This document shows, piece after piece, positions 1 to 60,203 of a stretch of DNA of 60,203 bases. A program made the translations under genes and the position numbers. Below the pieces are notes generated by a model that saw only the letters and a program-made list of their open reading frames with translations, was not told the origin of the DNA and searched no databases. Each line of letters starts with the position of its first letter. The stretch's first letter is position 1. Source of the DNA: Bacteroides sp. (lineage in GTDB: Bacteria > Bacteroidota > Bacteroidia > Bacteroidales > Bacteroidaceae); contig JAGATY010000082.1 of assembly GCA_017621035.1 (NCBI GenBank), positions 1 through 60,203 on the forward strand, in the 5' to 3' direction.

Positions 1-168
1 AAATATTACATGCTTTACTCAACAAGGCATATTGTTACAAAACAAAATCAAGGCCTTTCGTAAGATTTTTTGGTTTATAATGGTTCCATTTGCTGAAAAA
101 TATATAATTTTGTAGCGGCAATCACATCTCTTATAAAGAGACTTTTCTTTTGCTCAACAATCCATCAT

Positions 169-1377
169 TTATAAAGATTTCAATATCATGTTATTGGCTT
201 TGTCGATAGCCTCTGTATCCAATGATGCAAGGTAGATGCGTGTCGTTGTCTCAGAGTCGTGCCCCATTCCCTCGCTGATGACCGACAGTGGAACATTCTT
301 ACTTCTAGCAATACTAGCCCAAGCATGGCGGGCAACATATAGAGTAAGCGAAACTGACAAGCCGAGTTCTTTACCTATGATTTTCAGACATCGGTTAATA
401 TTGTGGGCCGCATAGATATATTGTTTGCGTTCTTCTATTCCGCTAAGAGGTTTAATTATTGGCAACAGATAACCGGAGTGCGACGTATCGTATTTATCCA
501 CAATTTCTTGCATACACATCTCCCACTTGATGAACAGTTGCTGCCCGGTCTTGCGCCTGCGGTATGACAGTACCCCATTCTGCAAATCCTTTTTCCTGAG
601 GTATGCCATATCCACAAAAGACATACCACGTGTATAAAAACTCAACAAAAACATATCACGGGCAAAATCGAATGCCGGATTCTTGGAAAAATCCATCTCC
701 TTGATTCGTCTGACAACTTTAAGCGGTACGGCTCTCTTTACTGTCCTATCCACTCCCGTATAGACATATTTAAAGGGAAATCGCTGTGGTGTAAGCCCCT
801 TTTCTACAGCCCGATTATACACTGCCCGAAGATTACGCATATAAAATGATGAAGAGTTAGGAGTTACACCACAATTCTTTAAATAAGCCTCATATGCCAT
901 CACCACATCAGAATCCAACTCATCCAGTCCCATATCCTTGTCCTCACGAAAGCGTTTAAAACTACATAAGGCTGACATGTATGTTTCTGAGGTACGAATT
1001 TTACCCATCGCCTTCATATTGGCAATGACACTTTTCATGAATAAAAACAGACTATTTGCAGAGGCAATGCCTGCAAACTCTGCTATCACTGCATCTGCAG
1101 TATAACTGCCTCCTCTATGTTCAAAACCGGAAATAATTCTATTAAAGCGTCTGATATCCAGTCGGATCTTATCACAAATATCCGAAAGATAGCGTTTCCT
1201 GTTTTCATCAAACTCAGGTAATACCACCTCCGACAAGTGGTGGTTCCACTCATAGCCGTAAAGATGGTAGCCCGTCTTCTGCTGACGGGTAACACGATTA
1301 TGAATTACTTGATAGAAAATTGAACCTTGTCTGCCATCAACTGTCGACGGCCGGAATTTAATCTTTACTGTTGCCAT
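169..1377 (-). CDS. Tyrosine recombinase / integrase
   Basis: Site-specific recombinase of the phage-integrase (tyrosine recombinase) family, 402 aa. The N-terminal ~100 residues look like the Arm-binding region seen in Bacteroidetes integrases, followed by a SAM-like core-binding domain (about 105-215) and the catalytic domain (about 220-400). Visible catalytic residues are Arg250 in FYTRGMSF, Arg350 and His351 in YVARHAWAS, His373 in GMGH and the nucleophile Tyr382 in RIYL. The first His of the usual HxxR box is Tyr347. The start is ATG at 1377. The gene reads toward the window edge, so any element it mobilises probably lies to the left. I saw no direct repeats that would mark attachment sites. 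It could also be a lone invertase that flips nearby DNA; without flanking sequence I cannot choose. Confidence 0.93.
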   Translation of the reverse strand: MATVKIKFRPSTVDGRQGSIFYQVIHNRVTRQQKTGYHLYGYEWNHHLSEVVLPEFDENRKRYLSDICDKIRLDIRRFNRIISGFEHRGGSYTADAVIAEFAGIASANSLFLFMKSVIANMKAMGKIRTSETYMSALCSFKRFREDKDMGLDELDSDVVMAYEAYLKNCGVTPNSSSFYMRNLRAVYNRAVEKGLTPQRFPFKYVYTGVDRTVKRAVPLKVVRRIKEMDFSKNPAFDFARDMFLLSFYTRGMSFVDMAYLRKKDLQNGVLSYRRRKTGQQLFIKWEMCMQEIVDKYDTSHSGYLLPIIKPLSGIEERKQYIYAAHNINRCLKIIGKELGLSVSLTLYVARHAWASIARSKNVPLSVISEGMGHDSETTTRIYLASLDTEAIDKANNMILKSL

Positions 1378-1393
1378 GTCCCAATCAGAATTT

Positions 1394-1424
1394 GTTTTAC
1401 AAAGAGGTTATCTTTTATCCTCTG
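1394..1424 (-). terminator. Weak hairpin after tonB
   Basis: On the minus strand an AGAGG/CCTCT stem sits about 80 nt past the tonB stop codon and is followed by TTTGTAAAACAAATT, a poor U-tract. It could end the pdxJ-exbB-exbD-tonB transcript, or it could simply lie in the integrase leader. Weak evidence. Confidence 0.3.
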
Positions 1425-1505
1425 TAATACATCAAAACTCCTGACCTTGTCCACAGACAATCAGCACACTTCCCTCCTACCGCAGCACTTCGTTTCCCTT
1501 GAGGG

Positions 1506-2315
1506 CTATTTCAGATTAAAATAATACGTTATTGTTCCTTGTTGATTATCCAGCCCGTCCACAGCATTGAAGACAGCCTTGCGTGCCGCATCTTCAGCTG
1601 CCTTACGCAGAGCAGAGCTGATGGTATTGGAGGTGCGATGGATGCTGGTAGCTATCACTTTACCGGCAGGGTTTACCGTGATGGACACCACCACTTTACC
1701 CTCTTCCTGAACGTTATACACCGGGCGAGGCAAGCCCTCCTTCCCAATAGAACGACCGCCCAGGCTGAATTCTCCATAACCGCCCACACCGGCAACAGCA
1801 CCGGAGAGTGCATTTCCTTTATCCGAGCCTTGCAGTCCCTCTCCTTCAGTAGTCCCTTTACTCCCCATCTTGGCACCCTTACCAAACGCTCCGGCCACTC
1901 GTTTTCGGGCAGCCTCTTCTGCCTCTTTCCGCTTACGCGCAGCTTCTGCCTCAGCTAAAAGGCGCTCTTCCTCAGCCTTTTCTTCAGCCGTTTTCTGCTT
2001 GACTTCAGTTTTCTTCTCAGCCGCAGACTTAGGGGCTATGGCAACCGATTCTTCTAAATCTTGTGTCAGCATTTCGGCTTCATCCGGTGTTTCCGGAGCC
2101 ATTTCCTCCACCTCCGGCACAACATCCACCTCTACCAGCGACGGGTCTGCCAAGCCTGCAGCGTCAGGAAGTTCTCCAAGCATGACCGGTAAGCCATCCT
2201 CCTCCGGAGCCTTCGGTACAGTGAAACCCATCAACAACAGAAAGGCCACAACCAGCAGATGCACCAGCAGTGCACCACCTATACCGATATATTTTCCTTT
2301 CTGCTTCTGTTCCAT
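1506..2315 (-). CDS. TonB-like energy transducer
   Basis: Periplasm-spanning protein of the TonB/TolA type, 269 aa from ATG 2315. It has one N-terminal membrane segment (GALLVHLLVVAFLLLMGF), an acidic Glu/Pro/Val-rich stretch, and a Lys/Glu/Ala-rich helical region (KKTEVKQKTAEEKAEEERL). The globular C-terminal domain contains EGKVVVSITVNPAGKV, typical of TonB_C, and ends TITYYFNLK. It should couple the proton motive force captured by ExbB/ExbD to outer-membrane proteins. The frame stays open upstream to a TTG at 2339, but ATG 2315 fits the family start (MEQKQKGKYIGI). It is the last gene of pdxJ-exbB-exbD-tonB. Whether it serves TonB-dependent receptors or acts in a Tol-Pal-like envelope system cannot be told from sequence. 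Confidence 0.85.
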   Translation of the reverse strand: MEQKQKGKYIGIGGALLVHLLVVAFLLLMGFTVPKAPEEDGLPVMLGELPDAAGLADPSLVEVDVVPEVEEMAPETPDEAEMLTQDLEESVAIAPKSAAEKKTEVKQKTAEEKAEEERLLAEAEAARKRKEAEEAARKRVAGAFGKGAKMGSKGTTEGEGLQGSDKGNALSGAVAGVGGYGEFSLGGRSIGKEGLPRPVYNVQEEGKVVVSITVNPAGKVIATSIHRTSNTISSALRKAAEDAARKAVFNAVDGLDNQQGTITYYFNLK

Positions 2316-2384
2316 ACGTGTTAGCCGGTAAGATTTCAAGTTTATGAACTCACAATGCCCTCTACTCCCTCCATCGGAAAGATT

Positions 2385-2798
2385 CTATTTTCCCTCCGGC
2401 GGACGGGTAGCCAGCACCATCTTAAACTTATTTTCGTTTGCAATGTTCAGAACCTTAACGATTTCGCGATAAGGAACACTCTCATCAGCATACAGGGCCA
2501 CATACATTTCCGGCTCCTTAGCTGCACACTGCCGGAGAAAATCGGGCAACGCCTCCAGCGCCAGTTGCTGCTCTTTATCGTTACCAAAGGCAGCATAGTA
2601 ATTCAGTTCCTTATCTATAATAACCCGCGTCAGAGGCTTGGCCGACGTCTGCTGTTTTCCTTGCGGAAGCAGAACCTTGATGGCATTGGGAGAGACCATC
2701 GTAGAGGTTATCATGAAGAATATCAGTAACAAGAAGATGACATCCGTCATGGAGGCCATACTGAAAGCGGGCGATATTTTAGCTCTGCGTTTTAACAC
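2385..2798 (-). CDS. exbD: ExbD/TolR biopolymer transport protein
   Basis: Inner-membrane proton-channel subunit of the ExbD/TolR family, 137 aa, usual length. One membrane helix at about residues 17-37 (SMTDVIFLLLIFFMITSTMV) carries the conserved Asp of the family in MTDVIF, the proton-translocating residue. The rest is the periplasmic domain. The start codon is GTG at 2798, which overlaps the end of exbB by 7 bp, so the two are translationally coupled. It works with ExbB and the TonB-like protein just downstream. Confidence 0.92.
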   Translation of the reverse strand: MLKRRAKISPAFSMASMTDVIFLLLIFFMITSTMVSPNAIKVLLPQGKQQTSAKPLTRVIIDKELNYYAAFGNDKEQQLALEALPDFLRQCAAKEPEMYVALYADESVPYREIVKVLNIANENKFKMVLATRPPEGK

Positions 2799-3520
2799 TT
2801 CGCATCCTCGTTTTTACTTTCCAACAAATCCATGAAAGCCATTGTCTTAGCCTCCATCTTGCTCACCACCCCATCAATCAGTGTCACCAGGTAGTTGTAA
2901 GCAAACATGGCAATGATACCCACTACCAAACCACCTACCGTGGTAATCATAGCCTCATAGATGCCGCCTGAAAGTAGAGTGATATCAATATTGTTTCCGG
3001 CATTGGCCATCTCAAAGAAAGCGCGTACCATACCGGTTACCGTACCCAAGAAACCTATCATCGGGGCACCGCTGGAGATTGTAGCCATAATGGTCAGTCC
3101 CTTTTCCAGCTTTGCCACCTCCATGTTTCCCACGTTCTCAATGGCAGCCTGCACATCATTGGCCGGACGTCCCAGACGTCTGATACCCTTCTCTATCATG
3201 CGTGCTGCCGGAGTGTTGATGGCATGGCAATAAGCAATGGCAGCCTTTATCTCGCCGGTAAGGATGTAATCCTTGATGCGCTCCATAAACATGGGGTCTT
3301 CCTTACCCGCCTTGCGAATAACATAGTTGCGCTCAAACAGGATATAGAAGCATAGCAGTGAGAGCACTCCCAGCACAACCATAATCCAGCCCCCTTTCAG
3401 AGCCATATCCCACAGATTCATCTCCTCCGGTGCTCCCAGGGGTGTCAGTACCGGATTGGCATCAACCAAAGTATCCGTCAGAAGCGGGGCTGCCTGTAGC
3501 AGCAACAGCAATGTATTCAT
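2792..3520 (-). CDS. exbB: ExbB/TolQ/MotA proton channel
   Basis: Inner-membrane MotA/TolQ/ExbB-family protein, 242 aa. It has an N-terminal hydrophobic leader, a first membrane helix near residues 36-60 (GGWIMVVLGVLSLLCFYILF), a cytoplasmic domain, and two further helices including SSGAPMIGFLGTVTGMVRAF, the hallmark segment, and TTVGGLVVGIIAMFAYNYL. With ExbD it converts the proton gradient into movement of the TonB-like protein. ATG 3520 overlaps the pdxJ stop as TGATG, a coupling arrangement; a TTG at 3532 is in frame but less likely. Confidence 0.93.
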   Translation of the reverse strand: MNTLLLLLQAAPLLTDTLVDANPVLTPLGAPEEMNLWDMALKGGWIMVVLGVLSLLCFYILFERNYVIRKAGKEDPMFMERIKDYILTGEIKAAIAYCHAINTPAARMIEKGIRRLGRPANDVQAAIENVGNMEVAKLEKGLTIMATISSGAPMIGFLGTVTGMVRAFFEMANAGNNIDITLLSGGIYEAMITTVGGLVVGIIAMFAYNYLVTLIDGVVSKMEAKTMAFMDLLESKNEDAKC

Positions 3521-4233
3521 CAGCGAAGGCAATTTTTATATTCTTCAATTGTTTGTTTCAGTCCCAGATAAAGTGCATCGCTAATTAAAGCATGGCCAAT
3601 CGACACTTCATCCAGCCAAGGAATATTCTTATAGAAGTAATTCAGATTCAACAGACTTAAATCATGGCCTGCATTCAGTCCCAATCCCAGGTTGCGAGCC
3701 ACTTTGGCCGCCTCCACAAAAGGAGCTACAGCAGCCTCGCGGTCTTTGGCATATGCTGACGCATAAGGCTCGGTATAGAGTTCTACTCTGTCTGCGCCGG
3801 CTTTTGCTGCATACTCCACCATCTCTGCATCAGCTGCAACAAAAACAGAGGTACGGATGCCGGCCTCATTGAAACCGTCCAGTACCTCACTTAAGAACGA
3901 TTGGTGTGTTTTGGTATCCCAACCGGCGTTAGAGGTCAACTGGGCAGGGCTGTCGGGTACCAATGTCACCTGATGAGGCTTCACTTTCAGTACCAAATCA
4001 ACAAACTCAGGAGAAGGGTAGCCCTCAATATTGAATTCTGTGCGTAACAGAGGACGCAAGTCGTACACATCTTTTCTACGTATATGTCTCTCATCCGGCC
4101 GCGGATGAACTGTTATACCGTCAGCCCCAAAGGCTTCACAATCCAAAGCTGCCTTCACAACATTAGGCACATCACCGCCTCGCGCATTTCGCAGAGTAGC
4201 TATTTTATTGATATTTACGCTTAATTTTGTCAT
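3520..4233 (-). CDS. pdxJ: Pyridoxine 5'-phosphate synthase
   Basis: PdxJ condenses 1-deoxy-D-xylulose 5-phosphate with 3-amino-2-oxopropyl phosphate to form pyridoxine 5'-phosphate, the last ring-forming step of DXP-dependent vitamin B6 synthesis. 237 aa, full length. The N-terminal [14 protein letters not shown], the [10 protein letters not shown] motif (His43, Arg45, His50) and [10 protein letters not shown] (His190) match the active-site pattern of the family. ATG 4233 is chosen over the upstream in-frame start at 4266 because a -7 box lies between them at 4256-4263. It is the first gene of a run with exbB, exbD and a TonB-like gene, joined to exbB by a TGATG overlap. There is no obvious functional link to envelope energisation. 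Confidence 0.96.
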
Positions 4234-4255
4234 AATTTGGTTTATAGTTTGGGGG

Positions 4256-4263
4256 CAAAAGTA
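4256..4263 (-). promoter_or_regulatory. -7 box for pdxJ operon
   Basis: The + strand reads CAAAAGTA, which is TACTTTTG on the minus strand and matches the Bacteroides -7 consensus TAnnTTTG. It lies 23 bp upstream of the pdxJ ATG, giving a leader of about 15 nt. Confidence 0.6.
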
Positions 4264-4280
4264 CAAATAATAGCAATATG

Positions 4281-4314
4281 TTTCGTGTTATCTAAGAAAA
4301 AAATAGCATCTTTG
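4281..4314 (+). promoter_or_regulatory. Probable nadK promoter
   Basis: CATCTTTG at 4307-4314 is one base from TATCTTTG. TTTC at 4281-4284 could be the -33 element, with 22 bp between. It sits 26 bp before the nadK start and is divergent from the pdxJ promoter. Confidence 0.5.
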
Positions 4315-4340
4315 CCTCCCAAACAAGAAAGACTGAGAAT

Positions 4341-5210
4341 ATGAAATTTGCCATTATCGGAAACGTTTATCAAGCTCACAAATCATTCCATGCCGCTAAC
4401 CTGTTCCGCATCTTGCAGCAGAGGGGGGCAGAACTGTGCATCTGCAGAAAGTTTTACCACTTCCTTACGCAAGAACTTCAACTGAATATTCCTGATGCAG
4501 AGCTGTTTGATGATGAAGCTTTTCAGGCCGATATGGTACTCAGCATCGGTGGAGACGGAACCTTTCTGCAGGCAGCCAGCCGAGTGGGCAACAAAAACAT
4601 CCCTATCCTTGGCATCAACACCGGGCGCCTAGGTTTCCTGGCTGACATTTCTCCCGAAGAGATGGAGAAGACCTTTGACGAAATCTACCGGTATCATTAT
4701 AAGGTGGAAGAGCGCAGTGTGTTGCAGCTAAAAAACAGTGGCGAGCCACTCTTTGAATCGCCCTATGCCCTGAACGAAATAGCCATTCTGAAGCATGACA
4801 GTTCCTCTATGATTGCCATACACACTGCCATCAACGGTGCACCGCTCACCACCTACCAAGCTGACGGACTGGTGATTGCCACCCCTACCGGCTCTACTGC
4901 CTACTCACTCAGTGTGGGAGGCCCCATCATCGTTCCCCAAAGCAACGCCATCTCACTCACACCCGTAGCACCACACAGTCTGAACGTGCGCCCCATCGTC
5001 ATCTGTGACGACTGGGAAATCACCCTAGACATCGAGAGTCGCAGCCACAGCTTCCTCGTAGCCGTAGATGGCCGCAGCATCTCCTGCAAAGAGGGTACCC
5101 GACTCAGTATCTCCAAAGCCGACTACAGTATCAAGGTCGTAAAGCGTCCCGACCACCTCTTCTTCAACACCCTCCGCCACAAAATGATGTGGGGGGCGGA
5201 TATTCGGTAA
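4341..5210 (+). CDS. nadK: NAD kinase
   Basis: Cytosolic NAD kinase making NADP from NAD and ATP (or polyphosphate), 289 aa, normal length. The GGDG nucleotide-binding motif is at 70-73 ([12 protein letters not shown]), followed by [10 protein letters not shown] at 91-100, the NE motif in ALNEIAIL (145-146), and [12 protein letters not shown] (about 180-191), which is diagnostic of the family. Single gene, divergent from pdxJ. No terminator is obvious after its stop. Confidence 0.96.
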
Positions 5211-5414
5211 CCCTACACCAATAATATCAAGGTTTCCTGTCTTCATATCCGGCAAACAGTGTTTCAAGGCAGCTTCACAAAAGCCCTTCTGCATAGTTTA
5301 TAGACAGACGCCTTTTTACATTTTCACACCCACACAGTAGTATTGACCTTGTACTAACATTCTCTATTTACACAGTAACACCAACTGCTTCAAGCAGGCA
5401 CCATCGCCTATATC

Positions 5415-5498
5415 CATTAGATATTGGTTCGATATATCTATGATATATCCTCAGAAAACCAGCTATTTATCGAATATATATCGAAGCAATATCAAATG
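5415..5498. repeat. 84-bp inverted-repeat element, copy A
   Basis: A left arm at 5415-5434 and a right arm at 5479-5498 (TATCGAAGCAATATCAAATG) are inverted repeats with 2 mismatches in 20. A second copy of exactly the same length, in the opposite orientation, lies at 44171-44254. The 44-bp centres match at about 35 of 44 positions. Similarity continues into a purine-rich flank to about 5533. No open frame of note. The DNA between nadK and this element (5211-5414) shows nothing I can name; the DNA at 5534-5599 is purine-rich. It may be a hairpin-type dispersed element similar to a MITE or REP sequence. Confidence 0.75.
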
Positions 5499-5599
5499 TA
5501 TAAAAAAGGAATAACGGGGAAGGTAGGGAGAGGATGCGGGGAAGAGGAGAGGGTAAAAGAGGAAGGGAAAGAGGAGAGCATTGGCTGTTTACAGGTTAT

Positions 5600-5753
5600 A
5601 AATCAGTCAATAGTGAAACGTATATTTCTAAATTGCAAATGATAAATCAATAGATTGTAAATCGTAATTCAGTAGATTGTAAATTGTAATTCAATAAATA
5701 GTAAATCGTAAATCAATAAATTGTAAATAGTAAATCAATAAATTGCAAATAGC
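5600..5753. repeat. 22-bp tandem array, 7 units, A/T-rich
   Basis: Seven units start at 5600, 5622, 5644, 5666, 5688, 5710 and 5732, each exactly 22 bp apart. The consensus is roughly AAATCAATAAATTGTAAATA plus GT. The first two units are more diverged. Each unit holds a small palindrome CAAT-AA-ATTG. The array lies between nadK and the terminator of the oppositely oriented tRNA-Gln gene. Confidence 0.85.
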
Positions 5754-5773
5754 CAACTCTTTCTTGTAGGGCA

Positions 5774-5809
5774 TAAAAAAAGCAGGAAGTCGTTGGGAGA
5801 CTTCCTGCT
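5774..5809 (-). terminator. Rho-independent terminator of tRNA-Gln
   Basis: A perfect 11-bp stem, AGCAGGAAGTC (5781-5791) with GACTTCCTGCT (5799-5809), and a 7-nt loop. On the minus strand a run of T residues (5780-5774) follows. It starts 6 nt after the tRNA end. Confidence 0.9.
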
Positions 5810-5814
5810 GAGTG

Positions 5815-5885
5815 TTGGAGTACTAGGATTCGAACCTAGAATGACAGGACCAGAATCTGTAGTGTTACCATTACACCATACTCCA
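5815..5885 (-). tRNA. tRNA-Gln (anticodon CTG)
   Basis: On the minus strand the 71 nt fold as a tRNA. The 7-bp acceptor stem is TGGAGTA/TACTCCA with discriminator A, the D arm is GTGT/ACAC, and the anticodon loop TTCTGGT has CTG at 34-36. The T arm has loop TTCGAAT with stem CTAGG/CCTAG. The weak T1-A72 pair is normal for tRNA-Gln. The top of the anticodon stem has an A31-C39 mismatch; a TTG isoacceptor would normally have a T at 39. CCA is not encoded. Promoter and terminator are both visible, so this is a single-gene transcript. Confidence 0.93.
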
Positions 5886-5905
5886 ATTATTTCCTTTTTG
5901 CGCTG

Positions 5906-5936
5906 CAAAGTTACAAGGTTTTTAGAGAACCACAAA
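5906..5936 (-). promoter_or_regulatory. Promoter of tRNA-Gln
   Basis: The minus-strand -7 box TAACTTTG is at 5913-5906 and the -33 box TTTG at 5936-5933, with exactly 19 bp between, the canonical Bacteroides spacing. The tRNA 5' end is 21 nt downstream. Confidence 0.8.
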
Positions 5937-6091
5937 AGAAAAAATGTTTTTTTTTGATTTTATGCTTGTACTCGACCCATCGGAAGGAGAGAAAAACATT
6001 TCCAAGAAGGGGGAGCGGAAGAATGCTGAGATAAAATTGAGACTGCTTCTAAAAAAAAGCAAAAAAGCTAATAGTTTTCAGATTTTGCGTG

Positions 6092-6119
6092 TTTGATAGA
6101 AGAAAAGGACGTATCTTTG
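6092..6119 (+). promoter_or_regulatory. Promoter of rsfS-ftsH-cdsA
   Basis: TATCTTTG at 6112-6119 is a perfect -7 box 27 bp before the rsfS ATG. A TTTG at 6092-6095 is a possible -33 box, though the 16-bp spacing is short. Nothing else was recognised between 5937 and 6091. Confidence 0.6.
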
Positions 6120-6146
6120 CCAACTCTTTAAATATAATAATGTATA

Positions 6147-6506
6147 ATGAACGAGACAAAAGAACTGATTCAACATATCATAGATGGTATTCAGGAGAAG
6201 AAAGGCAGCAAGATTGTGGTGGCTGACCTTACTCAGATTGACGACACCATCTGTAACTATTTCATCATCTGCCAGGGGAATTCCCCCAGTCAAGTAACCA
6301 CCATTGTAGAATCTATCAGAGAATTTACCCGCCTGCATGCCAACAGCAAGCCGCTCGCCATCGACGGATTACGGAATGCCGAATGGGTTGCCATGGATTA
6401 TGCAGACATATTGGTACACGTATTCCTGCCCGAGCCACGGCAGTTTTATAATCTGGAACACTTGTGGGCAGATGCCAAACTAACCGAAATACCCGACCTG
6501 GACTAA
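6147..6506 (+). CDS. rsfS: Ribosome silencing factor RsfS
   Basis: RsfS (Iojap/DUF143 family) binds ribosomal protein L14 of the 50S subunit and blocks subunit joining when nutrients are scarce. 119 aa, normal length. Family features are KGSKIVVADLTQIDDTICNYFIICQGNS, compressed here as the VxDL and YFIICxGxS motifs, then the GLRNAEWVAMDYADILVHVF region (DGxxxAEWVxxDYxDxxVH). First gene before ftsH and cdsA, with a 6-bp gap to ftsH. Confidence 0.95.
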   Translation: MNETKELIQHIIDGIQEKKGSKIVVADLTQIDDTICNYFIICQGNSPSQVTTIVESIREFTRLHANSKPLAIDGLRNAEWVAMDYADILVHVFLPEPRQFYNLEHLWADAKLTEIPDLD

Positions 6507-6512
6507 ATTTGT

Positions 6513-8543
6513 ATGGAAAAGAAAAACGAAAAGCAACAAGCTCCCAAAGGGAATATGCCTAAGTTCAACCTCAGCTGGTTGTACATGATTATCGCCATGA
6601 TGCTAATCGGGCTGTGGATGACTAACGAAGCCGGTAACACCAGCAGAGAAATATCGTATGACGAGTTTCAGCAGCATGTGCGCAACGGATATATCAACAA
6701 AGTAATTGGTTATGATGACAACACGGTAGAGGCTTTCATCAAGCCTGAGCACGTGAAGGATGTATTCAAGAACGATTCAAACCGTGTTGGACGCTCTCCT
6801 TTCGTCATTACAGAGGCTCCGGCACGTGAGAACCTTGGTAATTTTCTGGAAAAGGAGAGAGAGCTGTCACACTTCGACGGTTCCATCAATTACAAGCGTA
6901 AGCAAAACTTTTGGGGTGCCTTGTTCTGGCAAATCTTCCCCATTGCCCTGATTATCGGTTTCTGGATATTCATCTCACGTCGCATGTCCGGCGGAGGAGG
7001 TGGCGGTGGCCTTGGTGGCGGCATCTTCAGTGTGGGCAAGTCTAAAGCTCAACTCTTTGAAAAGGGAGGTGCTACCCGAGTGACCTTTAAAGATGTTGCC
7101 GGACTGGCAGAGGCCAAACAGGAGGTGGAAGAGATTGTTGAGTTCTTGAAAGAGCCGCAGAAATATACCGACTTGGGTGGAAAGATTCCTAAGGGAGCCT
7201 TGCTGGTAGGCCCTCCGGGTACCGGTAAGACATTGTTGGCCAAGGCTGTAGCCGGAGAGGCCAATGTACCGTTCTTCTCACTGGCAGGTTCCGACTTTGT
7301 AGAGATGTTTGTGGGTGTGGGTGCCAGCCGTGTGCGCGACCTATTCCGACAAGCCAAAGAGAAAGCTCCTTGTATTATCTTCATCGACGAGATAGATGCC
7401 GTGGGTCGTGCCCGTGCCAAAGCGGCTGCGATGGGGGGAAATGACGAGCGCGAGAATACCTTGAACCAATTGCTGACCGAAATGGATGGTTTCGGCTCCA
7501 ACAGTGGTATCATCATTCTGGCAGCCACCAACCGAGTAGATGTGCTGGATAAGGCACTGTTGCGTGCCGGACGTTTCGATCGTCAGATTCACGTGGATTT
7601 GCCAGACCTGAATGAACGTAAAGAGGTGTTTGGTGTTCACCTGCGCCCCATCAAGATAGACAGCAGTGTAGAGATAGATTTGCTGGCTCGTCAGACCCCG
7701 GGTTTCTCGGGAGCCGATATTGCCAACGTCTGCAATGAAGCCGCACTGATTGCTGCCCGCCACGGGAAGAAGTATGTCAGCAAACAAGACTTCCTGGATG
7801 CGGTAGACCGTATTGTAGGAGGCTTGGAGAAGAAGACCAAGATTACCACTGAGGCTGAGCGTCGTTCCATTGCTATCCATGAAGCCGGTCACGCTAGCAT
7901 TTCCTGGCTGTTGGAGCATGCCAACCCGCTGATTAAAGTAACTATCGTTCCACGCGGACGGGCATTAGGTGCCGCTTGGTACCTGCCGGAGGAGCGACAA
8001 ATCACCACTAAAGAACAGATGCTGGACGAAATGTGCGCCACCCTGGGTGGACGTGCAGCAGAAGACCTTTTCCTGGGTCGTATCTCTACAGGGGCAATGA
8101 ATGACCTGGAGCGTGTCACCAAGCAGGCATACGGCATGACAGCCTACCTGGGTATGAGCGATGCATTGCCCAACCTCTGTTACTACAACAACGACGAGTA
8201 CTCTTTCAATCGCCCGTATAGTGAGAAGACAGCCGAACTGATTGATGCTGAGGTGAAGAAGATGGTCAACGAACAGTATGAGCGTGCCAAGCAGATTCTC
8301 TCCGACAACAAAGAGGGTCACAACCGACTGGCTCAGTTACTTATCGAGAAGGAGGTCATCTTTGCTGAAGACGTTGAAGCCATCTTTGGCCCTCGTCCGT
8401 GGGCATCACGTTCCGCCGAGGTAATGGATGCCAACAAGATTTCTGCCGAGCTGAAGAGAGCTGAGGAGCAGCAAGAAGAGCGTGCAGAAGAGACAGAGAA
8501 AGAGATCAAAGAGAAAGAAGAATCTAACGCAACCAAAGAATAA
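6513..8543 (+). CDS. ftsH: ATP-dependent zinc metalloprotease FtsH
   Basis: Membrane-anchored AAA+ protease that degrades misfolded membrane proteins and short-lived regulators. 676 aa. Membrane helices are at about 21-37 and 137-155 with a periplasmic domain between, then a Gly-rich linker (160-170). The AAA domain has Walker A GPPGTGKT (233-240), Walker B IIFIDE (288-293) and the second region of homology [18 protein letters not shown] (about 340-357). The zinc site HEAGH is at 456-460. The tail from about 650 is a Glu/Lys-rich helix ([18 protein letters not shown]), longer than in E. coli. Translated right after rsfS; cdsA starts 3 bp after its stop. Confidence 0.97.
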
Positions 8544-8546
8544 GCC

Positions 8547-9386
8547 ATGAAGAATTTTATCACACGTGCCATTACCGGCATTCTGTTTGTCGTTGTATTG
8601 GTGGGCTGTATCTTATACAACCCGCTCTCGTTTGGAGTACTGTTTACTCTTATCTGTGCCCTGAGCGTGCACGAGTTTGCCCACCTGGTGAATCAGAGCG
8701 GCAAAGTCTCCATTAACAAGACTGTTACAGCCCTGGGAGGTGCCTACCTCTTTCTGGCAGTGATGACCTACTGCATGCAGCAAGGCCCCGGCGCGCGCGT
8801 GTTCCTCCCCTACTTGGTGCTGTTACTCTACCTGATGATTGCAGAGCTTTATCTGAAGAAGGAGAACCCCATCGAGAACTGGGCTTTCAGCACACTGAGC
8901 CAGTTCTATGTAGCCTTGCCGTTTGCGTTGCTGAATGTACTGGCATTTCACTTCAACCCGACAGAAGGAACGGTAAGTTACAACCCCATCCTTCCGCTCT
9001 CCATCTTTGTATTCATTTGGTTGAGTGACACAGGCGCTTACTTGGTAGGCTCTCTGATTGGCAAGCACCGTCTGTTTGAGCGCATCTCCCCGAAGAAGTC
9101 TTGGGAAGGAAGCATCGGTGGAGCCGTTCTTTCCATAGCTTCCTCCTTTGCGTTTGCTCATCTCTTCCCCTTCTTGACTACTCCACAATGGGCAGGACTG
9201 GCAGCCGTAGTGGTGCTGTTTGGAACTTGGGGCGACCTGACTGAGTCACTGATGAAACGCCAGCTAGGCATTAAAGACTCCGGAAACATTCTCCCCGGTC
9301 ACGGCGGTATGCTGGACAGATTCGACAGTGCCCTCATGGCCATCCCCGCAGCTGTTGTCTATCTATATGTATTGACGCTGCTGTAA
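8547..9386 (+). CDS. cdsA: Phosphatidate cytidylyltransferase
   Basis: CdsA converts phosphatidic acid and CTP to CDP-diacylglycerol, precursor of the phospholipids. 279 aa with about seven to eight hydrophobic segments. The C-terminal signature is clear: SDTGAYLVGSLIGKH, then FERISPKKSWEGSIGG, then GDLTESLMKRQLGIKDSG and LPGHGGMLDRFDS, which contain the metal-binding Asp residues. Last gene of rsfS-ftsH-cdsA. Confidence 0.96.
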   Translation: MKNFITRAITGILFVVVLVGCILYNPLSFGVLFTLICALSVHEFAHLVNQSGKVSINKTVTALGGAYLFLAVMTYCMQQGPGARVFLPYLVLLLYLMIAELYLKKENPIENWAFSTLSQFYVALPFALLNVLAFHFNPTEGTVSYNPILPLSIFVFIWLSDTGAYLVGSLIGKHRLFERISPKKSWEGSIGGAVLSIASSFAFAHLFPFLTTPQWAGLAAVVVLFGTWGDLTESLMKRQLGIKDSGNILPGHGGMLDRFDSALMAIPAAVVYLYVLTLL

Positions 9387-9441
9387 GAATTGGCCAGAGA
9401 AATAAAGAAGTTTTCATTAGCCCAATCGGCATTATAGAGAA

Positions 9442-9981
9442 ATGAAAAAGATAGTAATATTTATTCTAGTAGTATTATCTGCTATTTATGCACAGGCTCA
9501 AACAGATAGCATAGGCGTTTACTCAGTCAGCAACGGTGTAATTACTAAAATTGAGGTTTTAAACTACAACCAAACTAAGATAAGTGGCGGGCTGAGAAGT
9601 AAAGCCAAGTTAGTGTTTGATAATGCAACCAGCGTAAACCGTGTTAGCAGCCCTGCAACTTTCCGTTTATATTTTGGCACACCATCTCCTTACGATGTTG
9701 CGAAATACTATATGTTTACACCTTCTTACTCTGCAAAAGATTTCAGCATAGGCAAATTTGAAGTTAAAAAGGGTAAGCGATATCTAACTACTGCAACAGT
9801 TTCTATTATAGGTTCTAAGGTTGGTGCTGACAAGGCAAAGGATGTAAATATTGAATATAGGCAATTACGAAATAATGTCTATGAGTTCACAATAACGGGG
9901 CCTGCCGGCGAATACTGTATCATGCCTATTATCAATGGCATAGGTGGATATACCGGTGTTTTTGATTTTACGTTAGAATGA
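9442..9981 (+). CDS. Secreted hypothetical protein
   Basis: Not recognised. 179 aa with an N-terminal signal peptide (MKKIVIFILVVLSAIYAQA, likely cleaved after AQA). The mature part is rich in Tyr, Ser, Thr and Val and probably beta-structured; there is no known motif and no membrane helix. Its base composition is clearly more A/T-rich than cdsA and lpxB on either side (codons such as ata, tta, aat are common). The stop overlaps the next gene start by 4 bp (ATGA), so the two form a pair. Possibly recently acquired. Confidence 0.75.
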   Translation: MKKIVIFILVVLSAIYAQAQTDSIGVYSVSNGVITKIEVLNYNQTKISGGLRSKAKLVFDNATSVNRVSSPATFRLYFGTPSPYDVAKYYMFTPSYSAKDFSIGKFEVKKGKRYLTTATVSIIGSKVGADKAKDVNIEYRQLRNNVYEFTITGPAGEYCIMPIINGIGGYTGVFDFTLE

Positions 9982-10457
9982 AAAAGATAGCATTCGTACT
10001 GTTTACTGTTCTTTCTCTGGTGTCGTGTTCCAAAGAGGAAAACAACATAACACCCACAGATGGACAATATGTGGGGTATGTTGAGTATAGCAACGATAAT
10101 AATGACTACAATACCACGTTTTGCTTGACATTAGAAAACGGGGAATGCACTGATTTTATAATCTATAACAGTGCAGAATACTTTAACTACTATAGGCCTG
10201 CCGACATTAGTACCAAAGGAAGTTATCCAAAGTACACGTACCGGATAAACGATTTTACGGTTCAAGCACAGTTTTCAGGTTTTGAGAGCTTTACAGCTAA
10301 CCTTTCCGGCACATTACGCACCCACAAAGACAATATGCCCACACTCATAGGTGAAGTGTACAAAAGTATAGCCGTAGAAGCCTCTAACGTACATTTTCAA
10401 TTAGACAATACACCATTGGATGCAAACGGGGACGGTTTGTTGGATAGTAAACAATAA
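9978..10457 (+). CDS. Hypothetical lipoprotein
   Basis: Not recognised by family. 159 aa with a lipoprotein signal (MKKIAFVLFTVLSLVSCSKE, lipobox LVSC), so it is probably anchored in a membrane facing the periplasm or the surface. The C-terminus holds DANGDGLLDS, a DxNxDG calcium-binding-like loop as in thrombospondin type 3 or EF-hand repeats, but only one. The body is rich in Asn, Tyr and Thr. A/T-rich like its partner at 9442-9981, with which it overlaps by 4 bp. Probably co-expressed and functionally linked, but the role is unknown. Confidence 0.75.
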   Translation: MKKIAFVLFTVLSLVSCSKEENNITPTDGQYVGYVEYSNDNNDYNTTFCLTLENGECTDFIIYNSAEYFNYYRPADISTKGSYPKYTYRINDFTVQAQFSGFESFTANLSGTLRTHKDNMPTLIGEVYKSIAVEASNVHFQLDNTPLDANGDGLLDSKQ

Positions 10458-10536
10458 CACATCCCTTCAGCAAATAAAGTTCTACTCACCGCAAGTCCTT
10501 AGCGCATAGGAATCTAATGCTCCATCGCCTACACAA

Positions 10537-10567
10537 ACAAGAAGAATGAAACACTTCTTGTGAGTTT
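10537..10567 (+). terminator. Possible terminator after the lipoprotein pair
   Basis: ACAAGAAG (10537-10544) pairs with CTTCTTGT (10554-10561) over a 9-nt loop, followed by GAGTTTTAG, a short T-run. It lies between convergent genes (lipoprotein pair and lpxB). Confidence 0.45.
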
Positions 10568-10649
10568 TAGTAATAAACGAAAGTAGAGCTAAGCTTTTGG
10601 AAGAAGATATTGTCAAACTCTTTTCTTCACCTTATTCTCCATATTTCTT

Positions 10650-11786
10650 TCACCTTTTCAGCAAAGCCACCATCTGTTTGGCTGCGTGGCGGGGAGCACC
10701 GGCTTCACCCAGACGGGAGGAGAGGTAGTCGTAGCCGGTTAGCATTTGTTGGCGATAGGACTCGTCGTGAAGAAGGCGCTGTAACTCTTGGCGGACGTGT
10801 GCAACAGTCATGGTGTCGGCCACCAACTCTTTCACTACTTCTTTGTCTGCAATCAGATTGACCAGCGAGATGTATTTCACCTTCAGTATTTTACGCTTCA
10901 GGTAAGCCACCAGTTTACCCAATGGTGTGTGGTAACAAACGGCTTGCGGCACGCGGAAGAGTGCTGTCTCCAAAGTTGCTGTGCCGGATGTTACCAGCGC
11001 GGCTGTGGCGTGTTGCAGCAAGGGATAAGTCTGATTGAAGAGAATAGTGAGAGGTGCATCGCCCACATACTGTTTGTAATACTCCGGAGCAATACCCGGA
11101 GCACCGGCCAGCACCAACTGATACTCCGGAAAAGCTGAAGCGGCACGCAACATGTCGGGCAGATTGTCTTTGATTTCCTGCTTCCGACTGCCGGCCAGCA
11201 AGGCAATGATAGGCTTTTCAGAGAGTCCGTGCTTCCGGCAGAACTCGCCCCGCGTCTCCCGATAGCCGGCCTTGAAGGCCACCACCTCATCCATCGTCGG
11301 ATTGCCCACATAGTGAATAGGATAGTTATGTTTCCCCTGGAAGAACTCTACCTCAAAAGGAAGGATGGAGAAGAGTTCATCCACATCACGTTTGATGTTC
11401 TTGATGCGGTACTCTTTCCAAGCCCATATCTTCGGGGAGATGTAGTAATAGACAGGGATGGAGGTGTTGGCGTGTACAAACTCAGCAATACTCAGGTTGA
11501 AACCGGGATAGTCCACCAGTATCAGCACGTCAGGCTTCCAGGCAAGAATATCCTGCTTGCAACGCTTCATGTTTGCAAAGATGGTGCGCAGATGCAGTAA
11601 CACCGGGATGAATCCCATGTATGCCAGCTCCTTATAGTGCTTTACCTGCGTACCGCCCACGGCTGCCATCAGGTCACCGCCAAAGAAACGGAACTCTGCC
11701 TGCGGGTCTTCTTCCTTCAGGGCAGTCATCAAGTGCGAGGCGTGCAGGTCGCCGGAGGCTTCACCAACTATCAAGTAATATTTCAT
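10650..11786 (-). CDS. lpxB: Lipid-A-disaccharide synthase
   Basis: LpxB, a GT19 glycosyltransferase at the inner membrane, joins UDP-2,3-diacylglucosamine and lipid X to make the lipid A disaccharide. 378 aa, normal length. The N-terminal MKYYLIVGEASGDLHASHL holds the GEASGD motif. IPVYYYISPKIWAWKEYRIK and LLAGSRKQEI are family blocks, as is ALVTSGTATLETAL near the end. ATG 11786 is preferred to a TTG two codons upstream. It follows surE by 28 bp and is likely co-transcribed. Confidence 0.96.
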   Translation of the reverse strand: MKYYLIVGEASGDLHASHLMTALKEEDPQAEFRFFGGDLMAAVGGTQVKHYKELAYMGFIPVLLHLRTIFANMKRCKQDILAWKPDVLILVDYPGFNLSIAEFVHANTSIPVYYYISPKIWAWKEYRIKNIKRDVDELFSILPFEVEFFQGKHNYPIHYVGNPTMDEVVAFKAGYRETRGEFCRKHGLSEKPIIALLAGSRKQEIKDNLPDMLRAASAFPEYQLVLAGAPGIAPEYYKQYVGDAPLTILFNQTYPLLQHATAALVTSGTATLETALFRVPQAVCYHTPLGKLVAYLKRKILKVKYISLVNLIADKEVVKELVADTMTVAHVRQELQRLLHDESYRQQMLTGYDYLSSRLGEAGAPRHAAKQMVALLKR

Positions 11787-11814
11787 GAGCAATAAAATGT
11801 GGAGAGAGGGGGGA

Positions 11815-12582
11815 TCACTTAAACCACTCTTTCAGTTCCTCCATCAGTCCGTAGGCGGTAGCGTCCACAGTGGTGGGAGTGATGGCAATGTATCCGTTGT
11901 TCAGAGCCCAGTGGTCTGTCTCCTCACAGTCCGGCTCGGCGTTCTCAAAGTTACCGGTCAGCCAGTAGTAATGTGAGTCATTTTTGTGAGCCAGGTTTTC
12001 CCATTCGTTCACCCACTGCCCCTTGGTCTGACGGCAGATGCGTACACCTTTCAGTTCTTCTGTTACAGGGATGTTCACATTGAGACAGGTCAACGCCGGC
12101 AATCCTTTCTCCAGCACTTGCGCAGCAATGTTGCGGATGTAAGGACCTGCTGCGGTAAAGTCGGGGTTCAAGCCATGGTCACAGATGGAGAAGCCGATGG
12201 CGGGAATACCTTTCAAGCAGCCCTCAATCACCACACCCATAGTTCCCGAGTAGTGTACGTTGACGGAAGAGTTGTCTCCATGATTGATACCGCCCACTAC
12301 CAAGTCAGGTTTACGATCGAGCACCGTGTGGAAAGCCAGCTTCACACAGTCGGCCGGAGTGCCGGAGCATTTATAAACAGTTATACCGGGCACACGGCGT
12401 ACCAACTGATAATGAATCGGTTCGGCTGCCGTCAGTGCACAAGCATATCCGGAGCGAGGCCCGTCGGGAGCCATAATTACAATATCGCCCAGCGGGCTTA
12501 AGAATCTCACCAACTCGGCAAGCCCTTTGGCGGCAATGCCATCATCATTGGAAATAAGTATCAACGGTCTTTGTTGTTCCAT
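11815..12582 (-). CDS. surE: 5'/3'-nucleotidase SurE
   Basis: SurE is a metal-dependent nucleoside monophosphatase that also acts on polyphosphate and is linked to stationary-phase survival. 255 aa. The metal site ISNDDG (DD about 13-14) near the N-terminus, [28 protein letters not shown] and [19 protein letters not shown] (Asn and Ser ligands) are all in family order. First gene of surE-lpxB. Confidence 0.95.
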
Positions 12583-12692
12583 GTTTCTTTACGCTTTTGG
12601 TGGGAGAAGAGAAGGTGCTCTCAGTGTTTACCGGCATGACAGACCGTCACCACTGGAGGCAATCTACTCCCGAATTTGTTAAATAGTCGCGG

Positions 12693-12729
12693 CAAAATTA
12701 GAGAAAAAGAGAGAAATAACCTACTTTTG
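12693..12729. promoter_or_regulatory. Divergent -7 boxes for surE and DUF456 gene
   Basis: TAATTTTG on the minus strand (12700-12693) faces surE. TACTTTTG on the plus strand (12722-12729) faces the gene at 12757, 27 bp away. The surE box is far (about 110 bp) from its start codon. No clear -33 boxes. Confidence 0.5.
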
Positions 12730-12756
12730 TCGCGCCCAACAAAGAAAAAGATACTT

Positions 12757-13230
12757 ATGGATATATTTCTCATTACCCTTGGCATTCTTTGTCTGCTTGT
12801 CGGACTAGCCGGTTGCGTGTTACCCATGTTACCCGGGCCACCGGTTGCATACGCTGCTCTCATTCTGTTGGAACTCAGCTCCAAAGGAGACTTTACCACT
12901 TATCAACTTTGCTTTTGGCTCTTTCTGGTAGTAGCCATACAAGTGATGGACTACTTCATTCCCATGCTTGGCACCAAATATAGCGGTGGCAGTGCGTGGG
13001 GAAACAGAGGTTGCCTGGCCGGCACACTGATAGGACTCTTATTCCTGCCCTGGGGCATTGTGCTGGGTCCCTTCCTGGGAGCCGTTATCGGTGAAATGCT
13101 GGGCGGACGCAACACTCACGAGGCCCTGAAGGCAGGCTTCGGCTCACTGCTGGGTTTCCTGCTTGGGACAGTAGCCAAGTGTGTGTTGTGCAGTTACTTC
13201 ATCTGGATTTTTATAGAGGCACTAGTATAA
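12757..13230 (+). CDS. DUF456 membrane protein
   Basis: Small integral membrane protein of the DUF456 family, 157 aa, function unknown. It has about four to five hydrophobic segments; glycine-zipper-like stretches occur in GTLIGLLFLPWGIVLGPFLG and GAVIGEMLGG, and the N-terminal GLAGCVLPMLPGPPVAY is typical of the family. ATG 12757 was chosen because the TACTTTTG box ends 27 bp upstream, although the frame stays open to 12676. Single gene. Confidence 0.88.
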   Translation: MDIFLITLGILCLLVGLAGCVLPMLPGPPVAYAALILLELSSKGDFTTYQLCFWLFLVVAIQVMDYFIPMLGTKYSGGSAWGNRGCLAGTLIGLLFLPWGIVLGPFLGAVIGEMLGGRNTHEALKAGFGSLLGFLLGTVAKCVLCSYFIWIFIEALV

Positions 13231-13380
13231 AGAATAGGATGCAGACATAAAATCAAGACAGACCAAGTTTCAATTTAAAAGCTCCGTGTCTTTGTGTCTC
13301 TGTGTTCCAATCAAAACCATTCCAAGACAACTACTTACAGAAAACACTCGGCAGACTAGCGTTCAACAGGCGGCAGACTC

Positions 13381-13411
13381 TTGTTTCTGTGCCGGAAGTT
13401 TTGTACCTTTG
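13381..13411 (+). promoter_or_regulatory. Promoter of the HU-like gene
   Basis: TACCTTTG at 13404-13411 is a perfect -7 box, with TTGT about 19 bp upstream at 13381-13384 as a plausible -33. Transcription would start near 13417, so the 22-bp palindrome array at 13415-13477 would lie at the very 5' end of a leader of about 185 nt. The DNA before it (13231-13380) holds only short GTGTCTTT/GTGTCTCT-like repeats. Confidence 0.6.
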
Positions 13412-13414
13412 CTG

Positions 13415-13477
13415 CACAAGATGCCAACTTGTGCTACACAAGATGCCATCTTGTGCAACATGAGATGCCATCTTGTG
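13415..13477. repeat. 22-bp palindrome array, 3 units (CACAAGATG family)
   Basis: Three 19-nt units start at 13415, 13437 and 13459, exactly 22 bp apart, with 3-nt spacers CTA and CAA. The middle unit is CACAAGATG-C-CATCTTGTG, a perfect palindrome around one base. The first has one change and the third two. The same unit recurs with the same period at 31066-31128. As RNA each unit could form an 8-bp hairpin with a 3-nt loop. Confidence 0.9.
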
Positions 13478-13602
13478 CAGGAGCAGAACCTGTGTGGAGG
13501 CAAGGCCGGCTTATTTTGCCCCCTCACCGGAATAAGAGATTTGCTCAGGCCGACCAAGTGGCATCCGGCTATTCTACTAACTTTTTTAAAATTTATTGCA
13601 TT

Positions 13603-14088
13603 ATGGGAATGATTTACCTAGTAAGAAAGAAAGTCTTCCAAACTAAGGAGGGACTGAAAGAACTCTATTATGCCGTGCAGCGCACACTTCAGGCGCGTGG
13701 CGGAGTAACCAATGAAAAGCTGGCACGACGCATGTCGCAACGCAAAGGTATGACTGAAGGCGATGTGCTGAGTGTACTGAGCGACCTACCGGTGTTCATC
13801 GAGAAAGCATTGCGAGAGGGAGAATCGGTCACCATCCGTGGGCTTGGCACCTTCAATCTGGCCATTACCAGCCCCGGCTGTGAGTGTCCGGACGACGTGA
13901 TGCCCGGTAAAGTGGAGGTCTCGCGCGTCTACTTCAAACCCGACCGTGGGCTTGTGCAACGCCTGCGCGGGGATATGGAATTCATCCGCTACCCACTCAG
14001 CAAGTACTTTCCCCACGACCAGCTGAAGCCCGAAACACTCAAACGTGAAAAGGCAGAAGCAGTGGCGGAAACCGAGAAAGCGGTGTGA
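13603..14088 (+). CDS. HU-like DNA-binding protein (HU-HIG type)
   Basis: Bacteroidetes-type HU/IHF relative, 161 aa. The core, about 7-120, has the HU pattern: an N-terminal segment, then helices (VTNEKLARRMSQRKGMTEGDVLSVLSDL, abbreviated here as VTNEKLARRM..VLSDL), then GESVTIRGLGTFNLAI, the turn before the DNA-binding arm. A charged tail from about 125 (YFPHDQLKPETLKREKAEAV) is extra compared with plain HU. It probably binds and bends DNA. The start is ATG 13603 (MGMIYLV) or ATG 13609. The upstream frame to 13381 runs through the palindrome array and is not coding. Long leader with three hairpin-forming repeats. Confidence 0.85.
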   Translation: MGMIYLVRKKVFQTKEGLKELYYAVQRTLQARGGVTNEKLARRMSQRKGMTEGDVLSVLSDLPVFIEKALREGESVTIRGLGTFNLAITSPGCECPDDVMPGKVEVSRVYFKPDRGLVQRLRGDMEFIRYPLSKYFPHDQLKPETLKREKAEAVAETEKAV

Positions 14089-14117
14089 AAGACGCAAAAT
14101 AAGTCTTAATCTTCTGC

Positions 14118-14146
14118 AAGCTAGCTCCAAAAGAGCTAGCTTTTCA
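14118..14146 (+). terminator. Strong terminator of the HU-like gene
   Basis: A perfect 10-bp stem AAGCTAGCTC (14118-14127) with GAGCTAGCTT (14133-14142), a 5-nt loop CAAAA and a following TTTT. Confidence 0.9.
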
Positions 14147-14157
14147 ATTTAAATATG

Positions 14158-14165
14158 TATATTTG
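14158..14165 (+). promoter_or_regulatory. -7 box for parA operon
   Basis: TATATTTG fits TAnnTTTG. It leaves a leader of about 140 nt before parA at 14308. The leader contains CCTC-CGAG-GAGG, a small hairpin near 14247. No parS-like 16-bp palindrome was found in this leader. Confidence 0.5.
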
Positions 14166-14307
14166 CCCGATTTAAAAGAGGCAGGAGAATCGTGCAGTTA
14201 TTAACAAAATTGGTGACTTATCAACCGTTTCTGCATTCTTTCTCCCTCCGAGGAGGCACAAATGAGAAATAATCGCTTATTTCGCCGCCGATAAAACTAA
14301 AGCACAT

Positions 14308-15072
14308 ATGGGAAAGATTATTGCAATGGCAAACCAAAAAGGAGGCGTGGGGAAAACCACTACAACCATCAATCTGGCCGCCTCGCTTGCCACTTTGGAG
14401 AAAAAAGTATTAGTCGTGGATGCCGACCCACAGGCCAATGCCTCGTCGGGACTTGGTGTGGACATCAAGCAGGCTGCTTGCACCATCTACGAATGCCTTA
14501 TCAATCAGGCCGACGTGCGCGAGGCTTTGCACGACACCGAGCTTGAAACACTGAAGGTCATCTCCTCACACATCAACCTGGTGGGCGCCGAAATAGAGAT
14601 GCTTAACCTGAAGAACAGGGAAAAGATTCTGAAAGGAGTGCTGGCACCTTTGAAGGAAGAGTTCGACTATATCCTGATTGACTGCTCTCCCTCGCTTGGC
14701 CTGATTACCGTTAACGCACTGACGGCAGCAGACTCGGTGATTATTCCCGTACAAGCTGAGTACTTTGCACTGGAAGGTATCAGTAAACTGCTGAACACCA
14801 TTAAAATCATTAAGACAAAGCTCAACCCGAAGCTGGAGATTGAAGGCTTCTTGCTGACCATGTTCGACTCTCGTCTGCGTCAGGCCAACCAGATTTACGA
14901 CGAGGTGAAACGCCACTTCCAGGAGCTGGTATTCAAGACAGTAATCCAACGCAACGTGAAGTTGAGTGAGGCTCCCAGCTACGGCCTGCCCACCATTCTG
15001 TATGATGCAGACTCCTCCGGAGCACGCAACCACATGGCACTGGCCAAGGAAATATTGGAAAGAAACAACTGA
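14308..15072 (+). CDS. parA: Chromosome partition ATPase ParA/Soj
   Basis: ParA-family P-loop ATPase that drives segregation of chromosome origins with ParB. 254 aa. A deviant Walker A, KGGVGKTTTT, lies at about 11-20, preceded by MANQ. DADPQANASSG (switch) and YILIDCSPSLGLITVNAL (Walker B) follow. The short length without an N-terminal helix-turn-helix is typical of chromosomal Soj rather than plasmid P1-type ParA. parB follows after 11 bp. Confidence 0.95.
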   Translation: MGKIIAMANQKGGVGKTTTTINLAASLATLEKKVLVVDADPQANASSGLGVDIKQAACTIYECLINQADVREALHDTELETLKVISSHINLVGAEIEMLNLKNREKILKGVLAPLKEEFDYILIDCSPSLGLITVNALTAADSVIIPVQAEYFALEGISKLLNTIKIIKTKLNPKLEIEGFLLTMFDSRLRQANQIYDEVKRHFQELVFKTVIQRNVKLSEAPSYGLPTILYDADSSGARNHMALAKEILERNN

Positions 15073-15083
15073 TAGACTGAAAT

Positions 15084-15971
15084 ATGGCACCAAAAAGAAA
15101 CGCATTAGGGCGAGGACTCGACGCATTGTTATCCATGGATGACGTGCAGACCGAAGGCTCCAGCTCCATCAACGAAATAGAACTGGCAAAAATCAAAGCC
15201 AACCCCAACCAGCCACGTCGGGAGTTTGCACCCGAAGCTCTGCAAGAGCTGGCCGACAGCATTCGCGAAATAGGCATCATCCAACCCATCACCCTGCGCA
15301 AACTAAGCGATGATGAGTATCAGATTATTGCCGGCGAACGTCGCTTCCGTGCTTCTCAACTGGCAGGCTTAGAGACCATTCCGGCCTACATCCGCACCGC
15401 CGATGATGAGAACGTGATGGAGATGGCGCTCATCGAAAACATACAACGTGAGGATCTGAACGCCGTGGAAATTGCCCTGGCCTATCAGCACCTGATGGAG
15501 GCTTACAACCTGACGCAAGAGCGGTTGAGCGAGCGTGTGGGAAAGAAGCGTGTCACCATCACCAACTACCTGCGTCTGCTGAAGTTGCCGGCACCCATTC
15601 AGATGGGGCTTCAGAACAAGTTGATTGACATGGGACACGCCCGTGCACTTGTCACCCTGAACGATCCCAAGCTGCAGGTAAAACTCTTTGAAGAGACCGT
15701 GCAACACCACTACTCCGTGCGTAAGATAGAAGAGCTGGTGAAAGAGCTTCAAGAGGGCAAGAGCGTTAAAAGCGGCAGTCAAACACTAACCCCGAAACGC
15801 AGCCGGATGCCCGAGGAGTTTAACATGCTGAAGCAACAACTCTCCGGTTTCTTCAACACCAAAGTACAACTTACCTGCTCCGAAAAGGGAAAGGGTAAAA
15901 TCAGCATTCCTTTCAATAACGAAGAAGAACTAGAGCGCATCATCGGCATACTTGATACGCTGAAGAAGTAA
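15084..15971 (+). CDS. parB: Chromosome partition protein ParB/Spo0J
   Basis: ParB-family CTPase and parS-binding protein, 295 aa. The N-terminal RNALGRGLDALLS is the ParA-interacting segment. The ParB/Srx nuclease-like domain has NPNQPRREF and IAGERRFRASQLAG (GERRxRA, the CTP-binding box), then ENIQREDLNAVEIA. A helix-turn-helix follows (LTQERLSERVGKKRVTITNY, given as LSERVGKKRVTITNYLRLL), then a C-terminal dimerisation domain. Its stop overlaps the next ATG (TAATG). Confidence 0.96.
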   Translation: MAPKRNALGRGLDALLSMDDVQTEGSSSINEIELAKIKANPNQPRREFAPEALQELADSIREIGIIQPITLRKLSDDEYQIIAGERRFRASQLAGLETIPAYIRTADDENVMEMALIENIQREDLNAVEIALAYQHLMEAYNLTQERLSERVGKKRVTITNYLRLLKLPAPIQMGLQNKLIDMGHARALVTLNDPKLQVKLFEETVQHHYSVRKIEELVKELQEGKSVKSGSQTLTPKRSRMPEEFNMLKQQLSGFFNTKVQLTCSEKGKGKISIPFNNEEELERIIGILDTLKK

Positions 15972-16771
15972 TGAAGAGAAGAACAAGATATAACAAGCTC
16001 CTGATAGTCCTGCTGCTCTGCCTTGTGCAGATGGCAGGCTTTACAGCTTATGGACAGACACGTCCGCGTGCCGCAGCCCGCAGGCAACACCTGCAACTGA
16101 AGGACAGCCTCGGCCCGGTAGTACTGCCCGTTACCCAACCGCAAGAGAGAGACAGCCTGGCCATGGCCGACAGCATTCACAACGAGAACAAGAAGAAACT
16201 GTTGGAGATGACCTCTGCGCCCACACTGCAGCCACAACCCGTATCGACCGACAGCCTGCAACAAGCACTGAATCAGAAGAAGTGGATTCCTAACCCAACG
16301 AAAGCTACTTGGTTGGCACTGGTGATTCCCGGTGGCGGACAAATCTACAACCGGAAGTATTGGAAACTGCCCATCTTCTACGGCGGCTTTGCCGGTTGTG
16401 CCTATGCACTGACCTGGAACAATAAGATGTACAAGGATTACATGCGTGCCTACAAGGACATGATGAACATAGGACGCGAGGCGAGCAGCATACAGGACTT
16501 GCTTCCGCCCGGCTACAACATCTCTGACACGCAGCTTTCCGAACTGTTGAAGAAACGCAAAGACACATACCGACGCTACCGAGACATGAGCATCTTCGCC
16601 TTCGTAGCCGTCTATCTACTCTCTGTGGTGGATGCTTACGTAGACGCAGAGCTATCTAATTTCGACATCGGCCCCGACCTCAGTATGAAAGTGGAACCGT
16701 CTGTCATCAACAACAAGATGAGCGGCTCATCGAAAAACTCGGTAGGCGTGCAATGCAGTTTCCGTTTCTGA
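15971..16771 (+). CDS. DUF5683 envelope protein
   Basis: Exported or membrane protein of the Bacteroidetes DUF5683 family, 266 aa, function unknown. It has an N-terminal signal (LLIVLLLCLVQMAGFTAYGQ) and a Gln/Pro-rich stretch to about residue 95. The conserved core begins WIPNPTKATWLALVIPGGGQ and IYNRKYWKLPIFYGGFAGCA, with hydrophobic segments near 112-140 and 207-222 (MSIFAFVAVYLLSVVDAYVD). It overlaps parB by 1 bp and precedes a lytic transglycosylase, so a cell-wall or division role is plausible but only inferred. Confidence 0.85.
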   Translation: MKRRTRYNKLLIVLLLCLVQMAGFTAYGQTRPRAAARRQHLQLKDSLGPVVLPVTQPQERDSLAMADSIHNENKKKLLEMTSAPTLQPQPVSTDSLQQALNQKKWIPNPTKATWLALVIPGGGQIYNRKYWKLPIFYGGFAGCAYALTWNNKMYKDYMRAYKDMMNIGREASSIQDLLPPGYNISDTQLSELLKKRKDTYRRYRDMSIFAFVAVYLLSVVDAYVDAELSNFDIGPDLSMKVEPSVINNKMSGSSKNSVGVQCSFRF

Positions 16772-16824
16772 CCGCAGCAAACAAGTAACCCGATACCCCT
16801 AACAATCCAACAAGAATCATACAC

Positions 16825-18105
16825 ATGAAAAGAATCATCCGCATCTGTTACATAGCATTGACAACCCTGCTCCCCTTACAGGAGCTTATGGCACAAGAGA
16901 GTGTCAGCGTTCGCATCCGTGAAAACGGAGTGGAGCGCACCGATACCATCGACCTGCCCAAGAGCATGACTTATCCGCTGGACAGTCTGCTTGTGGACTG
17001 GAAAGCCAAAAACTACATCAGCGTCAACCAAGAGTGTAGTACCAGCGCCGAGAATCCTCAGTTTAGCGACTCGGTCTACATCGACCGCCTCTCTCGCATG
17101 CCGGTAGTGATGGAGATGCCCTATAACGAAATTGTGCGCGCCTGTATTGACCGTTACACCGGCCGCCTGCGTAATCACGTGGCCTTTATGCTGAGTGCCT
17201 GCAACTTCTATATACCCATCTTTGAACAAGCATTGGATGCCTATGACTTGCCCATGGAACTGAAGTATCTGCCCATCATTGAATCGGCTCTGAATCCCTC
17301 GGCCACCTCACGTGCCAAAGCGCGTGGCTTGTGGCAGTTCATGCTGAAGACGGGAAAGATTTATGGTTTGGAAAGCAACAGTTATGTGGATGACCGCTGT
17401 GACCCCATCAAGTCTACCTGGGCTGCCGCACGCCACCTGAAGGATCTTTATGACATCTATAAAGACTGGAACTTGGTGATTGCCGCCTACAACTGTGGCC
17501 CCGGAAACGTAAACAAAGCCATCCGCCGTGCCGGAGGGAAAACAGATTACTGGGAAATATATAACTATCTTCCCCGCGAAACACGTGGCTATGTGCCGGC
17601 CTTCATCGCTGCCAACTATGTGATGACTTACTACTGCAAGCACAACATCTGCCCGATGGAGACCAACATTCCGGCAGCTACCGACACCGTGATGGTGAGC
17701 CGCAACTTGCACTTTGAGCAGGTAAGCGACCTCTGTGGCGTAGACCTGGAGCAGTTGAAGAGCCTCAACCCGCAGTACAAGCGGAACATCATTCCCGGAG
17801 AAAGCCAACCTTACGCATTGCGCCTGCCACAAGAGGCCATCAGTACTTTCATCGAGTTGCAAGACACCATTTACAACCACCGTCAACAAGAGTTATTCAA
17901 GAACCGAAGGATTGTCAACGTGTCTGACAACAGTCGTAAGGCCGTAAAAGGCAAAGGGGAACTTACCTACCACAGGATACGCAACGGGGAGAACTTGGGA
18001 AGCATAGCCCGCCGTTATGGAGTGACCGTCAGACAAATCCAGCAGTGGAACGGTATGAGCAATACCCGCATCACAGCCGGTAAGCGTTTGAAGATATACA
18101 GATAA
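16825..18105 (+). CDS. Lytic transglycosylase with LysM domain (MltD-like)
   Basis: Periplasmic peptidoglycan lytic transglycosylase, 426 aa. A signal peptide is at 1-24 (ending LMAQE). The SLT (GH23) domain covers about 115-290, with catalytic Glu153 in LPIIESALNPSATS, then ARGLWQFM and AAYNCGPGNVNKAI. A degenerate LysM-like stretch lies around 295-340, and a clear C-terminal LysM at about 378-426 (RIRNGENLGSIARRYGVT) binds the glycan. It cleaves MurNAc-GlcNAc bonds to give anhydro-muropeptides. It lies between DUF5683 and spoT. Confidence 0.94.
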   Translation: MKRIIRICYIALTTLLPLQELMAQESVSVRIRENGVERTDTIDLPKSMTYPLDSLLVDWKAKNYISVNQECSTSAENPQFSDSVYIDRLSRMPVVMEMPYNEIVRACIDRYTGRLRNHVAFMLSACNFYIPIFEQALDAYDLPMELKYLPIIESALNPSATSRAKARGLWQFMLKTGKIYGLESNSYVDDRCDPIKSTWAAARHLKDLYDIYKDWNLVIAAYNCGPGNVNKAIRRAGGKTDYWEIYNYLPRETRGYVPAFIAANYVMTYYCKHNICPMETNIPAATDTVMVSRNLHFEQVSDLCGVDLEQLKSLNPQYKRNIIPGESQPYALRLPQEAISTFIELQDTIYNHRQQELFKNRRIVNVSDNSRKAVKGKGELTYHRIRNGENLGSIARRYGVTVRQIQQWNGMSNTRITAGKRLKIYR

Positions 18106-18133
18106 AACCCTGAACAGCAAGAAAGGAGAAGGC

Positions 18134-20386
18134 ATGACGGAGGAAATCAAAGAGAAGGAGAGAGCCGAAGAGTTACTTATCGAGCAGACTTTCCATGAGT
18201 TGCTAGAGGACTATCTGGCAACCAAGCACCGTAAGCGGATGGAAATCATCACCAAAGCCTTCAACTTTGCCAACCAGGCACACAAAGGAATCAGACGACG
18301 CTCGGGGGAACCATACATCATGCACCCACTGGCTGTAGCCAAGATTGTGTGCAACGAAATCGGGTTAGGCTCTACTTCCATCTGTGCCGCACTGCTGCAC
18401 GACGTTGTGGAAGACACGGAATACACCATTGAAGACATTGAGGACATCTTTGGTAGTAAGATTGCACAGATTGTTGACGGACTGACCAAGATTTCTGGAG
18501 GTATCTTTGGCAATCGTGCCTCTACACAAACGGAGAATTTCAAGAAGCTGTTGCTGACCATGAGTGATGACATTCGTGTCATTCTCATCAAGATGGCAGA
18601 CCGATTACACAACATGCGCACCCTCGGCTCCATGCTCCCCAGCAAGCAGTACAAGATTGCCGGCGAAACGCTCTACATCTACGCACCACTGGCTAACCGC
18701 CTCGGTCTCTACAAGATTAAGACTGAGTTGGAGAATCTCAGCTTCCGCTACGAACATCCGGAGAAGTATAAAGAGATAGAGGACAAACTGGCTGCCTCGG
18801 CTCCCGAACGCGAAAAGGTCTTCACTGACTTTACAGCCCCCATCCGCGCCCAATTGGACAAGATGGGAATGAAGTACCGCATCATGGCACGTGTAAAGTC
18901 TATCTACTCCATCTGGAACAAGATGCAGACCAAGCATGTACCTTTTGATGAGATATATGACTTACTGGCTGTGCGCATCATCTTTGACCCGCAGGATATG
19001 GAGGAGGAACTGAACGACTGCTTCAACATCTATGTCGCCATCACCAAAATCTACAAGCCCCACCCTGACCGCTTGCGCGACTGGATTAGTCATCCTAAGT
19101 CAAACGGGTATCAAGCGTTACACGTCACCCTGATGAACAACAACGGGCAGTGGATTGAAGTGCAAATCCGCAGTGAGCGTATGAATGACATTGCAGAACA
19201 GGGCTTTGCCGCTCACTGGAAATATAAAGAAGGGGTAGGAAACGAAGACGAAGGAGAACTGGAGAAGTGGTTACTGACCATCAAAGAGATATTGGAAGAC
19301 CCACAGCCGGATGCCATGGACTTTCTGGACACCATCAAGCTGAATCTCTTTGCTTCCGAGATATTTGTCTTCACGCCTAAAGGAGAAATCAAGACTATGC
19401 CTCAAGGCAGTACGGCTCTAGACTTTGCTTTCTCACTTCACACAGACATTGGTAGTCACTGTATCGGTGCAAAGGTCAATCACAAGCTCGTACCGCTAAG
19501 TCACAAACTACAGAGTGGTGACCAGGTAGAGGTTCTTACCTCTAAGGCACAACGAGTACAAGCAGAATGGGAGCAATATGTTACCACAGCTCGTGCCCGT
19601 GCCAAGATTCTCTTCATCGTTCGCAAAGAGATGAAGGCAACTCAGAAGCAGGGTGAAAACATGTTGACTGAGTTTCTTGCCTCCATTGAGATTCCTATGG
19701 ATGACTCTGCCATCGACAAGTTGGTACATTTGCATAAGTTACATAACCGCGAAGAGTTGTTTGAAGCCATCGGAAACAAGAAGATTGAATTGGGAGAAAC
19801 AGACAAGAATACACTCAAAGCCAAACAAATCAAGTGGAAGCAGCTACTGAAGTTTCCTTTCGTAACCAATAAAGAGAACAAGGAGAAAGAGGAAAACGAG
19901 TCTGAAGAGCAGGTACAACAAGCAGCCATCGACACCCATAAGATTGTGAAGCTAACAGAAGAAGCCCTTCGGAAGCAGTATATTATAGCAGATTGTTGCC
20001 ACCCCATTCCCGGCGATGATGTACTGGGTTATATGGACGACGAAGGACATCTGACCATTCATAAGCGTCAATGTCCCGTGGCTACTCGCCTGAAGAGTGC
20101 TCAAGGCAACCGAATCATTGCCACCGAATGGGATACTCACAAGGAGTTGAGTTTCCTTGTTACCATATATATAAAAGGTATAGATTGTGTAGGACTGCTG
20201 AATGACGTCACCCAAGTTATCTCCCGACAACTGAACGTCAACATGAGGAAACTGACCATAGAGACTATCGACGGTATCTTTGAAGGAAGAATCCAGCTCT
20301 ATGTACACGATGCTGACGATGTACAAGTAATCTGTAACAACCTGAAACAGATTAAGAATATCAAGCAAGTCACTCGCGTGGAGTAG
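18134..20386 (+). CDS. spoT: Bifunctional (p)ppGpp synthetase/hydrolase
   Basis: Long RelA/SpoT homologue, 750 aa. The N-terminal HD hydrolase domain is intact (GEPYIMHPLAVAKI, LLHDVVEDTEYT, MADRLHNMRTLGSM), so it can break down (p)ppGpp. The synthetase domain follows (about 240-360: RVKSIYSIWNKM, DLLAVRIIF, HPKSNGYQALHVTL, FAAHWKYKEG). Then come TGS (ITVFTPKGEIKTMPQG-like at about 410-470), a zinc-finger-like CCHPIPGDDVLGY region (about 618) and a C-terminal ACT domain. The synthetase residues look complete, so it is probably bifunctional. Last gene of the parAB run, and it overlaps convergent merR by 17 bp. Confidence 0.95.
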   Translation: MTEEIKEKERAEELLIEQTFHELLEDYLATKHRKRMEIITKAFNFANQAHKGIRRRSGEPYIMHPLAVAKIVCNEIGLGSTSICAALLHDVVEDTEYTIEDIEDIFGSKIAQIVDGLTKISGGIFGNRASTQTENFKKLLLTMSDDIRVILIKMADRLHNMRTLGSMLPSKQYKIAGETLYIYAPLANRLGLYKIKTELENLSFRYEHPEKYKEIEDKLAASAPEREKVFTDFTAPIRAQLDKMGMKYRIMARVKSIYSIWNKMQTKHVPFDEIYDLLAVRIIFDPQDMEEELNDCFNIYVAITKIYKPHPDRLRDWISHPKSNGYQALHVTLMNNNGQWIEVQIRSERMNDIAEQGFAAHWKYKEGVGNEDEGELEKWLLTIKEILEDPQPDAMDFLDTIKLNLFASEIFVFTPKGEIKTMPQGSTALDFAFSLHTDIGSHCIGAKVNHKLVPLSHKLQSGDQVEVLTSKAQRVQAEWEQYVTTARARAKILFIVRKEMKATQKQGENMLTEFLASIEIPMDDSAIDKLVHLHKLHNREELFEAIGNKKIELGETDKNTLKAKQIKWKQLLKFPFVTNKENKEKEENESEEQVQQAAIDTHKIVKLTEEALRKQYIIADCCHPIPGDDVLGYMDDEGHLTIHKRQCPVATRLKSAQGNRIIATEWDTHKELSFLVTIYIKGIDCVGLLNDVTQVISRQLNVNMRKLTIETIDGIFEGRIQLYVHDADDVQVICNNLKQIKNIKQVTRVE

Positions 20387-20765
20387 AAGCAATATTCTCT
20401 TTCAGTTCATCCAACTGCTCATAAGTAAAGGCATCCAACGCATCGCGCATACCAACCAACTCTCGCCGGATGCTTTTCAGACGCTCTACAATCTCAAAGT
20501 TGCGTTCCGTGGTCTCTTTCTGGTTTGTCATACGCTTGCGGGCACCGGGCAAAGTCATGCCTCGTTCTTTCACCAAATGGTAAATCAGTTTCACCTGTTC
20601 GATGTCCTCCTTCGTGTATTGCCGTACTCCCCTACCCGCTCTTTTAGGCTTCAACTGAGGGAAGTCTTTCTCCCAAAAGCGTAACAACGACTCATTCACG
20701 TCAAACATTTGAGCCACTTCGCTGATGGAGTAATAGAGTTTCAGTTCTTTATCTGTTTTCAACAT
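20370..20765 (-). CDS. MerR-family transcriptional regulator
   Basis: Small DNA-binding regulator, 131 aa. The N-terminal winged helix-turn-helix reads YYSISEVAQMFDVNESLLRF, WEKDFPQLKPKRAGRGVRQY, then TKEDIEQVKLIYHLVKERGM, the MerR pattern. A C-terminal helix (about 80-125, rich in Glu, Arg, Leu) serves for dimerisation; there are no cysteines suggesting metal sensing. Its target is unknown. The 3' end overlaps the tail of spoT on the other strand by 17 bp. Confidence 0.9.
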   Translation of the reverse strand: MLKTDKELKLYYSISEVAQMFDVNESLLRFWEKDFPQLKPKRAGRGVRQYTKEDIEQVKLIYHLVKERGMTLPGARKRMTNQKETTERNFEIVERLKSIRRELVGMRDALDAFTYEQLDELKENIASTPRE

Positions 20766-20791
20766 ACTTCACTTTACCGATTTGCGTGCCA

Positions 20792-20799
20792 CAAAGATA
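20792..20799 (-). promoter_or_regulatory. -7 box for merR-type gene
   Basis: The + strand reads CAAAGATA, which is TATCTTTG on the minus strand and a perfect -7 box. It ends 26 bp upstream of the start codon at 20765. Confidence 0.6.
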
Positions 20800-20941
20800 A
20801 ATCTTTTACCCCAATGGTCAGGCAGAAAAGGGCGTATTTTCTGTGGTAAAAGGTTGTTTTGTAAGGCAGAAAACAATGAGATGTTCTTCCGAAAGCACAC
20901 GCACTACGGTAACGAGTGCATGTACTTCCGGCAGATGTTTC

Positions 20942-22363
20942 TCAAGGTTCCAACTGAGTGGAGGGATAATTCACCAGATAGAGCGTTCCGGTAGCACGGG
21001 TAAAGGCTGTGTAAAGCCAGCGAAAATAGTCGGGTGTGAGGTATTCGTCAGACAAATACCCTTGGTCGAGAAAGACATTCTTCCATTGTCCACCTTGCGC
21101 CTTGTGACAAGTTACAGCATAAGCATACTTTGCTTGCAAGGCATTGTAATAAGGGTCTACCTTAATCTTCTTCATACGGTCGCGCATTAGCGGAAGGTCA
21201 GCATAGTCTTCCATTACAGCATTAAACAAACGGTCGGCATCTGCCCGTGGCAAGGATGGAGCATCACTTTGTAAGGAGTCGAGCAGAAGATTGGCTTCTA
21301 GTTCAAAATCGTTATGGTCGGGAAAGACGAGGGTTACATCGGCAAAGCGGAAACCGTAAAGTTCACGCTCACGACGTACCCTTCTCACAATGGCCAGTTC
21401 ACCGTTAGCCAAGAAGTCCATCTCCTTTTCCTCTTCTGTCCAGTAGTAGTTATTCTTGGCAATCATCAACAAATCTCCGGAGCCTAGTTCATCTTCCCGC
21501 CAGAGGACACGAGCGCGCACACCTTTATTATATATATTGGCTCGCTTGTTGCTACGGCAAATGATGATGGTCTCCTCCAAACCATCGCGACTATAACAGG
21601 AATCTAGTGCATCTATCAATTCTTCACCGGGTAAGACACGAATATCTGCAAAGCCTGAAATCTTAATTTTGGGTAATGAGTAGCACTCATCAGCAGCAAT
21701 CAGTTGACGCAAGCGGGTGGCATTCCAAAGGATTCCGGAGGTTTCTCCCTGACGAACCACTTGCGTAAGCGTAACATCCAGTACTTCCAAGCCATATCCA
21801 CGCAATGATTCAGGGAAGAGAGCCGGACTTTGTTCTTCCCCTACCGGTGGAAGCTGTGCTGTATCACCCATCAGCAACAAACGGCACCCCTGTCCGGAGT
21901 AGACGAAGTGTATCAAATCATCCAGTAGTCTTCCGGTTCCAAACATGCTTCCAGACAAACCGTCGTTAGCTATCATCGAAGCCTCATCTACAATAAATAA
22001 GGTGTGCGTTGAAAGATTATCATTCAGCGAGAAATTACTCATATCGTTAGAGAAAGTGCGTTGCCGATAAATCTTCTTATGAATAGTAAACGCTGAATGC
22101 CCCGCATATGATGCAAACACTTTTGCTGCCCTGCCTGTAGGAGCCAACAAAATAACCTTCTGTTGCAGTTTATCGAGCGTCTTGACCAACGCTCCCACCA
22201 ACGAAGTCTTTCCGGTTCCTGCATATCCGCGCAACAAGAAAAGTTTCTCATCCAAAGATGACACAAGGAATTGCGCCAACATTTTCAACGCATTTTCCTG
22301 TTCTGAAGTGGGCCGATAAGGAAAATTTTCCTTAATTTGGCTTTCTAAATAGTTATTTATCAT
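20942..22363 (-). CDS. RecD-like ATP-dependent DNA helicase
   Basis: Superfamily 1B helicase related to RecD/Dda, 473 aa. Walker A GYAGTGKTSLVGAL is at about 45-58, LLAPTGRAAKVFA is motif Ia, and LFIVDEASMIANDGLSG is the Walker B DEAS box. LLMGDTAQLPPVGEEQSPA is motif III, and the C-terminal UvrD_C_2 block AYAVTCHKAQGGQWKNVFLD with YTAFTRAT is motifs V-VI. It is much shorter than RecD of RecBCD and lacks nuclease parts, so it probably works alone in repair or recombination. It is divergent from the gene at 22460. Confidence 0.93.
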   Translation of the reverse strand: MINNYLESQIKENFPYRPTSEQENALKMLAQFLVSSLDEKLFLLRGYAGTGKTSLVGALVKTLDKLQQKVILLAPTGRAAKVFASYAGHSAFTIHKKIYRQRTFSNDMSNFSLNDNLSTHTLFIVDEASMIANDGLSGSMFGTGRLLDDLIHFVYSGQGCRLLLMGDTAQLPPVGEEQSPALFPESLRGYGLEVLDVTLTQVVRQGETSGILWNATRLRQLIAADECYSLPKIKISGFADIRVLPGEELIDALDSCYSRDGLEETIIICRSNKRANIYNKGVRARVLWREDELGSGDLLMIAKNNYYWTEEEKEMDFLANGELAIVRRVRRERELYGFRFADVTLVFPDHNDFELEANLLLDSLQSDAPSLPRADADRLFNAVMEDYADLPLMRDRMKKIKVDPYYNALQAKYAYAVTCHKAQGGQWKNVFLDQGYLSDEYLTPDYFRWLYTAFTRATGTLYLVNYPSTQLEP

Positions 22364-22415
22364 TTCTCTAATAGAAAAAAGTCACATTTACTGTCGTTTT
22401 TTAATTTATTTCCCT

Positions 22416-22423
22416 TAATTTTG
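22416..22423 (+). promoter_or_regulatory. -7 box upstream of the gene at 22460
   Basis: TAATTTTG matches TAnnTTTG and lies 36 bp before ATG 22460, supporting that start rather than one at 22421. Confidence 0.55.
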
Positions 22424-22459
22424 CGGTGCGAATATAATAAACTAAAAAACATATTTATC

Positions 22460-23146
22460 ATGAAAACAGTATTTAACATTGCATTAGGCTTATGCGCGGT
22501 AGTTTTGGTTTACATTTGCTATGCCAGCATCATGGGTCCTATCAATTTTGAGAAAGAAAAAAGCGTTAGAGACAAAGCCGTTATCGCACGTCTGATGGAC
22601 ATTCGTAAGGCACAGGCAGAGTATCGTAACTTGAACAACCAGCAGTACACTGCAAACTTCGATACTTTGATTGAATTTGTTAAGACACAAAAGTTGCCGT
22701 TCATCTTTAAGCAAGGTGAATTGACCGACGACCAATTGGAAGCCGGCATGACTGAAAAGAAGGCAATGCGTATGATTAACAAGGCCAAGAAGACTGGAAA
22801 CTGGAGTGAAGTTAAGAAAGCCGGTTTGGAAAACTTCAAGCGCGACACTATGTGGGTGGCTGTTTTGGACACAATCTTCCCGAAGGGCTTCGATGCTGAC
22901 TCTATGAGATACATTCCTTTCGGCAATGGTAAGCAATTCGAGATGGCAATCAGAAACGATACTGCTAAGTCTGGTGCTCCGTTCTGTCTGCTCGAAGTAA
23001 AGGCTCCGTACGATACTTACTTGGAAGGTCTGGACAAGCAAGAAATTGCTAACTTGAAAGACTTGCAAGAGAAGATGAACAAGTACAGCGGTCTGAAGAT
23101 TGGTGACTTGGAAACTGCCAACAACAACGCCGGTAACTGGGAATAA
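22460..23146 (+). CDS. Membrane-anchored hypothetical protein
   Basis: Not assigned to a family. 228 aa with one N-terminal hydrophobic segment (FNIALGLCAVVLVYICYASI) and a soluble remainder, probably periplasmic. The segment DKAVIARLMDIRKAQAEYRN looks like a long helix, somewhat like the start of a pseudopilin, but no cleavage motif is seen. Codon use differs from the neighbours: repeated cgt, aac, ttg and ggt suggest strong expression. The start at 22460 is 36 bp past a TAATTTTG box. A 58-bp gap separates it from the DUF3822 gene. Confidence 0.8.
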   Translation: MKTVFNIALGLCAVVLVYICYASIMGPINFEKEKSVRDKAVIARLMDIRKAQAEYRNLNNQQYTANFDTLIEFVKTQKLPFIFKQGELTDDQLEAGMTEKKAMRMINKAKKTGNWSEVKKAGLENFKRDTMWVAVLDTIFPKGFDADSMRYIPFGNGKQFEMAIRNDTAKSGAPFCLLEVKAPYDTYLEGLDKQEIANLKDLQEKMNKYSGLKIGDLETANNNAGNWE

Positions 23147-23204
23147 GTTTGAGAGTTTGAGCATTTCTGAATGCTAGAGCTGAGACTTAAAAACCAACAA
23201 TTCT

Positions 23205-23984
23205 ATGATTGAAACAACTGATTTCAGTAAATCGGAACAGTACACATTATCCATCCGTCTTAGTACGGATGGATTTTCTTTTTCTGTCTTCAACCCATTG
23301 AGTAAAGAGCAACTGCCGGTGCTCAACTATCCAACCATTGGTACACTTTCGCTCACGGCTAACCTGAAGAACGCTTTCAAAGATGTGGAATGGCTGGGAT
23401 ACAAATACCGCCGCGTCAACATCTTGCTGGCAAACAAACGATTCACCTTCATTCCGCTGGACTTCTTTGAGGACGAACAGGCTGAAACCGTTTTCTATCA
23501 CAATCATCCCACACGCGAGAACGAAACCGTTCTCTACAACATCCTGCATAAAAACAACATTGTAGTACTGTTTGGCATAGATAAGAGCTGTTACCACTTC
23601 TTACGCGAGCAATTCCCGGAGTGCAAATTCTACTCACAAGCAAGCCCGGTGATTGACTTCCTCGCCATAAAAAGTCGTTTGGGAAACAGCAGAAAGATGT
23701 ATGCCTATCTGCACAAACACTCTATGGAAGTTTATTGCTTTGAGCGCGGACGTTTGTTACTAGCCAATTCCTATCCCTGTAAAGGAACAACAGACCGTGT
23801 GTACTACCTATTATATATATGGAAGCAACTTGGTTTTGAGCAAGAGCGTGACGAGCTGCATCTCACCGGAACGCTGGACGATAAAAGCGAACTACTCCCC
23901 CAATTACATACATTCATCCAACAGGTCTTCGTCTTGAATCCTGCCGAGAACCTGGATATTCAAGCCATCATCACATGCGAGTAA
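23205..23984 (+). CDS. DUF3822 family protein
   Basis: Cytosolic protein of the Bacteroidetes DUF3822 family, 259 aa, function unknown. The fold pattern (alternating strands such as MYAYLHKHSMEVYCFERGRL) resembles the actin-like/PilM ATPase superfamily, but I see no clear phosphate loops. It overlaps rsmD by 10 bp, so the two are translationally coupled. This order, DUF3822 then rsmD, suggests a link to ribosome maturation; that is inference. Confidence 0.85.
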   Translation: MIETTDFSKSEQYTLSIRLSTDGFSFSVFNPLSKEQLPVLNYPTIGTLSLTANLKNAFKDVEWLGYKYRRVNILLANKRFTFIPLDFFEDEQAETVFYHNHPTRENETVLYNILHKNNIVVLFGIDKSCYHFLREQFPECKFYSQASPVIDFLAIKSRLGNSRKMYAYLHKHSMEVYCFERGRLLLANSYPCKGTTDRVYYLLYIWKQLGFEQERDELHLTGTLDDKSELLPQLHTFIQQVFVLNPAENLDIQAIITCE

Positions 23985-24511
23985 TCAGTGGAATATACAA
24001 ACGACGCCGGTTCGATGTGCCCAACTCCTTCAAGGCACGTCCTACAACCGACTTTGCTAAAGAGAATCTTTTCAACGTTCTTACCAACAACTACATCGAC
24101 TTTGAAGAGGGAGTCCGTGCCCTCGACCTATTTGCCGGAACCGGAAGCATCAGCATCGAGTTGGTTTCACGTGGTTGCAACCAGGTCATCAGTGTAGAGA
24201 AAGATCGCAACCATCATGCTTTCATCTGCAAAGTAATGGATGAAGTAAAGACTGACAAGTGCATTCCGTTGCGTGGCGATGTGTTCAAATACCTGAAGAG
24301 TTGCGGAGAACAGTTTGATTTCATCTTTGCCGACCCACCGTATGCCCTTACCGAACTGACTACCCTACCCGATTTAATCTTTGAGAACAACCTATTGAAA
24401 GAGGGAGGACTTTTTGTGCTGGAGCACGGAAAGACAGATAACTTCGAGACGCATCCTCACTTCCTGGAAAGAAGAGTATATGGAAGCGTCAACTTCTCGT
24501 TCTTTCAATAA
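23975..24511 (+). CDS. rsmD: 16S rRNA (guanine966-N2)-methyltransferase
   Basis: RsmD methylates G966 of 16S rRNA using S-adenosylmethionine. 178 aa. MRVISGIYKRRRF and RPTTDFAKENLFNVL form the N-terminal family block. ALDLFAGTGSISIELVSRG is the SAM-binding motif I, and FIFADPPYAL holds the DPPY catalytic motif. It starts inside the end of the DUF3822 gene. Confidence 0.95.
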   Translation: MRVISGIYKRRRFDVPNSFKARPTTDFAKENLFNVLTNNYIDFEEGVRALDLFAGTGSISIELVSRGCNQVISVEKDRNHHAFICKVMDEVKTDKCIPLRGDVFKYLKSCGEQFDFIFADPPYALTELTTLPDLIFENNLLKEGGLFVLEHGKTDNFETHPHFLERRVYGSVNFSFFQ

Positions 24512-24556
24512 GAGCATTTTGCGAAAAGAGAAGAGGTACGTCTCTTTGTAGCTCTA
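24511..24556. terminator. Nested hairpin between convergent rsmD and cls
   Basis: AAAGAGA (24525-24531) pairs with TCTCTTT (24541-24547), inside an outer AGAGC (24511-24515)/GCTCT (24551-24555) pair. It lies between the two stop codons and could terminate both genes. Confidence 0.5.
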
Positions 24557-24561
24557 AAGTG

Positions 24562-26001
24562 TTACAACAACGGTGCCAATAGCCGCACCACACTCTCTGC
24601 CACCTTCCAGTACCACGGTCGTTTCTTCCAGTTTTTGGGAAACACCTGCACACAATCACGCTGGTCACGCTGAAAGATTTCTCTCAGTTGTCTAGCCGTT
24701 GCCTCATCATACACAAAGGCATTCACCTCAAAGTTATGTTCAAAGCTGCGGAAGTCCAGATTTGTGGAACCGACAGATGAGAGTTCATCGTCACTAACCA
24801 TAAGCTTAGAGTGCAGAAAACCTTTCTTGTAGAAGTAAACCTTCACCCCTGCCTGCAGTGCATCAGCCACATACGAGCAAGAACCGAAATGTGTCAGTCT
24901 GCTGTCTGCACGCATGGGAAGCATCAAACGTACATCCACCCCGGAGAGTGCCGCCGTTTGCAAGGCCAGCATCACCGACTCAGTAGGTAGAAAGTAAGGT
25001 GTTTGTATATAGAAGTACTTCTTGGCAGAAGCAATGGCGGTCAGTATTCCCTGCATTATCTCTTTCCACGGCCCTACCGGTTCACCGGTAACAATCTGTA
25101 CCAACGACGAACCGGTAACTTCCAACCTCGGAAAGTAACAAACCGAAGTCAACAGCGTGTGGTCTACAAAATACCAGTCCAGCAAGAATGCTGTCTGCAG
25201 CCCATGTACCGCTTTCCCCGTCAGCATCAGGTGTGTATCTCGCCAAATGCCCCAGGAACAGCCACGCACATAACGTTCTGCCAGATTCATACCTCCCACA
25301 AAGCCGACACGCCCATCCACTACTACTATTTTACGATGGTTCCGATAGTTCACACTACTGGTAAATGCCGGGAATCGTACACGCAAGAAGCTACGGGCAT
25401 CCACACCCGCCTCCCGCATCTCTTCAAAGAATCGGTGCGACACGTGCCAACAGCCCACGTCGTCAAAAAGCAGACGAACTTCCACGCCTGCACGCGCCTT
25501 CTCCATCAGTACATCCCGCACCAAGCGTCCCACAGCATCGTCTTCAATAATATAAGTTTCCAGATGAATGTGATGTTTTGCCTGCTGCAACTCCCGCAAG
25601 AGCGATTGCAACAGCGAAGCCCCTTCAGTAAACACCTCCACCCGATTACCGTCAAAGGGAAAAGCCTGATTGGTTTGTTGAAACAGTGAAATCAAACGAC
25701 TGTAGTTATGAGGCAACGCGCACACCTCTTGAGAGAGATACTCTGCCATGGGTTTCTTCAACAGATGGTTGTAACTCTTCTTGCTGATGATACGCACCTT
25801 GCGGCGACTACGCCCGAAGAAGATGTAAAGCACCAGCCCCACCACCGGCAGAAACATCAGTACCAACACCCACGAAAGTGTCTTCACCGGATTCCGATTG
25901 TCGAGAATAATGATGGCAATCGTACCGATGATGGCGCCGAAGTAGAGTATGTTAAACAGCAGCACGGCGACCTCATTCGCTATGGTACCCCAGTCTATCA
26001 C
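24562..26001 (-). CDS. cls: Cardiolipin synthase
   Basis: Phospholipase D-superfamily cardiolipin synthase, 479 aa, standard length. Two N-terminal membrane helices at about 10-33 and 42-62 are followed by two PLD domains with HKD motifs: His222-Lys224-Asp229 in NHRKIVVVDG and His397-Lys399-Asp404 in FLHSKLMVSD. It condenses two phosphatidylglycerols or a related pair to cardiolipin. The start codon is GTG at 26001 (MIDWGTIANE). A TATATTTG box on the minus strand lies only 5-12 bp before it, so either the leader is almost absent or that box is not used. Confidence 0.93.
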   Translation of the reverse strand: MIDWGTIANEVAVLLFNILYFGAIIGTIAIIILDNRNPVKTLSWVLVLMFLPVVGLVLYIFFGRSRRKVRIISKKSYNHLLKKPMAEYLSQEVCALPHNYSRLISLFQQTNQAFPFDGNRVEVFTEGASLLQSLLRELQQAKHHIHLETYIIEDDAVGRLVRDVLMEKARAGVEVRLLFDDVGCWHVSHRFFEEMREAGVDARSFLRVRFPAFTSSVNYRNHRKIVVVDGRVGFVGGMNLAERYVRGCSWGIWRDTHLMLTGKAVHGLQTAFLLDWYFVDHTLLTSVCYFPRLEVTGSSLVQIVTGEPVGPWKEIMQGILTAIASAKKYFYIQTPYFLPTESVMLALQTAALSGVDVRLMLPMRADSRLTHFGSCSYVADALQAGVKVYFYKKGFLHSKLMVSDDELSSVGSTNLDFRSFEHNFEVNAFVYDEATARQLREIFQRDQRDCVQVFPKNWKKRPWYWKVAESVVRLLAPLL

Positions 26002-26140
26002 GAAGCAAATATAGAGAAAAGTGTCGAGAAACTGTTTTGTTTTGCTCTAAAAAGCGATTCTTCAGCTTCCTTGAAGTCCCTTTTCGTCCTTCTCCACCTC
26101 TCTTACTCATCACACAAATCCAAAAAGGAAGAGAGAAAAA

Positions 26141-26224
26141 ACACCGACACTTACAGCCGTAACGCCGACACTTACAGCCGTAACACTCACTCTTTTTTCT
26201 GTAACCCTCACTGTTTTCAGCACA
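26141..26224. repeat. 21-bp tandem array, 4 units
   Basis: Units start at 26141, 26162, 26183 and 26204. The first two differ at one base (ACRCCGACACTTACAGCCGT plus A), and the last two are diverged but keep ACxCTCACT and the spacing. The core TTACAGCCGTAA is a near palindrome. The rest of the 26002-26315 gap holds the terminator at 26245-26287 and nothing else recognised. Confidence 0.75.
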
Positions 26225-26244
26225 CCTTTCTTATACAAGGAGAG

Positions 26245-26287
26245 ATAAAAAACGGGCACAACGTAGCAAAGGTGTGCGTTGTGCCCG
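26245..26287 (-). terminator. Strong terminator of the outer-membrane protein gene
   Basis: A perfect 11-bp stem CGGGCACAACG (26253-26263)/CGTTGTGCCCG (26277-26287). On the minus strand a TTTTTT run follows. It is 29 bp past the stop codon of the gene ending at 26316. Confidence 0.93.
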
Positions 26288-26315
26288 AAGTATAGTTATC
26301 AGTTAGGGGTTCTTA

Positions 26316-29240
26316 TCAGAAGGGACGACGACCGCCCGGAGGAGGGCCAAAGCCACCGGGGCCACGACCAAAGCCACGGCTGTTCATCATCTTCTCGCGT
26401 GCTTCCTTATTGCCGAAGATGCTCAGGCGGTAGATAAAGTGGAGCATGCAGTAACTGTTCACGCCGTTGTACTCATATACCGAACGACCGCTGGCTGTCA
26501 GTGAACGGGTGATGTTACTCTGTTGCTTCAGGATATCGTAGAACTCGAGACTCACAGTTGCATTACCTTTCAGGAAGGTTTGCGAAAGCTGTGCGTTCCA
26601 AATCACTTCGTTACGGTTCATGCTGCTATCTGTGTAACCACGACGGCTCTGGTTTGCAATGTTGGTGGTCAGCGACATCTTCCAGGGCAGTGTGATTTGA
26701 GTGTTTGCACCGTAAGAGAAGGTGTACGGTTCCTGGTTGTTAGCCGGCGTCAGCTTATCCTTTTCAATGGTGTAAGAGATGCTTCCGTTAACACCAAACT
26801 CAAACCAATCGTTGCGGTAGGCTGCATTCAGCCTTTCACTCAGCGAGAGGCTGGTGGTAGTATTCTTCTGCGTCACAGCGTTTGCGCCTTGTCCGGTAGT
26901 CAGATAACCAACATTGTTGCTATAGCTGGCGTTGGAGAAAGTATTGATGGTGTACTTCTTGTTAGGCAACGCAGTGTTGAAGCCAAACATACCGAAGGCA
27001 TTCCAGTTACCGTTGATGTTCTCCGGTGTGGTTCTCCAACCACCGGTTTCCGGATTGTACTCACGAATGTTACTGATGCTGTTCTGCGTCATCGAGAAGT
27101 TTACGTGAGAAATGATGCCGCGCTGTTTCTCTGCATTATACGTATTGTAGAAGAAACGCAAGCGATGGGTAAAAGAGGGCTTCAATCCCGGGTTACCCAC
27201 CTTAATGTTCTGCGGATTGGAGTTATCAACAATCGGTAACAAGTTCTCCATACTGGGCTGACTGCTGCTTCCTCGGTAGGTCAGGCGGAGCTGGCTTGTC
27301 TTGGAGAAGCGGATGCGCAGGTCAACGTTCGGTGCATAGTTAAACACGTTGCGGGTCGTGTCAATCAGCTGTTCACCTTTCTTATAAGAGAGCTTTGTGT
27401 GCTGCGGTTGGAACGATGCACCCACACTCAGTTGGAACTTCGGGCGAATAAAACGCAAGGCAACCGAAGCATCGTGGTTATAGTAATGATACTCTGCATA
27501 TTTGCCCAAGCTATCCACCACGTTAGCCTCATAGCCATTGGGCAAAGCGGCACCCAGGTTCCAGTCTGTGTAGTTTTGCAAGTCATACGTCTTCTTGTCA
27601 CTCTCGCTATACTTATATTGGAACTGATAGCTGAACTGCAGGAAGGTAGCTCGCGCAATGGGTTCACTATAGGTCAACTGTGCCCGATAGTTATAAGTCT
27701 TGGTAGGAGTCTTCACATACTGATTGCGCACCAGTACCGAGTCACCACCCAAGTAACTGTTCAGCAAGAAGTAGTAGTTATCCGACTCTGTGTATGAGTT
27801 GTTGTCTGCATCGCTGTAATTGAAACGACCACGGAAAGTAATGTTTCTTCCTCTGGAGTTCAGCTTGCGGTTCAACTGCAAGGTTCCGTTGACAGAGAGA
27901 CTGCTGTTGTCAGCCAGCGAACCGCTATTGATGGCATTCACACGAATGGCTTCATAGGGGTCTTCATCACTCATGAATTTCTCACCCAGCGCCAGGTAAT
28001 CGTTCGGATTGAGGTTAGGCACCGTGGTATAAGGGTCTTTGTTGAACGTACCGCTCTCTGAGAGAGAGAGGTTATCTGTTTTAGAGTAAGAAACGTTCGG
28101 GCGGAAGATGATGTTCGTCATCGTGTCAGGTTTCCACTCCAGACGGAAGTCTGCGTTGAAACGTTGTGACTTGTTGCGCTGCTTGCTGTTCGAGTTCACA
28201 AAGGTATTGCCTGAGGTAAGGAAGTTTTCTTCCGAGCCTACCCGCAAAATGTCGTTGTCACTATAGTTGTAACGGGCACTACCTCCCAGCTCCAGCTTTT
28301 CTGATTCTGTAGCAAAGTTCACACCCAATGTCTTAGGAGCCACCAGACCTTGGTTTCTACGCCAACGCGGGCCTCCACCACCGCCGGAGAAGCCGCGGTC
28401 GTTCACGTTGTTGGCACCCACAATAAAGTTTACCTGGGTATTGTCACGGAAGTAGTTAATCATGGCGCGCCCCATGTAACGATCCTCTGTACCGGCACCC
28501 AAGTCGATGTTACCAAACACACCCTGATTCATGCCCTTCTTCACCGTAAGGTCAAGAACGGTCTCCTCTTCACCGTCGTCAATGCCGGTAATGCGTGCCA
28601 TATCTGATTTCTTGTCATAAGTCTTCAGGTTCTCCACCATGTCAACCGGCAGGTTTTGCAAACCGGTCTTCACATCACCGCCAAAAAACTCCTTACCGTT
28701 TACCAAGATTTTGGAGAGGTCTTTTCCGTTGATTTTCACATTACCGTCGTCATCCACCTCGGCACCGGGAATCTTCTTCACCAGTTCTTCCAGCATGGCA
28801 CCTTCGGGTGTACGATAAGCCGCAGCGTTGTAAACCAGCGTATCTTCCTTGGCCTGCACTTGTGCTACTTCGGCGGTAATAACTGCCTCGGCCAGCAACA
28901 CTGCATCGGTTTCCAGTGTCAGCGTGCCCACATTGCGGTTGGGGCGTGCATCCGTCAGTTGCAAGGGAACGAGTTTGTTTTTAAAACCTATGTACGAAAC
29001 CTTCAACACATACTTACCGGCTTTCACCTTTGGTAGTGTGAAGTATCCGTCGAGTGTGGTTGCGATACCTGCCGTGTATGCACTGTCGGGCAGATGAAGT
29101 AGTTGTACGTTTGCCTGAATGGCCGGCTGATTGGTTTCGGCTTCAAGAACACGGCCTGTCACGGTGATGTTCTTGCTTTGTGCCCATGCCGACAAGGTGG
29201 CCATCACCATCAGCATGGTTCCGATAAAGATTTTTTTCAT
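26316..29240 (-). CDS. Outer-membrane beta-barrel protein, TonB-receptor-like
   Basis: Large outer-membrane protein, 974 aa. A signal peptide is at 1-20 (MVMATLSAWAQ). A CarboxypepD_reg-like beta-sandwich covers about 25-115 (VTGRVLEAETNQPAIQANVQ, then GYFTLPKVKAGKYVLKVSYI). A plug-like domain at about 120-240 (KIPGAEVDDDGNVKINGKDL, VNGKEFFGGDVKTGL) is followed by a long barrel of the OMP_b-brl_3 type. No SusD-like partner gene is next to it, so it is not a classical SusC. The C-terminal 20 residues are a Gly/Pro/Arg-rich tail (GRGPGGFGPPPGGRRPF) after the barrel. Substrate unknown. Strong terminator downstream. Confidence 0.9.
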   Translation of the reverse strand: MKKIFIGTMLMVMATLSAWAQSKNITVTGRVLEAETNQPAIQANVQLLHLPDSAYTAGIATTLDGYFTLPKVKAGKYVLKVSYIGFKNKLVPLQLTDARPNRNVGTLTLETDAVLLAEAVITAEVAQVQAKEDTLVYNAAAYRTPEGAMLEELVKKIPGAEVDDDGNVKINGKDLSKILVNGKEFFGGDVKTGLQNLPVDMVENLKTYDKKSDMARITGIDDGEEETVLDLTVKKGMNQGVFGNIDLGAGTEDRYMGRAMINYFRDNTQVNFIVGANNVNDRGFSGGGGGPRWRRNQGLVAPKTLGVNFATESEKLELGGSARYNYSDNDILRVGSEENFLTSGNTFVNSNSKQRNKSQRFNADFRLEWKPDTMTNIIFRPNVSYSKTDNLSLSESGTFNKDPYTTVPNLNPNDYLALGEKFMSDEDPYEAIRVNAINSGSLADNSSLSVNGTLQLNRKLNSRGRNITFRGRFNYSDADNNSYTESDNYYFLLNSYLGGDSVLVRNQYVKTPTKTYNYRAQLTYSEPIARATFLQFSYQFQYKYSESDKKTYDLQNYTDWNLGAALPNGYEANVVDSLGKYAEYHYYNHDASVALRFIRPKFQLSVGASFQPQHTKLSYKKGEQLIDTTRNVFNYAPNVDLRIRFSKTSQLRLTYRGSSSQPSMENLLPIVDNSNPQNIKVGNPGLKPSFTHRLRFFYNTYNAEKQRGIISHVNFSMTQNSISNIREYNPETGGWRTTPENINGNWNAFGMFGFNTALPNKKYTINTFSNASYSNNVGYLTTGQGANAVTQKNTTTSLSLSERLNAAYRNDWFEFGVNGSISYTIEKDKLTPANNQEPYTFSYGANTQITLPWKMSLTTNIANQSRRGYTDSSMNRNEVIWNAQLSQTFLKGNATVSLEFYDILKQQSNITRSLTASGRSVYEYNGVNSYCMLHFIYRLSIFGNKEAREKMMNSRGFGRGPGGFGPPPGGRRPF

Positions 29241-29330
29241 TGGGTCTTTCCTATAATTGCAGTTTTTGTTTTTTACACTTGTTTCCTTTGATGAGGTTTC
29301 CTGAAAAAGGTTTAAAAGATAGGACAGAAT

Positions 29331-29747
29331 TTATCGACCATTGCGCTTGAAAGCTCTACTAACAGCCTCTTTCTTGATACTAAACTCCAGGCAAAGTACG
29401 TGCACAAGCAGATAGACCACAAAAGAAGATGAGTCCACCGGTGCTGTTGCATCGCCCTGAGCCACACGCAGAAGCATATCACCAAAGACAATGGCTACGG
29501 TAATGAAGATAGCATTGCGCGTGGCGCGACAGCGCAGTCTCTCAGTCTCCTTGCCTTCGTCTCTGGTATAGGCAAAGATAATCATCAAGGCGCCCAGCAT
29601 TACCAGCAGTTTGGAACACTCTCTGTAGAACACGAGGTTGGCATCTGTAACACGGCCAAGCAGCATCATCACCAACGGGAGAAAGGCTGCCAACAAAATC
29701 ACAACGTAGCCCATCGGGCGACAAAATACGGGAAGTAATGGTTTCAT
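29331..29747 (-). CDS. Small integral membrane hypothetical protein
   Basis: Not recognised. 138 aa with four predicted membrane helices (about 12-30, 45-61, 75-92 and 106-124). Cytosolic ends are basic (SIKKEAVSRAFKRNGR). A minus-strand -7 box TATCTTTG (29794-29787) lies 40 bp upstream of the start. Divergent from aroB. Confidence 0.75.
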   Translation of the reverse strand: MKPLLPVFCRPMGYVVILLAAFLPLVMMLLGRVTDANLVFYRECSKLLVMLGALMIIFAYTRDEGKETERLRCRATRNAIFITVAIVFGDMLLRVAQGDATAPVDSSSFVVYLLVHVLCLEFSIKKEAVSRAFKRNGR

Positions 29748-29786
29748 TTCAGTTAATTAGTTGACAAGTTGACAAAGAATTGGCTG

Positions 29787-29823
29787 CAAAGATACTTCAT
29801 TTCGGCAATAAGTTCTACCTTTG
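29787..29823. promoter_or_regulatory. Divergent promoters: aroB and the small membrane protein
   Basis: TATCTTTG on the minus strand (29794-29787) and TACCTTTG on the plus strand (29816-29823) face away from each other. The plus box is 46 bp before ATG 29870, which rules out the upstream aroB start at 29780. Confidence 0.6.
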
Positions 29824-29869
29824 TCGGCAAATAATCAAGTATATTTACAGAGAATCATTGATACAAGAT

Positions 29870-30931
29870 ATGAGTAAACAGGAAGTTATCCTTTGCCATG
29901 AGCTTGCCGAAAGTCTGATGCAAGCCATTGACGGTTGCCCTCACGACCGTCTTTTCATACTGACCGACGAACACACACACCGTCTCTGCCTTCCCCGACT
30001 GAAAGAGATTCCCGCCATCAGTCAGGCAGAAGAGATTGTCATTGGTGCCGAAGATGTCAACAAAACCTTGGAGAGCCTCGCCTCTGTATGGCAAGTGCTC
30101 AGCCAAAAGGGAGCCACCCGCCACTCACTGCTCCTGAACCTGGGCGGTGGCATGGTAACAGATTTGGGAGGTTTTGCCGCAGCTACCTTCAAGCGGGGGA
30201 TTAGTTACATCAACATTCCTACTACCCTTTTGGCGATGGTAGACGCTTCGGTGGGCGGAAAGACCGGTATCAACTTCAACGGCTTGAAGAACGAAATCGG
30301 AGCCTTTGCACCGGCACGCAGCGTGCTGTTGGAGACAGAGTTCCTCAGAAGCTTGGACGACCGCAACTTCTTCTCAGGCTATGCCGAGATGCTCAAACAC
30401 GGACTCATCAGCACCCGCACACATCTCAACGAATTGCTGGCTTTCGACACCGAAAAGATTGATTACTCTCTGCTCAAAGGATTGGTGGGACGCTCGGTTT
30501 CCGTGAAAGAGGAGATTGTGGAGCAAGACCCCAAGGAGCACGGCATACGCAAAGCACTCAACCTGGGTCATACCGTAGGACACGCCTTCGAGAGTCTGGC
30601 CCTGGCCGAGAAGCGTCCCGTGCTGCATGGTTACGCAGTGGCCTGGGGACTGGTATGCGAACTATACCTATCTTATATAAAGTGTAACTTCCCCAAAGAT
30701 ACCATGCGAGCCGTGATACAGTTTATTAAAGAGAACTACGGGGCTTTTGCCTTCAACTGCAAGCAATATGAGCAGCTGTATGAACTCATGACACACGACA
30801 AGAAGAACAGTGCCGGCGTCATCAACTTCACCCTACTGAAAGGGGTGGGCGACATCTGTCTGAATCAGACGGCCGATAAGGAAAGCATCTTCGAGATGTT
30901 CGACTTCTACCGCGAATGTATGGGCGTCTGA
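29870..30931 (+). CDS. aroB: 3-dehydroquinate synthase
   Basis: AroB converts DAHP to 3-dehydroquinate, the second step of the shikimate pathway; it needs NAD and a divalent metal. 353 aa from ATG 29870 (MSKQEVILCH), normal length. LLNLGGGMVTDLGGFAAATF is the NAD-binding block. PTTLLAMVDASVGGKTGINF is the diagnostic motif, and GYAEMLKHGLI and LNLGHTVGHAFE carry the metal ligands. It is alone, with its own promoter and a strong terminator. Confidence 0.96.
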   Translation: MSKQEVILCHELAESLMQAIDGCPHDRLFILTDEHTHRLCLPRLKEIPAISQAEEIVIGAEDVNKTLESLASVWQVLSQKGATRHSLLLNLGGGMVTDLGGFAAATFKRGISYINIPTTLLAMVDASVGGKTGINFNGLKNEIGAFAPARSVLLETEFLRSLDDRNFFSGYAEMLKHGLISTRTHLNELLAFDTEKIDYSLLKGLVGRSVSVKEEIVEQDPKEHGIRKALNLGHTVGHAFESLALAEKRPVLHGYAVAWGLVCELYLSYIKCNFPKDTMRAVIQFIKENYGAFAFNCKQYEQLYELMTHDKKNSAGVINFTLLKGVGDICLNQTADKESIFEMFDFYRECMGV

Positions 30932-31007
30932 CGCTCCGCAAGCAGTCGGCACATCGCGCGCACCTGTTTTCCGCCCGCTTTTCACACGTACCAACTCATC
31001 AGCACAT

Positions 31008-31040
31008 AGGGAGTTCCCGACCGGAACTCCCTTTCTTCTT
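31008..31040 (+). terminator. Terminator of aroB
   Basis: A perfect 10-bp stem AGGGAGTTCC (31008-31017)/GGAACTCCCT (31023-31032), followed by TTCTTCTTTT. Confidence 0.88.
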
Positions 31041-31065
31041 TTCCTCCGCACTAGTACCTAATCTG

Positions 31066-31128
31066 CACAAGATGGCATCTTGTGTTGCATAAGATGGCAT
31101 CTTGTGCAGCATAAGATGCCAACTTGTG
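31066..31128. repeat. 22-bp palindrome array, 3 units (second copy of CACAAGATG family)
   Basis: Units start at 31066, 31088 and 31110, exactly 22 bp apart, with 3-nt spacers TTG and CAG. The first is CACAAGATG-G-CATCTTGTG, a perfect palindrome; the others carry one or two changes. It is the same unit and same period as 13415-13477, 17.6 kb away. Confidence 0.9.
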
Positions 31129-31134
31129 CATGAC

Positions 31135-31244
31135 TTCTTTTAATGGGAAGGGCGAAAAGGTCTAATGGGAGAGGTGGGAAGATTAAAAGGGAAAACGGAA
31201 AGGTTAAAGGGGAAAGGTGAGGAGGTTAAAGGGGAAAGGAGGAA
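31135..31244. repeat. 22-bp purine-rich array, about 5 units
   Basis: Units start at 31135, 31157, 31179, 31201 and 31223. The last two share AGGTTAAAGGGGAAAGG exactly; earlier ones are progressively diverged. Almost all purine on the plus strand and not palindromic. It begins right after the palindrome array and keeps the same 22-bp period. The remaining 170 bp to tamB shows only TTACTTTG at 31378-31385 as a near -7 box. Confidence 0.75.
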
Positions 31245-31415
31245 AGGAAGCTGAGTGCCGGTAGCAGAATGTAAGTGGGGAGAGGATTTTATCCCTGTTT
31301 CTGCCGTTTTAGTCGTGAATTTTGGTCGCGAAAGCTAGAAATCTCTTGCAGAGGAACTAAATGTCGGCAGAAATTGTTTACTTTGTGACAAATTAGACGC
31401 AACTGATTCTCGCTC

Positions 31416-34400
31416 ATGAAAAGAATATGGTTGAAACGCATCCTCTGGGTGCTACTGACCCCCATCTTACTTTTCTTTGTGCTGATGGTGTTACTATACG
31501 TGCCACCGGTACAAAGCTTCATCTGCCGGAAAGCCATGGTACTGGCGTCGGAGGCCACCGGTATGGACATCCGCGTAGGCCGCATCGGGTTACGCTTCCC
31601 ACTGAACCTGCGGGTGAACGAGGTACTGGTTACTCAACCGGCCGACACTACCGGCACGACACCGGCATTTACTCCGGACACCCTGCTCAACCTGCAGGAA
31701 CTGGACGTGCGCATACAGGCCTGGCCACTGCTAAAGGGACGGGTGGAGATTGACAATGTATCGCTGGCCGGCGTACAGCTAAACTCCGGCAGCCTGATAC
31801 CGGGCATGAGCGTGCAGGGCACACTGGGCAGCTTCATCTTGAAAAGCCACGGCGTAGACCTGAATCGGGAAGAGGTGGTGCTGAACAAAGTATCGCTGGC
31901 CGACACCCACGTAGCCTTGCTACTATGCGATACCACACCGGCCGCGCCCGACACCGTGTCTGCCCCCCTGCGTTGGAAACTCTCCTTACACGACTTACAG
32001 CTGAAAGATGTCTCCGTGGACTTACAGATGCCATTGGATTCTCTCTCTCTGAAGACCCGCATACCGTATGCACAAGTAGCCGAGGCTCATGCCGACCCGG
32101 CTGGCAACGCTTACGGCTGGCAACGCTTTCTGCTGGAGAAGGCCTCTGTGAAGTATGATGTCGGCACTCCTCCCGCAGACTCTTTATTGAAAAGTAACGG
32201 TCTGAATCCCTCTCACTTGGCCTTGCGCGACATCCGGGTGAGTATCGACTCGGTCTATTATGCCGGTCGCGACCTGCGTGCCTTGGTACGTGAGTGTGCC
32301 TTGCAAGAACGCTGCGGCCTCAGCATCAGCACACTGACCACCCGTCTGCAATCCGATTCCACCACGTTGCGCATCCCCTACTTCAACCTGCAAACCCCTC
32401 ACAGTGAGATTGCCTTAACAGCACAGACCTACTGGCAACTACTGGACATACCCACCACAGGCCATCTCTCCACCCGCCTGAATGCCCGCATTGGCAAACA
32501 AGATGTCATGCTGTTGCTCGGACGTGTGCCGAAAGCCTTCAAGGAGAGTTATCCTTTCCACCCGATGCTCATCCGCGCAGGCACGGAAGGTAACCTGAAG
32601 GAGATGCACATTTCACGCTTCCTCATAGAGTTGCCGGGTGCCTTCACCCTCGACGGTGGCGGAGAGTTCTGGCATCTGAATGACTCAGTTCGCCGCAGCG
32701 GTAAAATGGATCTTGCCATGCAAACCGGAGACCTGGAGTTCCTGACTGCTCTGACTGCCACGGGTCAAGAAGCCCCGTTTGTGGTGCCTGACAGTATGAA
32801 GCTGAATGCCAACCTGACACTGGAAGGAGACCAGTGTCGTGCCCTCCTCGCCTTACAGGAAGAGCAAGGCCGGCTGACGCTGGATGCCGACTATCATCTG
32901 GCAGAGCAGAGCTACCGGGCACAACTGCTGGTGGACAGTCTGCAGCTTCAGCACTTCCTGCCCAACGACTCGCTCTACACGCTTACAGCCAACCTTTCGG
33001 CAGCAGGTAAAGGCTTCGACCTCACCTCTCCTCAAACGCTGGCAGAGGTGAAAGCATCGCTCACCCGTCTGCACTATGCGCGGTACGACATCCGGAACGT
33101 ATCGCTGCAGGCCGGATTGAAACAGTCGCTTGCCTCCCTCAAACTGAGCAGCGACAATGCACTGCTTCGCATGAAGTCAGGACTTAATCTCCGCCTGGAC
33201 AAACAGTATCTGGACGGTTGGTTCAATCTGAATGTGGAGCAGGCCGACCTCTACAAATTGGGTCTCACTCCCAAACCTTTGGAACGTCCCTTTGCCTTCA
33301 CGATGGGGGCCGAAGCACGTCTGGACTCGGTGAAGATGCACCTCAAAGCCGGAGACATGGACTTCTACTTCCGCACCCGAAGCACACTGAAGAAACTCTT
33401 GGAGCAGGGAGAAGGCTTCACCGCTCTATTGACCCAGCAGCTGGAAGAGAGAAGACTGGATCATGCCGCACTGCGTCGGGCACTGCCTGCTGCGGGCATC
33501 TTCCTGAAAGCAGGCAAGCAGAATCCACTGAGTTACTATCTGGCCACCAAGGAGATACGGTATGACGACTTGAAACTGAACTTTGGCTTCCGTCCCGAGA
33601 TTGGTATCAACGGGCGTACCTCTATACACGGCCTGCGCACAGACAGCTTGCAACTGGACACCATCTTCTTTGCCATCCGGCAAGACACTACCCGCATGAC
33701 GTTGCAGGGAGGTGTCATCAACGGGCCGCGTAATCCGCAAATAGCCTTCAGAAGCACACTGACGGGAGAAATACGCAATGAAGATGCCGAGCTTACACTG
33801 GACTATGAGGACGATAAGGGTAACACAGGCATTCTCTTCGGTATCAATGCCCGCCCGCTCACCGAGGGGCACGGCAAAGGTAACGGTCTGCTGCTGCACC
33901 TCACGCCGGAAGAGCCGGTCATTGCCTTCCGCAAGTTCCGCTTCGTAGACAACCAAAACTGGGTCTACCTGCACAAGAACATGCGCGTCTATGCAGGCAT
34001 TGAAATGGATAGTAACGATGGACTATCCTTCCGGATGCAGAGTAACCGGAAAGATACCGTCTCTTTGCAGAACATCAATATAGAGCTGAGCCGCTTCCGA
34101 CTGAGTGAATTGAGTAAGGTGATACCCTACATGCCACACTTGACCGGTCTGTTCTCGGCCGAAGCAAACTATGTGCAGACGGAACACTCACTGCAAGTGT
34201 CTGCCGAATCGTACATTGATTCACTGACCTATGAGCGCAGAAGTGTGGGAAATGTAGGTGCCGGAGTGACCTGGTTACCGGGGGAGAGCAACGAGCACTA
34301 TCTGAACTCGTACCTGATGATTGACAATCGGGAAGTAATGATGGCCGACGGTATGCTGAAAGGAACAGGAGAACGCTCGGCCATAGAGCTGAATGCCCAA

Positions 34401-35942
34401 CTGGAACATCTACCCCTCCGCATAGCCAATGCGCTTATGCCACCGGAGACCGTCTCGTTTACAGGTGACGTGGATGGAGAAATCAGTGTAGACGGAACTG
34501 TAGCCAAGCCACAAGTAAACGGTAGCATTCGTCTGGACAGTGTATCGGTTGCAGCTTCCATGGTAGGCACACGGTACTGGTTTGACAACCGTCCCCTGCA
34601 GATTCAGGGCAACCGCTTGTTGTTTGATAAGTTTGCCATCTATACCACCAGTGAGAATCCTTTCACGATTGCCGGCAACATTGACTTCCGCAATCTGCAA
34701 CGTCCTACCGCCTCGCTCACACTAAAGGCCAAGGACTACACACTGCTGAATGCGCCACGTACCAAAGAGAGCCTCGTCTACGGTAAGATATTTGTAGACC
34801 TGGATGCTAACATCCGTGGCCCACTGGACGGACTGGTGATGCGCGGCAATATGAATCTGTTGGGAAATACCAATGTAACTTATGTGCTGACCGACTCTCC
34901 TTTGAGCGTGGAGGACAGACTGGATGGGCTGGTAACCTTTACTTCGTTTACCGACACACTTACCACACAGGAAGAGGAGACACCCGTCATGTCACTGGGA
35001 GGTATGGATATGATTATGTCTGTACACATTGATGATGCCGTGCGCTTACGAGCCGACCTGAGCAGCGACCGCAGCAAATACATCGAGCTAGAGGGAGGCG
35101 GTGACCTCAGCATGCAATACACGCCCCAAGGTGATATGACACTGACCGGCCGCTACACACTGTCGGGCGGTGTGATGAAGTATGCCCTACCCATCATTCC
35201 ACTGAAAGAGTTCCAGCTGGTGTCCGGCAGTTATGTGGACTGGCGAGGAGACCTGATGAACCCCACACTAGACCTGAAAGCCACAGAACGCATTCGAGCC
35301 TCGGTGACAGAAGAGGGAAGTGATGCCTCCCGTATGGTAAACTTCGACGCCTCCATCATCATAAAGAACCGACTCTCTGCGCCTGAGCTGTCGTTTGACC
35401 TCTCAACACCCGAAGATGCCACCATCGAGAACGAGCTGCAAGCAATGGGTACCGACGAGCGAAACAAAACAGCCATCACCATGATTGCCACAGGCATGTA
35501 TCTGGGCAGCACCACACGCGGAGGTGGACTGACCATGAGCAGTGCCCTGAACAGTGTAATCCAGAGTCAGATTAACTCTTTGGCCGGCTCGGTGAAGAAC
35601 GCCAGCATCAGTGTAGGCATTGAAGACCGCACCTCCAGCGAGACAGGCAACACGGAGAAGGACTTCAGCTTCCGCTACTCACAACGTCTGTTCAACGACC
35701 GCGTACAGATAGTGATAGGCGGCAAAGTCTCCACCGGTTCAGACGCTACCAACGATGCAGAGTCTTTCATCGACAACGTCTCCCTGGAGTATCGTTTGGA
35801 CACCTCCGGCACCCGCTACGTGCGTGCCTTCTACAATAAGAACTACGAGAGCGTGCTGGATGGAGAAATTACCGAAACCGGTGTAGGTGTGGTTCTGCGC
35901 CGGAAGATGGACAAATTGAGTGAACTATTTATTTTCAAATAG
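31416..35942 (+). CDS. tamB: TamB-like translocation/assembly protein (AsmA-like)
   Basis: Very large periplasm-spanning protein, 1508 aa. One N-terminal membrane helix (about 7-28, ILWVLLTPILLFFVLMVLLY) anchors it in the inner membrane. The body is repetitive beta-strand with many Leu/Asp/Ser, as in AsmA/YhdP/TamB bridge proteins. The C-terminal ~400 residues are the TamB domain (DUF490), including PIIPLKEFQLVSGSYVDWRG and SALNSVIQSQINSLAGS. It is thought to form a hydrophobic groove moving lipids or aiding outer-membrane protein insertion. The partner barrel gene follows 59 bp downstream. Confidence 0.93.
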   Translation: MKRIWLKRILWVLLTPILLFFVLMVLLYVPPVQSFICRKAMVLASEATGMDIRVGRIGLRFPLNLRVNEVLVTQPADTTGTTPAFTPDTLLNLQELDVRIQAWPLLKGRVEIDNVSLAGVQLNSGSLIPGMSVQGTLGSFILKSHGVDLNREEVVLNKVSLADTHVALLLCDTTPAAPDTVSAPLRWKLSLHDLQLKDVSVDLQMPLDSLSLKTRIPYAQVAEAHADPAGNAYGWQRFLLEKASVKYDVGTPPADSLLKSNGLNPSHLALRDIRVSIDSVYYAGRDLRALVRECALQERCGLSISTLTTRLQSDSTTLRIPYFNLQTPHSEIALTAQTYWQLLDIPTTGHLSTRLNARIGKQDVMLLLGRVPKAFKESYPFHPMLIRAGTEGNLKEMHISRFLIELPGAFTLDGGGEFWHLNDSVRRSGKMDLAMQTGDLEFLTALTATGQEAPFVVPDSMKLNANLTLEGDQCRALLALQEEQGRLTLDADYHLAEQSYRAQLLVDSLQLQHFLPNDSLYTLTANLSAAGKGFDLTSPQTLAEVKASLTRLHYARYDIRNVSLQAGLKQSLASLKLSSDNALLRMKSGLNLRLDKQYLDGWFNLNVEQADLYKLGLTPKPLERPFAFTMGAEARLDSVKMHLKAGDMDFYFRTRSTLKKLLEQGEGFTALLTQQLEERRLDHAALRRALPAAGIFLKAGKQNPLSYYLATKEIRYDDLKLNFGFRPEIGINGRTSIHGLRTDSLQLDTIFFAIRQDTTRMTLQGGVINGPRNPQIAFRSTLTGEIRNEDAELTLDYEDDKGNTGILFGINARPLTEGHGKGNGLLLHLTPEEPVIAFRKFRFVDNQNWVYLHKNMRVYAGIEMDSNDGLSFRMQSNRKDTVSLQNINIELSRFRLSELSKVIPYMPHLTGLFSAEANYVQTEHSLQVSAESYIDSLTYERRSVGNVGAGVTWLPGESNEHYLNSYLMIDNREVMMADGMLKGTGERSAIELNAQLEHLPLRIANALMPPETVSFTGDVDGEISVDGTVAKPQVNGSIRLDSVSVAASMVGTRYWFDNRPLQIQGNRLLFDKFAIYTTSENPFTIAGNIDFRNLQRPTASLTLKAKDYTLLNAPRTKESLVYGKIFVDLDANIRGPLDGLVMRGNMNLLGNTNVTYVLTDSPLSVEDRLDGLVTFTSFTDTLTTQEEETPVMSLGGMDMIMSVHIDDAVRLRADLSSDRSKYIELEGGGDLSMQYTPQGDMTLTGRYTLSGGVMKYALPIIPLKEFQLVSGSYVDWRGDLMNPTLDLKATERIRASVTEEGSDASRMVNFDASIIIKNRLSAPELSFDLSTPEDATIENELQAMGTDERNKTAITMIATGMYLGSTTRGGGLTMSSALNSVIQSQINSLAGSVKNASISVGIEDRTSSETGNTEKDFSFRYSQRLFNDRVQIVIGGKVSTGSDATNDAESFIDNVSLEYRLDTSGTRYVRAFYNKNYESVLDGEITETGVGVVLRRKMDKLSELFIFK

Positions 35943-36000
35943 AGTCCCTAAGGTCTTTAAGAACTTTAAAGAGCTTAAGGACTTTAAGGAATAAGGAAAG
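35943..36000. repeat. Short CTTTAAG repeats between tamB and its partner
   Basis: CTTTAAG-like motifs recur at 35955, 35964, 35974 and 35982, 8-10 bp apart, ending just before the ATG at 36002. A shorter version (CCTTAAGAGCTTTAAAAAG) occurs at 41791-41809 before the M13 peptidase gene. Confidence 0.5.
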
Positions 36001-36001
36001 C

Positions 36002-38356
36002 ATGAAACAGTTACTTATATATATAATAGGTGTTGTGCTGCTGGCAGCCTGCTCCACAACGAAGCATCTGCCGGAAGGGGAAGTGCTGTACACCGGGCAG
36101 AAGCCTATCATCATTGAGAACAAGAGCGAAACACCTGTGGGAGAGACTGCACTGGAAGAGGTGGAAGCGGCACTGGCCACTGCCCCCAATAACTCATTCC
36201 TCGGCAGTTCTACACTCCGCATGCCACTCCCCATCGGGCTGTGGATATACAATGGCTTCGGCCGCTATGAGAAGGGGTTGGGCAAGTGGATATATAATAA
36301 GTTTGGTGCAGAACCTGTATTGCTCTCTTCCGTCAATCCGGGTATTCGCCAAAAGGCTGCCACCAACCTGCTTCGCGATTACGGCTACTTCAACGGAAAG
36401 GTGAGTTATCAGGTCTTCCCCGACCCGAAAGACTCACTCAAGGCCAAGCTTCAATACACGGTGGATATGAGCAACCCTTACTTCATTGATACTGTGGAGT
36501 ATCGCGGCTTCTCCGAGCGTACACTCCGGCTGATGCAGATGAGCCGTCGACGTTCACTCATCAGCCCGGGAGAACAGTTCAATGTGCTGGATTTGGATGG
36601 AGAGCGCACCCGCCTGAGCACTTTGTTGCGCAACGTGGGTTGCTACTACTTCCGTCCCGACTATCTTACCTATCAGGCAGATACCACACTGGTGCCCGGA
36701 GGACACGTTGCCATGCGCCTTGTCCCGGTAGCCGGCATGCCACCGGTGGCAGAGAAGCCCTTCTTCGTTGGCAAGAAATCTTTCTATCTGATGGGACGGC
36801 ATGGAGAAATGCCTACCGACAGCATCACCTACAAAGGCATCACTATCCACTATCATAACAAGTTACAGGTGCGTCCCAACATGCTCTACCGTTGGCTGAA
36901 CTACCAGGGTTATCGTCGCAAGCGGCAAGTGCAGGACAGCGCAGGCATCTCCCGCCAACGTACCTTCCAGAGCCTCTACAGCTACTACCGACAGACACGT
37001 ATTCAGGAGCGTCTGGCCAATGTGGGTATCTTCCGCTACATGGATATGCAATACACACCGCGCGATACTGCTTTTGTGTCTGACACGCTGGATGTCAACA
37101 TCTATGCCGCACTGAACAAGCCTTACGATGCTGAGCTGGACTTCAACGTCACCATGAAGAGTAACAACCAGACGGGTCCCGGTGCTTCGTTTACACTGAC
37201 CAAGAACAATGTATTTGGAGGAGGAGAGACCTGGAACATCAAGCTGGATGCCGCCTACGAGTGGCAAACCGGCAAGGGAAGCAGCTCACTGATGAACAGT
37301 TATGAGTTCGGCATCTCCAGCTCGCTCACCTTCCCTCGTGTGGTATTTCCTCGCATGGGCGACCGTGAGTATGACTTTCCTGCCACCACCACGTTCAAAC
37401 TCTATGCCGAGCAGTTGAACCGTGCCAAGTATTATAAGTTACTGGCCTTTGGAGGAAACGCTACTTATGACTTTCAACCTACGCCCACTACCAAGCACAG
37501 TCTGACACCTTTCCGGCTGACGTTTAACGTATTGAGTAAGCAGACGGCTGCTTTCGACTCTCTTCAGGCAAACAATCCGGCTCTCTACATCAGCTTACGC
37601 GACCAGTTTATTCCGGCCATGGAATACACCTTTACTTATGACAACTCGTCGGTTCGCGGCAAGCGGAACCCCATCTGGTGGCAGACTTCACTGACCTCTG
37701 CGGGTAACCTGACCTCCGGTATCTATGCCATCTTCGGGAAGTCGTTCAACAAAGAGGGTAAAGAGTTGTTTGGCGTGCCGTTTGCACAATTCCTGAAGCT
37801 GAACAGTGAGTTCCGCTACCACTACCGCATCGACCGTAATCAGACCATCGCCTCGCGCATTGCCGGTGGCATCATTGCCTCTTATGGTAATGCCCGTACC
37901 GCACCTTATACCGAGCAGTTCTATATTGGGGGTGCCAACAGTGTGCGTGCCTTTGCCGCCAGAAGCATTGGTCCCGGCGGTTACATGCCTGACCATGAGC
38001 AGAAATACACCTACATCAACCACGTGGGAGACCTTCGACTGGAAGCCAACGTGGAGTATCGCTTCCGCATCGTGGCCGACCTGCATGGAGCCATCTTCCT
38101 GGATGCAGGCAATGTGTGGCTGTTGCGCGAAGACGTCAACCGTCCACATGGCAAATTCACTTGGAAAGAGTTTCCCGAGCAGATTGCACTGGGCACCGGT
38201 GTGGGACTGCGTTACGACATGGATTTCTTAGTCTTCCGCCTCGACTGGGGCATTGCGCTGCATGACCCTTACAAGACAGAAAAGTCCGGTTACTACAACA
38301 TTCCCAGCTTCAAAGACGGCACTGCGCTGCATTTTGCCATCGGTTATCCGTTCTAG
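36002..38356 (+). CDS. tamL: TamA/BamA-family outer-membrane lipoprotein (TamL-like)
   Basis: Omp85-superfamily outer-membrane protein, 784 aa. Unlike proteobacterial TamA it has a lipoprotein signal (IIGVVLLAACSTTKHLPEGE, lipobox LAAC), as known for the Bacteroidetes variant. POTRA-like repeats extend to about residue 360 (for example IDTVEYRGFSERTLRLMQMS). The C-terminal 16-strand barrel (about 375-784) has QFYIGGANSVRAFAARSIGP, the (V/I)RG-F-like L6 loop motif here as VRAF. It ends AIGYPF with the terminal aromatic. It should work with TamB just upstream in outer-membrane biogenesis. Confidence 0.9.
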   Translation: MKQLLIYIIGVVLLAACSTTKHLPEGEVLYTGQKPIIIENKSETPVGETALEEVEAALATAPNNSFLGSSTLRMPLPIGLWIYNGFGRYEKGLGKWIYNKFGAEPVLLSSVNPGIRQKAATNLLRDYGYFNGKVSYQVFPDPKDSLKAKLQYTVDMSNPYFIDTVEYRGFSERTLRLMQMSRRRSLISPGEQFNVLDLDGERTRLSTLLRNVGCYYFRPDYLTYQADTTLVPGGHVAMRLVPVAGMPPVAEKPFFVGKKSFYLMGRHGEMPTDSITYKGITIHYHNKLQVRPNMLYRWLNYQGYRRKRQVQDSAGISRQRTFQSLYSYYRQTRIQERLANVGIFRYMDMQYTPRDTAFVSDTLDVNIYAALNKPYDAELDFNVTMKSNNQTGPGASFTLTKNNVFGGGETWNIKLDAAYEWQTGKGSSSLMNSYEFGISSSLTFPRVVFPRMGDREYDFPATTTFKLYAEQLNRAKYYKLLAFGGNATYDFQPTPTTKHSLTPFRLTFNVLSKQTAAFDSLQANNPALYISLRDQFIPAMEYTFTYDNSSVRGKRNPIWWQTSLTSAGNLTSGIYAIFGKSFNKEGKELFGVPFAQFLKLNSEFRYHYRIDRNQTIASRIAGGIIASYGNARTAPYTEQFYIGGANSVRAFAARSIGPGGYMPDHEQKYTYINHVGDLRLEANVEYRFRIVADLHGAIFLDAGNVWLLREDVNRPHGKFTWKEFPEQIALGTGVGLRYDMDFLVFRLDWGIALHDPYKTEKSGYYNIPSFKDGTALHFAIGYPF

Positions 38357-38371
38357 TTGTGATTTTTTTCG

Positions 38372-38379
38372 TACATTTG
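38372..38379 (+). promoter_or_regulatory. -7 box for the nucleotidyltransferase gene
   Basis: TACATTTG matches TAnnTTTG, 45 bp before ATG 38425. No good -33 box. Confidence 0.5.
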
Positions 38380-38424
38380 CAGCCGCAAAATAGTAATACA
38401 CACTAAATTCTTAAAGCAAAAGAG

Positions 38425-39336
38425 ATGAAACCAACATTATTCTTGCTGGCTGCCGGTATGGGTAGCCGTTACGGTGGACTTAAGCAATTGGATGGTATCG
38501 GCCCTAACGGAGAGACCATCATGGACTATTCTATCTACGATGCCATCAATGCCGGATTCGGTAAGCTGGTGTTCGTTATCCGCAAAGACTTTGAACAAGA
38601 ATTTCGCGAAAAGATTATTTCCAAATATGAAGGTCACATTCCCTGCGAGTGCGTCTTCCAATCCATCGACGCCCTGCCCGAAGGTTTCAAATGTCCCGAA
38701 GGTCGCGAAAAGCCTTGGGGCACCAACCATGCTGTGCTGATGGGTGCCGAAGCCATCCATGAGCCGTTTGCCGTCATCAACTGTGACGATTTCTATGGTC
38801 GCGACACCTATCGCGTGATGGCCAACTTCCTCACTTCTCTGCCGGAGGACGCAAAGAACACCTACGCCATGGTGGGCTTCCGCGTGGGCAACACACTGAG
38901 TGAGATTGGCACCGTTTCGCGTGGTGTATGCAGTACCGACGAGAACCGAATGCTTGCCTCGGTGGTAGAGCGTACCAAGATTCAGCGCATCGAGGGCGAA
39001 GTAAAGTTCATGAACGATGATGAAACATGGACTGCCATTGCCGACAACACACCCGTCAGCATGAACTTCTGGGGCTTCACACCCGACTATTTCCAATACA
39101 GTAAAGAGTGCTTCGTAGACTTTCTCAGCGACCCGAAGACACAAACAAACCTGAAGGCTGAATTCTACATCCCCACCGTGGTAGACACCCTCATCCGCAA
39201 ACAGATTGCTACCTGCAAGGTGCTCGACACCACCAGTAAATGGTTCGGCGTAACCTATCCGGAAGATCGTCCGGGAGTAGTAGAAAAGATTCAAGCCCTG
39301 GTTGATGCCGGCGAATATCCCGCCAAGCTGTTCTGA
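38425..39336 (+). CDS. Sugar-phosphate nucleotidyltransferase
   Basis: NTP_transferase-family enzyme, 303 aa, that would join a sugar phosphate to a nucleoside triphosphate. The N-terminal LFLLAAGMGSRYGGLKQLDG is the nucleotide-binding signature (LAAGxGxR..KQ). INCDDFYGRDTYRV contains the metal-binding Asp region. FYIPTVVDTLI and KWFGVTYPEDRPGVVEKI follow near the end. The exact sugar is not apparent and no pathway genes are adjacent. Own promoter and terminator. Confidence 0.88.
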   Translation: MKPTLFLLAAGMGSRYGGLKQLDGIGPNGETIMDYSIYDAINAGFGKLVFVIRKDFEQEFREKIISKYEGHIPCECVFQSIDALPEGFKCPEGREKPWGTNHAVLMGAEAIHEPFAVINCDDFYGRDTYRVMANFLTSLPEDAKNTYAMVGFRVGNTLSEIGTVSRGVCSTDENRMLASVVERTKIQRIEGEVKFMNDDETWTAIADNTPVSMNFWGFTPDYFQYSKECFVDFLSDPKTQTNLKAEFYIPTVVDTLIRKQIATCKVLDTTSKWFGVTYPEDRPGVVEKIQALVDAGEYPAKLF

Positions 39337-39363
39337 AACTTTCACTGCACATCCTATTGATAT

Positions 39364-39403
39364 TTTAGGCACGGAATCACACACAATCCGTGCCTAAATT
39401 TTA
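39364..39403 (+). terminator. Terminator of the nucleotidyltransferase gene
   Basis: A perfect 12-bp stem TTTAGGCACGGA (39364-39375)/TCCGTGCCTAAA (39387-39398), then TTTTAT. Confidence 0.92.
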
Positions 39404-39471
39404 TAGCGGTATCGCAAAAAGAAAGAAGGAGGCTCCCAGCATCCATTACAGTAAGAAATCTATACACTCCT

Positions 39472-39581
39472 CTCAAGTCACTATTTTGGCGCTCCCGATG
39501 TACTACTTTGAGCACCCCGATGTAGTACATTGACACTCCCGATTCTGTACATTGACACCCTCAATCTACAGCTACCTACAA
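39472..39581. repeat. 22-bp palindrome-bearing array, about 5 units
   Basis: Units start at 39472, 39494, 39516, 39538 and 39560. The three middle ones are clear (CCCGATGTAGTACATTGACA plus CT); the outer two are diverged. The core ATGTA-G-TACAT is a perfect palindrome around a single base in the third unit. The 160 bp that follow (39582-39745) contain nothing recognised. Confidence 0.8.
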
Positions 39582-39745
39582 TACATCTGATTACCAACAA
39601 GTTACCAAACCAGCATTCTCAATAAATTTAATCAACAAAACAAGAATCTAAAAGTCTCCTCAACTCCCCCCCCGAGAAAGAGCTTAAAACAGTCTGCCTT
39701 ACAAATAGATAATCAGGAAACTGCGATGCTCATCTGCGTGCCATC

Positions 39746-39788
39746 AAATCGTAAATCGTAAATCGTAAATTGCTAAATCGTAAATCCC
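39746..39788. repeat. 7-bp repeats AAATCGT
   Basis: AAATCGT at 39746, 39753 and 39760, then AAATTGC, then after one extra base AAATCGT and AAATCCC. It ends 12 bp before the -7 box of the ABC-F gene. Confidence 0.75.
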
Positions 39789-39799
39789 TTTTATTTCCT

Positions 39800-39807
39800 T
39801 ATCTTTG
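39800..39807 (+). promoter_or_regulatory. -7 box for the ABC-F gene
   Basis: TATCTTTG, a perfect -7 box, 21 bp before ATG 39829. The expected -33 position falls inside the 7-bp repeats. Confidence 0.6.
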
Positions 39808-39828
39808 CAGCCAAATTAAAACAGAGTA

Positions 39829-41778
39829 ATGATTTCCGTAGAAGGACTGAAAGTAGAATTTAATGCAACGCCCCTGTTCGAGGACGTTTCCTACGTTATA
39901 AACAAGAAAGACCGCATTGCCCTGGTGGGCAAGAACGGAGCCGGAAAGTCGACCATGCTAAAGATTCTGGCCGGACTGCAGCAACCCACCGAGGGCGTGG
40001 TGGCCGTGCCTCGCGAATGCACCATCGGCTACCTGCCGCAGGTGATGAAGCTGGCCGACAGCCGCACGGTGATGCAGGAGGCCGAGCTGGCCTTTGAGCA
40101 TATCTTTGAGATGCAGGCCGACATCGAGCGGATGAACCGCGAACTGGCCGAGCGCACCGACTACGAGAGCGAGGAATACCAGAAACTTATCGACCGCTTC
40201 ACGCACGAGAACGAACGCTTCCTGATGATGGGCGGCACCAACTATCAGGCCGAACTGGAGCGGACGCTTCAGGGACTGGGCTTCAGCCGCGCCGACTTCG
40301 ACCGCCCCACGAGCGAGTTCTCCGGCGGATGGCGTATGCGCATCGAGCTGGCCAAGCTGCTGTTGCGCCGTCCCGACGTGCTGCTGCTGGACGAGCCTAC
40401 CAACCACCTCGACATCGAGAGCATCCAGTGGCTGGAGCAGTTCCTGGCCACCCGGGCCAACGCCGTGGTACTGGTGAGCCACGACCGGGCCTTCCTGAAC
40501 AACGTCACGACCCGCACCATCGAAATATCCTGCGGACGCATCTACGACTATAAAGTGAAGTACGACGAGTTCGTCGTCCTCCGCAAGGAGAGGCGCGAGC
40601 AGCAGTTGCGTGCCTACGAGAACCAGCAGAAACAGATAGAAGACACGGAAGCCTTCATCGAACGGTTCCGCTACAAGGCGTCGAAAGCCATCCAAGTGCA
40701 GAGCCGCGTCAAGCAGTTGGAGAAGCTGGAGCGCATCGAGGTGGACGAGGAAGACAACTCCACCCTGCGCCTGAAGTTCACCTGCTCAAGCCGCAGCGGA
40801 AACTATCCCGTCATCTGCGACGAGGTGGGCAAGAGCTATGGCCCGCACAACGTCTTCCACAACGTCAACCTCACCATCAACCGGGGCGAGAAGGTGGCCT
40901 TCGTGGGCAAGAACGGCGAGGGAAAGTCCACGCTCGTGAAGTGCATCATGGGCGAGATAACCGACTATACCGGTCGGCTGACGCTGAGCCACAACGTGCA
41001 GATAGGCTACTTCGCGCAGAACCAGGCACAGCTGCTGGACGAATCGCTGACCGTGTTCGACACCATCGACCGCGTGGCCGTGGGCGACATCCGTCTGAAG
41101 ATACGCGACATCCTCGGCGCTTTCATGTTTGGCGGCGAAGCGTCGGACAAGAAGGTGAAAGTCCTGTCGGGAGGTGAGCGTACCCGCCTGGCCATGATAA
41201 AGCTGCTGCTGGAACCCGTGAACTTCCTTATCCTCGACGAGCCTACCAACCACCTTGATATGCGTTCAAAGGACGTGCTGAAGGAAGCCATCCGCGACTT
41301 CGACGGCACGGTGATTATCGTGAGCCACGACCGTGACTTCCTCGACGGGCTGGCCACCAAGGTCTACGAGTTTGGCGGAGGCAAGGTGAAGGAACACCTC
41401 TGCGGCATCTACGAGTTCCTGCAAAAGAAGCAGATAGACAACCTAAGTGAACTATCCTCATCCCCCGCCCTTTCAGCCTCGCCCACTGCCGGCAAACAAG
41501 CAATTACCGAAACCACTTCTGACGCCAAGCTGACCTACGAGCAGCAAAAAGAGCTGAACAAGCGACTGAAGAAAGCAGAGAAGCGGGTGGCTGACTGCGA
41601 GGCAGAAATTGAGCAAACCGAGGCAGCCATCGCCTTACTGGAAGCACAAATGGCTACACCGGAAGGTGCTTCCGACATGACCCTCTACGAGCGGCACGGC
41701 AAGCTGAAGCAGCAACTGGATCGTGCTGTGGAGGAGTGGGAAGCGGCTTCGATGGAGCTGGAAGAGTTGCAAGGATGA
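39829..41778 (+). CDS. ABC-F family ATPase (ribosome-associated)
   Basis: ABC-F protein, 649 aa, two ABC ATPase domains and no membrane helices. Walker A is GKNGAGKST (34-42) and, in the second domain, GKNGEGKST (about 361). Signature motifs are SGGWRMRIELAKLLLRRPD and LSGGERTRLAMIKLL; both are followed by LLLDEPTNHLD-like Walker B boxes. An interdomain linker with many Arg/Glu (about 235-300) reaches the ribosome in this family. A Lys/Glu coiled coil is at about 565-645. The housekeeping Uup/EttA type is most likely; antibiotic-resistance ABC-F cannot be excluded. The ATPase part is visibly richer in G+C (up to about 70% in some 60-bp lines) than the tail and the neighbours. Confidence 0.92.
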   Translation: MISVEGLKVEFNATPLFEDVSYVINKKDRIALVGKNGAGKSTMLKILAGLQQPTEGVVAVPRECTIGYLPQVMKLADSRTVMQEAELAFEHIFEMQADIERMNRELAERTDYESEEYQKLIDRFTHENERFLMMGGTNYQAELERTLQGLGFSRADFDRPTSEFSGGWRMRIELAKLLLRRPDVLLLDEPTNHLDIESIQWLEQFLATRANAVVLVSHDRAFLNNVTTRTIEISCGRIYDYKVKYDEFVVLRKERREQQLRAYENQQKQIEDTEAFIERFRYKASKAIQVQSRVKQLEKLERIEVDEEDNSTLRLKFTCSSRSGNYPVICDEVGKSYGPHNVFHNVNLTINRGEKVAFVGKNGEGKSTLVKCIMGEITDYTGRLTLSHNVQIGYFAQNQAQLLDESLTVFDTIDRVAVGDIRLKIRDILGAFMFGGEASDKKVKVLSGGERTRLAMIKLLLEPVNFLILDEPTNHLDMRSKDVLKEAIRDFDGTVIIVSHDRDFLDGLATKVYEFGGGKVKEHLCGIYEFLQKKQIDNLSELSSSPALSASPTAGKQAITETTSDAKLTYEQQKELNKRLKKAEKRVADCEAEIEQTEAAIALLEAQMATPEGASDMTLYERHGKLKQQLDRAVEEWEAASMELEELQG

Positions 41779-41850
41779 GCGCGTCAAGAACCTTAAGAGC
41801 TTTAAAAAGCAAGACCATCAGAAAGAGAGTTATACTAAAACAATAATAAC

Positions 41851-43884
41851 ATGAACAAGAAACATTTATTACCTATGGCAGCATTTTGTATCATTGCTGC
41901 ATCATGTGGTAACGGCAAAACTGGCGAGCTTTCTGCCGGTGTGCGTCCCGAAAATATGGACACTACTGCCGTACCCGGTGCCGACTTTTATCAGTACGCT
42001 TGTGGCGGCTGGATGAAGAACCATCCGCTCACAGCAGAGTATTCACGCTTTGGCAGCTTCGACAAGCTGGCTGAGGATAACCGCAAGCAGATTCAGGGTC
42101 TGATTGAAGAGCTGGCCGCTACCCAACACGAGGCCGGCAGTGTGGCTCAAAAGATTGGCGACCTCTACAAGCTGGTGATGGACAGCACCAAGCTGAATAA
42201 CGATGGTGTGAAACCCATCCAAGCCGAGCTAAACCAACTGGCTGCTCTGAAAGACCCAAAAGAGCTTCCCGCCCTGCTGGCATCCATGCACACCAAGGGC
42301 ATCGGCTCTTACTTTGCCCTCTACGTCTCTGCCGACGATAAGAACAGCTCTATGAATGCGGTACAAACCTACCAGAGCGGTCTGAGCATGGGCGAGCGTG
42401 ACTTCTACCTGGAGAATGACGAGAACTCAACCCGCATCCGTAATGCCTTCCAAGAGCATGTAGTGAAGATGTTCACACTGGCCGGCTTTGATGAAGCCAC
42501 AGCCCAAAAGGCTCGTGACATTGTGATGGATGTAGAGACCCGTCTGGCAAAAGCATACCGTTCACGTACCGAATTGCGCAATCCGCAAGCCAACTACAAC
42601 AAGATGACACTGGAAGAGGTAAAGAAGAATTACCCGACCTTCTGCTGGGACACTTACCTGAGTGGCATGGGTCTGAAGGATGTGAAAGAAATCATCGTCG
42701 GTCAGCCCGCCTCTCTGAAAGCCTCTGTCGACATGTTGGCTACCCTGCCCATCGAGCAACAGAGTCTCTATCTGCAGTGGAAACTGATTGATGCCGCAGC
42801 CTCTTGCCTGAGCGATGCCCTGGCAGAGCAGAACTTCGACTTCTATGGCCGCACCGTTCGCGGAGCACAAGAGATGCAACCCCGCTGGAAACGTGCCGTA
42901 GCCACCGTAAGTGGTGCGCTGGGTGAAGCCGTAGGTCAGATGTATGTAGAAAAGTACTTCCCCGCAGCTGCTAAAGAACGCATGGTAACGCTGGTGAAGA
43001 ACTTGCAGACTGCCCTGGGCGAACGCATCAATGCTCTGGAGTGGATGAGCGAAGAGACCAAGGCCAAGGCACAAGAAAAACTGGCTACCTTCCACGTGAA
43101 GATTGGCTATCCTGACACTTGGAAAGATTACTCTACTCTGGACATCAAGAATGACTCTTACTGGGAGAACATGGAACGTGCCACCCAATGGGAGTATGCT
43201 GACATGATGGCCAAGGCCGGTAAGCCGGTAGACAAGGATGAGTGGCTGATGACACCGCAAACCGTCAACGCCTACTACAACCCCACCACCAACGAGATTT
43301 GCTTCCCTGCCGGCATCCTGCAATACCCCTTCTTTGACATGAATGCTGACGATGCTTTCAACTATGGAGCCATTGGTGTGGTGATAGGCCACGAAATGAC
43401 CCACGGTTTCGACGACCAGGGACGCCAGTACGACAAGGACGGCAACCTGAAAGACTGGTGGACAGAGGAAGATGCCAAGAAGTTTGAAGAGCGTGCCAAA
43501 GTAATGGTAGACTTCTTCAACGGCATAGAGGTAGCCGAAGGCGTGAAGGCCAACGGACAGATGACACTGGGTGAAAACATTGCCGACCACGGTGGTCTGC
43601 AGGTATCTTTCCAAGCCTTTAAGAATGCTACTAAGGATGCTCCGCTGGGCGTAAAAGAGGGTCTCACCCCCGAACAACGCTTCTTCCTGGCCTATGCCGG
43701 TGTATGGGCAGGCAACATCCGTCCCGAGGAGGTTCTGAACCGCACCAAGACAGACGTACACTCTTTGGGTAAATGGCGCGTAAACGGTGCACTGCCTCAC
43801 ATCAACGCCTGGTACGATGCCTTCAACATTCAGGAAGGCGATGCACTCTACCTGCCGCAAGCAGCACGTGTTTCTATCTGGTAA
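41851..43884 (+). CDS. pepO: M13-family zinc endopeptidase (neprilysin-like)
   Basis: Extracytoplasmic metallopeptidase of family M13, 677 aa. It has a lipoprotein signal (MAAFCIIAASCGNGK, lipobox AASC). The N-terminal M13 domain starts DFYQYACGGWMKNHPLTAEY. The catalytic domain contains NAYYNPTTNEICFPAGILQ, the zinc motif HEMTH at 514-518 followed by GFDDQGRQYDKDGNL, and the third ligand region GENIADHGGL. It ends near W (ARVSIW), like the family. It would cut peptides at the amino side of hydrophobic residues. Single gene. Confidence 0.95.
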   Translation: MNKKHLLPMAAFCIIAASCGNGKTGELSAGVRPENMDTTAVPGADFYQYACGGWMKNHPLTAEYSRFGSFDKLAEDNRKQIQGLIEELAATQHEAGSVAQKIGDLYKLVMDSTKLNNDGVKPIQAELNQLAALKDPKELPALLASMHTKGIGSYFALYVSADDKNSSMNAVQTYQSGLSMGERDFYLENDENSTRIRNAFQEHVVKMFTLAGFDEATAQKARDIVMDVETRLAKAYRSRTELRNPQANYNKMTLEEVKKNYPTFCWDTYLSGMGLKDVKEIIVGQPASLKASVDMLATLPIEQQSLYLQWKLIDAAASCLSDALAEQNFDFYGRTVRGAQEMQPRWKRAVATVSGALGEAVGQMYVEKYFPAAAKERMVTLVKNLQTALGERINALEWMSEETKAKAQEKLATFHVKIGYPDTWKDYSTLDIKNDSYWENMERATQWEYADMMAKAGKPVDKDEWLMTPQTVNAYYNPTTNEICFPAGILQYPFFDMNADDAFNYGAIGVVIGHEMTHGFDDQGRQYDKDGNLKDWWTEEDAKKFEERAKVMVDFFNGIEVAEGVKANGQMTLGENIADHGGLQVSFQAFKNATKDAPLGVKEGLTPEQRFFLAYAGVWAGNIRPEEVLNRTKTDVHSLGKWRVNGALPHINAWYDAFNIQEGDALYLPQAARVSIW

Positions 43885-43910
43885 GAAATAGTCCTTAGGA
43901 ACTAGAAAGA

Positions 43911-44011
43911 GATAAGAGGGCTACAAAGGCAATAGGGAGACTGAAGAAAAAGGACAAAAAAGCTTGTCCTTATCACCCATCTCCTCTATTTCCCTTGTAG
44001 CCCTCTTTATA
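43911..44011 (+). terminator. Long imperfect hairpin after the M13 peptidase gene
   Basis: Arms 43911-43940 and 43981-44011 include a perfect 13-bp match AAGAGGGCTACAA (43915-43927)/TTGTAGCCCTCTT (43995-44007). Within the loop a second hairpin AAGGACAA (43950-43957)/TTGTCCTT (43964-43971) is nested. No clean T-run follows, but the next 90 bp is strongly pyrimidine-rich on the plus strand. It could be a terminator or a stability structure. Confidence 0.6.
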
Positions 44012-44170
44012 TCCTTCCCTGACCTCTTATTTTCTCCCATTCCCCATCCTCCCCTTGTTTCCCCACCTCCTCCCCTGCTTTTCTCTTTCATTCTTGAGAA
44101 AGCTTCACTATCCCAAGCACGTTACCTCCCTATTTCCTCTCCCTACCCTCTCCGTTATCTCCTGCTTACC

Positions 44171-44254
44171 CATTTGATATTGCTTCGATATTTATTCGAT
44201 AAAGTACTGATTTTCTTAGGAGATAGCATAGGTATATCGAAGCAATATCAAATG
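44171..44254. repeat. 84-bp inverted-repeat element, copy B
   Basis: Perfect 20-bp inverted repeats, CATTTGATATTGCTTCGATA (44171-44190) and its reverse complement (44235-44254), enclose 44 bp. It is the reverse-orientation copy of 5415-5498 and exactly the same length. Similarity extends left into a flank (about 44133-44170) that matches, in reverse, the purine-rich flank of copy A. Its centre has a nested TTTAT-TCG-ATAAA. Nothing coding. The 200 bp to its right (44255-44460) contain only short AAGTTCT repeats. Confidence 0.8.
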
Positions 44255-44461
44255 TATTAGGGAGAAGGTATGGCTCGGGTGGGAGGAGAAGTTCTCGAAC
44301 TTTTGTCAGTAAGGTAAGGAGTGAAAGTTCTTTGAGCACTAAAAGTTCTAACCTCTTGAGGGGTCTGCTAAGCGATAACTACTTTAGCTCCCGAAATTTG
44401 AAGTTGTAAAAAATGAATTAGAAGTTGCGTTGATTTTATTTCTGCATTCTTTTTAAGGAGC

Positions 44462-44542
44462 CTTTTCGGGACTGTTTTTCTTCTCAGCTGAAGACTATTG
44501 CGGGCTATGTGACGAAGAAGCAGAGAAAAAGAGACCGAAAAG
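44462..44542. ncRNA. Possible structured RNA or long hairpin upstream of purH
   Basis: CTTTTCGG (44462-44469) pairs with CCGAAAAG (44535-44542), and pairing continues imperfectly inward through TTTTTCTTCTC and GAAGAAGCAGAGAAAAA. A near -7 box TACTTTAG (44380-44387) lies upstream. It is not directly attached to purH, whose own -7 box is at 44652. No known RNA family recognised. Confidence 0.3.
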
Positions 44543-44651
44543 AAACTTCCAAAAAGCTGAAAGATTACCTTTTAATAAAATCGAAGCAACTTCTTAGTAT
44601 TTATTTGCTAATTTCTTGCGTGCGAATAGGAGTGCAACCAAACAAAATAGC

Positions 44652-44659
44652 TATCTTTG
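44652..44659 (+). promoter_or_regulatory. -7 box for purH
   Basis: TATCTTTG, a perfect -7 box, 53 bp before ATG 44713. No PurR box or riboswitch recognised. Confidence 0.6.
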
Positions 44660-44712
44660 CATCGTTTATTACCAAAGATTTATATACGCGCATTTAAAAT
44701 AGTAAAGAATTT

Positions 44713-46236
44713 ATGTCTGAGACAAAAAAAATTAAGACAGCGCTGGTGTCTGTTTACCACAAAGAGGGCTTGGATGAGATTATCACCAAGCTACATGCAG
44801 AAGGCGTGGAGTTCCTTTCTACAGGAGGTACCCGCCAATTCATTGAATCATTAGGCTTCCCCTGTAAGGCAGTAGAGGATTTGACTACCTATCCTTCCAT
44901 TTTGGGTGGCCGTGTGAAGACCTTGCACCCGAAAGTGTTTGGCGGTATTTTGTGCCGCCGTGGCCTGGAGCAGGACATGCAGCAGATTGAGAAATATGAG
45001 ATTCCCGAGATAGACCTTGTGATTGTAGACCTCTATCCGTTTGAGGCTACTGTGGCCAGCGGTGCATCAGAGGCGGACATCATTGAAAAGATTGACATAG
45101 GCGGCATATCGTTGATTCGTGCAGCTGCCAAGAACTATAACGATGTAATCATTGTGGCCAGTCAGGCTCAGTACCAGCCTTTGCGCGACATGCTGATGGA
45201 GAACGGTGCACAAAGTTCTCTGGAAGAGCGTCGGTGGTTTGCCAAAGAGGCATTTGCCGTATCTTCTCACTACGACTCAGCCATCTTCAACTACTTTGAC
45301 GGTGAAGAGGGCAGTGCTTTCCGCCAAAGTGCCAACAACCAGAAGACCTTGCGCTATGGCGAGAACCCTCACCAGAAGGGTGTGTTCTACGGAAACCTGG
45401 AGGCTATGTTTGACCAAATTCACGGTAAGGAGATTTCTTACAACAACCTGTTGGACATCAATGCCGCAGTAGACTTGATTGATGAGTTTAGCGAGACTAC
45501 CTTTGCCGTACTGAAGCACAACAACGCTTGTGGCTTGGCTTCACGTCCTACCGTACTGGAGGCTTGGAACGATGCACTGGCCGGCGACCCTGTATCAGCT
45601 TTCGGTGGCGTACTCATCACCAACGGGGTTATCGACAAGGCTGCAGCTGAGGAGATTAACAAGATATTCTTTGAAGTAATCATTGCTCCGGACTACGACG
45701 TAGACGCTTTGGAAATCCTGGGTCAGAAGAAGAACCGCATCATCCTGGTACGCAAGCAGGCTGCCCTGCCGAAGAAACAGTTCCGCTCTCTGCTGAACGG
45801 TGTGTTGGTACAAGACCGTGACCTGAAGATTGAAACTCCTGAGGAGTTGACCACCGTTACCACCAAGGCTCCGACAGCTGAAGAGATTGAAGACATGCTC
45901 TTTGCCAATAAGATTGTTAAGAACTCTAAGTCGAATGCCATTGTACTGGCTAAGGGCAAGCAACTCATTGCCAGTGGCGTGGGACAGACCAGTCGTGTAG
46001 ATGCGCTGAAGCAGGCTATTGAGAAGGCCAAGAACTTCGGTTTCTCTCTGCAAGGTGCAGTAATGGCCAGTGATGCTTTCTTCCCCTTCCCCGACTGCGT
46101 GGAGATTGCCGGCAACGAAGGTGTGACTGCTGTTATTCAGCCCGGTGGCAGCATCAAGGATCAGCTCTCTTTTGACTACTGCAACGAGCATGGCATTGCA
46201 ATGGTAACAACCGGATTCCGTCACTTTAAACACTAA
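44713..46236 (+). CDS. purH: Bifunctional AICAR transformylase/IMP cyclohydrolase
   Basis: PurH catalyses the last two steps of IMP synthesis: formylation of AICAR by 10-formyl-THF, then ring closure. 507 aa, normal length. The N-terminal IMP cyclohydrolase domain (about 1-150) has ALVSVYHKEGLDEI, STGGTRQFIESLG, GGRVKTLHPKVFGGIL and DLVIVDLYPFEATV. The C-terminal transformylase domain has LRYGENPHQKGVFY, FAVLKHNNACGLAS with the catalytic Lys-His, and the C-terminal AMVTTGFRHFKH. Confidence 0.97.
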   Translation: MSETKKIKTALVSVYHKEGLDEIITKLHAEGVEFLSTGGTRQFIESLGFPCKAVEDLTTYPSILGGRVKTLHPKVFGGILCRRGLEQDMQQIEKYEIPEIDLVIVDLYPFEATVASGASEADIIEKIDIGGISLIRAAAKNYNDVIIVASQAQYQPLRDMLMENGAQSSLEERRWFAKEAFAVSSHYDSAIFNYFDGEEGSAFRQSANNQKTLRYGENPHQKGVFYGNLEAMFDQIHGKEISYNNLLDINAAVDLIDEFSETTFAVLKHNNACGLASRPTVLEAWNDALAGDPVSAFGGVLITNGVIDKAAAEEINKIFFEVIIAPDYDVDALEILGQKKNRIILVRKQAALPKKQFRSLLNGVLVQDRDLKIETPEELTTVTTKAPTAEEIEDMLFANKIVKNSKSNAIVLAKGKQLIASGVGQTSRVDALKQAIEKAKNFGFSLQGAVMASDAFFPFPDCVEIAGNEGVTAVIQPGGSIKDQLSFDYCNEHGIAMVTTGFRHFKH

Positions 46237-46240
46237 AAAC

Positions 46241-46326
46241 TAATTATGAATTTTGAATTTTGAATTATGAATAGGCTCACCTTCCTATCGTTAATTCAAA
46301 ATTCATAATTCAAAATTCACAATTAA
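46241..46326. repeat. A/T-rich hairpin of 7-bp repeats between purH and mreB
   Basis: The left arm (46241-46275) is a run of ATTATGA/ATTTTGA heptads. The right arm (46284-46326) is a run of AATTCAA/AATTCAT/AATTCAC heptads, largely complementary to the left. ATAGG/CCTAT closes the top. It starts 4 nt after the purH stop and ends 5 nt before the mreB ATG, so it is the whole intergenic region. It may act as purH terminator, mreB leader, or both. Confidence 0.75.
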
Positions 46327-46331
46327 GAAAC

Positions 46332-47354
46332 ATGGGACTTTTCTCTTTTACACAAGAAATAGCGATGGACTTGGGAACTGCCAACACCATCATTACCAGC
46401 AATGGTAAGATTGTGGTGGATGAACCCTCGGTTGTAGCCCTTGACCGTCGTACCGACAAGATGATTGCCGTAGGCGATAAGGCGAAACTGATGGATGGCA
46501 AGACGCATGAGAGCATCCGCACCATACGTCCTTTGCGCAACGGTGTGATTGCAGACTTTAACGCCTGCGAGCAGATGATTCGCGGCCTCATCAAGATGGT
46601 AAACACTCGCGGACGCCTGTTCTCTCCCTCACTCCGCATGGTGATTGGCGTACCGTCCGGTTCTACCGAAGTGGAGCTTCGTGCCGTGCGCGACTCGGCA
46701 GAGCATGCCGGTGGACGTGATGTCTACATGATATTTGAGCCGATGGCTGCCGCTATCGGTATCGGTCTGGATGTTACTGCTCCGGAAGGAAACATGGTGG
46801 TAGACATAGGTGGTGGTACTACCGAGATTGCCGTGATTTCACTGGGAGGTATCGTCAGCAACAGCTCCATCAAGACGGCAGGCGATGACTTCAACATGGA
46901 CATCCAAGATTACATGAGCCGCCAGCACAACGTAAAGGTGAGTGAGCGTATGGCCGAGCGTATCAAGATAAACGTAGGAGCAGCTCTTACCGACCTGGGC
47001 GAGGATGCTCCCGAGGACTACATTGTACACGGCCCGAACCGTATTACAGCACTACCGATGGAGGTACCTGTGTGCTATCAGGAGATTGCACACTGTCTGG
47101 AGAAATCCATCTCACGCATTGAAACAGCTGTATTGAATGCTCTAGAGAATACTCCTCCCGAGTTGTATGCAGACATCGTGAAGAACGGTATCTACCTGGC
47201 CGGTGGTGGTGCATTGCTGCGTGGATTGGATAAGCGCTTGACTGATAAGATTAACATTCCGTTCCACATTGCGGAAGATCCTTTGCATGCTGTAGCCAAA
47301 GGTACAGGCATCGCATTGAAGAATGTCGACCGCTTCTCCTTCTTGATGCGCTGA
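46332..47354 (+). CDS. mreB: Rod shape-determining protein MreB
   Basis: Actin-like ATPase that forms membrane-associated filaments guiding lateral wall synthesis. 340 aa. Phosphate 1 is MDLGTANTIITSNGKIVVDE, phosphate 2 is VVDIGGGTTEIAVISLGGI, and the adenosine motif is IYLAGGGALLRGLDKRL. The N-terminal FSFTQEIAMD contacts the membrane in relatives. mreC begins at the last base of its stop (TGATG). Confidence 0.97.
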   Translation: MGLFSFTQEIAMDLGTANTIITSNGKIVVDEPSVVALDRRTDKMIAVGDKAKLMDGKTHESIRTIRPLRNGVIADFNACEQMIRGLIKMVNTRGRLFSPSLRMVIGVPSGSTEVELRAVRDSAEHAGGRDVYMIFEPMAAAIGIGLDVTAPEGNMVVDIGGGTTEIAVISLGGIVSNSSIKTAGDDFNMDIQDYMSRQHNVKVSERMAERIKINVGAALTDLGEDAPEDYIVHGPNRITALPMEVPVCYQEIAHCLEKSISRIETAVLNALENTPPELYADIVKNGIYLAGGGALLRGLDKRLTDKINIPFHIAEDPLHAVAKGTGIALKNVDRFSFLMR

Positions 47355-48190
47355 TGCGAAACCTGATAAACTTCCTCGTCAAATACAATTACTGGTTCCT
47401 CTTTCTGCTGTTAGAGGCAGCCAGTTTTGTTTTGTTATTCCGCTTCAATCACTATCAGCAGAGCGTGTTCTTCACCTCTGCTAATGTAGCGACCGGGAAG
47501 TTGTATGAGATTTCGGGAGGCATCACCTCTTATTTTCACCTGAAGGCTGAGAATGAAGACCTACTGGACAGGAATGTGTGGCTGGAACAACGCATAGCAG
47601 CCTTGGAAGCCACACTTAAAAAGCATGTCAACGACACGGCACAGCTGTTCTGCATGGAGCACGTCTCTGCCGACTATCAGGTATTCAAGGCCAACGTCAT
47701 CAAGAACAGTTTAAACAAGGCGGACAACTACATCACCCTGGATAAAGGAGAAGAAGATGGCATCCGTCCGGACATGGGAGTGATTGATGCCAACGGTGTG
47801 GTAGGCATTGTCTACAAAACCTCTCCACACTACTCATTGGTCATTCCGCTGCTGAATAGTAAATCCAGCATCTCTTGTAAGATTGTGGGTAGCGAGTACT
47901 TCGGTTTCCTGAAGTGGGAAGGAGAAGATTCTCGGTACGCCTATCTGAAGGACCTGCCCCGTCATGCAGAGTTCAATCTGGGCGACACGGTAGTCACCAG
48001 CGGCTACTCAGCAGTTTTCCCTACCGGTGTCATTGTGGGAGTGGTAGACGACATGCGCGACTCACACGACGGGCTCTCCTACCTATTGAAGATAAAGTTG
48101 GCTACCGACTTTGGTAAAGTAAGTAATGTGCGCGTCATCAGTAAAGAGGGTCGCGAGGAGCAAAAAAATCTGGAAAGAGTAAAAGAGTAA
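47354..48190 (+). CDS. mreC: Rod shape-determining protein MreC
   Basis: Bitopic inner-membrane protein, 278 aa. One membrane helix is at about 12-29 (YWFLFLLLEAASFVLLF), a coiled coil at about 55-95 (LKAENEDLLDRNVWLEQRIA), and the periplasmic double beta-barrel at about 105-270 (KGEEDGIRPDMGVIDANGVV, DTVVTSGYSAVFPTGVIVG). It activates PBP2 and links MreB to wall synthesis. Overlaps mreB by one base; mreD follows after 3 bp. Confidence 0.95.
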   Translation: MRNLINFLVKYNYWFLFLLLEAASFVLLFRFNHYQQSVFFTSANVATGKLYEISGGITSYFHLKAENEDLLDRNVWLEQRIAALEATLKKHVNDTAQLFCMEHVSADYQVFKANVIKNSLNKADNYITLDKGEEDGIRPDMGVIDANGVVGIVYKTSPHYSLVIPLLNSKSSISCKIVGSEYFGFLKWEGEDSRYAYLKDLPRHAEFNLGDTVVTSGYSAVFPTGVIVGVVDDMRDSHDGLSYLLKIKLATDFGKVSNVRVISKEGREEQKNLERVKE

Positions 48191-48193
48191 AGG

Positions 48194-48697
48194 ATGTTAC
48201 AAAGTTATCTGCATAAAATAGGTTGGTTTGTAGGGTTGGTACTGCTTCAGGTACTCATTCTGAACCATGTGCATATTGCCGGATATGCAACACCTTTCTT
48301 ATACATATACCTCATCTTGAAGTTTGAATCGAGTGTTTCCCGCAACGCCCTGATGCTGTGGGCCTTCTTCCTGGGACTGACGATAGATATGTTTTCCGAC
48401 ACTCCGGGCATGAATGCAGCAGCTTGTGTATTGCTTGCCTTCCTTCGCCCCACCCTGCTCCGGCTGTTTGTGCCGCGTGATACGGTAGATGCCTTGGTGC
48501 CTGCCATCCGCACACTGGGTGTCAGTCCGTTTCTGAAGTATCTCAGCTTTTCCGTTCTGCTGCATCATGCCACACTACTGACCATCGAGTTCTTCTCACT
48601 GGCACACTTCGGCATATTACTGTTGCGCATACTTTTCAGCTCGGTACTGACAATTGCCTGCCTGATGGCACTGGAAAGCATTTATCGCAAATCCTAA
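48194..48697 (+). CDS. mreD: Rod shape-determining protein MreD
   Basis: Polytopic inner-membrane partner of MreC, 167 aa, with five or so hydrophobic segments. LNHVHIAGYATPFLYIYLIL, MLWAFFLGLTIDMFSDTPGM and the following AAACVLLAFLRP are typical of the Bacteroidetes form. Recognised by both sequence pattern and position. 62 bp of A/T-rich repeats separate it from mrdA. Confidence 0.92.
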   Translation: MLQSYLHKIGWFVGLVLLQVLILNHVHIAGYATPFLYIYLILKFESSVSRNALMLWAFFLGLTIDMFSDTPGMNAAACVLLAFLRPTLLRLFVPRDTVDALVPAIRTLGVSPFLKYLSFSVLLHHATLLTIEFFSLAHFGILLLRILFSSVLTIACLMALESIYRKS

Positions 48698-48713
48698 CCC
48701 CTCCCCCAAAAAT

Positions 48714-48755
48714 CATAATTCATAATACATAATTCACAATTCATAATTCATAACA
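48714..48755. repeat. 7-bp repeats CATAATT before mrdA
   Basis: Six heptads start at 48714, 48721, 48728, 48735, 48742 and 48749 (CATAATT, CATAATA, CATAATT, CACAATT, CATAATT, CATAACA). They end 5 bp before the GTG start of mrdA. Confidence 0.85.
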
Positions 48756-48759
48756 AAGG

Positions 48760-50631
48760 GTGGCATTAAAGGACTATACACTAGAGAAGCGAAAATTCGT
48801 GATAGGTGCGGCAGCCGTACTTATCGTGCTTATCTATATTTGCCGCCTGTTCGACCTGCAGATTCTGACCGACCATTACAAGAAGAATGCAGACAGCAAT
48901 GCCTTCTTGAACAAGGTGCAATACCCCTCACGGGGAGCCATCTATGACCGCACCGGAGATTTGCTGGTGTTCAATCAGCCGGCTTACGACATCACCTTTG
49001 TGCCGCGTGAAGTGAACAACCTGGACACACTAGACCTTTGCCACACCCTGAACATCACCCGCGAGCAGTTTGAGAAGCGCATGAAAGATGTGCGGAACAA
49101 ATGGATGAATCCCGGCTACTCGGTATATACCCACCAGACCTTCATGACACAGCTCTCTTCCGAGGAGTGCGGTATCTTTCAAGAGAAGCTCTTCAAGTTT
49201 CCCGGCTTCTACATCCAGAGACGTACCATCCGGCAGTACACTTACAATGCAGCCGGTCATGCGCTGGGAGACATTGGTGAGGTTTCCAAGCGCACCATTG
49301 AAGAGGATGATTACTACATCCGGGGCGACTACATCGGTACACAGGGCATAGAGAAGTCTTATGAGAAATACCTCCGTGGCGAGAAAGGTGTAGAGGTGCT
49401 GTTGCGTGATGCCCACGGCCGTATTCAGGGACGCTACATGGATGGACAGATGGATCGTCCCTCTGTTCCGGGCAAGAATCTTACACTGGGCATCGACATC
49501 AAGCTACAGATGCTGGGTGAGCGGCTGATGAAGAATAAGATTGGTGCCATTGTAGCCATTGAACCGGAGACCGGAGAGATACTCTGCATGGTGTCATCCC
49601 CCACATTCGACCCGCACCTGATGATTGGTCGCCAGCGCGGAAAGAATCATCGGGAGCTGCAACGAGACAAGCGGAAGCCTCTGCTGAACCGTGCCATCAT
49701 GGGAACCTATCCGCCCGGCTCAACCTTCAAGACGGCACAGGCGTTGACCTTCCTACAGGAGGATATCATTCAGGAGCAGACACCCACCTTCCCCTGCTCA
49801 CACGGTTTCCATTACCGGAACCTGCGAGTAGGCTGTCACGCACACGGTTCTCCGCTGCCATTGATTCCGGCCATTGCCACTTCTTGTAACTCATACTTCT
49901 GCTGGGGACTGTTCCGGATGATTGGAGCAGATAAATATGGTACGCCACAGCATGCACTGACCGTATGGAAAGACCACATGGTAGCACAAGGGTTTGGATA
50001 TCGGCTGGGGATAGACCTGCCCAGCGAGCGTCCCGGCTTCATTCCCAACGCTCAGTTCTACGACCGTGCATACCGAGGCTCCTGGAACGGGCTGACCATC
50101 ATCAGTATCTCCATCGGGCAGGGAGAGATATTGACTACACCCCTTCAGATTGCCAACCTGGGAGCTACCATTGCTAACCGAGGCTGGTTCATCACCCCAC
50201 ACATTGTGAAAGAGATACAGGACAACGAGCTGGACAGCATCTACACCACTCCCCGTCACACCGGCATCGACCGAGAGTATTATGAAGAAGTGGTACGCGG
50301 CATGCGGGCTGCTGTAACCGGAAGTACCGGAAGTGCTACCTGCCGCATGGTAGGCACCATACTGCCCGGTATAGAGGCGTGCGGAAAGACTGGTACAGCA
50401 CAGAACCGAGGCAAGGACCACTCCGTCTTCATGGGATTCGCGCCTATGGACAAGCCGAAGATTGCCATTGCCGTCTATGTAGAGAATGGAGGTTTCGGTG
50501 CAACCTATGGTGTGCCTATCGGTGCCATGATGATGGACTTGTACCTGAATGGTAAGTTGTCGCCCGAGAATGAGAAGCGGGCAGAAGATTTCAGTAACCG
50601 AGTGATTTATTACGGAAATGAGGAGAGATAG
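48760..50631 (+). CDS. mrdA: Penicillin-binding protein 2
   Basis: Class B PBP, the transpeptidase of the elongation machinery, 623 aa. One membrane helix is at about 12-31, and the PBP dimerisation domain follows (YPSRGAIYDRTGDLLVFNQP). The transpeptidase domain has the nucleophile Ser321 in STFK (321-324), SCN (375-377) and KTGTA (543-547). The start is GTG 48760 (MALKDYTLEKRK), only 5 bp after the 7-bp repeats. It overlaps rodA by 14 bp. Confidence 0.96.
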   Translation: MALKDYTLEKRKFVIGAAAVLIVLIYICRLFDLQILTDHYKKNADSNAFLNKVQYPSRGAIYDRTGDLLVFNQPAYDITFVPREVNNLDTLDLCHTLNITREQFEKRMKDVRNKWMNPGYSVYTHQTFMTQLSSEECGIFQEKLFKFPGFYIQRRTIRQYTYNAAGHALGDIGEVSKRTIEEDDYYIRGDYIGTQGIEKSYEKYLRGEKGVEVLLRDAHGRIQGRYMDGQMDRPSVPGKNLTLGIDIKLQMLGERLMKNKIGAIVAIEPETGEILCMVSSPTFDPHLMIGRQRGKNHRELQRDKRKPLLNRAIMGTYPPGSTFKTAQALTFLQEDIIQEQTPTFPCSHGFHYRNLRVGCHAHGSPLPLIPAIATSCNSYFCWGLFRMIGADKYGTPQHALTVWKDHMVAQGFGYRLGIDLPSERPGFIPNAQFYDRAYRGSWNGLTIISISIGQGEILTTPLQIANLGATIANRGWFITPHIVKEIQDNELDSIYTTPRHTGIDREYYEEVVRGMRAAVTGSTGSATCRMVGTILPGIEACGKTGTAQNRGKDHSVFMGFAPMDKPKIAIAVYVENGGFGATYGVPIGAMMMDLYLNGKLSPENEKRAEDFSNRVIYYGNEER

Positions 50632-52072
50632 CATTTGGAAATCAATCGATTGGGTAACCATCGTCATCTACCTGATGCTGGTAGTGTTCGGATGGTTCAG
50701 CATTTGTGGTGCCAGCTATGACTACAGCGACCACGATTTGTTGGACTTCTCCACCCGTGCTGGCAAGCAGTTTGTATGGATTATCTGCTCCTTCGGACTG
50801 GGCTTTGTGCTGCTGATGCTGGACGACTCTTTCTACGACCTGTTTGCCTACCTGATGTACATCGGGCTGATGATGTTGCTGATAGTCACCATCTTCATTG
50901 CGCCCGACACCAAGGGGTCCCGCTCGTGGCTCATCCTGGGGCCGGTCAGTCTGCAGCCGGCCGAGTTTGCCAAGTTTGCCACGGCACTGGCACTGGCCAA
51001 GTTTATGAACACCTATGGATTCACCATGAAGAATTGGAAGAATGCGGTAACTCTCGGTTTCCTCATACTGCTCCCCATGGGACTGATTATTGCGCAGAAA
51101 GAGACCGGTTCGGCACTGGTCTATCTCTCCTTCTTCCTGATGCTTTACCGCGAGGGAATGCCCGGTGCGGTACTGTTCGGAGGCATCTGTGCCGTGCTCT
51201 ACTTTGTGGTAGGCATCCGATTTCAGGAGGAGATGATTGCCGACACGCCCACCCCCATCGGTGAGTTTGCCGTGCTGACAATGATTCTGCTGTTTACCGC
51301 CGGCATGGTGTGGGTCTACAAGAAGCGGGTAGATGTGGCACGAAACATCCTGGCCGTCACTGCCGGAGTGTTGCTGATTACTTACCTGATTTCCGAGTTC
51401 TGGGTGCACTTCAACCTGGTGTGGGTGCAGTGGGCACTCTGCCTGCTGCTGATTGGCTATCTGCTCTACTTGGCACTGAGCGAGCGCACCTACACCTACC
51501 TGATGATTGCCCTCTTCTCCCTCGGTTCCATCGGCTTCCTCTACTCCAGCGACTATGCCTTCAACGAGGTGTTACAGCCGCACCAGCATGAGCGCATCGA
51601 GGAGCTGCTCGGCATGCGCGAAGACCCGAAAGGCACGGGCTACAACGTCAACCAGTCCAAAATTGCCATCGGTTCGGGCGGACTGTTGGGCAAGGGATTC
51701 CTGAACGGCACACAGACCAAGCTGAAGTATGTGCCGGAGCAAGACACCGACTTCATCTTCTGCACCGTGGGCGAGGAGGAGGGCTTTGTGGGAGCCTCCT
51801 CGGTACTGATACTGTTCCTGGTGCTGATACTCAGACTGATTGCCGTGGCCGAGCGACAGCCCACCACCTTCGGGCGCGTCTATGGCTACTCGGTGATGAG
51901 CATCTTCCTCTTCCACCTCTTCATCAATGTGGGCATGGTGCTGGGACTGACACCGGTAATCGGCATCCCACTCCCCTTCTTCAGCTACGGAGGCTCCTCC
52001 CTCTGGGGTTTCACCATCTTGCTCTTCATCTTCTTGCGCATAGATGCAGGACGGAACAGAAGGATGAGATGA
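50618..52072 (+). CDS. rodA: Rod shape protein RodA (SEDS glycosyltransferase)
   Basis: SEDS-family peptidoglycan polymerase and partner of PBP2, 484 aa, with about ten or more membrane helices. SRSWLILGPVSLQPAEFAKF is the family motif; DTDFIFCTVGEEEGFVGASS carries the catalytic Asp region, and GIPLPFFSYGGSSLWGF is near the end. It is longer than E. coli RodA (370 aa) because of an extra hydrophobic block (about 205-310), common in Bacteroidetes. Last gene of mreBCD-mrdA-rodA. Confidence 0.95.
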   Translation: MRRDSIWKSIDWVTIVIYLMLVVFGWFSICGASYDYSDHDLLDFSTRAGKQFVWIICSFGLGFVLLMLDDSFYDLFAYLMYIGLMMLLIVTIFIAPDTKGSRSWLILGPVSLQPAEFAKFATALALAKFMNTYGFTMKNWKNAVTLGFLILLPMGLIIAQKETGSALVYLSFFLMLYREGMPGAVLFGGICAVLYFVVGIRFQEEMIADTPTPIGEFAVLTMILLFTAGMVWVYKKRVDVARNILAVTAGVLLITYLISEFWVHFNLVWVQWALCLLLIGYLLYLALSERTYTYLMIALFSLGSIGFLYSSDYAFNEVLQPHQHERIEELLGMREDPKGTGYNVNQSKIAIGSGGLLGKGFLNGTQTKLKYVPEQDTDFIFCTVGEEEGFVGASSVLILFLVLILRLIAVAERQPTTFGRVYGYSVMSIFLFHLFINVGMVLGLTPVIGIPLPFFSYGGSSLWGFTILLFIFLRIDAGRNRRMR

Positions 52073-52153
52073 GGCGTTTTATAGCCTACGGTCACGTCTT
52101 TCAGACCATCAATCAAACCGACGTTAGATTAAATAATTCTTTACACCAAAGAA

Positions 52154-52241
52154 AATGAGCCTCATTGACGATGCAAAGGAGGCTCATTTAGCACATAAAG
52201 GAGGCTCATTTAGCATGTCAATGAGCCTCCTTTATACTATC
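52154..52241. repeat. 22-bp palindrome array, 4 units
   Basis: Units start at 52154, 52176, 52198 and 52220. The cores are AATGAG-C-CTCATT (perfect, one central base), AAGGAGGCTCATT twice, then AATGAGCCTCCTT, so sites face alternate ways. The array lies between convergent rodA and ansA, 82 bp after the rodA stop and 70 bp before the ansA stop. Confidence 0.88.
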
Positions 52242-52310
52242 AATCCGCAATCGATTATATTTGTCTGATTATCAATATTCTACTAATTTTAGTAAAATAG
52301 TAATCATTCT

Positions 52311-53348
52311 TTACAAAGAAATCTCTCCAGCAATGGAGCGATTCATCAGTTTACGCACCTTTTCGGGGGAGTAGCCATGGCCCAAGAGGAACATCAGTTT
52401 GGTGATGGCGCTCTCCGTGGTGCTGTCGTAACCGCCGGACACACCCACCTGCATCAGTCGGTAGCCGGTTTCGTAACGCTCCATCTCCACACTGCCGGCG
52501 GGACATTGGGTGACGTTGATGAAGATGATGCCGCGGTCGCTGGCCTCCTTCAGCAGCTGCAAGAACCACTCTTTTCGGGGTGCGTTGCCCGAGCCGTAGG
52601 TCTCCAGCACCACTGCTTTCAGCCCTTCGGCATTCAGCACAGCCCGCACCACACTCTCCTGTATGCCGGGGAAGAGTTTCAGGATGCAGACGTTGGTGTC
52701 CAGCGCAAAGTGAGGCTTCAGCGGATGGGGAGTGGCTTCGTGGTGAATCAGTCCCTCATTATATTTAATATGTATGCCCACCTCTGCCAAGGAGTGGTAG
52801 TTGTAGGAGCGGAAGGCATTGAAGTTTTCGGCATTGATTTTGGTGGTGCGGTTGCCTCTCATCAGATGGCTCTCAAAATAGATGCACACCTCCGGCACCA
52901 TCGGTCGGCCTTCGGCATCTCGCGAAGCGGCAATCTCAATGCTGGTCAGCATGTTTTCCTTTCCGTCGGTTCTCAGCACCCCGATGGGCAACTGCGAGCC
53001 GGTCAGTATGACGGGTTTGCTCAAGTTCTCCAGCATGAAGCTGAGTGCTGAGGCAGTGAAGGCCATGGTGTCTGTGCCGTGCAGAATGACGAATCCGGTG
53101 TATCGCTCATAATTGTCGTTGATGATGTGCACCAGCTTCTGCCAAGCTTCCGGGTCCATGTCTGACGAGTCCATGGGCGGGTCAAACTGATAGGTATCTA
53201 TGGGGAAGGTGAATCGTTGCAGCTCGGGCACATATTTCTGCAACTGCTCAAAGTCGAAGTTCTCCAGCGCACCGGTTTCTGCATTCTCAATCATACCGAT
53301 GGTTCCACCGGTATAAATTAACAAAACGGAAGTATTATTCTTTTCCAT
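52311..53348 (-). CDS. ansA: L-asparaginase, type I
   Basis: Cytosolic asparaginase, 345 aa, hydrolysing asparagine to aspartate and ammonia. The N-terminal VLLIYTGGTIGMIE holds the catalytic Thr of the TGGTIG motif, and VILHGTDTMAFTASALSF holds the second Thr-Asp pair. GSQLPIGVLRTDGKEN and VLETYGSGNAP also match. No signal peptide, which with the length supports type I. ATG 53348 (MEKNNTSV) is chosen; the longer frame to 53387 passes through a -7 box. Confidence 0.94.
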   Translation of the reverse strand: MEKNNTSVLLIYTGGTIGMIENAETGALENFDFEQLQKYVPELQRFTFPIDTYQFDPPMDSSDMDPEAWQKLVHIINDNYERYTGFVILHGTDTMAFTASALSFMLENLSKPVILTGSQLPIGVLRTDGKENMLTSIEIAASRDAEGRPMVPEVCIYFESHLMRGNRTTKINAENFNAFRSYNYHSLAEVGIHIKYNEGLIHHEATPHPLKPHFALDTNVCILKLFPGIQESVVRAVLNAEGLKAVVLETYGSGNAPRKEWFLQLLKEASDRGIIFINVTQCPAGSVEMERYETGYRLMQVGVSGGYDSTTESAITKLMFLLGHGYSPEKVRKLMNRSIAGEISL

Positions 53349-53375
53349 CTCTGCTTCTGTTTTAGTTTTCAGCCA

Positions 53376-53383
53376 CAAAGGTA
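53376..53383 (-). promoter_or_regulatory. -7 box for ansA
   Basis: The + strand reads CAAAGGTA, TACCTTTG on the minus strand, 27 bp upstream of ATG 53348. CAAA at 53407-53410 may be the -33 (23-bp spacing). The DNA from there to 53534 contains a GTTTC/GAAAC hairpin near 53421-53443 and nothing else I recognise. Confidence 0.55.
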
Positions 53384-53534
53384 GCAATTAAAGAGACACA
53401 GCGTAGCAAAAAGTCACAACAGTTTCACTCTTTTTCGGAAACTTACACCCTTCTGCACAGTGTCTCCCGAGGCCTTTTGTATCTTTTTAATGCAAAAAAG
53501 TAGGAAAAAGTGATAGATTGAACGGAATAATCAC

Positions 53535-53542
53535 TATTTTTG
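53535..53542 (+). promoter_or_regulatory. -7 box for the threonine operon
   Basis: TATTTTTG matches TAnnTTTG. It would start RNA near 53549, about 31 nt before the leader peptide ATG and about 280 nt before thrA. Confidence 0.55.
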
Positions 53543-53579
53543 CGGCACTTATCAAAGAAATAGTAGAAACAAGAAGATT

Positions 53580-53648
53580 ATGAACCAATTCTATCTGCAT
53601 ACAGGCACTACCATGTGTACCACCGGCACCCTTAGGGGTTGGGGATAG
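53580..53648 (+). CDS. Threonine operon leader peptide
   Basis: A 22-codon open frame, MNQFYLHTGTTMCTTGTLRG followed by W, G and stop. Six of 22 residues are Thr (8, 10, 11, 14, 15, 17), and they fall within ten codons. It lies between the -7 box and thrA, preceded by an A-rich leader, exactly where an attenuation leader should be. In E. coli the thr leader contains many Thr and Ile codons; here there are no Ile codons, so control by threonyl-tRNA alone is expected. Too short to be found by usual gene callers. Confidence 0.75.
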   Translation: MNQFYLHTGTTMCTTGTLRGWG

Positions 53649-53679
53649 TATTTGGTGTTTCTACGTGTCACACTTTTTT
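53615..53679 (+). promoter_or_regulatory. Candidate attenuator hairpin of the threonine operon
   Basis: By-eye pairing gives a stem in three blocks: GTGT (53615-53618) with ACAC (53670-53673), CAC (53621-53623) with GTG (53665-53667), and GGCACC (53625-53630) with GGTGTT (53654-53659, two G-U pairs). TTTTTT at 53674-53679 follows. The 5' arm lies within the Thr codons of the leader peptide, so a ribosome stalled there would block it. Fold not computed. A further GCCGC-CGGT-GCGGC hairpin is at 53775-53788 without a T-run. Confidence 0.5.
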
Positions 53680-53830
53680 CAGCAATCATATTTATTAGGT
53701 AAAACTCAGCAAGGCTTCCGGTGTGAAGCGACTCTCGGGGAGACATCTCCTTGTCCTCCACCCCTCTGCTGCCTGCCGCCGGTGCGGCTGTTCTACCTCA
53801 TTTGTTTTGTAAACTAAAAAACTCACGATA

Positions 53831-56263
53831 ATGAAAGTAATGAAATTCGGCGGAACATCAGTAGGTTCCGTCAGCAGTATCTTAAGTGTAAAGAAGATTG
53901 TAGAATCGGTGGAAGAACCCGTCATTGTGGTTGTTTCTGCCCTGGGAGGCATCACCGACAAGCTGATAAAGACCTCCAAAATGGCAGCCGCAGGTGATGC
54001 TGCCTACGAGAAAGAGTATAAAGAGATTGTCAATCGCCACATAGAGATGGTCTACACCGTGATTCCCGCCGGCGAAGAACGCTCGGTTTTGTTGGACAAG
54101 GTAAATGAGTTGTTGAGTGAGCTGAAGGACATCTTCCAGGGTGTCTATCTCATCAAAGACCTCTCTTCCCGCACCAGCAACACGATTGTAAGTTACGGAG
54201 AGCGACTCTCTTCCATCATCGCTGCACAGCTGACCAGTGCCGCATGGTTCGACTCCCGAGAGTTTATCAAGACCGAGAAGAAGAATTCCAAGCATCTGCT
54301 TGATGCAGAAATGACCAACCGGTTGGTACGCGAAACCTTCAAAGAACAACCCAAGCGCGTATTGGTGCCCGGCTTCATCTCTTCAGACAAGAACACGGGT
54401 GAGGTGACTAACCTGGGACGTGGTGGTTCTGACTACACAGCCGCCATCATTGCAGCAGCACTGGATGCCGATGTGCTGGAAATCTGGACCGATGTAGACG
54501 GTTTCCTCACTGCCGACCCGCGTGTTATCTCTTCCGCCTATCTGATTGACGAGCTGAGCTATGTAGAGGCAACCGAACTTTGCAACTTCGGTGCCAAGGT
54601 GGTCTATCCGCCTACCATCTATCCTGTCTGTCACAAGAACATTCCTATCCTTATTAAGAATACTTTCAATCCGGATGCACCGGGTACCATCATCAAGCAA
54701 GAGGTGTCCGACCCGGAAAACAAAGCCATCAAAGGTATCTCCTCCATCAACGACACCAGTCTGATTACCGTACAAGGCTTAGGTATGGTGGGCGTTATCG
54801 GTGTGAACTACCGCATCTTCAAGGCTTTGGCAAAGAATGGCATCAGCGTCTTCCTGGTATCACAGGCCTCTTCAGAGAACTCCACCTCCATTGGTGTACG
54901 TAATGCAGAAGCCGAGCTGGCCTGTGAGGTACTGAATGATGAGTTTGCCAAAGAGATTGAGATGGGCGAAATCTCTCCCATCACTGCCGAGAAGGAACTG
55001 GCTACCGTGGCCATTGTGGGGGAGAACATGAAGCACACCCCGGGCATTGCAGGCAAGTTGTTCGGCACGCTGGGACGCAACGGCATCAACGTGATAGCCT
55101 GTGCACAAGGTGCTTCAGAGACGAACATCTCTTTCGTGGTGGAAGGCAAGTCTCTGCGTAAGTCACTGAACGTGATTCACGACTCCTTCTTCCTCTCCGA
55201 GTACCAGGTGCTCAACATCTTCCTCTGCGGTATCGGTACCGTGGGTGGCAGTCTGATTGAGCAGATTCACAGCCAACGTCAGAAACTCATGCAGGAGAAC
55301 GGCTTGCGGCTGAATGTGGTAGGTATCATGAACTCCAAGAAAGGCCTCTTCTGTCGCGAAGGCATCAACCTCAGCCGTTACAAAGAGTTGCTGGAAGAGG
55401 AGGGTAAACCCCTCTCATTGGAAGAGATGAAGAATGAAGTGCTGGGCATGAACATCTTCAACTCCGTGTTTGTGGACTGTACTGCCAATGCCGGAGTGGC
55501 CGGTCTCTACAAAGAGTTGCTGCAGCACAACGTCTCAGTGGTAGCTGCTAACAAGATTGCCGCCTCCTCTGCTTACGAAGAGTACCGCGAGCTGAAACAG
55601 ATTGCTCGTCAACGGGGCGTGAAGTTCTTGTTCGAGACCAATGTAGGTGCCGGACTGCCCATCATCAATACCATCAACAACCTGATACATAGTGGTGACA
55701 AGATACAGAAGATTGAGGCGGTACTCAGTGGCACGCTGAACTTCATCTTCAACCGAATCAGTGCAGACACCACCTTCAGCCAGACCGTGAAGATGGCCAA
55801 GGAAGAGGGTTACTCCGAGCCCGACCCACGCATCGACCTCAGCGGTAAGGACGTTATCCGCAAGCTGGTGATTCTGGCACGTGAGGCCGGCTATCCGCTG
55901 GAGCAAGAGGATGTTGAGAAGAATCTCTTTGTTCCCGATGACTACTTCAAAGGCTCACTGGATGAGTTCTGGGCACGTGTACCTGAGCTGGATGCCGACT
56001 TCGAGGCTCGTCGCAAAGTACTGGAAGCCAACAACAAACACTGGCGCTTTGTGGCTAAACTGGAGAATGGCAAAGGCTCGGTAGGGCTGCAAGAGGTAGA
56101 CGCCACCCACCCGTTCTACGGACTGGAAGGAAGCAACAACATCATTCTGCTGACAACCGAACGCTACAACGCCTACCCCATGATGATTCAGGGTTATGGT
56201 GCCGGTGCCGACGTTACAGCAGCCGGTGTGTTTGCCGACATTATGAGCATTGCTAACGTTTAA
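53831..56263 (+). CDS. thrA: Bifunctional aspartokinase/homoserine dehydrogenase
   Basis: Fused enzyme catalysing the first and third steps from aspartate to threonine and methionine, 810 aa. The aspartokinase part (about 1-290) begins KVMKFGGTSVGSVSSI and includes GRGGSDYTAAIIAAAL and WTDVDGFLTADPRV. Two ACT domains (about 310-450) include SLITVQGLGMVGVIGV and LATVAIVGENMKHTPGIAGK; these bind the feedback inhibitor, expected to be threonine. The homoserine dehydrogenase part starts at about 460 with the NAD(P)-binding IFLCGIGTVGGSLI and has FETNVGAGLPIINTINNL and GTLNFIFNRI. First structural gene of the operon. Confidence 0.97.
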   Translation: MKVMKFGGTSVGSVSSILSVKKIVESVEEPVIVVVSALGGITDKLIKTSKMAAAGDAAYEKEYKEIVNRHIEMVYTVIPAGEERSVLLDKVNELLSELKDIFQGVYLIKDLSSRTSNTIVSYGERLSSIIAAQLTSAAWFDSREFIKTEKKNSKHLLDAEMTNRLVRETFKEQPKRVLVPGFISSDKNTGEVTNLGRGGSDYTAAIIAAALDADVLEIWTDVDGFLTADPRVISSAYLIDELSYVEATELCNFGAKVVYPPTIYPVCHKNIPILIKNTFNPDAPGTIIKQEVSDPENKAIKGISSINDTSLITVQGLGMVGVIGVNYRIFKALAKNGISVFLVSQASSENSTSIGVRNAEAELACEVLNDEFAKEIEMGEISPITAEKELATVAIVGENMKHTPGIAGKLFGTLGRNGINVIACAQGASETNISFVVEGKSLRKSLNVIHDSFFLSEYQVLNIFLCGIGTVGGSLIEQIHSQRQKLMQENGLRLNVVGIMNSKKGLFCREGINLSRYKELLEEEGKPLSLEEMKNEVLGMNIFNSVFVDCTANAGVAGLYKELLQHNVSVVAANKIAASSAYEEYRELKQIARQRGVKFLFETNVGAGLPIINTINNLIHSGDKIQKIEAVLSGTLNFIFNRISADTTFSQTVKMAKEEGYSEPDPRIDLSGKDVIRKLVILAREAGYPLEQEDVEKNLFVPDDYFKGSLDEFWARVPELDADFEARRKVLEANNKHWRFVAKLENGKGSVGLQEVDATHPFYGLEGSNNIILLTTERYNAYPMMIQGYGAGADVTAAGVFADIMSIANV

Positions 56264-56267
56264 TCTT

Positions 56268-56351
56268 AATGAAGAATGAAGAATAAAGAATGAAGAATTA
56301 CCTTTCGGGTTTCCGCATTCTTAATTCTTCATTCTTAATTCTTCATTCATC
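56268..56351. repeat. 7-bp repeat hairpin between thrA and apgM
   Basis: The left arm has heptads AATGAAG, AATGAAG, AATAAAG, AATGAAG from 56268. The right arm has CATTCTT, AATTCTT, CATTCTT, AATTCTT, CATTCAT from 56316, complementary to the left. The loop is about 20 nt including CTTTCGGGTTTCC. The right arm ends one base before the apgM ATG. Confidence 0.85.
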
Positions 56352-57566
56352 ATGAAGCATATCATCATATTGGGTGACGGCATGGCCGACTGGGCTGTTT
56401 CCTCCTTAGGGGGTAAGACGTTGCTACAAGCCGCAAATACGCCTTACATGGACAAACTGGCTCGCATGGGTCGCAATGGCCGGCTGATTACCGTAGCCCC
56501 GGGATTCCATCCGGGCAGTGAGGTAGCCAACATGTCTGTACTTGGCTACAATCTTCCGAAAGTGTATGAGGGCAGAGGACCGCTGGAAGCAGCCAGCATA
56601 GGTGTGGAGCTGCAACCGGGCGAACTGGCCTTACGCTGTAACATCATCTGTGTGGAAGACGAAAAGATTAAGAACCACTCTGCCGGCCACATCACTACCG
56701 AAGAGGCCGACGTGCTGGTGAAGTATCTGCAGAAAGAACTGGGCGATGAGCGCGTGCGTTTCCATACCGGTGTGCAATATCGTCATCTGCTGGTGATTAA
56801 AGGAGGTGACAAACGCATTGCCTGCACGCCTCCCCACGACGTGCCGCTACAACCGTTCCGCCCGCTGCTAGTGAAGCCACAGGTTCCCGAAGCAGAGGAG
56901 ACGGCCAACCTCATCAACAACCTGATTCTTCGTTCTCAAGAGTTACTGAAGAGCCACCCGCTCAACCTGAAGCGCATGGCCGAAGGCAAAGACCCGGCCA
57001 ACAGCATCTGGCCTTGGGGTGGTGGCTACAGGCCACAGATGGAGCTGCTCTCTGAGAAGTTTCCGCAAGTGAAACGGGGAGCTGTCATCTCTGCCGTAGA
57101 CCTGATACGTGGTATTGGTCATTATGCCGGACTTCGCAGGTTGGAGGTAGAGGGCGCAACCGGTCTTTACGACACCAATTATGAGAACAAGGTGCAAGCT
57201 GCCCTGGAGGCACTGAAGACAGACGACTTTGTCTATCTGCACATTGAGGCCAGTGACGAAGCCGGGCACGAGGGAAACATTCCGCTGAAGATGCAAACCA
57301 TCGAGAACCTGGACAAGCGGGCAGTTGGCCCTATCTATGAGGCAGTCAAGGATTGGCCGGAGCCGGTAGCCATCGCTGTCTTGCCCGACCACCCCACCCC
57401 ATGTGCCTACCGCACACACACGGCAGAGCCGGTTCCTTTCTTCATCTGGTACCCCGGCATTGAACCGGATGAGGTGGAGACCTTTGACGAAGTGGCCGCC
57501 TGCAACGGTTCCTACGGTCTGCTGAAAGAGGATCAATTCATTAACGCATTTATGAAAGACAGCTAA
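56352..57566 (+). CDS. ApgM-type protein; probable homoserine kinase
   Basis: Alkaline-phosphatase-superfamily protein of the archaeal-type cofactor-independent phosphoglycerate mutase family, 404 aa. IILGDGMADW carries the first metal-binding Asp. SEVANMSVLGYN holds the Ser that is phosphorylated in relatives, VYEGRGPLEAASIGV and YLHIEASDEAGHEGN follow, and AVLPDHPTPCAYRTHTAEPV carries the last metal site. It lies between thrA and thrC, where thrB is expected; no GHMP-type ThrB is in the window. This context argues that it phosphorylates homoserine rather than isomerising phosphoglycerate. Family membership is firm; the specific reaction is inferred. Confidence 0.88.
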   Translation: MKHIIILGDGMADWAVSSLGGKTLLQAANTPYMDKLARMGRNGRLITVAPGFHPGSEVANMSVLGYNLPKVYEGRGPLEAASIGVELQPGELALRCNIICVEDEKIKNHSAGHITTEEADVLVKYLQKELGDERVRFHTGVQYRHLLVIKGGDKRIACTPPHDVPLQPFRPLLVKPQVPEAEETANLINNLILRSQELLKSHPLNLKRMAEGKDPANSIWPWGGGYRPQMELLSEKFPQVKRGAVISAVDLIRGIGHYAGLRRLEVEGATGLYDTNYENKVQAALEALKTDDFVYLHIEASDEAGHEGNIPLKMQTIENLDKRAVGPIYEAVKDWPEPVAIAVLPDHPTPCAYRTHTAEPVPFFIWYPGIEPDEVETFDEVAACNGSYGLLKEDQFINAFMKDS

Positions 57567-57586
57567 CAGCACCAACTTTCACAAAT

Positions 57587-57628
57587 CATAATTCATAATT
57601 CACAATTCACAATTCATAATTCAACATG
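57587..57628. repeat. 7-bp repeats CATAATT running into the thrC start
   Basis: Heptads start at 57587, 57594, 57601, 57608, 57615 and 57622 (CATAATT, CATAATT, CACAATT, CACAATT, CATAATT, CAACATG). The last one includes the thrC ATG. Nearly the same motif as at 48714-48755. Confidence 0.85.
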
Positions 57629-58933
57629 AACTACTACAGTACCAACCGCCAAGCCCCTGAAGCCAGCCTGGAAGAGGCTGTTGTGAAAGGCTTGGCTTCC
57701 GATAAGGGTTTATTCATGCCCTACACCATCAAACCTCTTCCGCAATCCTTCTATGACAACATCGAGAATCTTATTTTTCAAGAGATTGCCTACCAAGTGG
57801 CTGATGCCTTCTTTGGTGAAGATGTGCCGGCCGACACCCTGAAACAGATTGTCTACGACACCCTCTCTTTCGACGTGCCGCTGGTACCTGTCAGCAAAGA
57901 CATCTACTCGCTGGAACTGTTCCACGGGCCTACCCTGGCATTTAAAGATGTAGGTGGCCGCTTCATGGCTCGCCTGCTCGGTTACTTCATCCGCAAAGAG
58001 GGCAAGAAGCAGGTCAATGTGCTGGTAGCCACCTCCGGCGACACTGGTAGTGCGGTAGCCAACGGTTTCCTCGGGGTGGAAGGTATCCACGTCTATGTGC
58101 TCTATCCCAAAGGAAAGGTGAGCGAGATACAAGAGAAGCAATTCACCACCCTGGGGCGCAACATCACAGCACTGGAGGTGGAGGGCACCTTCGACGACTG
58201 TCAGGCTCTGGTGAAGTCTGCCTTTATGGATGAAGAGCTGAACCAACACCTGTTGCTCACCAGCGCCAACTCCATCAATGTAGCCCGCTTCCTGCCGCAA
58301 GCCTTCTACTACTTCTATGCCTATGCCCAGTGGAAGAAGCTGCATACCGACAACAGGTCACTCGTGTTCTGCGTACCCAGCGGTAACTTTGGCAACATCA
58401 CGGCCGGACTGTTTGGCAAACGGATGGGACTGCCTGCCGCTCGCTTCATTGCAGCCAACAACCGAAACGACATCTTCTTCCAGTACCTCCGTACCGGCAT
58501 CTATGCCCCACGTCCCTCAGTGGCCACCATTGCCAACGCCATGGATGTGGGAGCACCCAGTAACTTTGCCCGTGTGCTGGATCTCTACGGGAACAGTCAT
58601 GCCGCCATCTGCTCCGACATCAGTGGCGCGACCTACACCGACGAGCAGATTGCCGACACCATGCGCCAGGTGTGGAAAGAACACCAATACCTGCTCGACC
58701 CACACGGAGCCTGTGGTTATCGCGCCCAGCAAGAGGGCTTACAGCCGGGCGAGAGTGGTATCTTCCTGGAGACAGCCCATCCGGCCAAGTTCAAAGATAC
58801 CGTAGAAGGCATCATCGGCAGCCCCGTGCAGATTCCGGAAAAGCTGCAGGCATTCATGCAAGGCGAGAAACAATCCGTCCCCATGAGCAAGCAGTTTGCC
58901 GACTTCAAACAGTACCTGCTGACGAAGGCCTGA
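57626..58933 (+). CDS. thrC: Threonine synthase
   Basis: PLP enzyme converting O-phosphohomoserine to threonine, 435 aa. The N-terminal YYSTNRQAPEASLEEAVVKG, FHGPTLAFKDVGGRFMARLL with the PLP-binding Lys (about residue 108), VATSGDTGSAVANGF with the PLP phosphate contacts, and VPSGNFGNITAGLFGKRMGL are typical of the ThrC family. Last gene of thrA-apgM-thrC; a strong terminator follows. Confidence 0.96.
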   Translation: MNYYSTNRQAPEASLEEAVVKGLASDKGLFMPYTIKPLPQSFYDNIENLIFQEIAYQVADAFFGEDVPADTLKQIVYDTLSFDVPLVPVSKDIYSLELFHGPTLAFKDVGGRFMARLLGYFIRKEGKKQVNVLVATSGDTGSAVANGFLGVEGIHVYVLYPKGKVSEIQEKQFTTLGRNITALEVEGTFDDCQALVKSAFMDEELNQHLLLTSANSINVARFLPQAFYYFYAYAQWKKLHTDNRSLVFCVPSGNFGNITAGLFGKRMGLPAARFIAANNRNDIFFQYLRTGIYAPRPSVATIANAMDVGAPSNFARVLDLYGNSHAAICSDISGATYTDEQIADTMRQVWKEHQYLLDPHGACGYRAQQEGLQPGESGIFLETAHPAKFKDTVEGIIGSPVQIPEKLQAFMQGEKQSVPMSKQFADFKQYLLTKA

Positions 58934-58973
58934 TGCAGTTAGCAATTTGACACTTTGCATATCAAACCGCCTG

Positions 58974-59034
58974 AGAATCGCGTATTTCCAACCAACCTGA
59001 CCCTTGGTAGAAAATACGCGATTCTGTTTTTACT
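58974..59034 (+). terminator. Terminator of the threonine operon
   Basis: A perfect 14-bp stem AGAATCGCGTATTT (58974-58987)/AAATACGCGATTCT (59012-59025), extended by CCAA/TTGG, then GTTTTTACT. Confidence 0.92.
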
Positions 59035-59150
59035 ATCTCCCTATCATACAAACAGATAGCGCATTATTTAACTAAAATCGGCTCAAAAACAGAATCTGTT
59101 TTGCGGCCTTTTAAAGCCCCCAGACGCTCATTACGCCTTTCCCGTTTCTT

Positions 59151-59252
59151 CCACACAAGTGTGGCATCTACTCCACACAAGCACGGCAGTTGCTCCACAC
59201 TTGTGTGGAAAAAATCCCGCACTTGTGTGGAGCAACCACCGTACAAGCATTT
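59151..59252. repeat. 22-bp palindrome array, 5 units (CCACACAAGTGTGG)
   Basis: Units start at 59151, 59173, 59195, 59217 and 59239. The cores are CCACACAAGTGTGG, CCACACAAGCACGG, CCACACTTGTGTGG, CCGCACTTGTGTGG and a decayed CCGTACAAGC. The first and third are perfect palindromes of each other with AA or TT at the centre; spacers are 8 nt. A separate palindrome AAAACAGA-A-TCTGTTTT is at 59085-59101. The 270 bp that follow (59253-59523) show nothing recognised. Confidence 0.9.
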
Positions 59253-59523
59253 TCCGCATAAACATCCGGTTTCATCCTCACTTTTCACCCGTATTCTGAA
59301 TCAATATTCACTTTCCGGAAGCTTTTCTTTGCTAGTTTGGCCAATTCTAAAAAGAGCATGTCAGCAAAACCCGACTTTTGCTGACACGCGGATAGGGGAA
59401 TAGGGAGAAATAGGTTACCTTGTGACACAGATATCATTCACCGTACCCAGGAACTAGCCAACCACTCTTTTAAATAAGCTTTCACAAGAAATCAATGCTT
59501 TCCTTATCAATACTTTTTTGCTC

Positions 59524-59673
59524 TAATGCACATAAAATGCAACTTTTGCACTTTCTTAATGCACATAAAGTGCAAGAAATTAAGAATCCTAATGCATATA
59601 AAGTGCAACTTTTACATTTCTCTAATGCACATAAAATGCAAGAAATGGAGAGGTCTAATGCACATAAAGTGCA
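59524..59673. repeat. 33-bp array, 5 units (TAATGCACATAAARTGCA)
   Basis: An 18-nt core starts at 59524, 59557, 59590, 59623 and 59656, exactly 33 bp apart. Two cores contain the hairpin TGCAC-ATAAA-GTGCA. The 15-nt spacers alternate between an ACTTTT.. type and an AGAAA.. type, so a 66-bp superperiod is visible. Because 33 is divisible by 3, both strands stay open and read as 11-residue repeats. Confidence 0.9.
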
Positions 59674-59801
59674 GAAAACTGAGGTAACAGAAATAAGCAG
59701 AAGCAATAGAAAGCATTCCCCCGAAAGAGTCCGGGATTTCCCCAAATCCCGAATATCATCACTTTTCTCCAACTTTATAACTCTCTTTCTCCAACATCTC
59801 T

Positions 59802-59809
59802 TATCTTTG
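59802..59809 (+). promoter_or_regulatory. -7 box upstream of a small open frame
   Basis: TATCTTTG, a perfect -7 box, 24 bp before ATG 59834. No convincing -33 box. Confidence 0.45.
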
Positions 59810-59833
59810 CCTTCGCGATAGGCAGGAAACAAT

Positions 59834-59968
59834 ATGAAAACCACACCCCTATCAAAGCAAAGCTATACCAACGCCGTATCAAGGCCGTACCAACGCCGTA
59901 CCAAGTCCGTTCCTATAGAAACGGAGAAGAAGCTGGGAGGACAAGGAGGGGATATGGCGGGAATATAG
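59834..59968 (+). CDS. Possible 44-residue small protein
   Basis: The open frame starts MKTTPLSKQSYTNAVSRPYQ and runs 44 codons to TAG at 59966. It is basic, with no membrane segment or motif known to me. Its middle is encoded by the 11-bp repeat at 59866-59909. The only support is the promoter-like TATCTTTG at the right distance; it could be non-coding. Confidence 0.3.
   Translation: MKTTPLSKQSYTNAVSRPYQRRTKSVPIETEKKLGGQGGDMAGI
59866..59909. repeat. 11-bp repeats TACCAACGCCG
   Basis: Four units start at 59866, 59877, 59888 and 59899: TACCAACGCCG, TATCAAGGCCG, TACCAACGCCG, TACCAAGTCCG. Alternate units are most alike, so a 22-bp period is also visible. Confidence 0.75.
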
Positions 59969-60023
59969 AGAAGAGAAGTAGTAGATTTAAAGAAAGAAAC
60001 TAGCAATATTATAGGTAATTACA

Positions 60024-60054
60024 TAAATTTGTCCCAATCCATAACAATATGGAT
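60024..60054 (+). promoter_or_regulatory. -7-like box and small hairpin
   Basis: TAAATTTG (60024-60031) fits TAnnTTTG. A 7-bp stem ATCCATA (60037-60043)/TATGGAT (60048-60054) begins at the expected transcription start. Together with the terminator at 60062-60100 this could define an RNA of about 60 nt. Confidence 0.3.
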
Positions 60055-60061
60055 GGTTCTC

Positions 60062-60100
60062 AATGAGGGTGTGTCAAAAATCGGCACGCCCTCATTTTTT
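60062..60100 (+). terminator. Terminator-like hairpin
   Basis: AATGAGGGTGTG (60062-60073) pairs with CACGCCCTCATT (60085-60096), with one G-T mismatch in 12, followed by TTTT. It may shield the element to its right from incoming transcription. Confidence 0.7.
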
Positions 60101-60132
60101 ATCACAAAGCCCCTACTTTCACAAGCAAGGAC

Positions 60133-60163
60133 TTTGGTATATCCTAAAGTTTTCGTATCTTTA
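60133..60163 (+). promoter_or_regulatory. Promoter of the gene at the right edge
   Basis: TTTG at 60133-60136, 19 bp, then TATCTTTA at 60156-60163, one base from consensus. The spacing is canonical. The ATG at 60183 is 20 bp downstream. Confidence 0.6.
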
Positions 60164-60182
60164 GGCATACAAAAAATTCACT

Positions 60183-60203
60183 ATGCCAAAGATACATCAT
60201 ATT
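60183..60203 (+). CDS. Partial gene at window edge (start only)
   Basis: Seven codons, MPKIHHI, are visible before the window ends. The promoter and position suggest a real start, perhaps of a transposase. Nothing can be said about the family. Confidence 0.4.

Follow-up and report, generated by a model that had tools for sequence, protein, structure and literature searches.

Bacterial genomes are known to contain tandem repeats of 20–23 nt that are fixed in size and unrelated in sequence, with several families in a single species (Subirana and Messeguer; PMC8161180). That report, which carries a remark on two helical turns, proposes a role in the nucleoid or as RNA, and applied in 2021 a search setting of at least four repeats per array, regards these repeats as an enigma whose mechanism is still to be settled (PMC8161180). 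The arrays described here have in common with them non-coding units of 20–23 nt and the presence of unrelated families (F1–F4) in one genome. An article by the same authors in J Bacteriol in 2020 is also said to treat constant-size, variable-sequence bacterial tandem repeats. Plasmid iterons, too, are direct repeats, spaced by about two helical turns and contacted by an initiator along one face, whereas the present arrays are chromosomal, dispersed and partly palindromic. Porphyromonas gingivalis is a member of the order Bacteroidales. Its BrickBuilt elements, dispersed through intergenic DNA in 19 copies, consist of a leader, a tandem 23-nt repeat and a tail, with 1 to 22.8 repeat copies per array and 22- and 41-nt repeats also mentioned (PMC4596501). 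Finally, at Bordetella promoters BvgA~P binds as head-to-head dimers centered every 22 bp on one face, and a strong inverted heptad is seen as nucleating cooperative binding at weak, hard-to-predict sites (PMC7250471). As portrayed there, BvgA~P is a promoter-bound regulator of few genes, on one side, whereas we find mirrored wings, many loci and no visible promoter preference. An earlier note on this DNA knew of no named system with such properties, a statement that the constant-size repeats and BrickBuilt, both in print, do not support.

The window (the whole stretch of DNA analyzed, 60,203 nt of a Bacteroides sp. contig) holds the following features:

5629..5752, unstranded: 22-bp array of 7+7+8 heptamers (TAAATTG TAAATCG TAAATCAA); TRF, lag scan
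13349..13414, unstranded: left wing of the 13415 core, units starting CGGCAGACT, CGGCAGACT, CGGAAGTTT at 13349, 13371, 13393, in register
13415..13477, unstranded: F1 core, three CACAAGATG-N-CATCTTGTG units starting at 13415, 13437, 13459; TRF, family search
13478..13590, unstranded: wing to the right of the 13415 core, with one P-type unit in it (CACAGGTTC when read in the direction of the core)
26140..26186, unstranded: 21-bp array, 2.2 copies; TRF
31044..31065, unstranded: P-type flanking unit (CGCACTAGTACC...) of the 31066 core
31066..31128, unstranded: F1 core, three palindromic units at 31066, 31088, 31110; TRF, family search
31129..31285, unstranded: right wing of the 31066 core, purine-rich and degenerate, together with a Q-type unit, in the same 22-bp register (31141-31239 from the lag scan, the rest read by eye in register)
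39480..39565, unstranded: 22-bp array, about 4 units (ACTACTTTGACACTCCCGATGT); TRF, lag scan
52153..52244, unstranded: 22-bp array, 4 palindromic units (AAATGAG-C-CTCATTT), variable linkers; TRF, lag scan
59150..59252, unstranded: 22-bp array, about 5 units on TCCACACAAG / CTTGTGTGGA, read in register; TRF, reading
59523..59677, unstranded: 33/66-bp array (a multiple of 11), units TAATGCACATAAARTGCA; TRF
59858..59913, minus strand: F4 array, five consecutive 11-bp units of GGTACGGCGTT type; TRF, lag scan

TRF places the 22-bp arrays at 5629-5750, 13410-13478, 31063-31129, 39480-39543, 52153-52234 and 59150-59200, and an ungapped lag-22 scan at 5629-5752, 31064-31130, 31141-31239, 39480-39565, 52153-52244 and 59858-59913, the scan having omitted 13410 (mechanical ORF overlap) and 59150 (under its score). 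Of the seven 22-bp arrays originally described, the step was recovered by TRF, the lag scan or reading, but 31135-31244 is no array of its own: as its right wing, it continues the register of the 31066 array. The one given as 5600-5753 does show lag 22, at 5629-5752, as a compound of heptamers; TRF reports period 7 there too, other 7-bp arrays are present in the window, and it probably belongs with these instead. The periods of 33 near 59524 and 21 near 26141 hold, and the 11-bp array at 59866 is present as part of a dispersed 11/22-bp family. Gene boundaries come from a crude longest-ORF caller, by which the arrays are intergenic as claimed, the ORFs spanning 13415 being mechanical; a HU-HIG match falls in the stretch read from 13657, beyond that array. 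The 39480..39565 array lies upstream of an ABC-transporter ATPase-like gene at 39829, which would be of ABC-F type. By eye, units like those of 59150..59252 recur at C39:67876 and C42:20764.

The 22-bp arrays are real and far above chance. In intergenic DNA of this genome (176 stretches, 46.4 kb, from the window and four other contigs), there are 333 exact 8-mer matches at lag 22, compared with 1.1 ± 1.1 in 10 dinucleotide-preserving shuffles, the sharp peak that had been proposed as a check, and neighboring lags of the same 46.4 kb are nearly empty (4 matches at lag 20, 2 at lag 23). After masking of the arrays the residual 22-bp signal is weak, no greater than at lags 8 and 11. The periodicity recurs in relatives, which the proposed check also covered: in 1.5 Mb sampled from nine genomes (60–400 kb each), 55 of 68 intergenic arrays of period 15–30 have period 22, the remaining 13 having periods of 23 (five), 21 (five), 20, 15 and 28 (one each), and unit size is 20–23 nt in 66 of the 68. 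This survey removed arrays with a shorter inner period (self-match >0.62 at lag 1–10), kept one best-scoring period per place and counted periods of 15–30 only. Arrays of 41, 44 and 46 bp also exist outside that range. Genome G021 yielded no array of period 15–30 in 100 kb and, at a lower threshold, one of period 18 and three of period 44.

The cores at 13415 and 31066 do share their unit, as had been noticed, and are 2 of 39 dispersed loci of one family, F1. Exactly three palindromic units with both gaps at 22 bp are found at 37 of the 39, and the cores are about 90% identical between loci. Chains were extended at the family step alone, so that other gaps would stay unjoined; gapped BLAST, free of this step bias, gives 65–71-base matches at nearly all loci, shorter ones at C51:31153 and C34:140, and an extra 19-base match, C26:46214, outside the 39. 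Flank, wing and core-pair counts exclude the two loci that have fewer than three units. Because three units are the rule, the four-repeat cut-off mentioned above could miss most F1 cores; that threshold belongs to the search and does not define the repeats biologically. Bacteroides sp. C.10_2 has four F1 loci, each of three units at 22 bp (by a search pattern requiring two adjacent units), and G007 has one of the same form; a match in G027 showed no recognizable unit on inspection. A phage origin was considered and set aside: an exact-pattern scan of IMG/VR returned 2 contigs with one palindrome each, in seemingly near-identical stretches of opposite orientation.

The F1 wings are degenerate, mirror-image and in 22-bp register with the core. 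Units −2 to −7 are in register in 54, 54, 39, 27, 15 and 9 of 65 wings, with 3.0 expected, although identity between the wings of different arrays reaches only 31% (background 26%; both tests dropping the near-duplicates C62:43666, C18:1852 and C26:66957, plus C64:4964). Left wings resemble right wings in inverted orientation (0.312) but not when compared strand for strand (0.261 at most), and wing pieces are shared between loci in mosaic fashion. The two ends, P and Q, are unlike in 28 of 37 arrays, the 13415 locus being the single P|P case. Bacteroides, Bacteroidetes and palindrom- are absent from the main text of PMC8161180, and the three-unit cores, mirrored wings, unlike ends and dyad-versus-linker conservation are not described in its Introduction or Discussion; nor did the literature searched yield the anatomy of a core with in-register wings.

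Three more families, dispersed and unrelated, are built on a step of 22 or 11 bp: F2 (9 loci, two unlike conserved ends in 7), F3 (three units in 11 of 21 chains) and F4 (18 loci in the genome, 11-bp units). Their chains, too, were extended at the family step alone; in two of the underlying raw match lists, which are free of this bias, neighboring same-strand matches are 22 or 44 bp apart. Unrelated unit families thus share 22 bp here and in relatives, and near-random F1 wings keep the register, which bears out the original suggestion that spacing rather than sequence is the common element. Outside F1, 18 palindromic arrays were compared column by column: conservation of paired columns exceeds that of the others in 17 and equals it in 1 (means 0.887 versus 0.703; Wilcoxon p 3e-4; at 52153..52244, 0.90 versus 0.58). 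A palindromic consensus is present in 21 of 66 arrays of 20–24 bp at p<0.05 and in 9 at p<0.01; none of the tested F3 and F4 arrays is palindromic.

We propose, with a probability of roughly one half, that these are helically phased binding arrays of putative dimeric proteins, with nucleation, spreading and BvgA-like geometry, dispersed in part by MITE-like elements. The F1 core of exactly three near-perfect palindromes would nucleate head-to-head dimers, one per 22 bp, that is, two turns with one monomer per turn and all on one face; binding would then spread cooperatively into the degenerate outward-pointing wing units, about 5 per side in the same register, to give a nucleoprotein site of about 300 bp. 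As such cooperativity would need spacing more than letters, the sequence could drift freely and be replaced from one family or species to the next, with arrays growing by in-phase duplication of units and dispersing by copying, sometimes within MITE-like elements. The arrays are likely to organize or insulate the chromosome locally rather than to control genes of one kind. In keeping with such phasing, the dyads are a constant two turns apart, half-sites are conserved and linkers are free (17 of 18 palindromic arrays; wing register). Against it, one protein could hardly read four unrelated families, the palindromic consensus is confined to 21 of 66 arrays with the tested F3 and F4 arrays non-palindromic, F1 positions differ from those of C.10_2, an array occupies just 6 of 29 tamB gaps, and the P/Q polarity (28 of 37) is not predicted by a simple symmetric site. 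A bolder, more tentative extension envisages genus-wide nucleation-and-spreading sites, whose unrelated, quickly changing core palindromes and mirrored degenerate wings in strict 22-bp register would serve putative nucleoid proteins of changing specificity, each forming a filament of about 300 bp at dozens of loci, with helical phase and not sequence under selection. Four families come from a single genome, and in two of them the anatomy is clear, with a core, in-register wings and unlike ends. This anatomy turns the enigma of fixed-size, free-sequence repeats into testable predictions: a filament should have a 22-bp pitch, half-turn insertions should disturb it, and a specific protein should exist. 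If that protein were found, gut bacteria of a dominant group would have a nucleoid or regulatory architecture of a new kind.

A possible, though on balance doubtful, alternative is that the arrays are MITE-like selfish minisatellite elements of BrickBuilt type, spread by transposition or ectopic recombination without host function, the 22 bp reflecting their mode of origin (e.g., slippage on protein-wrapped DNA). Three F1 copies lie within a mobile-looking element, 92–96% identical over about 370 bp with unrelated outer flanks, that has 24-bp terminal inverted repeats (one end decayed in two copies) and 7-bp target duplications readable at two of the three: both signatures are present at C18:1852, present with one end decayed at C62:22777, and decayed at C62:43666. 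The F1 dispersal may therefore be selfish. Also on this side are the near-constant F1 unit number, the mosaic wing pieces, array positions that differ between species, and the unlike ends of F1 (28 of 37) and F2 (7 of 9), which resemble the BrickBuilt leader and tail. However, a terminal repeat is clear near just 3 of 39 F1 arrays, and neither it nor a target duplication was seen at most of the other 36; a fourth, at C42:44661, is doubtful (one end, 19/24, absent from its near-duplicate C26:66957), and flags at C50:5973 and C48:27762 proved to be a weak match and a neighboring element. A neutral element also leaves unexplained the ~90% identical cores beside near-random wings that hold register, and the 22 bp of unrelated families in several species. 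Set against BrickBuilt as available in print, the unit here is 22 rather than 23 nt (some relatives' arrays being 23), three units at 37 of 39 loci replace 1 to 22.8 copies, and its terminal-repeat words occur once (GAGACCTTTGCA) and not at all (CCGAAAGGTCTC) in 396 kb of this genome at ≤1 mismatch. The arrays are no set of isolated occurrences: several are members of dispersed families, and three F1 copies sit in the 370-bp element.

The earlier note offered two options, and phased dimer binding fits better than a copying mechanism with a fixed 22-nt step, because the dyads are conserved while linkers of constant length vary. Such an enzyme or template adding 22-nt units is improbable: it would give the constant period whatever the sequence, and some adjacent units are identical (the first two of L145; the C42:20764 array), but linkers differ while dyads are kept in most palindromic arrays tested, and unit number is narrow (three at 37 of 39 F1 loci and 11 of 21 F3 chains).

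Nor do we think it at all probable that the arrays act as RNA or single-stranded DNA, whether as hairpin arrays (terminators, RNA stabilizers, protein sponges) or cruciforms. The units are palindromic, core and flanks fold strongly (z −8.2 and −4.9), as any palindrome array would, and 2 of 4 C.10_2 arrays have, by eye, long sequence-specific inverted flanks. Among 114 changed F1 core pairs, 111 changes are one-sided, 57 of these leaving G-U and 54 mismatches on a reference strand chosen with the reference carrying such a T (12 and 99 on the other). But just 3 are two-sided, which disfavors this reading. Mirror pairing in the F1 wings is at or below column expectation (0.447 versus 0.524 at d 41–55, near-duplicates C62:43666, C18:1852 and C26:66957 dropped), Rfam at gathering score finds one tRNA in the window and none at the arrays, transcription orientation shows no visible preference, and RNA hairpins should not need an exact 22-bp pitch. 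Least credible of all are REP/BIME/REPIN elements moved by a RAYT transposase, which are likewise high-copy dispersed intergenic palindromes but lack the fixed 22-bp arrays with wings, and whose RAYT gene was not found here (no Y1_Tnp, PF01797, in the 91%-complete genome; 5 of 14 control genomes match).

The phased arrays show no visible preference for gene orientation: in this genome, arrays occupy 25 of the 100 intergenic gaps that measure 150 bp or more (codirectional 15/51, divergent 6/27, convergent 4/22), and P/Q orientation agrees with local GC skew in 16 of 31 and with gene direction in 10 of 21 oriented F1 arrays, that is, without bias. A conserved position upstream of tamB was considered but is not claimed, the 6 of 29 relatives with a 22-bp array in the orthologous gap (that of L098 has a masked stretch) being close to the 25 of 100 above. 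No F1 position common to this genome and C.10_2 was seen, and the loci of C.10_2, G007 and G027 share no neighbor genes with our arrays, giving weak paralogue or array-spanning matches only. There is a hint, and only a hint, of even spacing of F1 loci. The statistics are post hoc, the assembly is fragmented, several arrays are close to contig ends, and the second run covered five contigs with about 100 kb missing. Counts per contig are unremarkable (p 0.48, second run), interval clustering has p 0.056 (first run), the minimum distance p 0.010 and 0.014, and the 11 intervals span 8.4–30.6 kb with a CV of 0.31 (p 0.0005 and 0.0012).

Arrays at the positions where the earlier note had claimed dispersed intergenic repeats of differing sequence but a common 22-bp period were borne out by both TRF and an ungapped lag scan, and so was the period by intergenic autocorrelation within the same genome. 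In the window and four further contigs, 176 intergenic stretches totalling 46.4 kb held 333 exact 8-mer recurrences at lag 22, where ten dinucleotide-preserving shuffles gave 1.1 ± 1.1; there were 4 and 2 at the neighbouring lags 20 and 23, and 88 and 24 at the multiples 44 and 66. Distinct peaks at lags 7, 14 and 21 in the same DNA can be traced, in part at least, to heptamer arrays: between ORFs lie many short runs of tandem 7-bp units (AATTCAA, TCATAAT, TTCACAA and others), some directly preceding an ORF start, which fits these separate peaks. In the window they include:

39746-39786, 7-bp-unit array
46242-46324, 7-bp-unit array
48713-48753, 7-bp-unit array
56268-56353, 7-bp-unit array
57578-57623, 7-bp-unit array

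The array at 5629 does have the 22-bp period, but it is a compound of 7+7+8 and probably belongs with the heptamer arrays, and 31135-31244, previously taken as an independent array, forms the right-hand wing of 31066.

The arrays at 13415 and 31066 belong to F1, one of four unrelated dispersed repeat families (F1-F4) of this genome. The F1 unit, CACAAGATG-N-CATCTTGTG, has 103 matches with at most two mismatches in the 2.64-Mb genome, where the pattern read backwards has none. These group into 39 loci, 37 of which carry exactly three units with both gaps at 22 bp; one of the others has two units, and the last has only one, which begins at base 143 of its contig. Chains were lengthened solely at the 22-bp step; gapped BLAST, free of this bias, recovered almost every locus as a match of 65-71 bases. 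Four F1 loci, each with three units spaced 22 bp apart, were found in the MAG Bacteroides sp. isolate C.10_2 with a two-unit pattern. BLAST of the F1 core against 60 other genomes, of which 36 belong to the same genus, found matches only in the relative G007, at one locus of three units with 22-bp gaps, and weakly in the relative G027, where the units are unrecognisable; the range of the family is thus narrow.

The 22-bp register runs on past the three palindromes on both sides, into wings of degenerate units. In 65 wings (those of 33 three-unit loci with near-duplicates dropped, minus one cut wing), the lag-22 match within single wings reaches 0.358, the median being 0.266. Wings of different arrays match one another best at offsets of 0, ±22, ±44 and ±66; between left and right wings the match is 0.312 with one inverted and at most 0.261 on the same strand. 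Information per position falls from 0.40 to 0.04 bits between units -2 and -7, and a leave-one-out phase test finds the exact register in 54, 54, 39, 27, 15 and 9 of the 65 wings at these successive units (expected, 3.0), with 0 and 1 wings missing it by a single base at units -2 and -3. This conjunction of near-random letters with exact phase is the strongest sign that the spacing is selected or imposed. The core-adjacent units, read toward the core, are of two types, P (CACnnGTACC) and Q (CATTAnAA). As P stands at one end and Q at the other in 28 of 37 arrays (Q+Q in three, P+P in the window's 13415 array, five unclear), the F1 site is directional; this direction accords neither with GC skew (16/31 arrays) nor with gene direction (10/21).

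The three families unrelated to F1 hold a 22- or 11-bp step in the same genome. The F3 unit GGTCGCCGAGGGTC has 50 matches with at most one mismatch in 19 places (reversed control, 1), forming 21 chains of three (11), two (5), four (3) or one (2) units; its linkers keep their length while their letters vary, and conservation of its flanks reaches only about one unit. Two F3 arrays, L187 (C57:15608-15670) and L192 (C86:7874-7936), switch orientation midway into two opposed halves. The F4 unit GGTACGGCGTT, with an 11-bp step, has 18 loci of at least three units (reversed control, 0), including the window's 59866 array. The F2 unit AAGAAAGSCTTTCTT occurs at nine loci (reversed control, 1 per strand); a recognised end A is present at seven, which show unlike conserved ends, and its wings, read by eye, carry CTCATCC / GGATGAG 22 bp apart. 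The window's 59150 array is similar in its units to a long array at C42:20764. Longer units, of 41 bp and 46 bp, occur in 5-6 copies each in the intergenic arrays at C51:59618-59879 (L053) and C51:68830-69067 (L054); for P. gingivalis, PMC4596501 likewise mentions a 41-nt repeat.

Repeats of 20-23 nt with constant size and variable sequence are already in print (PMC8161180), and the anatomy described here renders that open puzzle testable; among the papers listed by literature searches, no account of such arrays in Bacteroides appeared. Core, wings and 22-bp step match the geometry reported for BvgA~P, whose head-to-head dimers bind each 22 bp, two helical turns, on a single face; there, a strong site is seen as a nucleation point and weak sites, hard to predict from sequence, are bound cooperatively (PMC7250471). 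We propose, by analogy, that each array, with its observed period, core, wings, phase, free linkers and dispersal, may be a nucleation-and-spreading site of this kind, in which the strong core would nucleate and cooperative binding to weak in-register sites would follow. The binding protein, its cooperativity and its role are what we infer. Three points count against the proposal: no protein was found, several families are non-palindromic, and mobile-element features are present among the arrays.

The last of these favours the main rival, namely that the arrays are selfish MITEs carrying a minisatellite, like BrickBuilt, the 23-nt counterpart in P. gingivalis, which has a leader and a tail (PMC4596501). 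Copies at C62:22777, C62:43666 and C18:1852 share 92-96% identity across about 370 bp and none beyond, end in a 24-bp inverted repeat ACGTCAGTTCGRTAGATGGTCTGA (one end decayed in two copies) and at two of the three show readable 7-bp duplications, TAACCTT and TAAGTCA. This terminal repeat occurs 24 times in the genome with at most three mismatches (reversed control, 0); its commonest form is in none of the 60 other genomes. About half of its places belong to a different, hairpin-rich element, the inverse end lying about 233 bases off in six of the 24. As it is clearly near only 3 of 39 F1 arrays, a fourth being doubtful, it accounts for part of the dispersal, not most. Wing pieces shared among other F1 arrays in a mosaic pattern suggest recombination between F1 copies. 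A three-mismatch copy of the terminal repeat lies at 52101-52124 of the window, about 30 bp ahead of the 52153 array and directed away. The hairpin-rich element (about 257 bp, with the same terminal repeat, ACGTCAGTTCG...) has several copies in this genome:

C60:24033-24289 (L135), hairpin-rich element
L127, L129, L133 and L134, further stretches with copies

Selection for hairpins or cruciforms is argued against by one-sided substitutions in the F1 core (111/114) and by mirror pairing in F1 wings not above column expectation, despite strong inverted flanks, by eye, in two of the four C.10_2 arrays. Non-Watson-Crick core cells comprise 57 G-U and 54 mismatches on one strand, 12 and 99 on the other. 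Among 66 arrays of 20-24 bp, the consensus is palindromic in 21 at p<0.05 and in nine at p<0.01. Comparison of paired with remaining columns in 18 non-F1 arrays that are strongly palindromic and long enough shows higher conservation of the pairs in 17 and a tie in the other (0.887 vs 0.703, p 3e-4): dyads are conserved, linkers free and spacing fixed.

A survey of 1.5 Mb sampled from nine genomes, eight in a single genus and the ninth in the same order, gave 68 intergenic arrays of period 15-30, 35 of them from the window's genome: 55 have period 22, five each 23 and 21, and one each 20, 15 and 28; 100 kb of G021, a relative, had none. The gap upstream of tamB, home of the 31066 array, holds a 22-bp array of unrelated unit in 6/29 relatives; since this is close to the share of array-holding gaps in the window's own genome (25/100), positional conservation is not claimed. 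In the relative G001 this array is extra DNA, absent from five relatives that align at 68-78% identity in the tamB region.

The 13415 array lies directly upstream of a HU-HIG gene, followed by a parA-like gene (14308-15072) and parB (15084-15971):

13657-15971 of the window, HU-HIG, parA-like and parB gene group

This placement is possibly chance, the array being one among 39 F1 loci. F1 loci on a common contig are 8.4-30.6 kb apart; over 11 intervals their spacing is more even than under random placement (p about 0.001, CV 0.31), a hint that comes from post hoc statistics.
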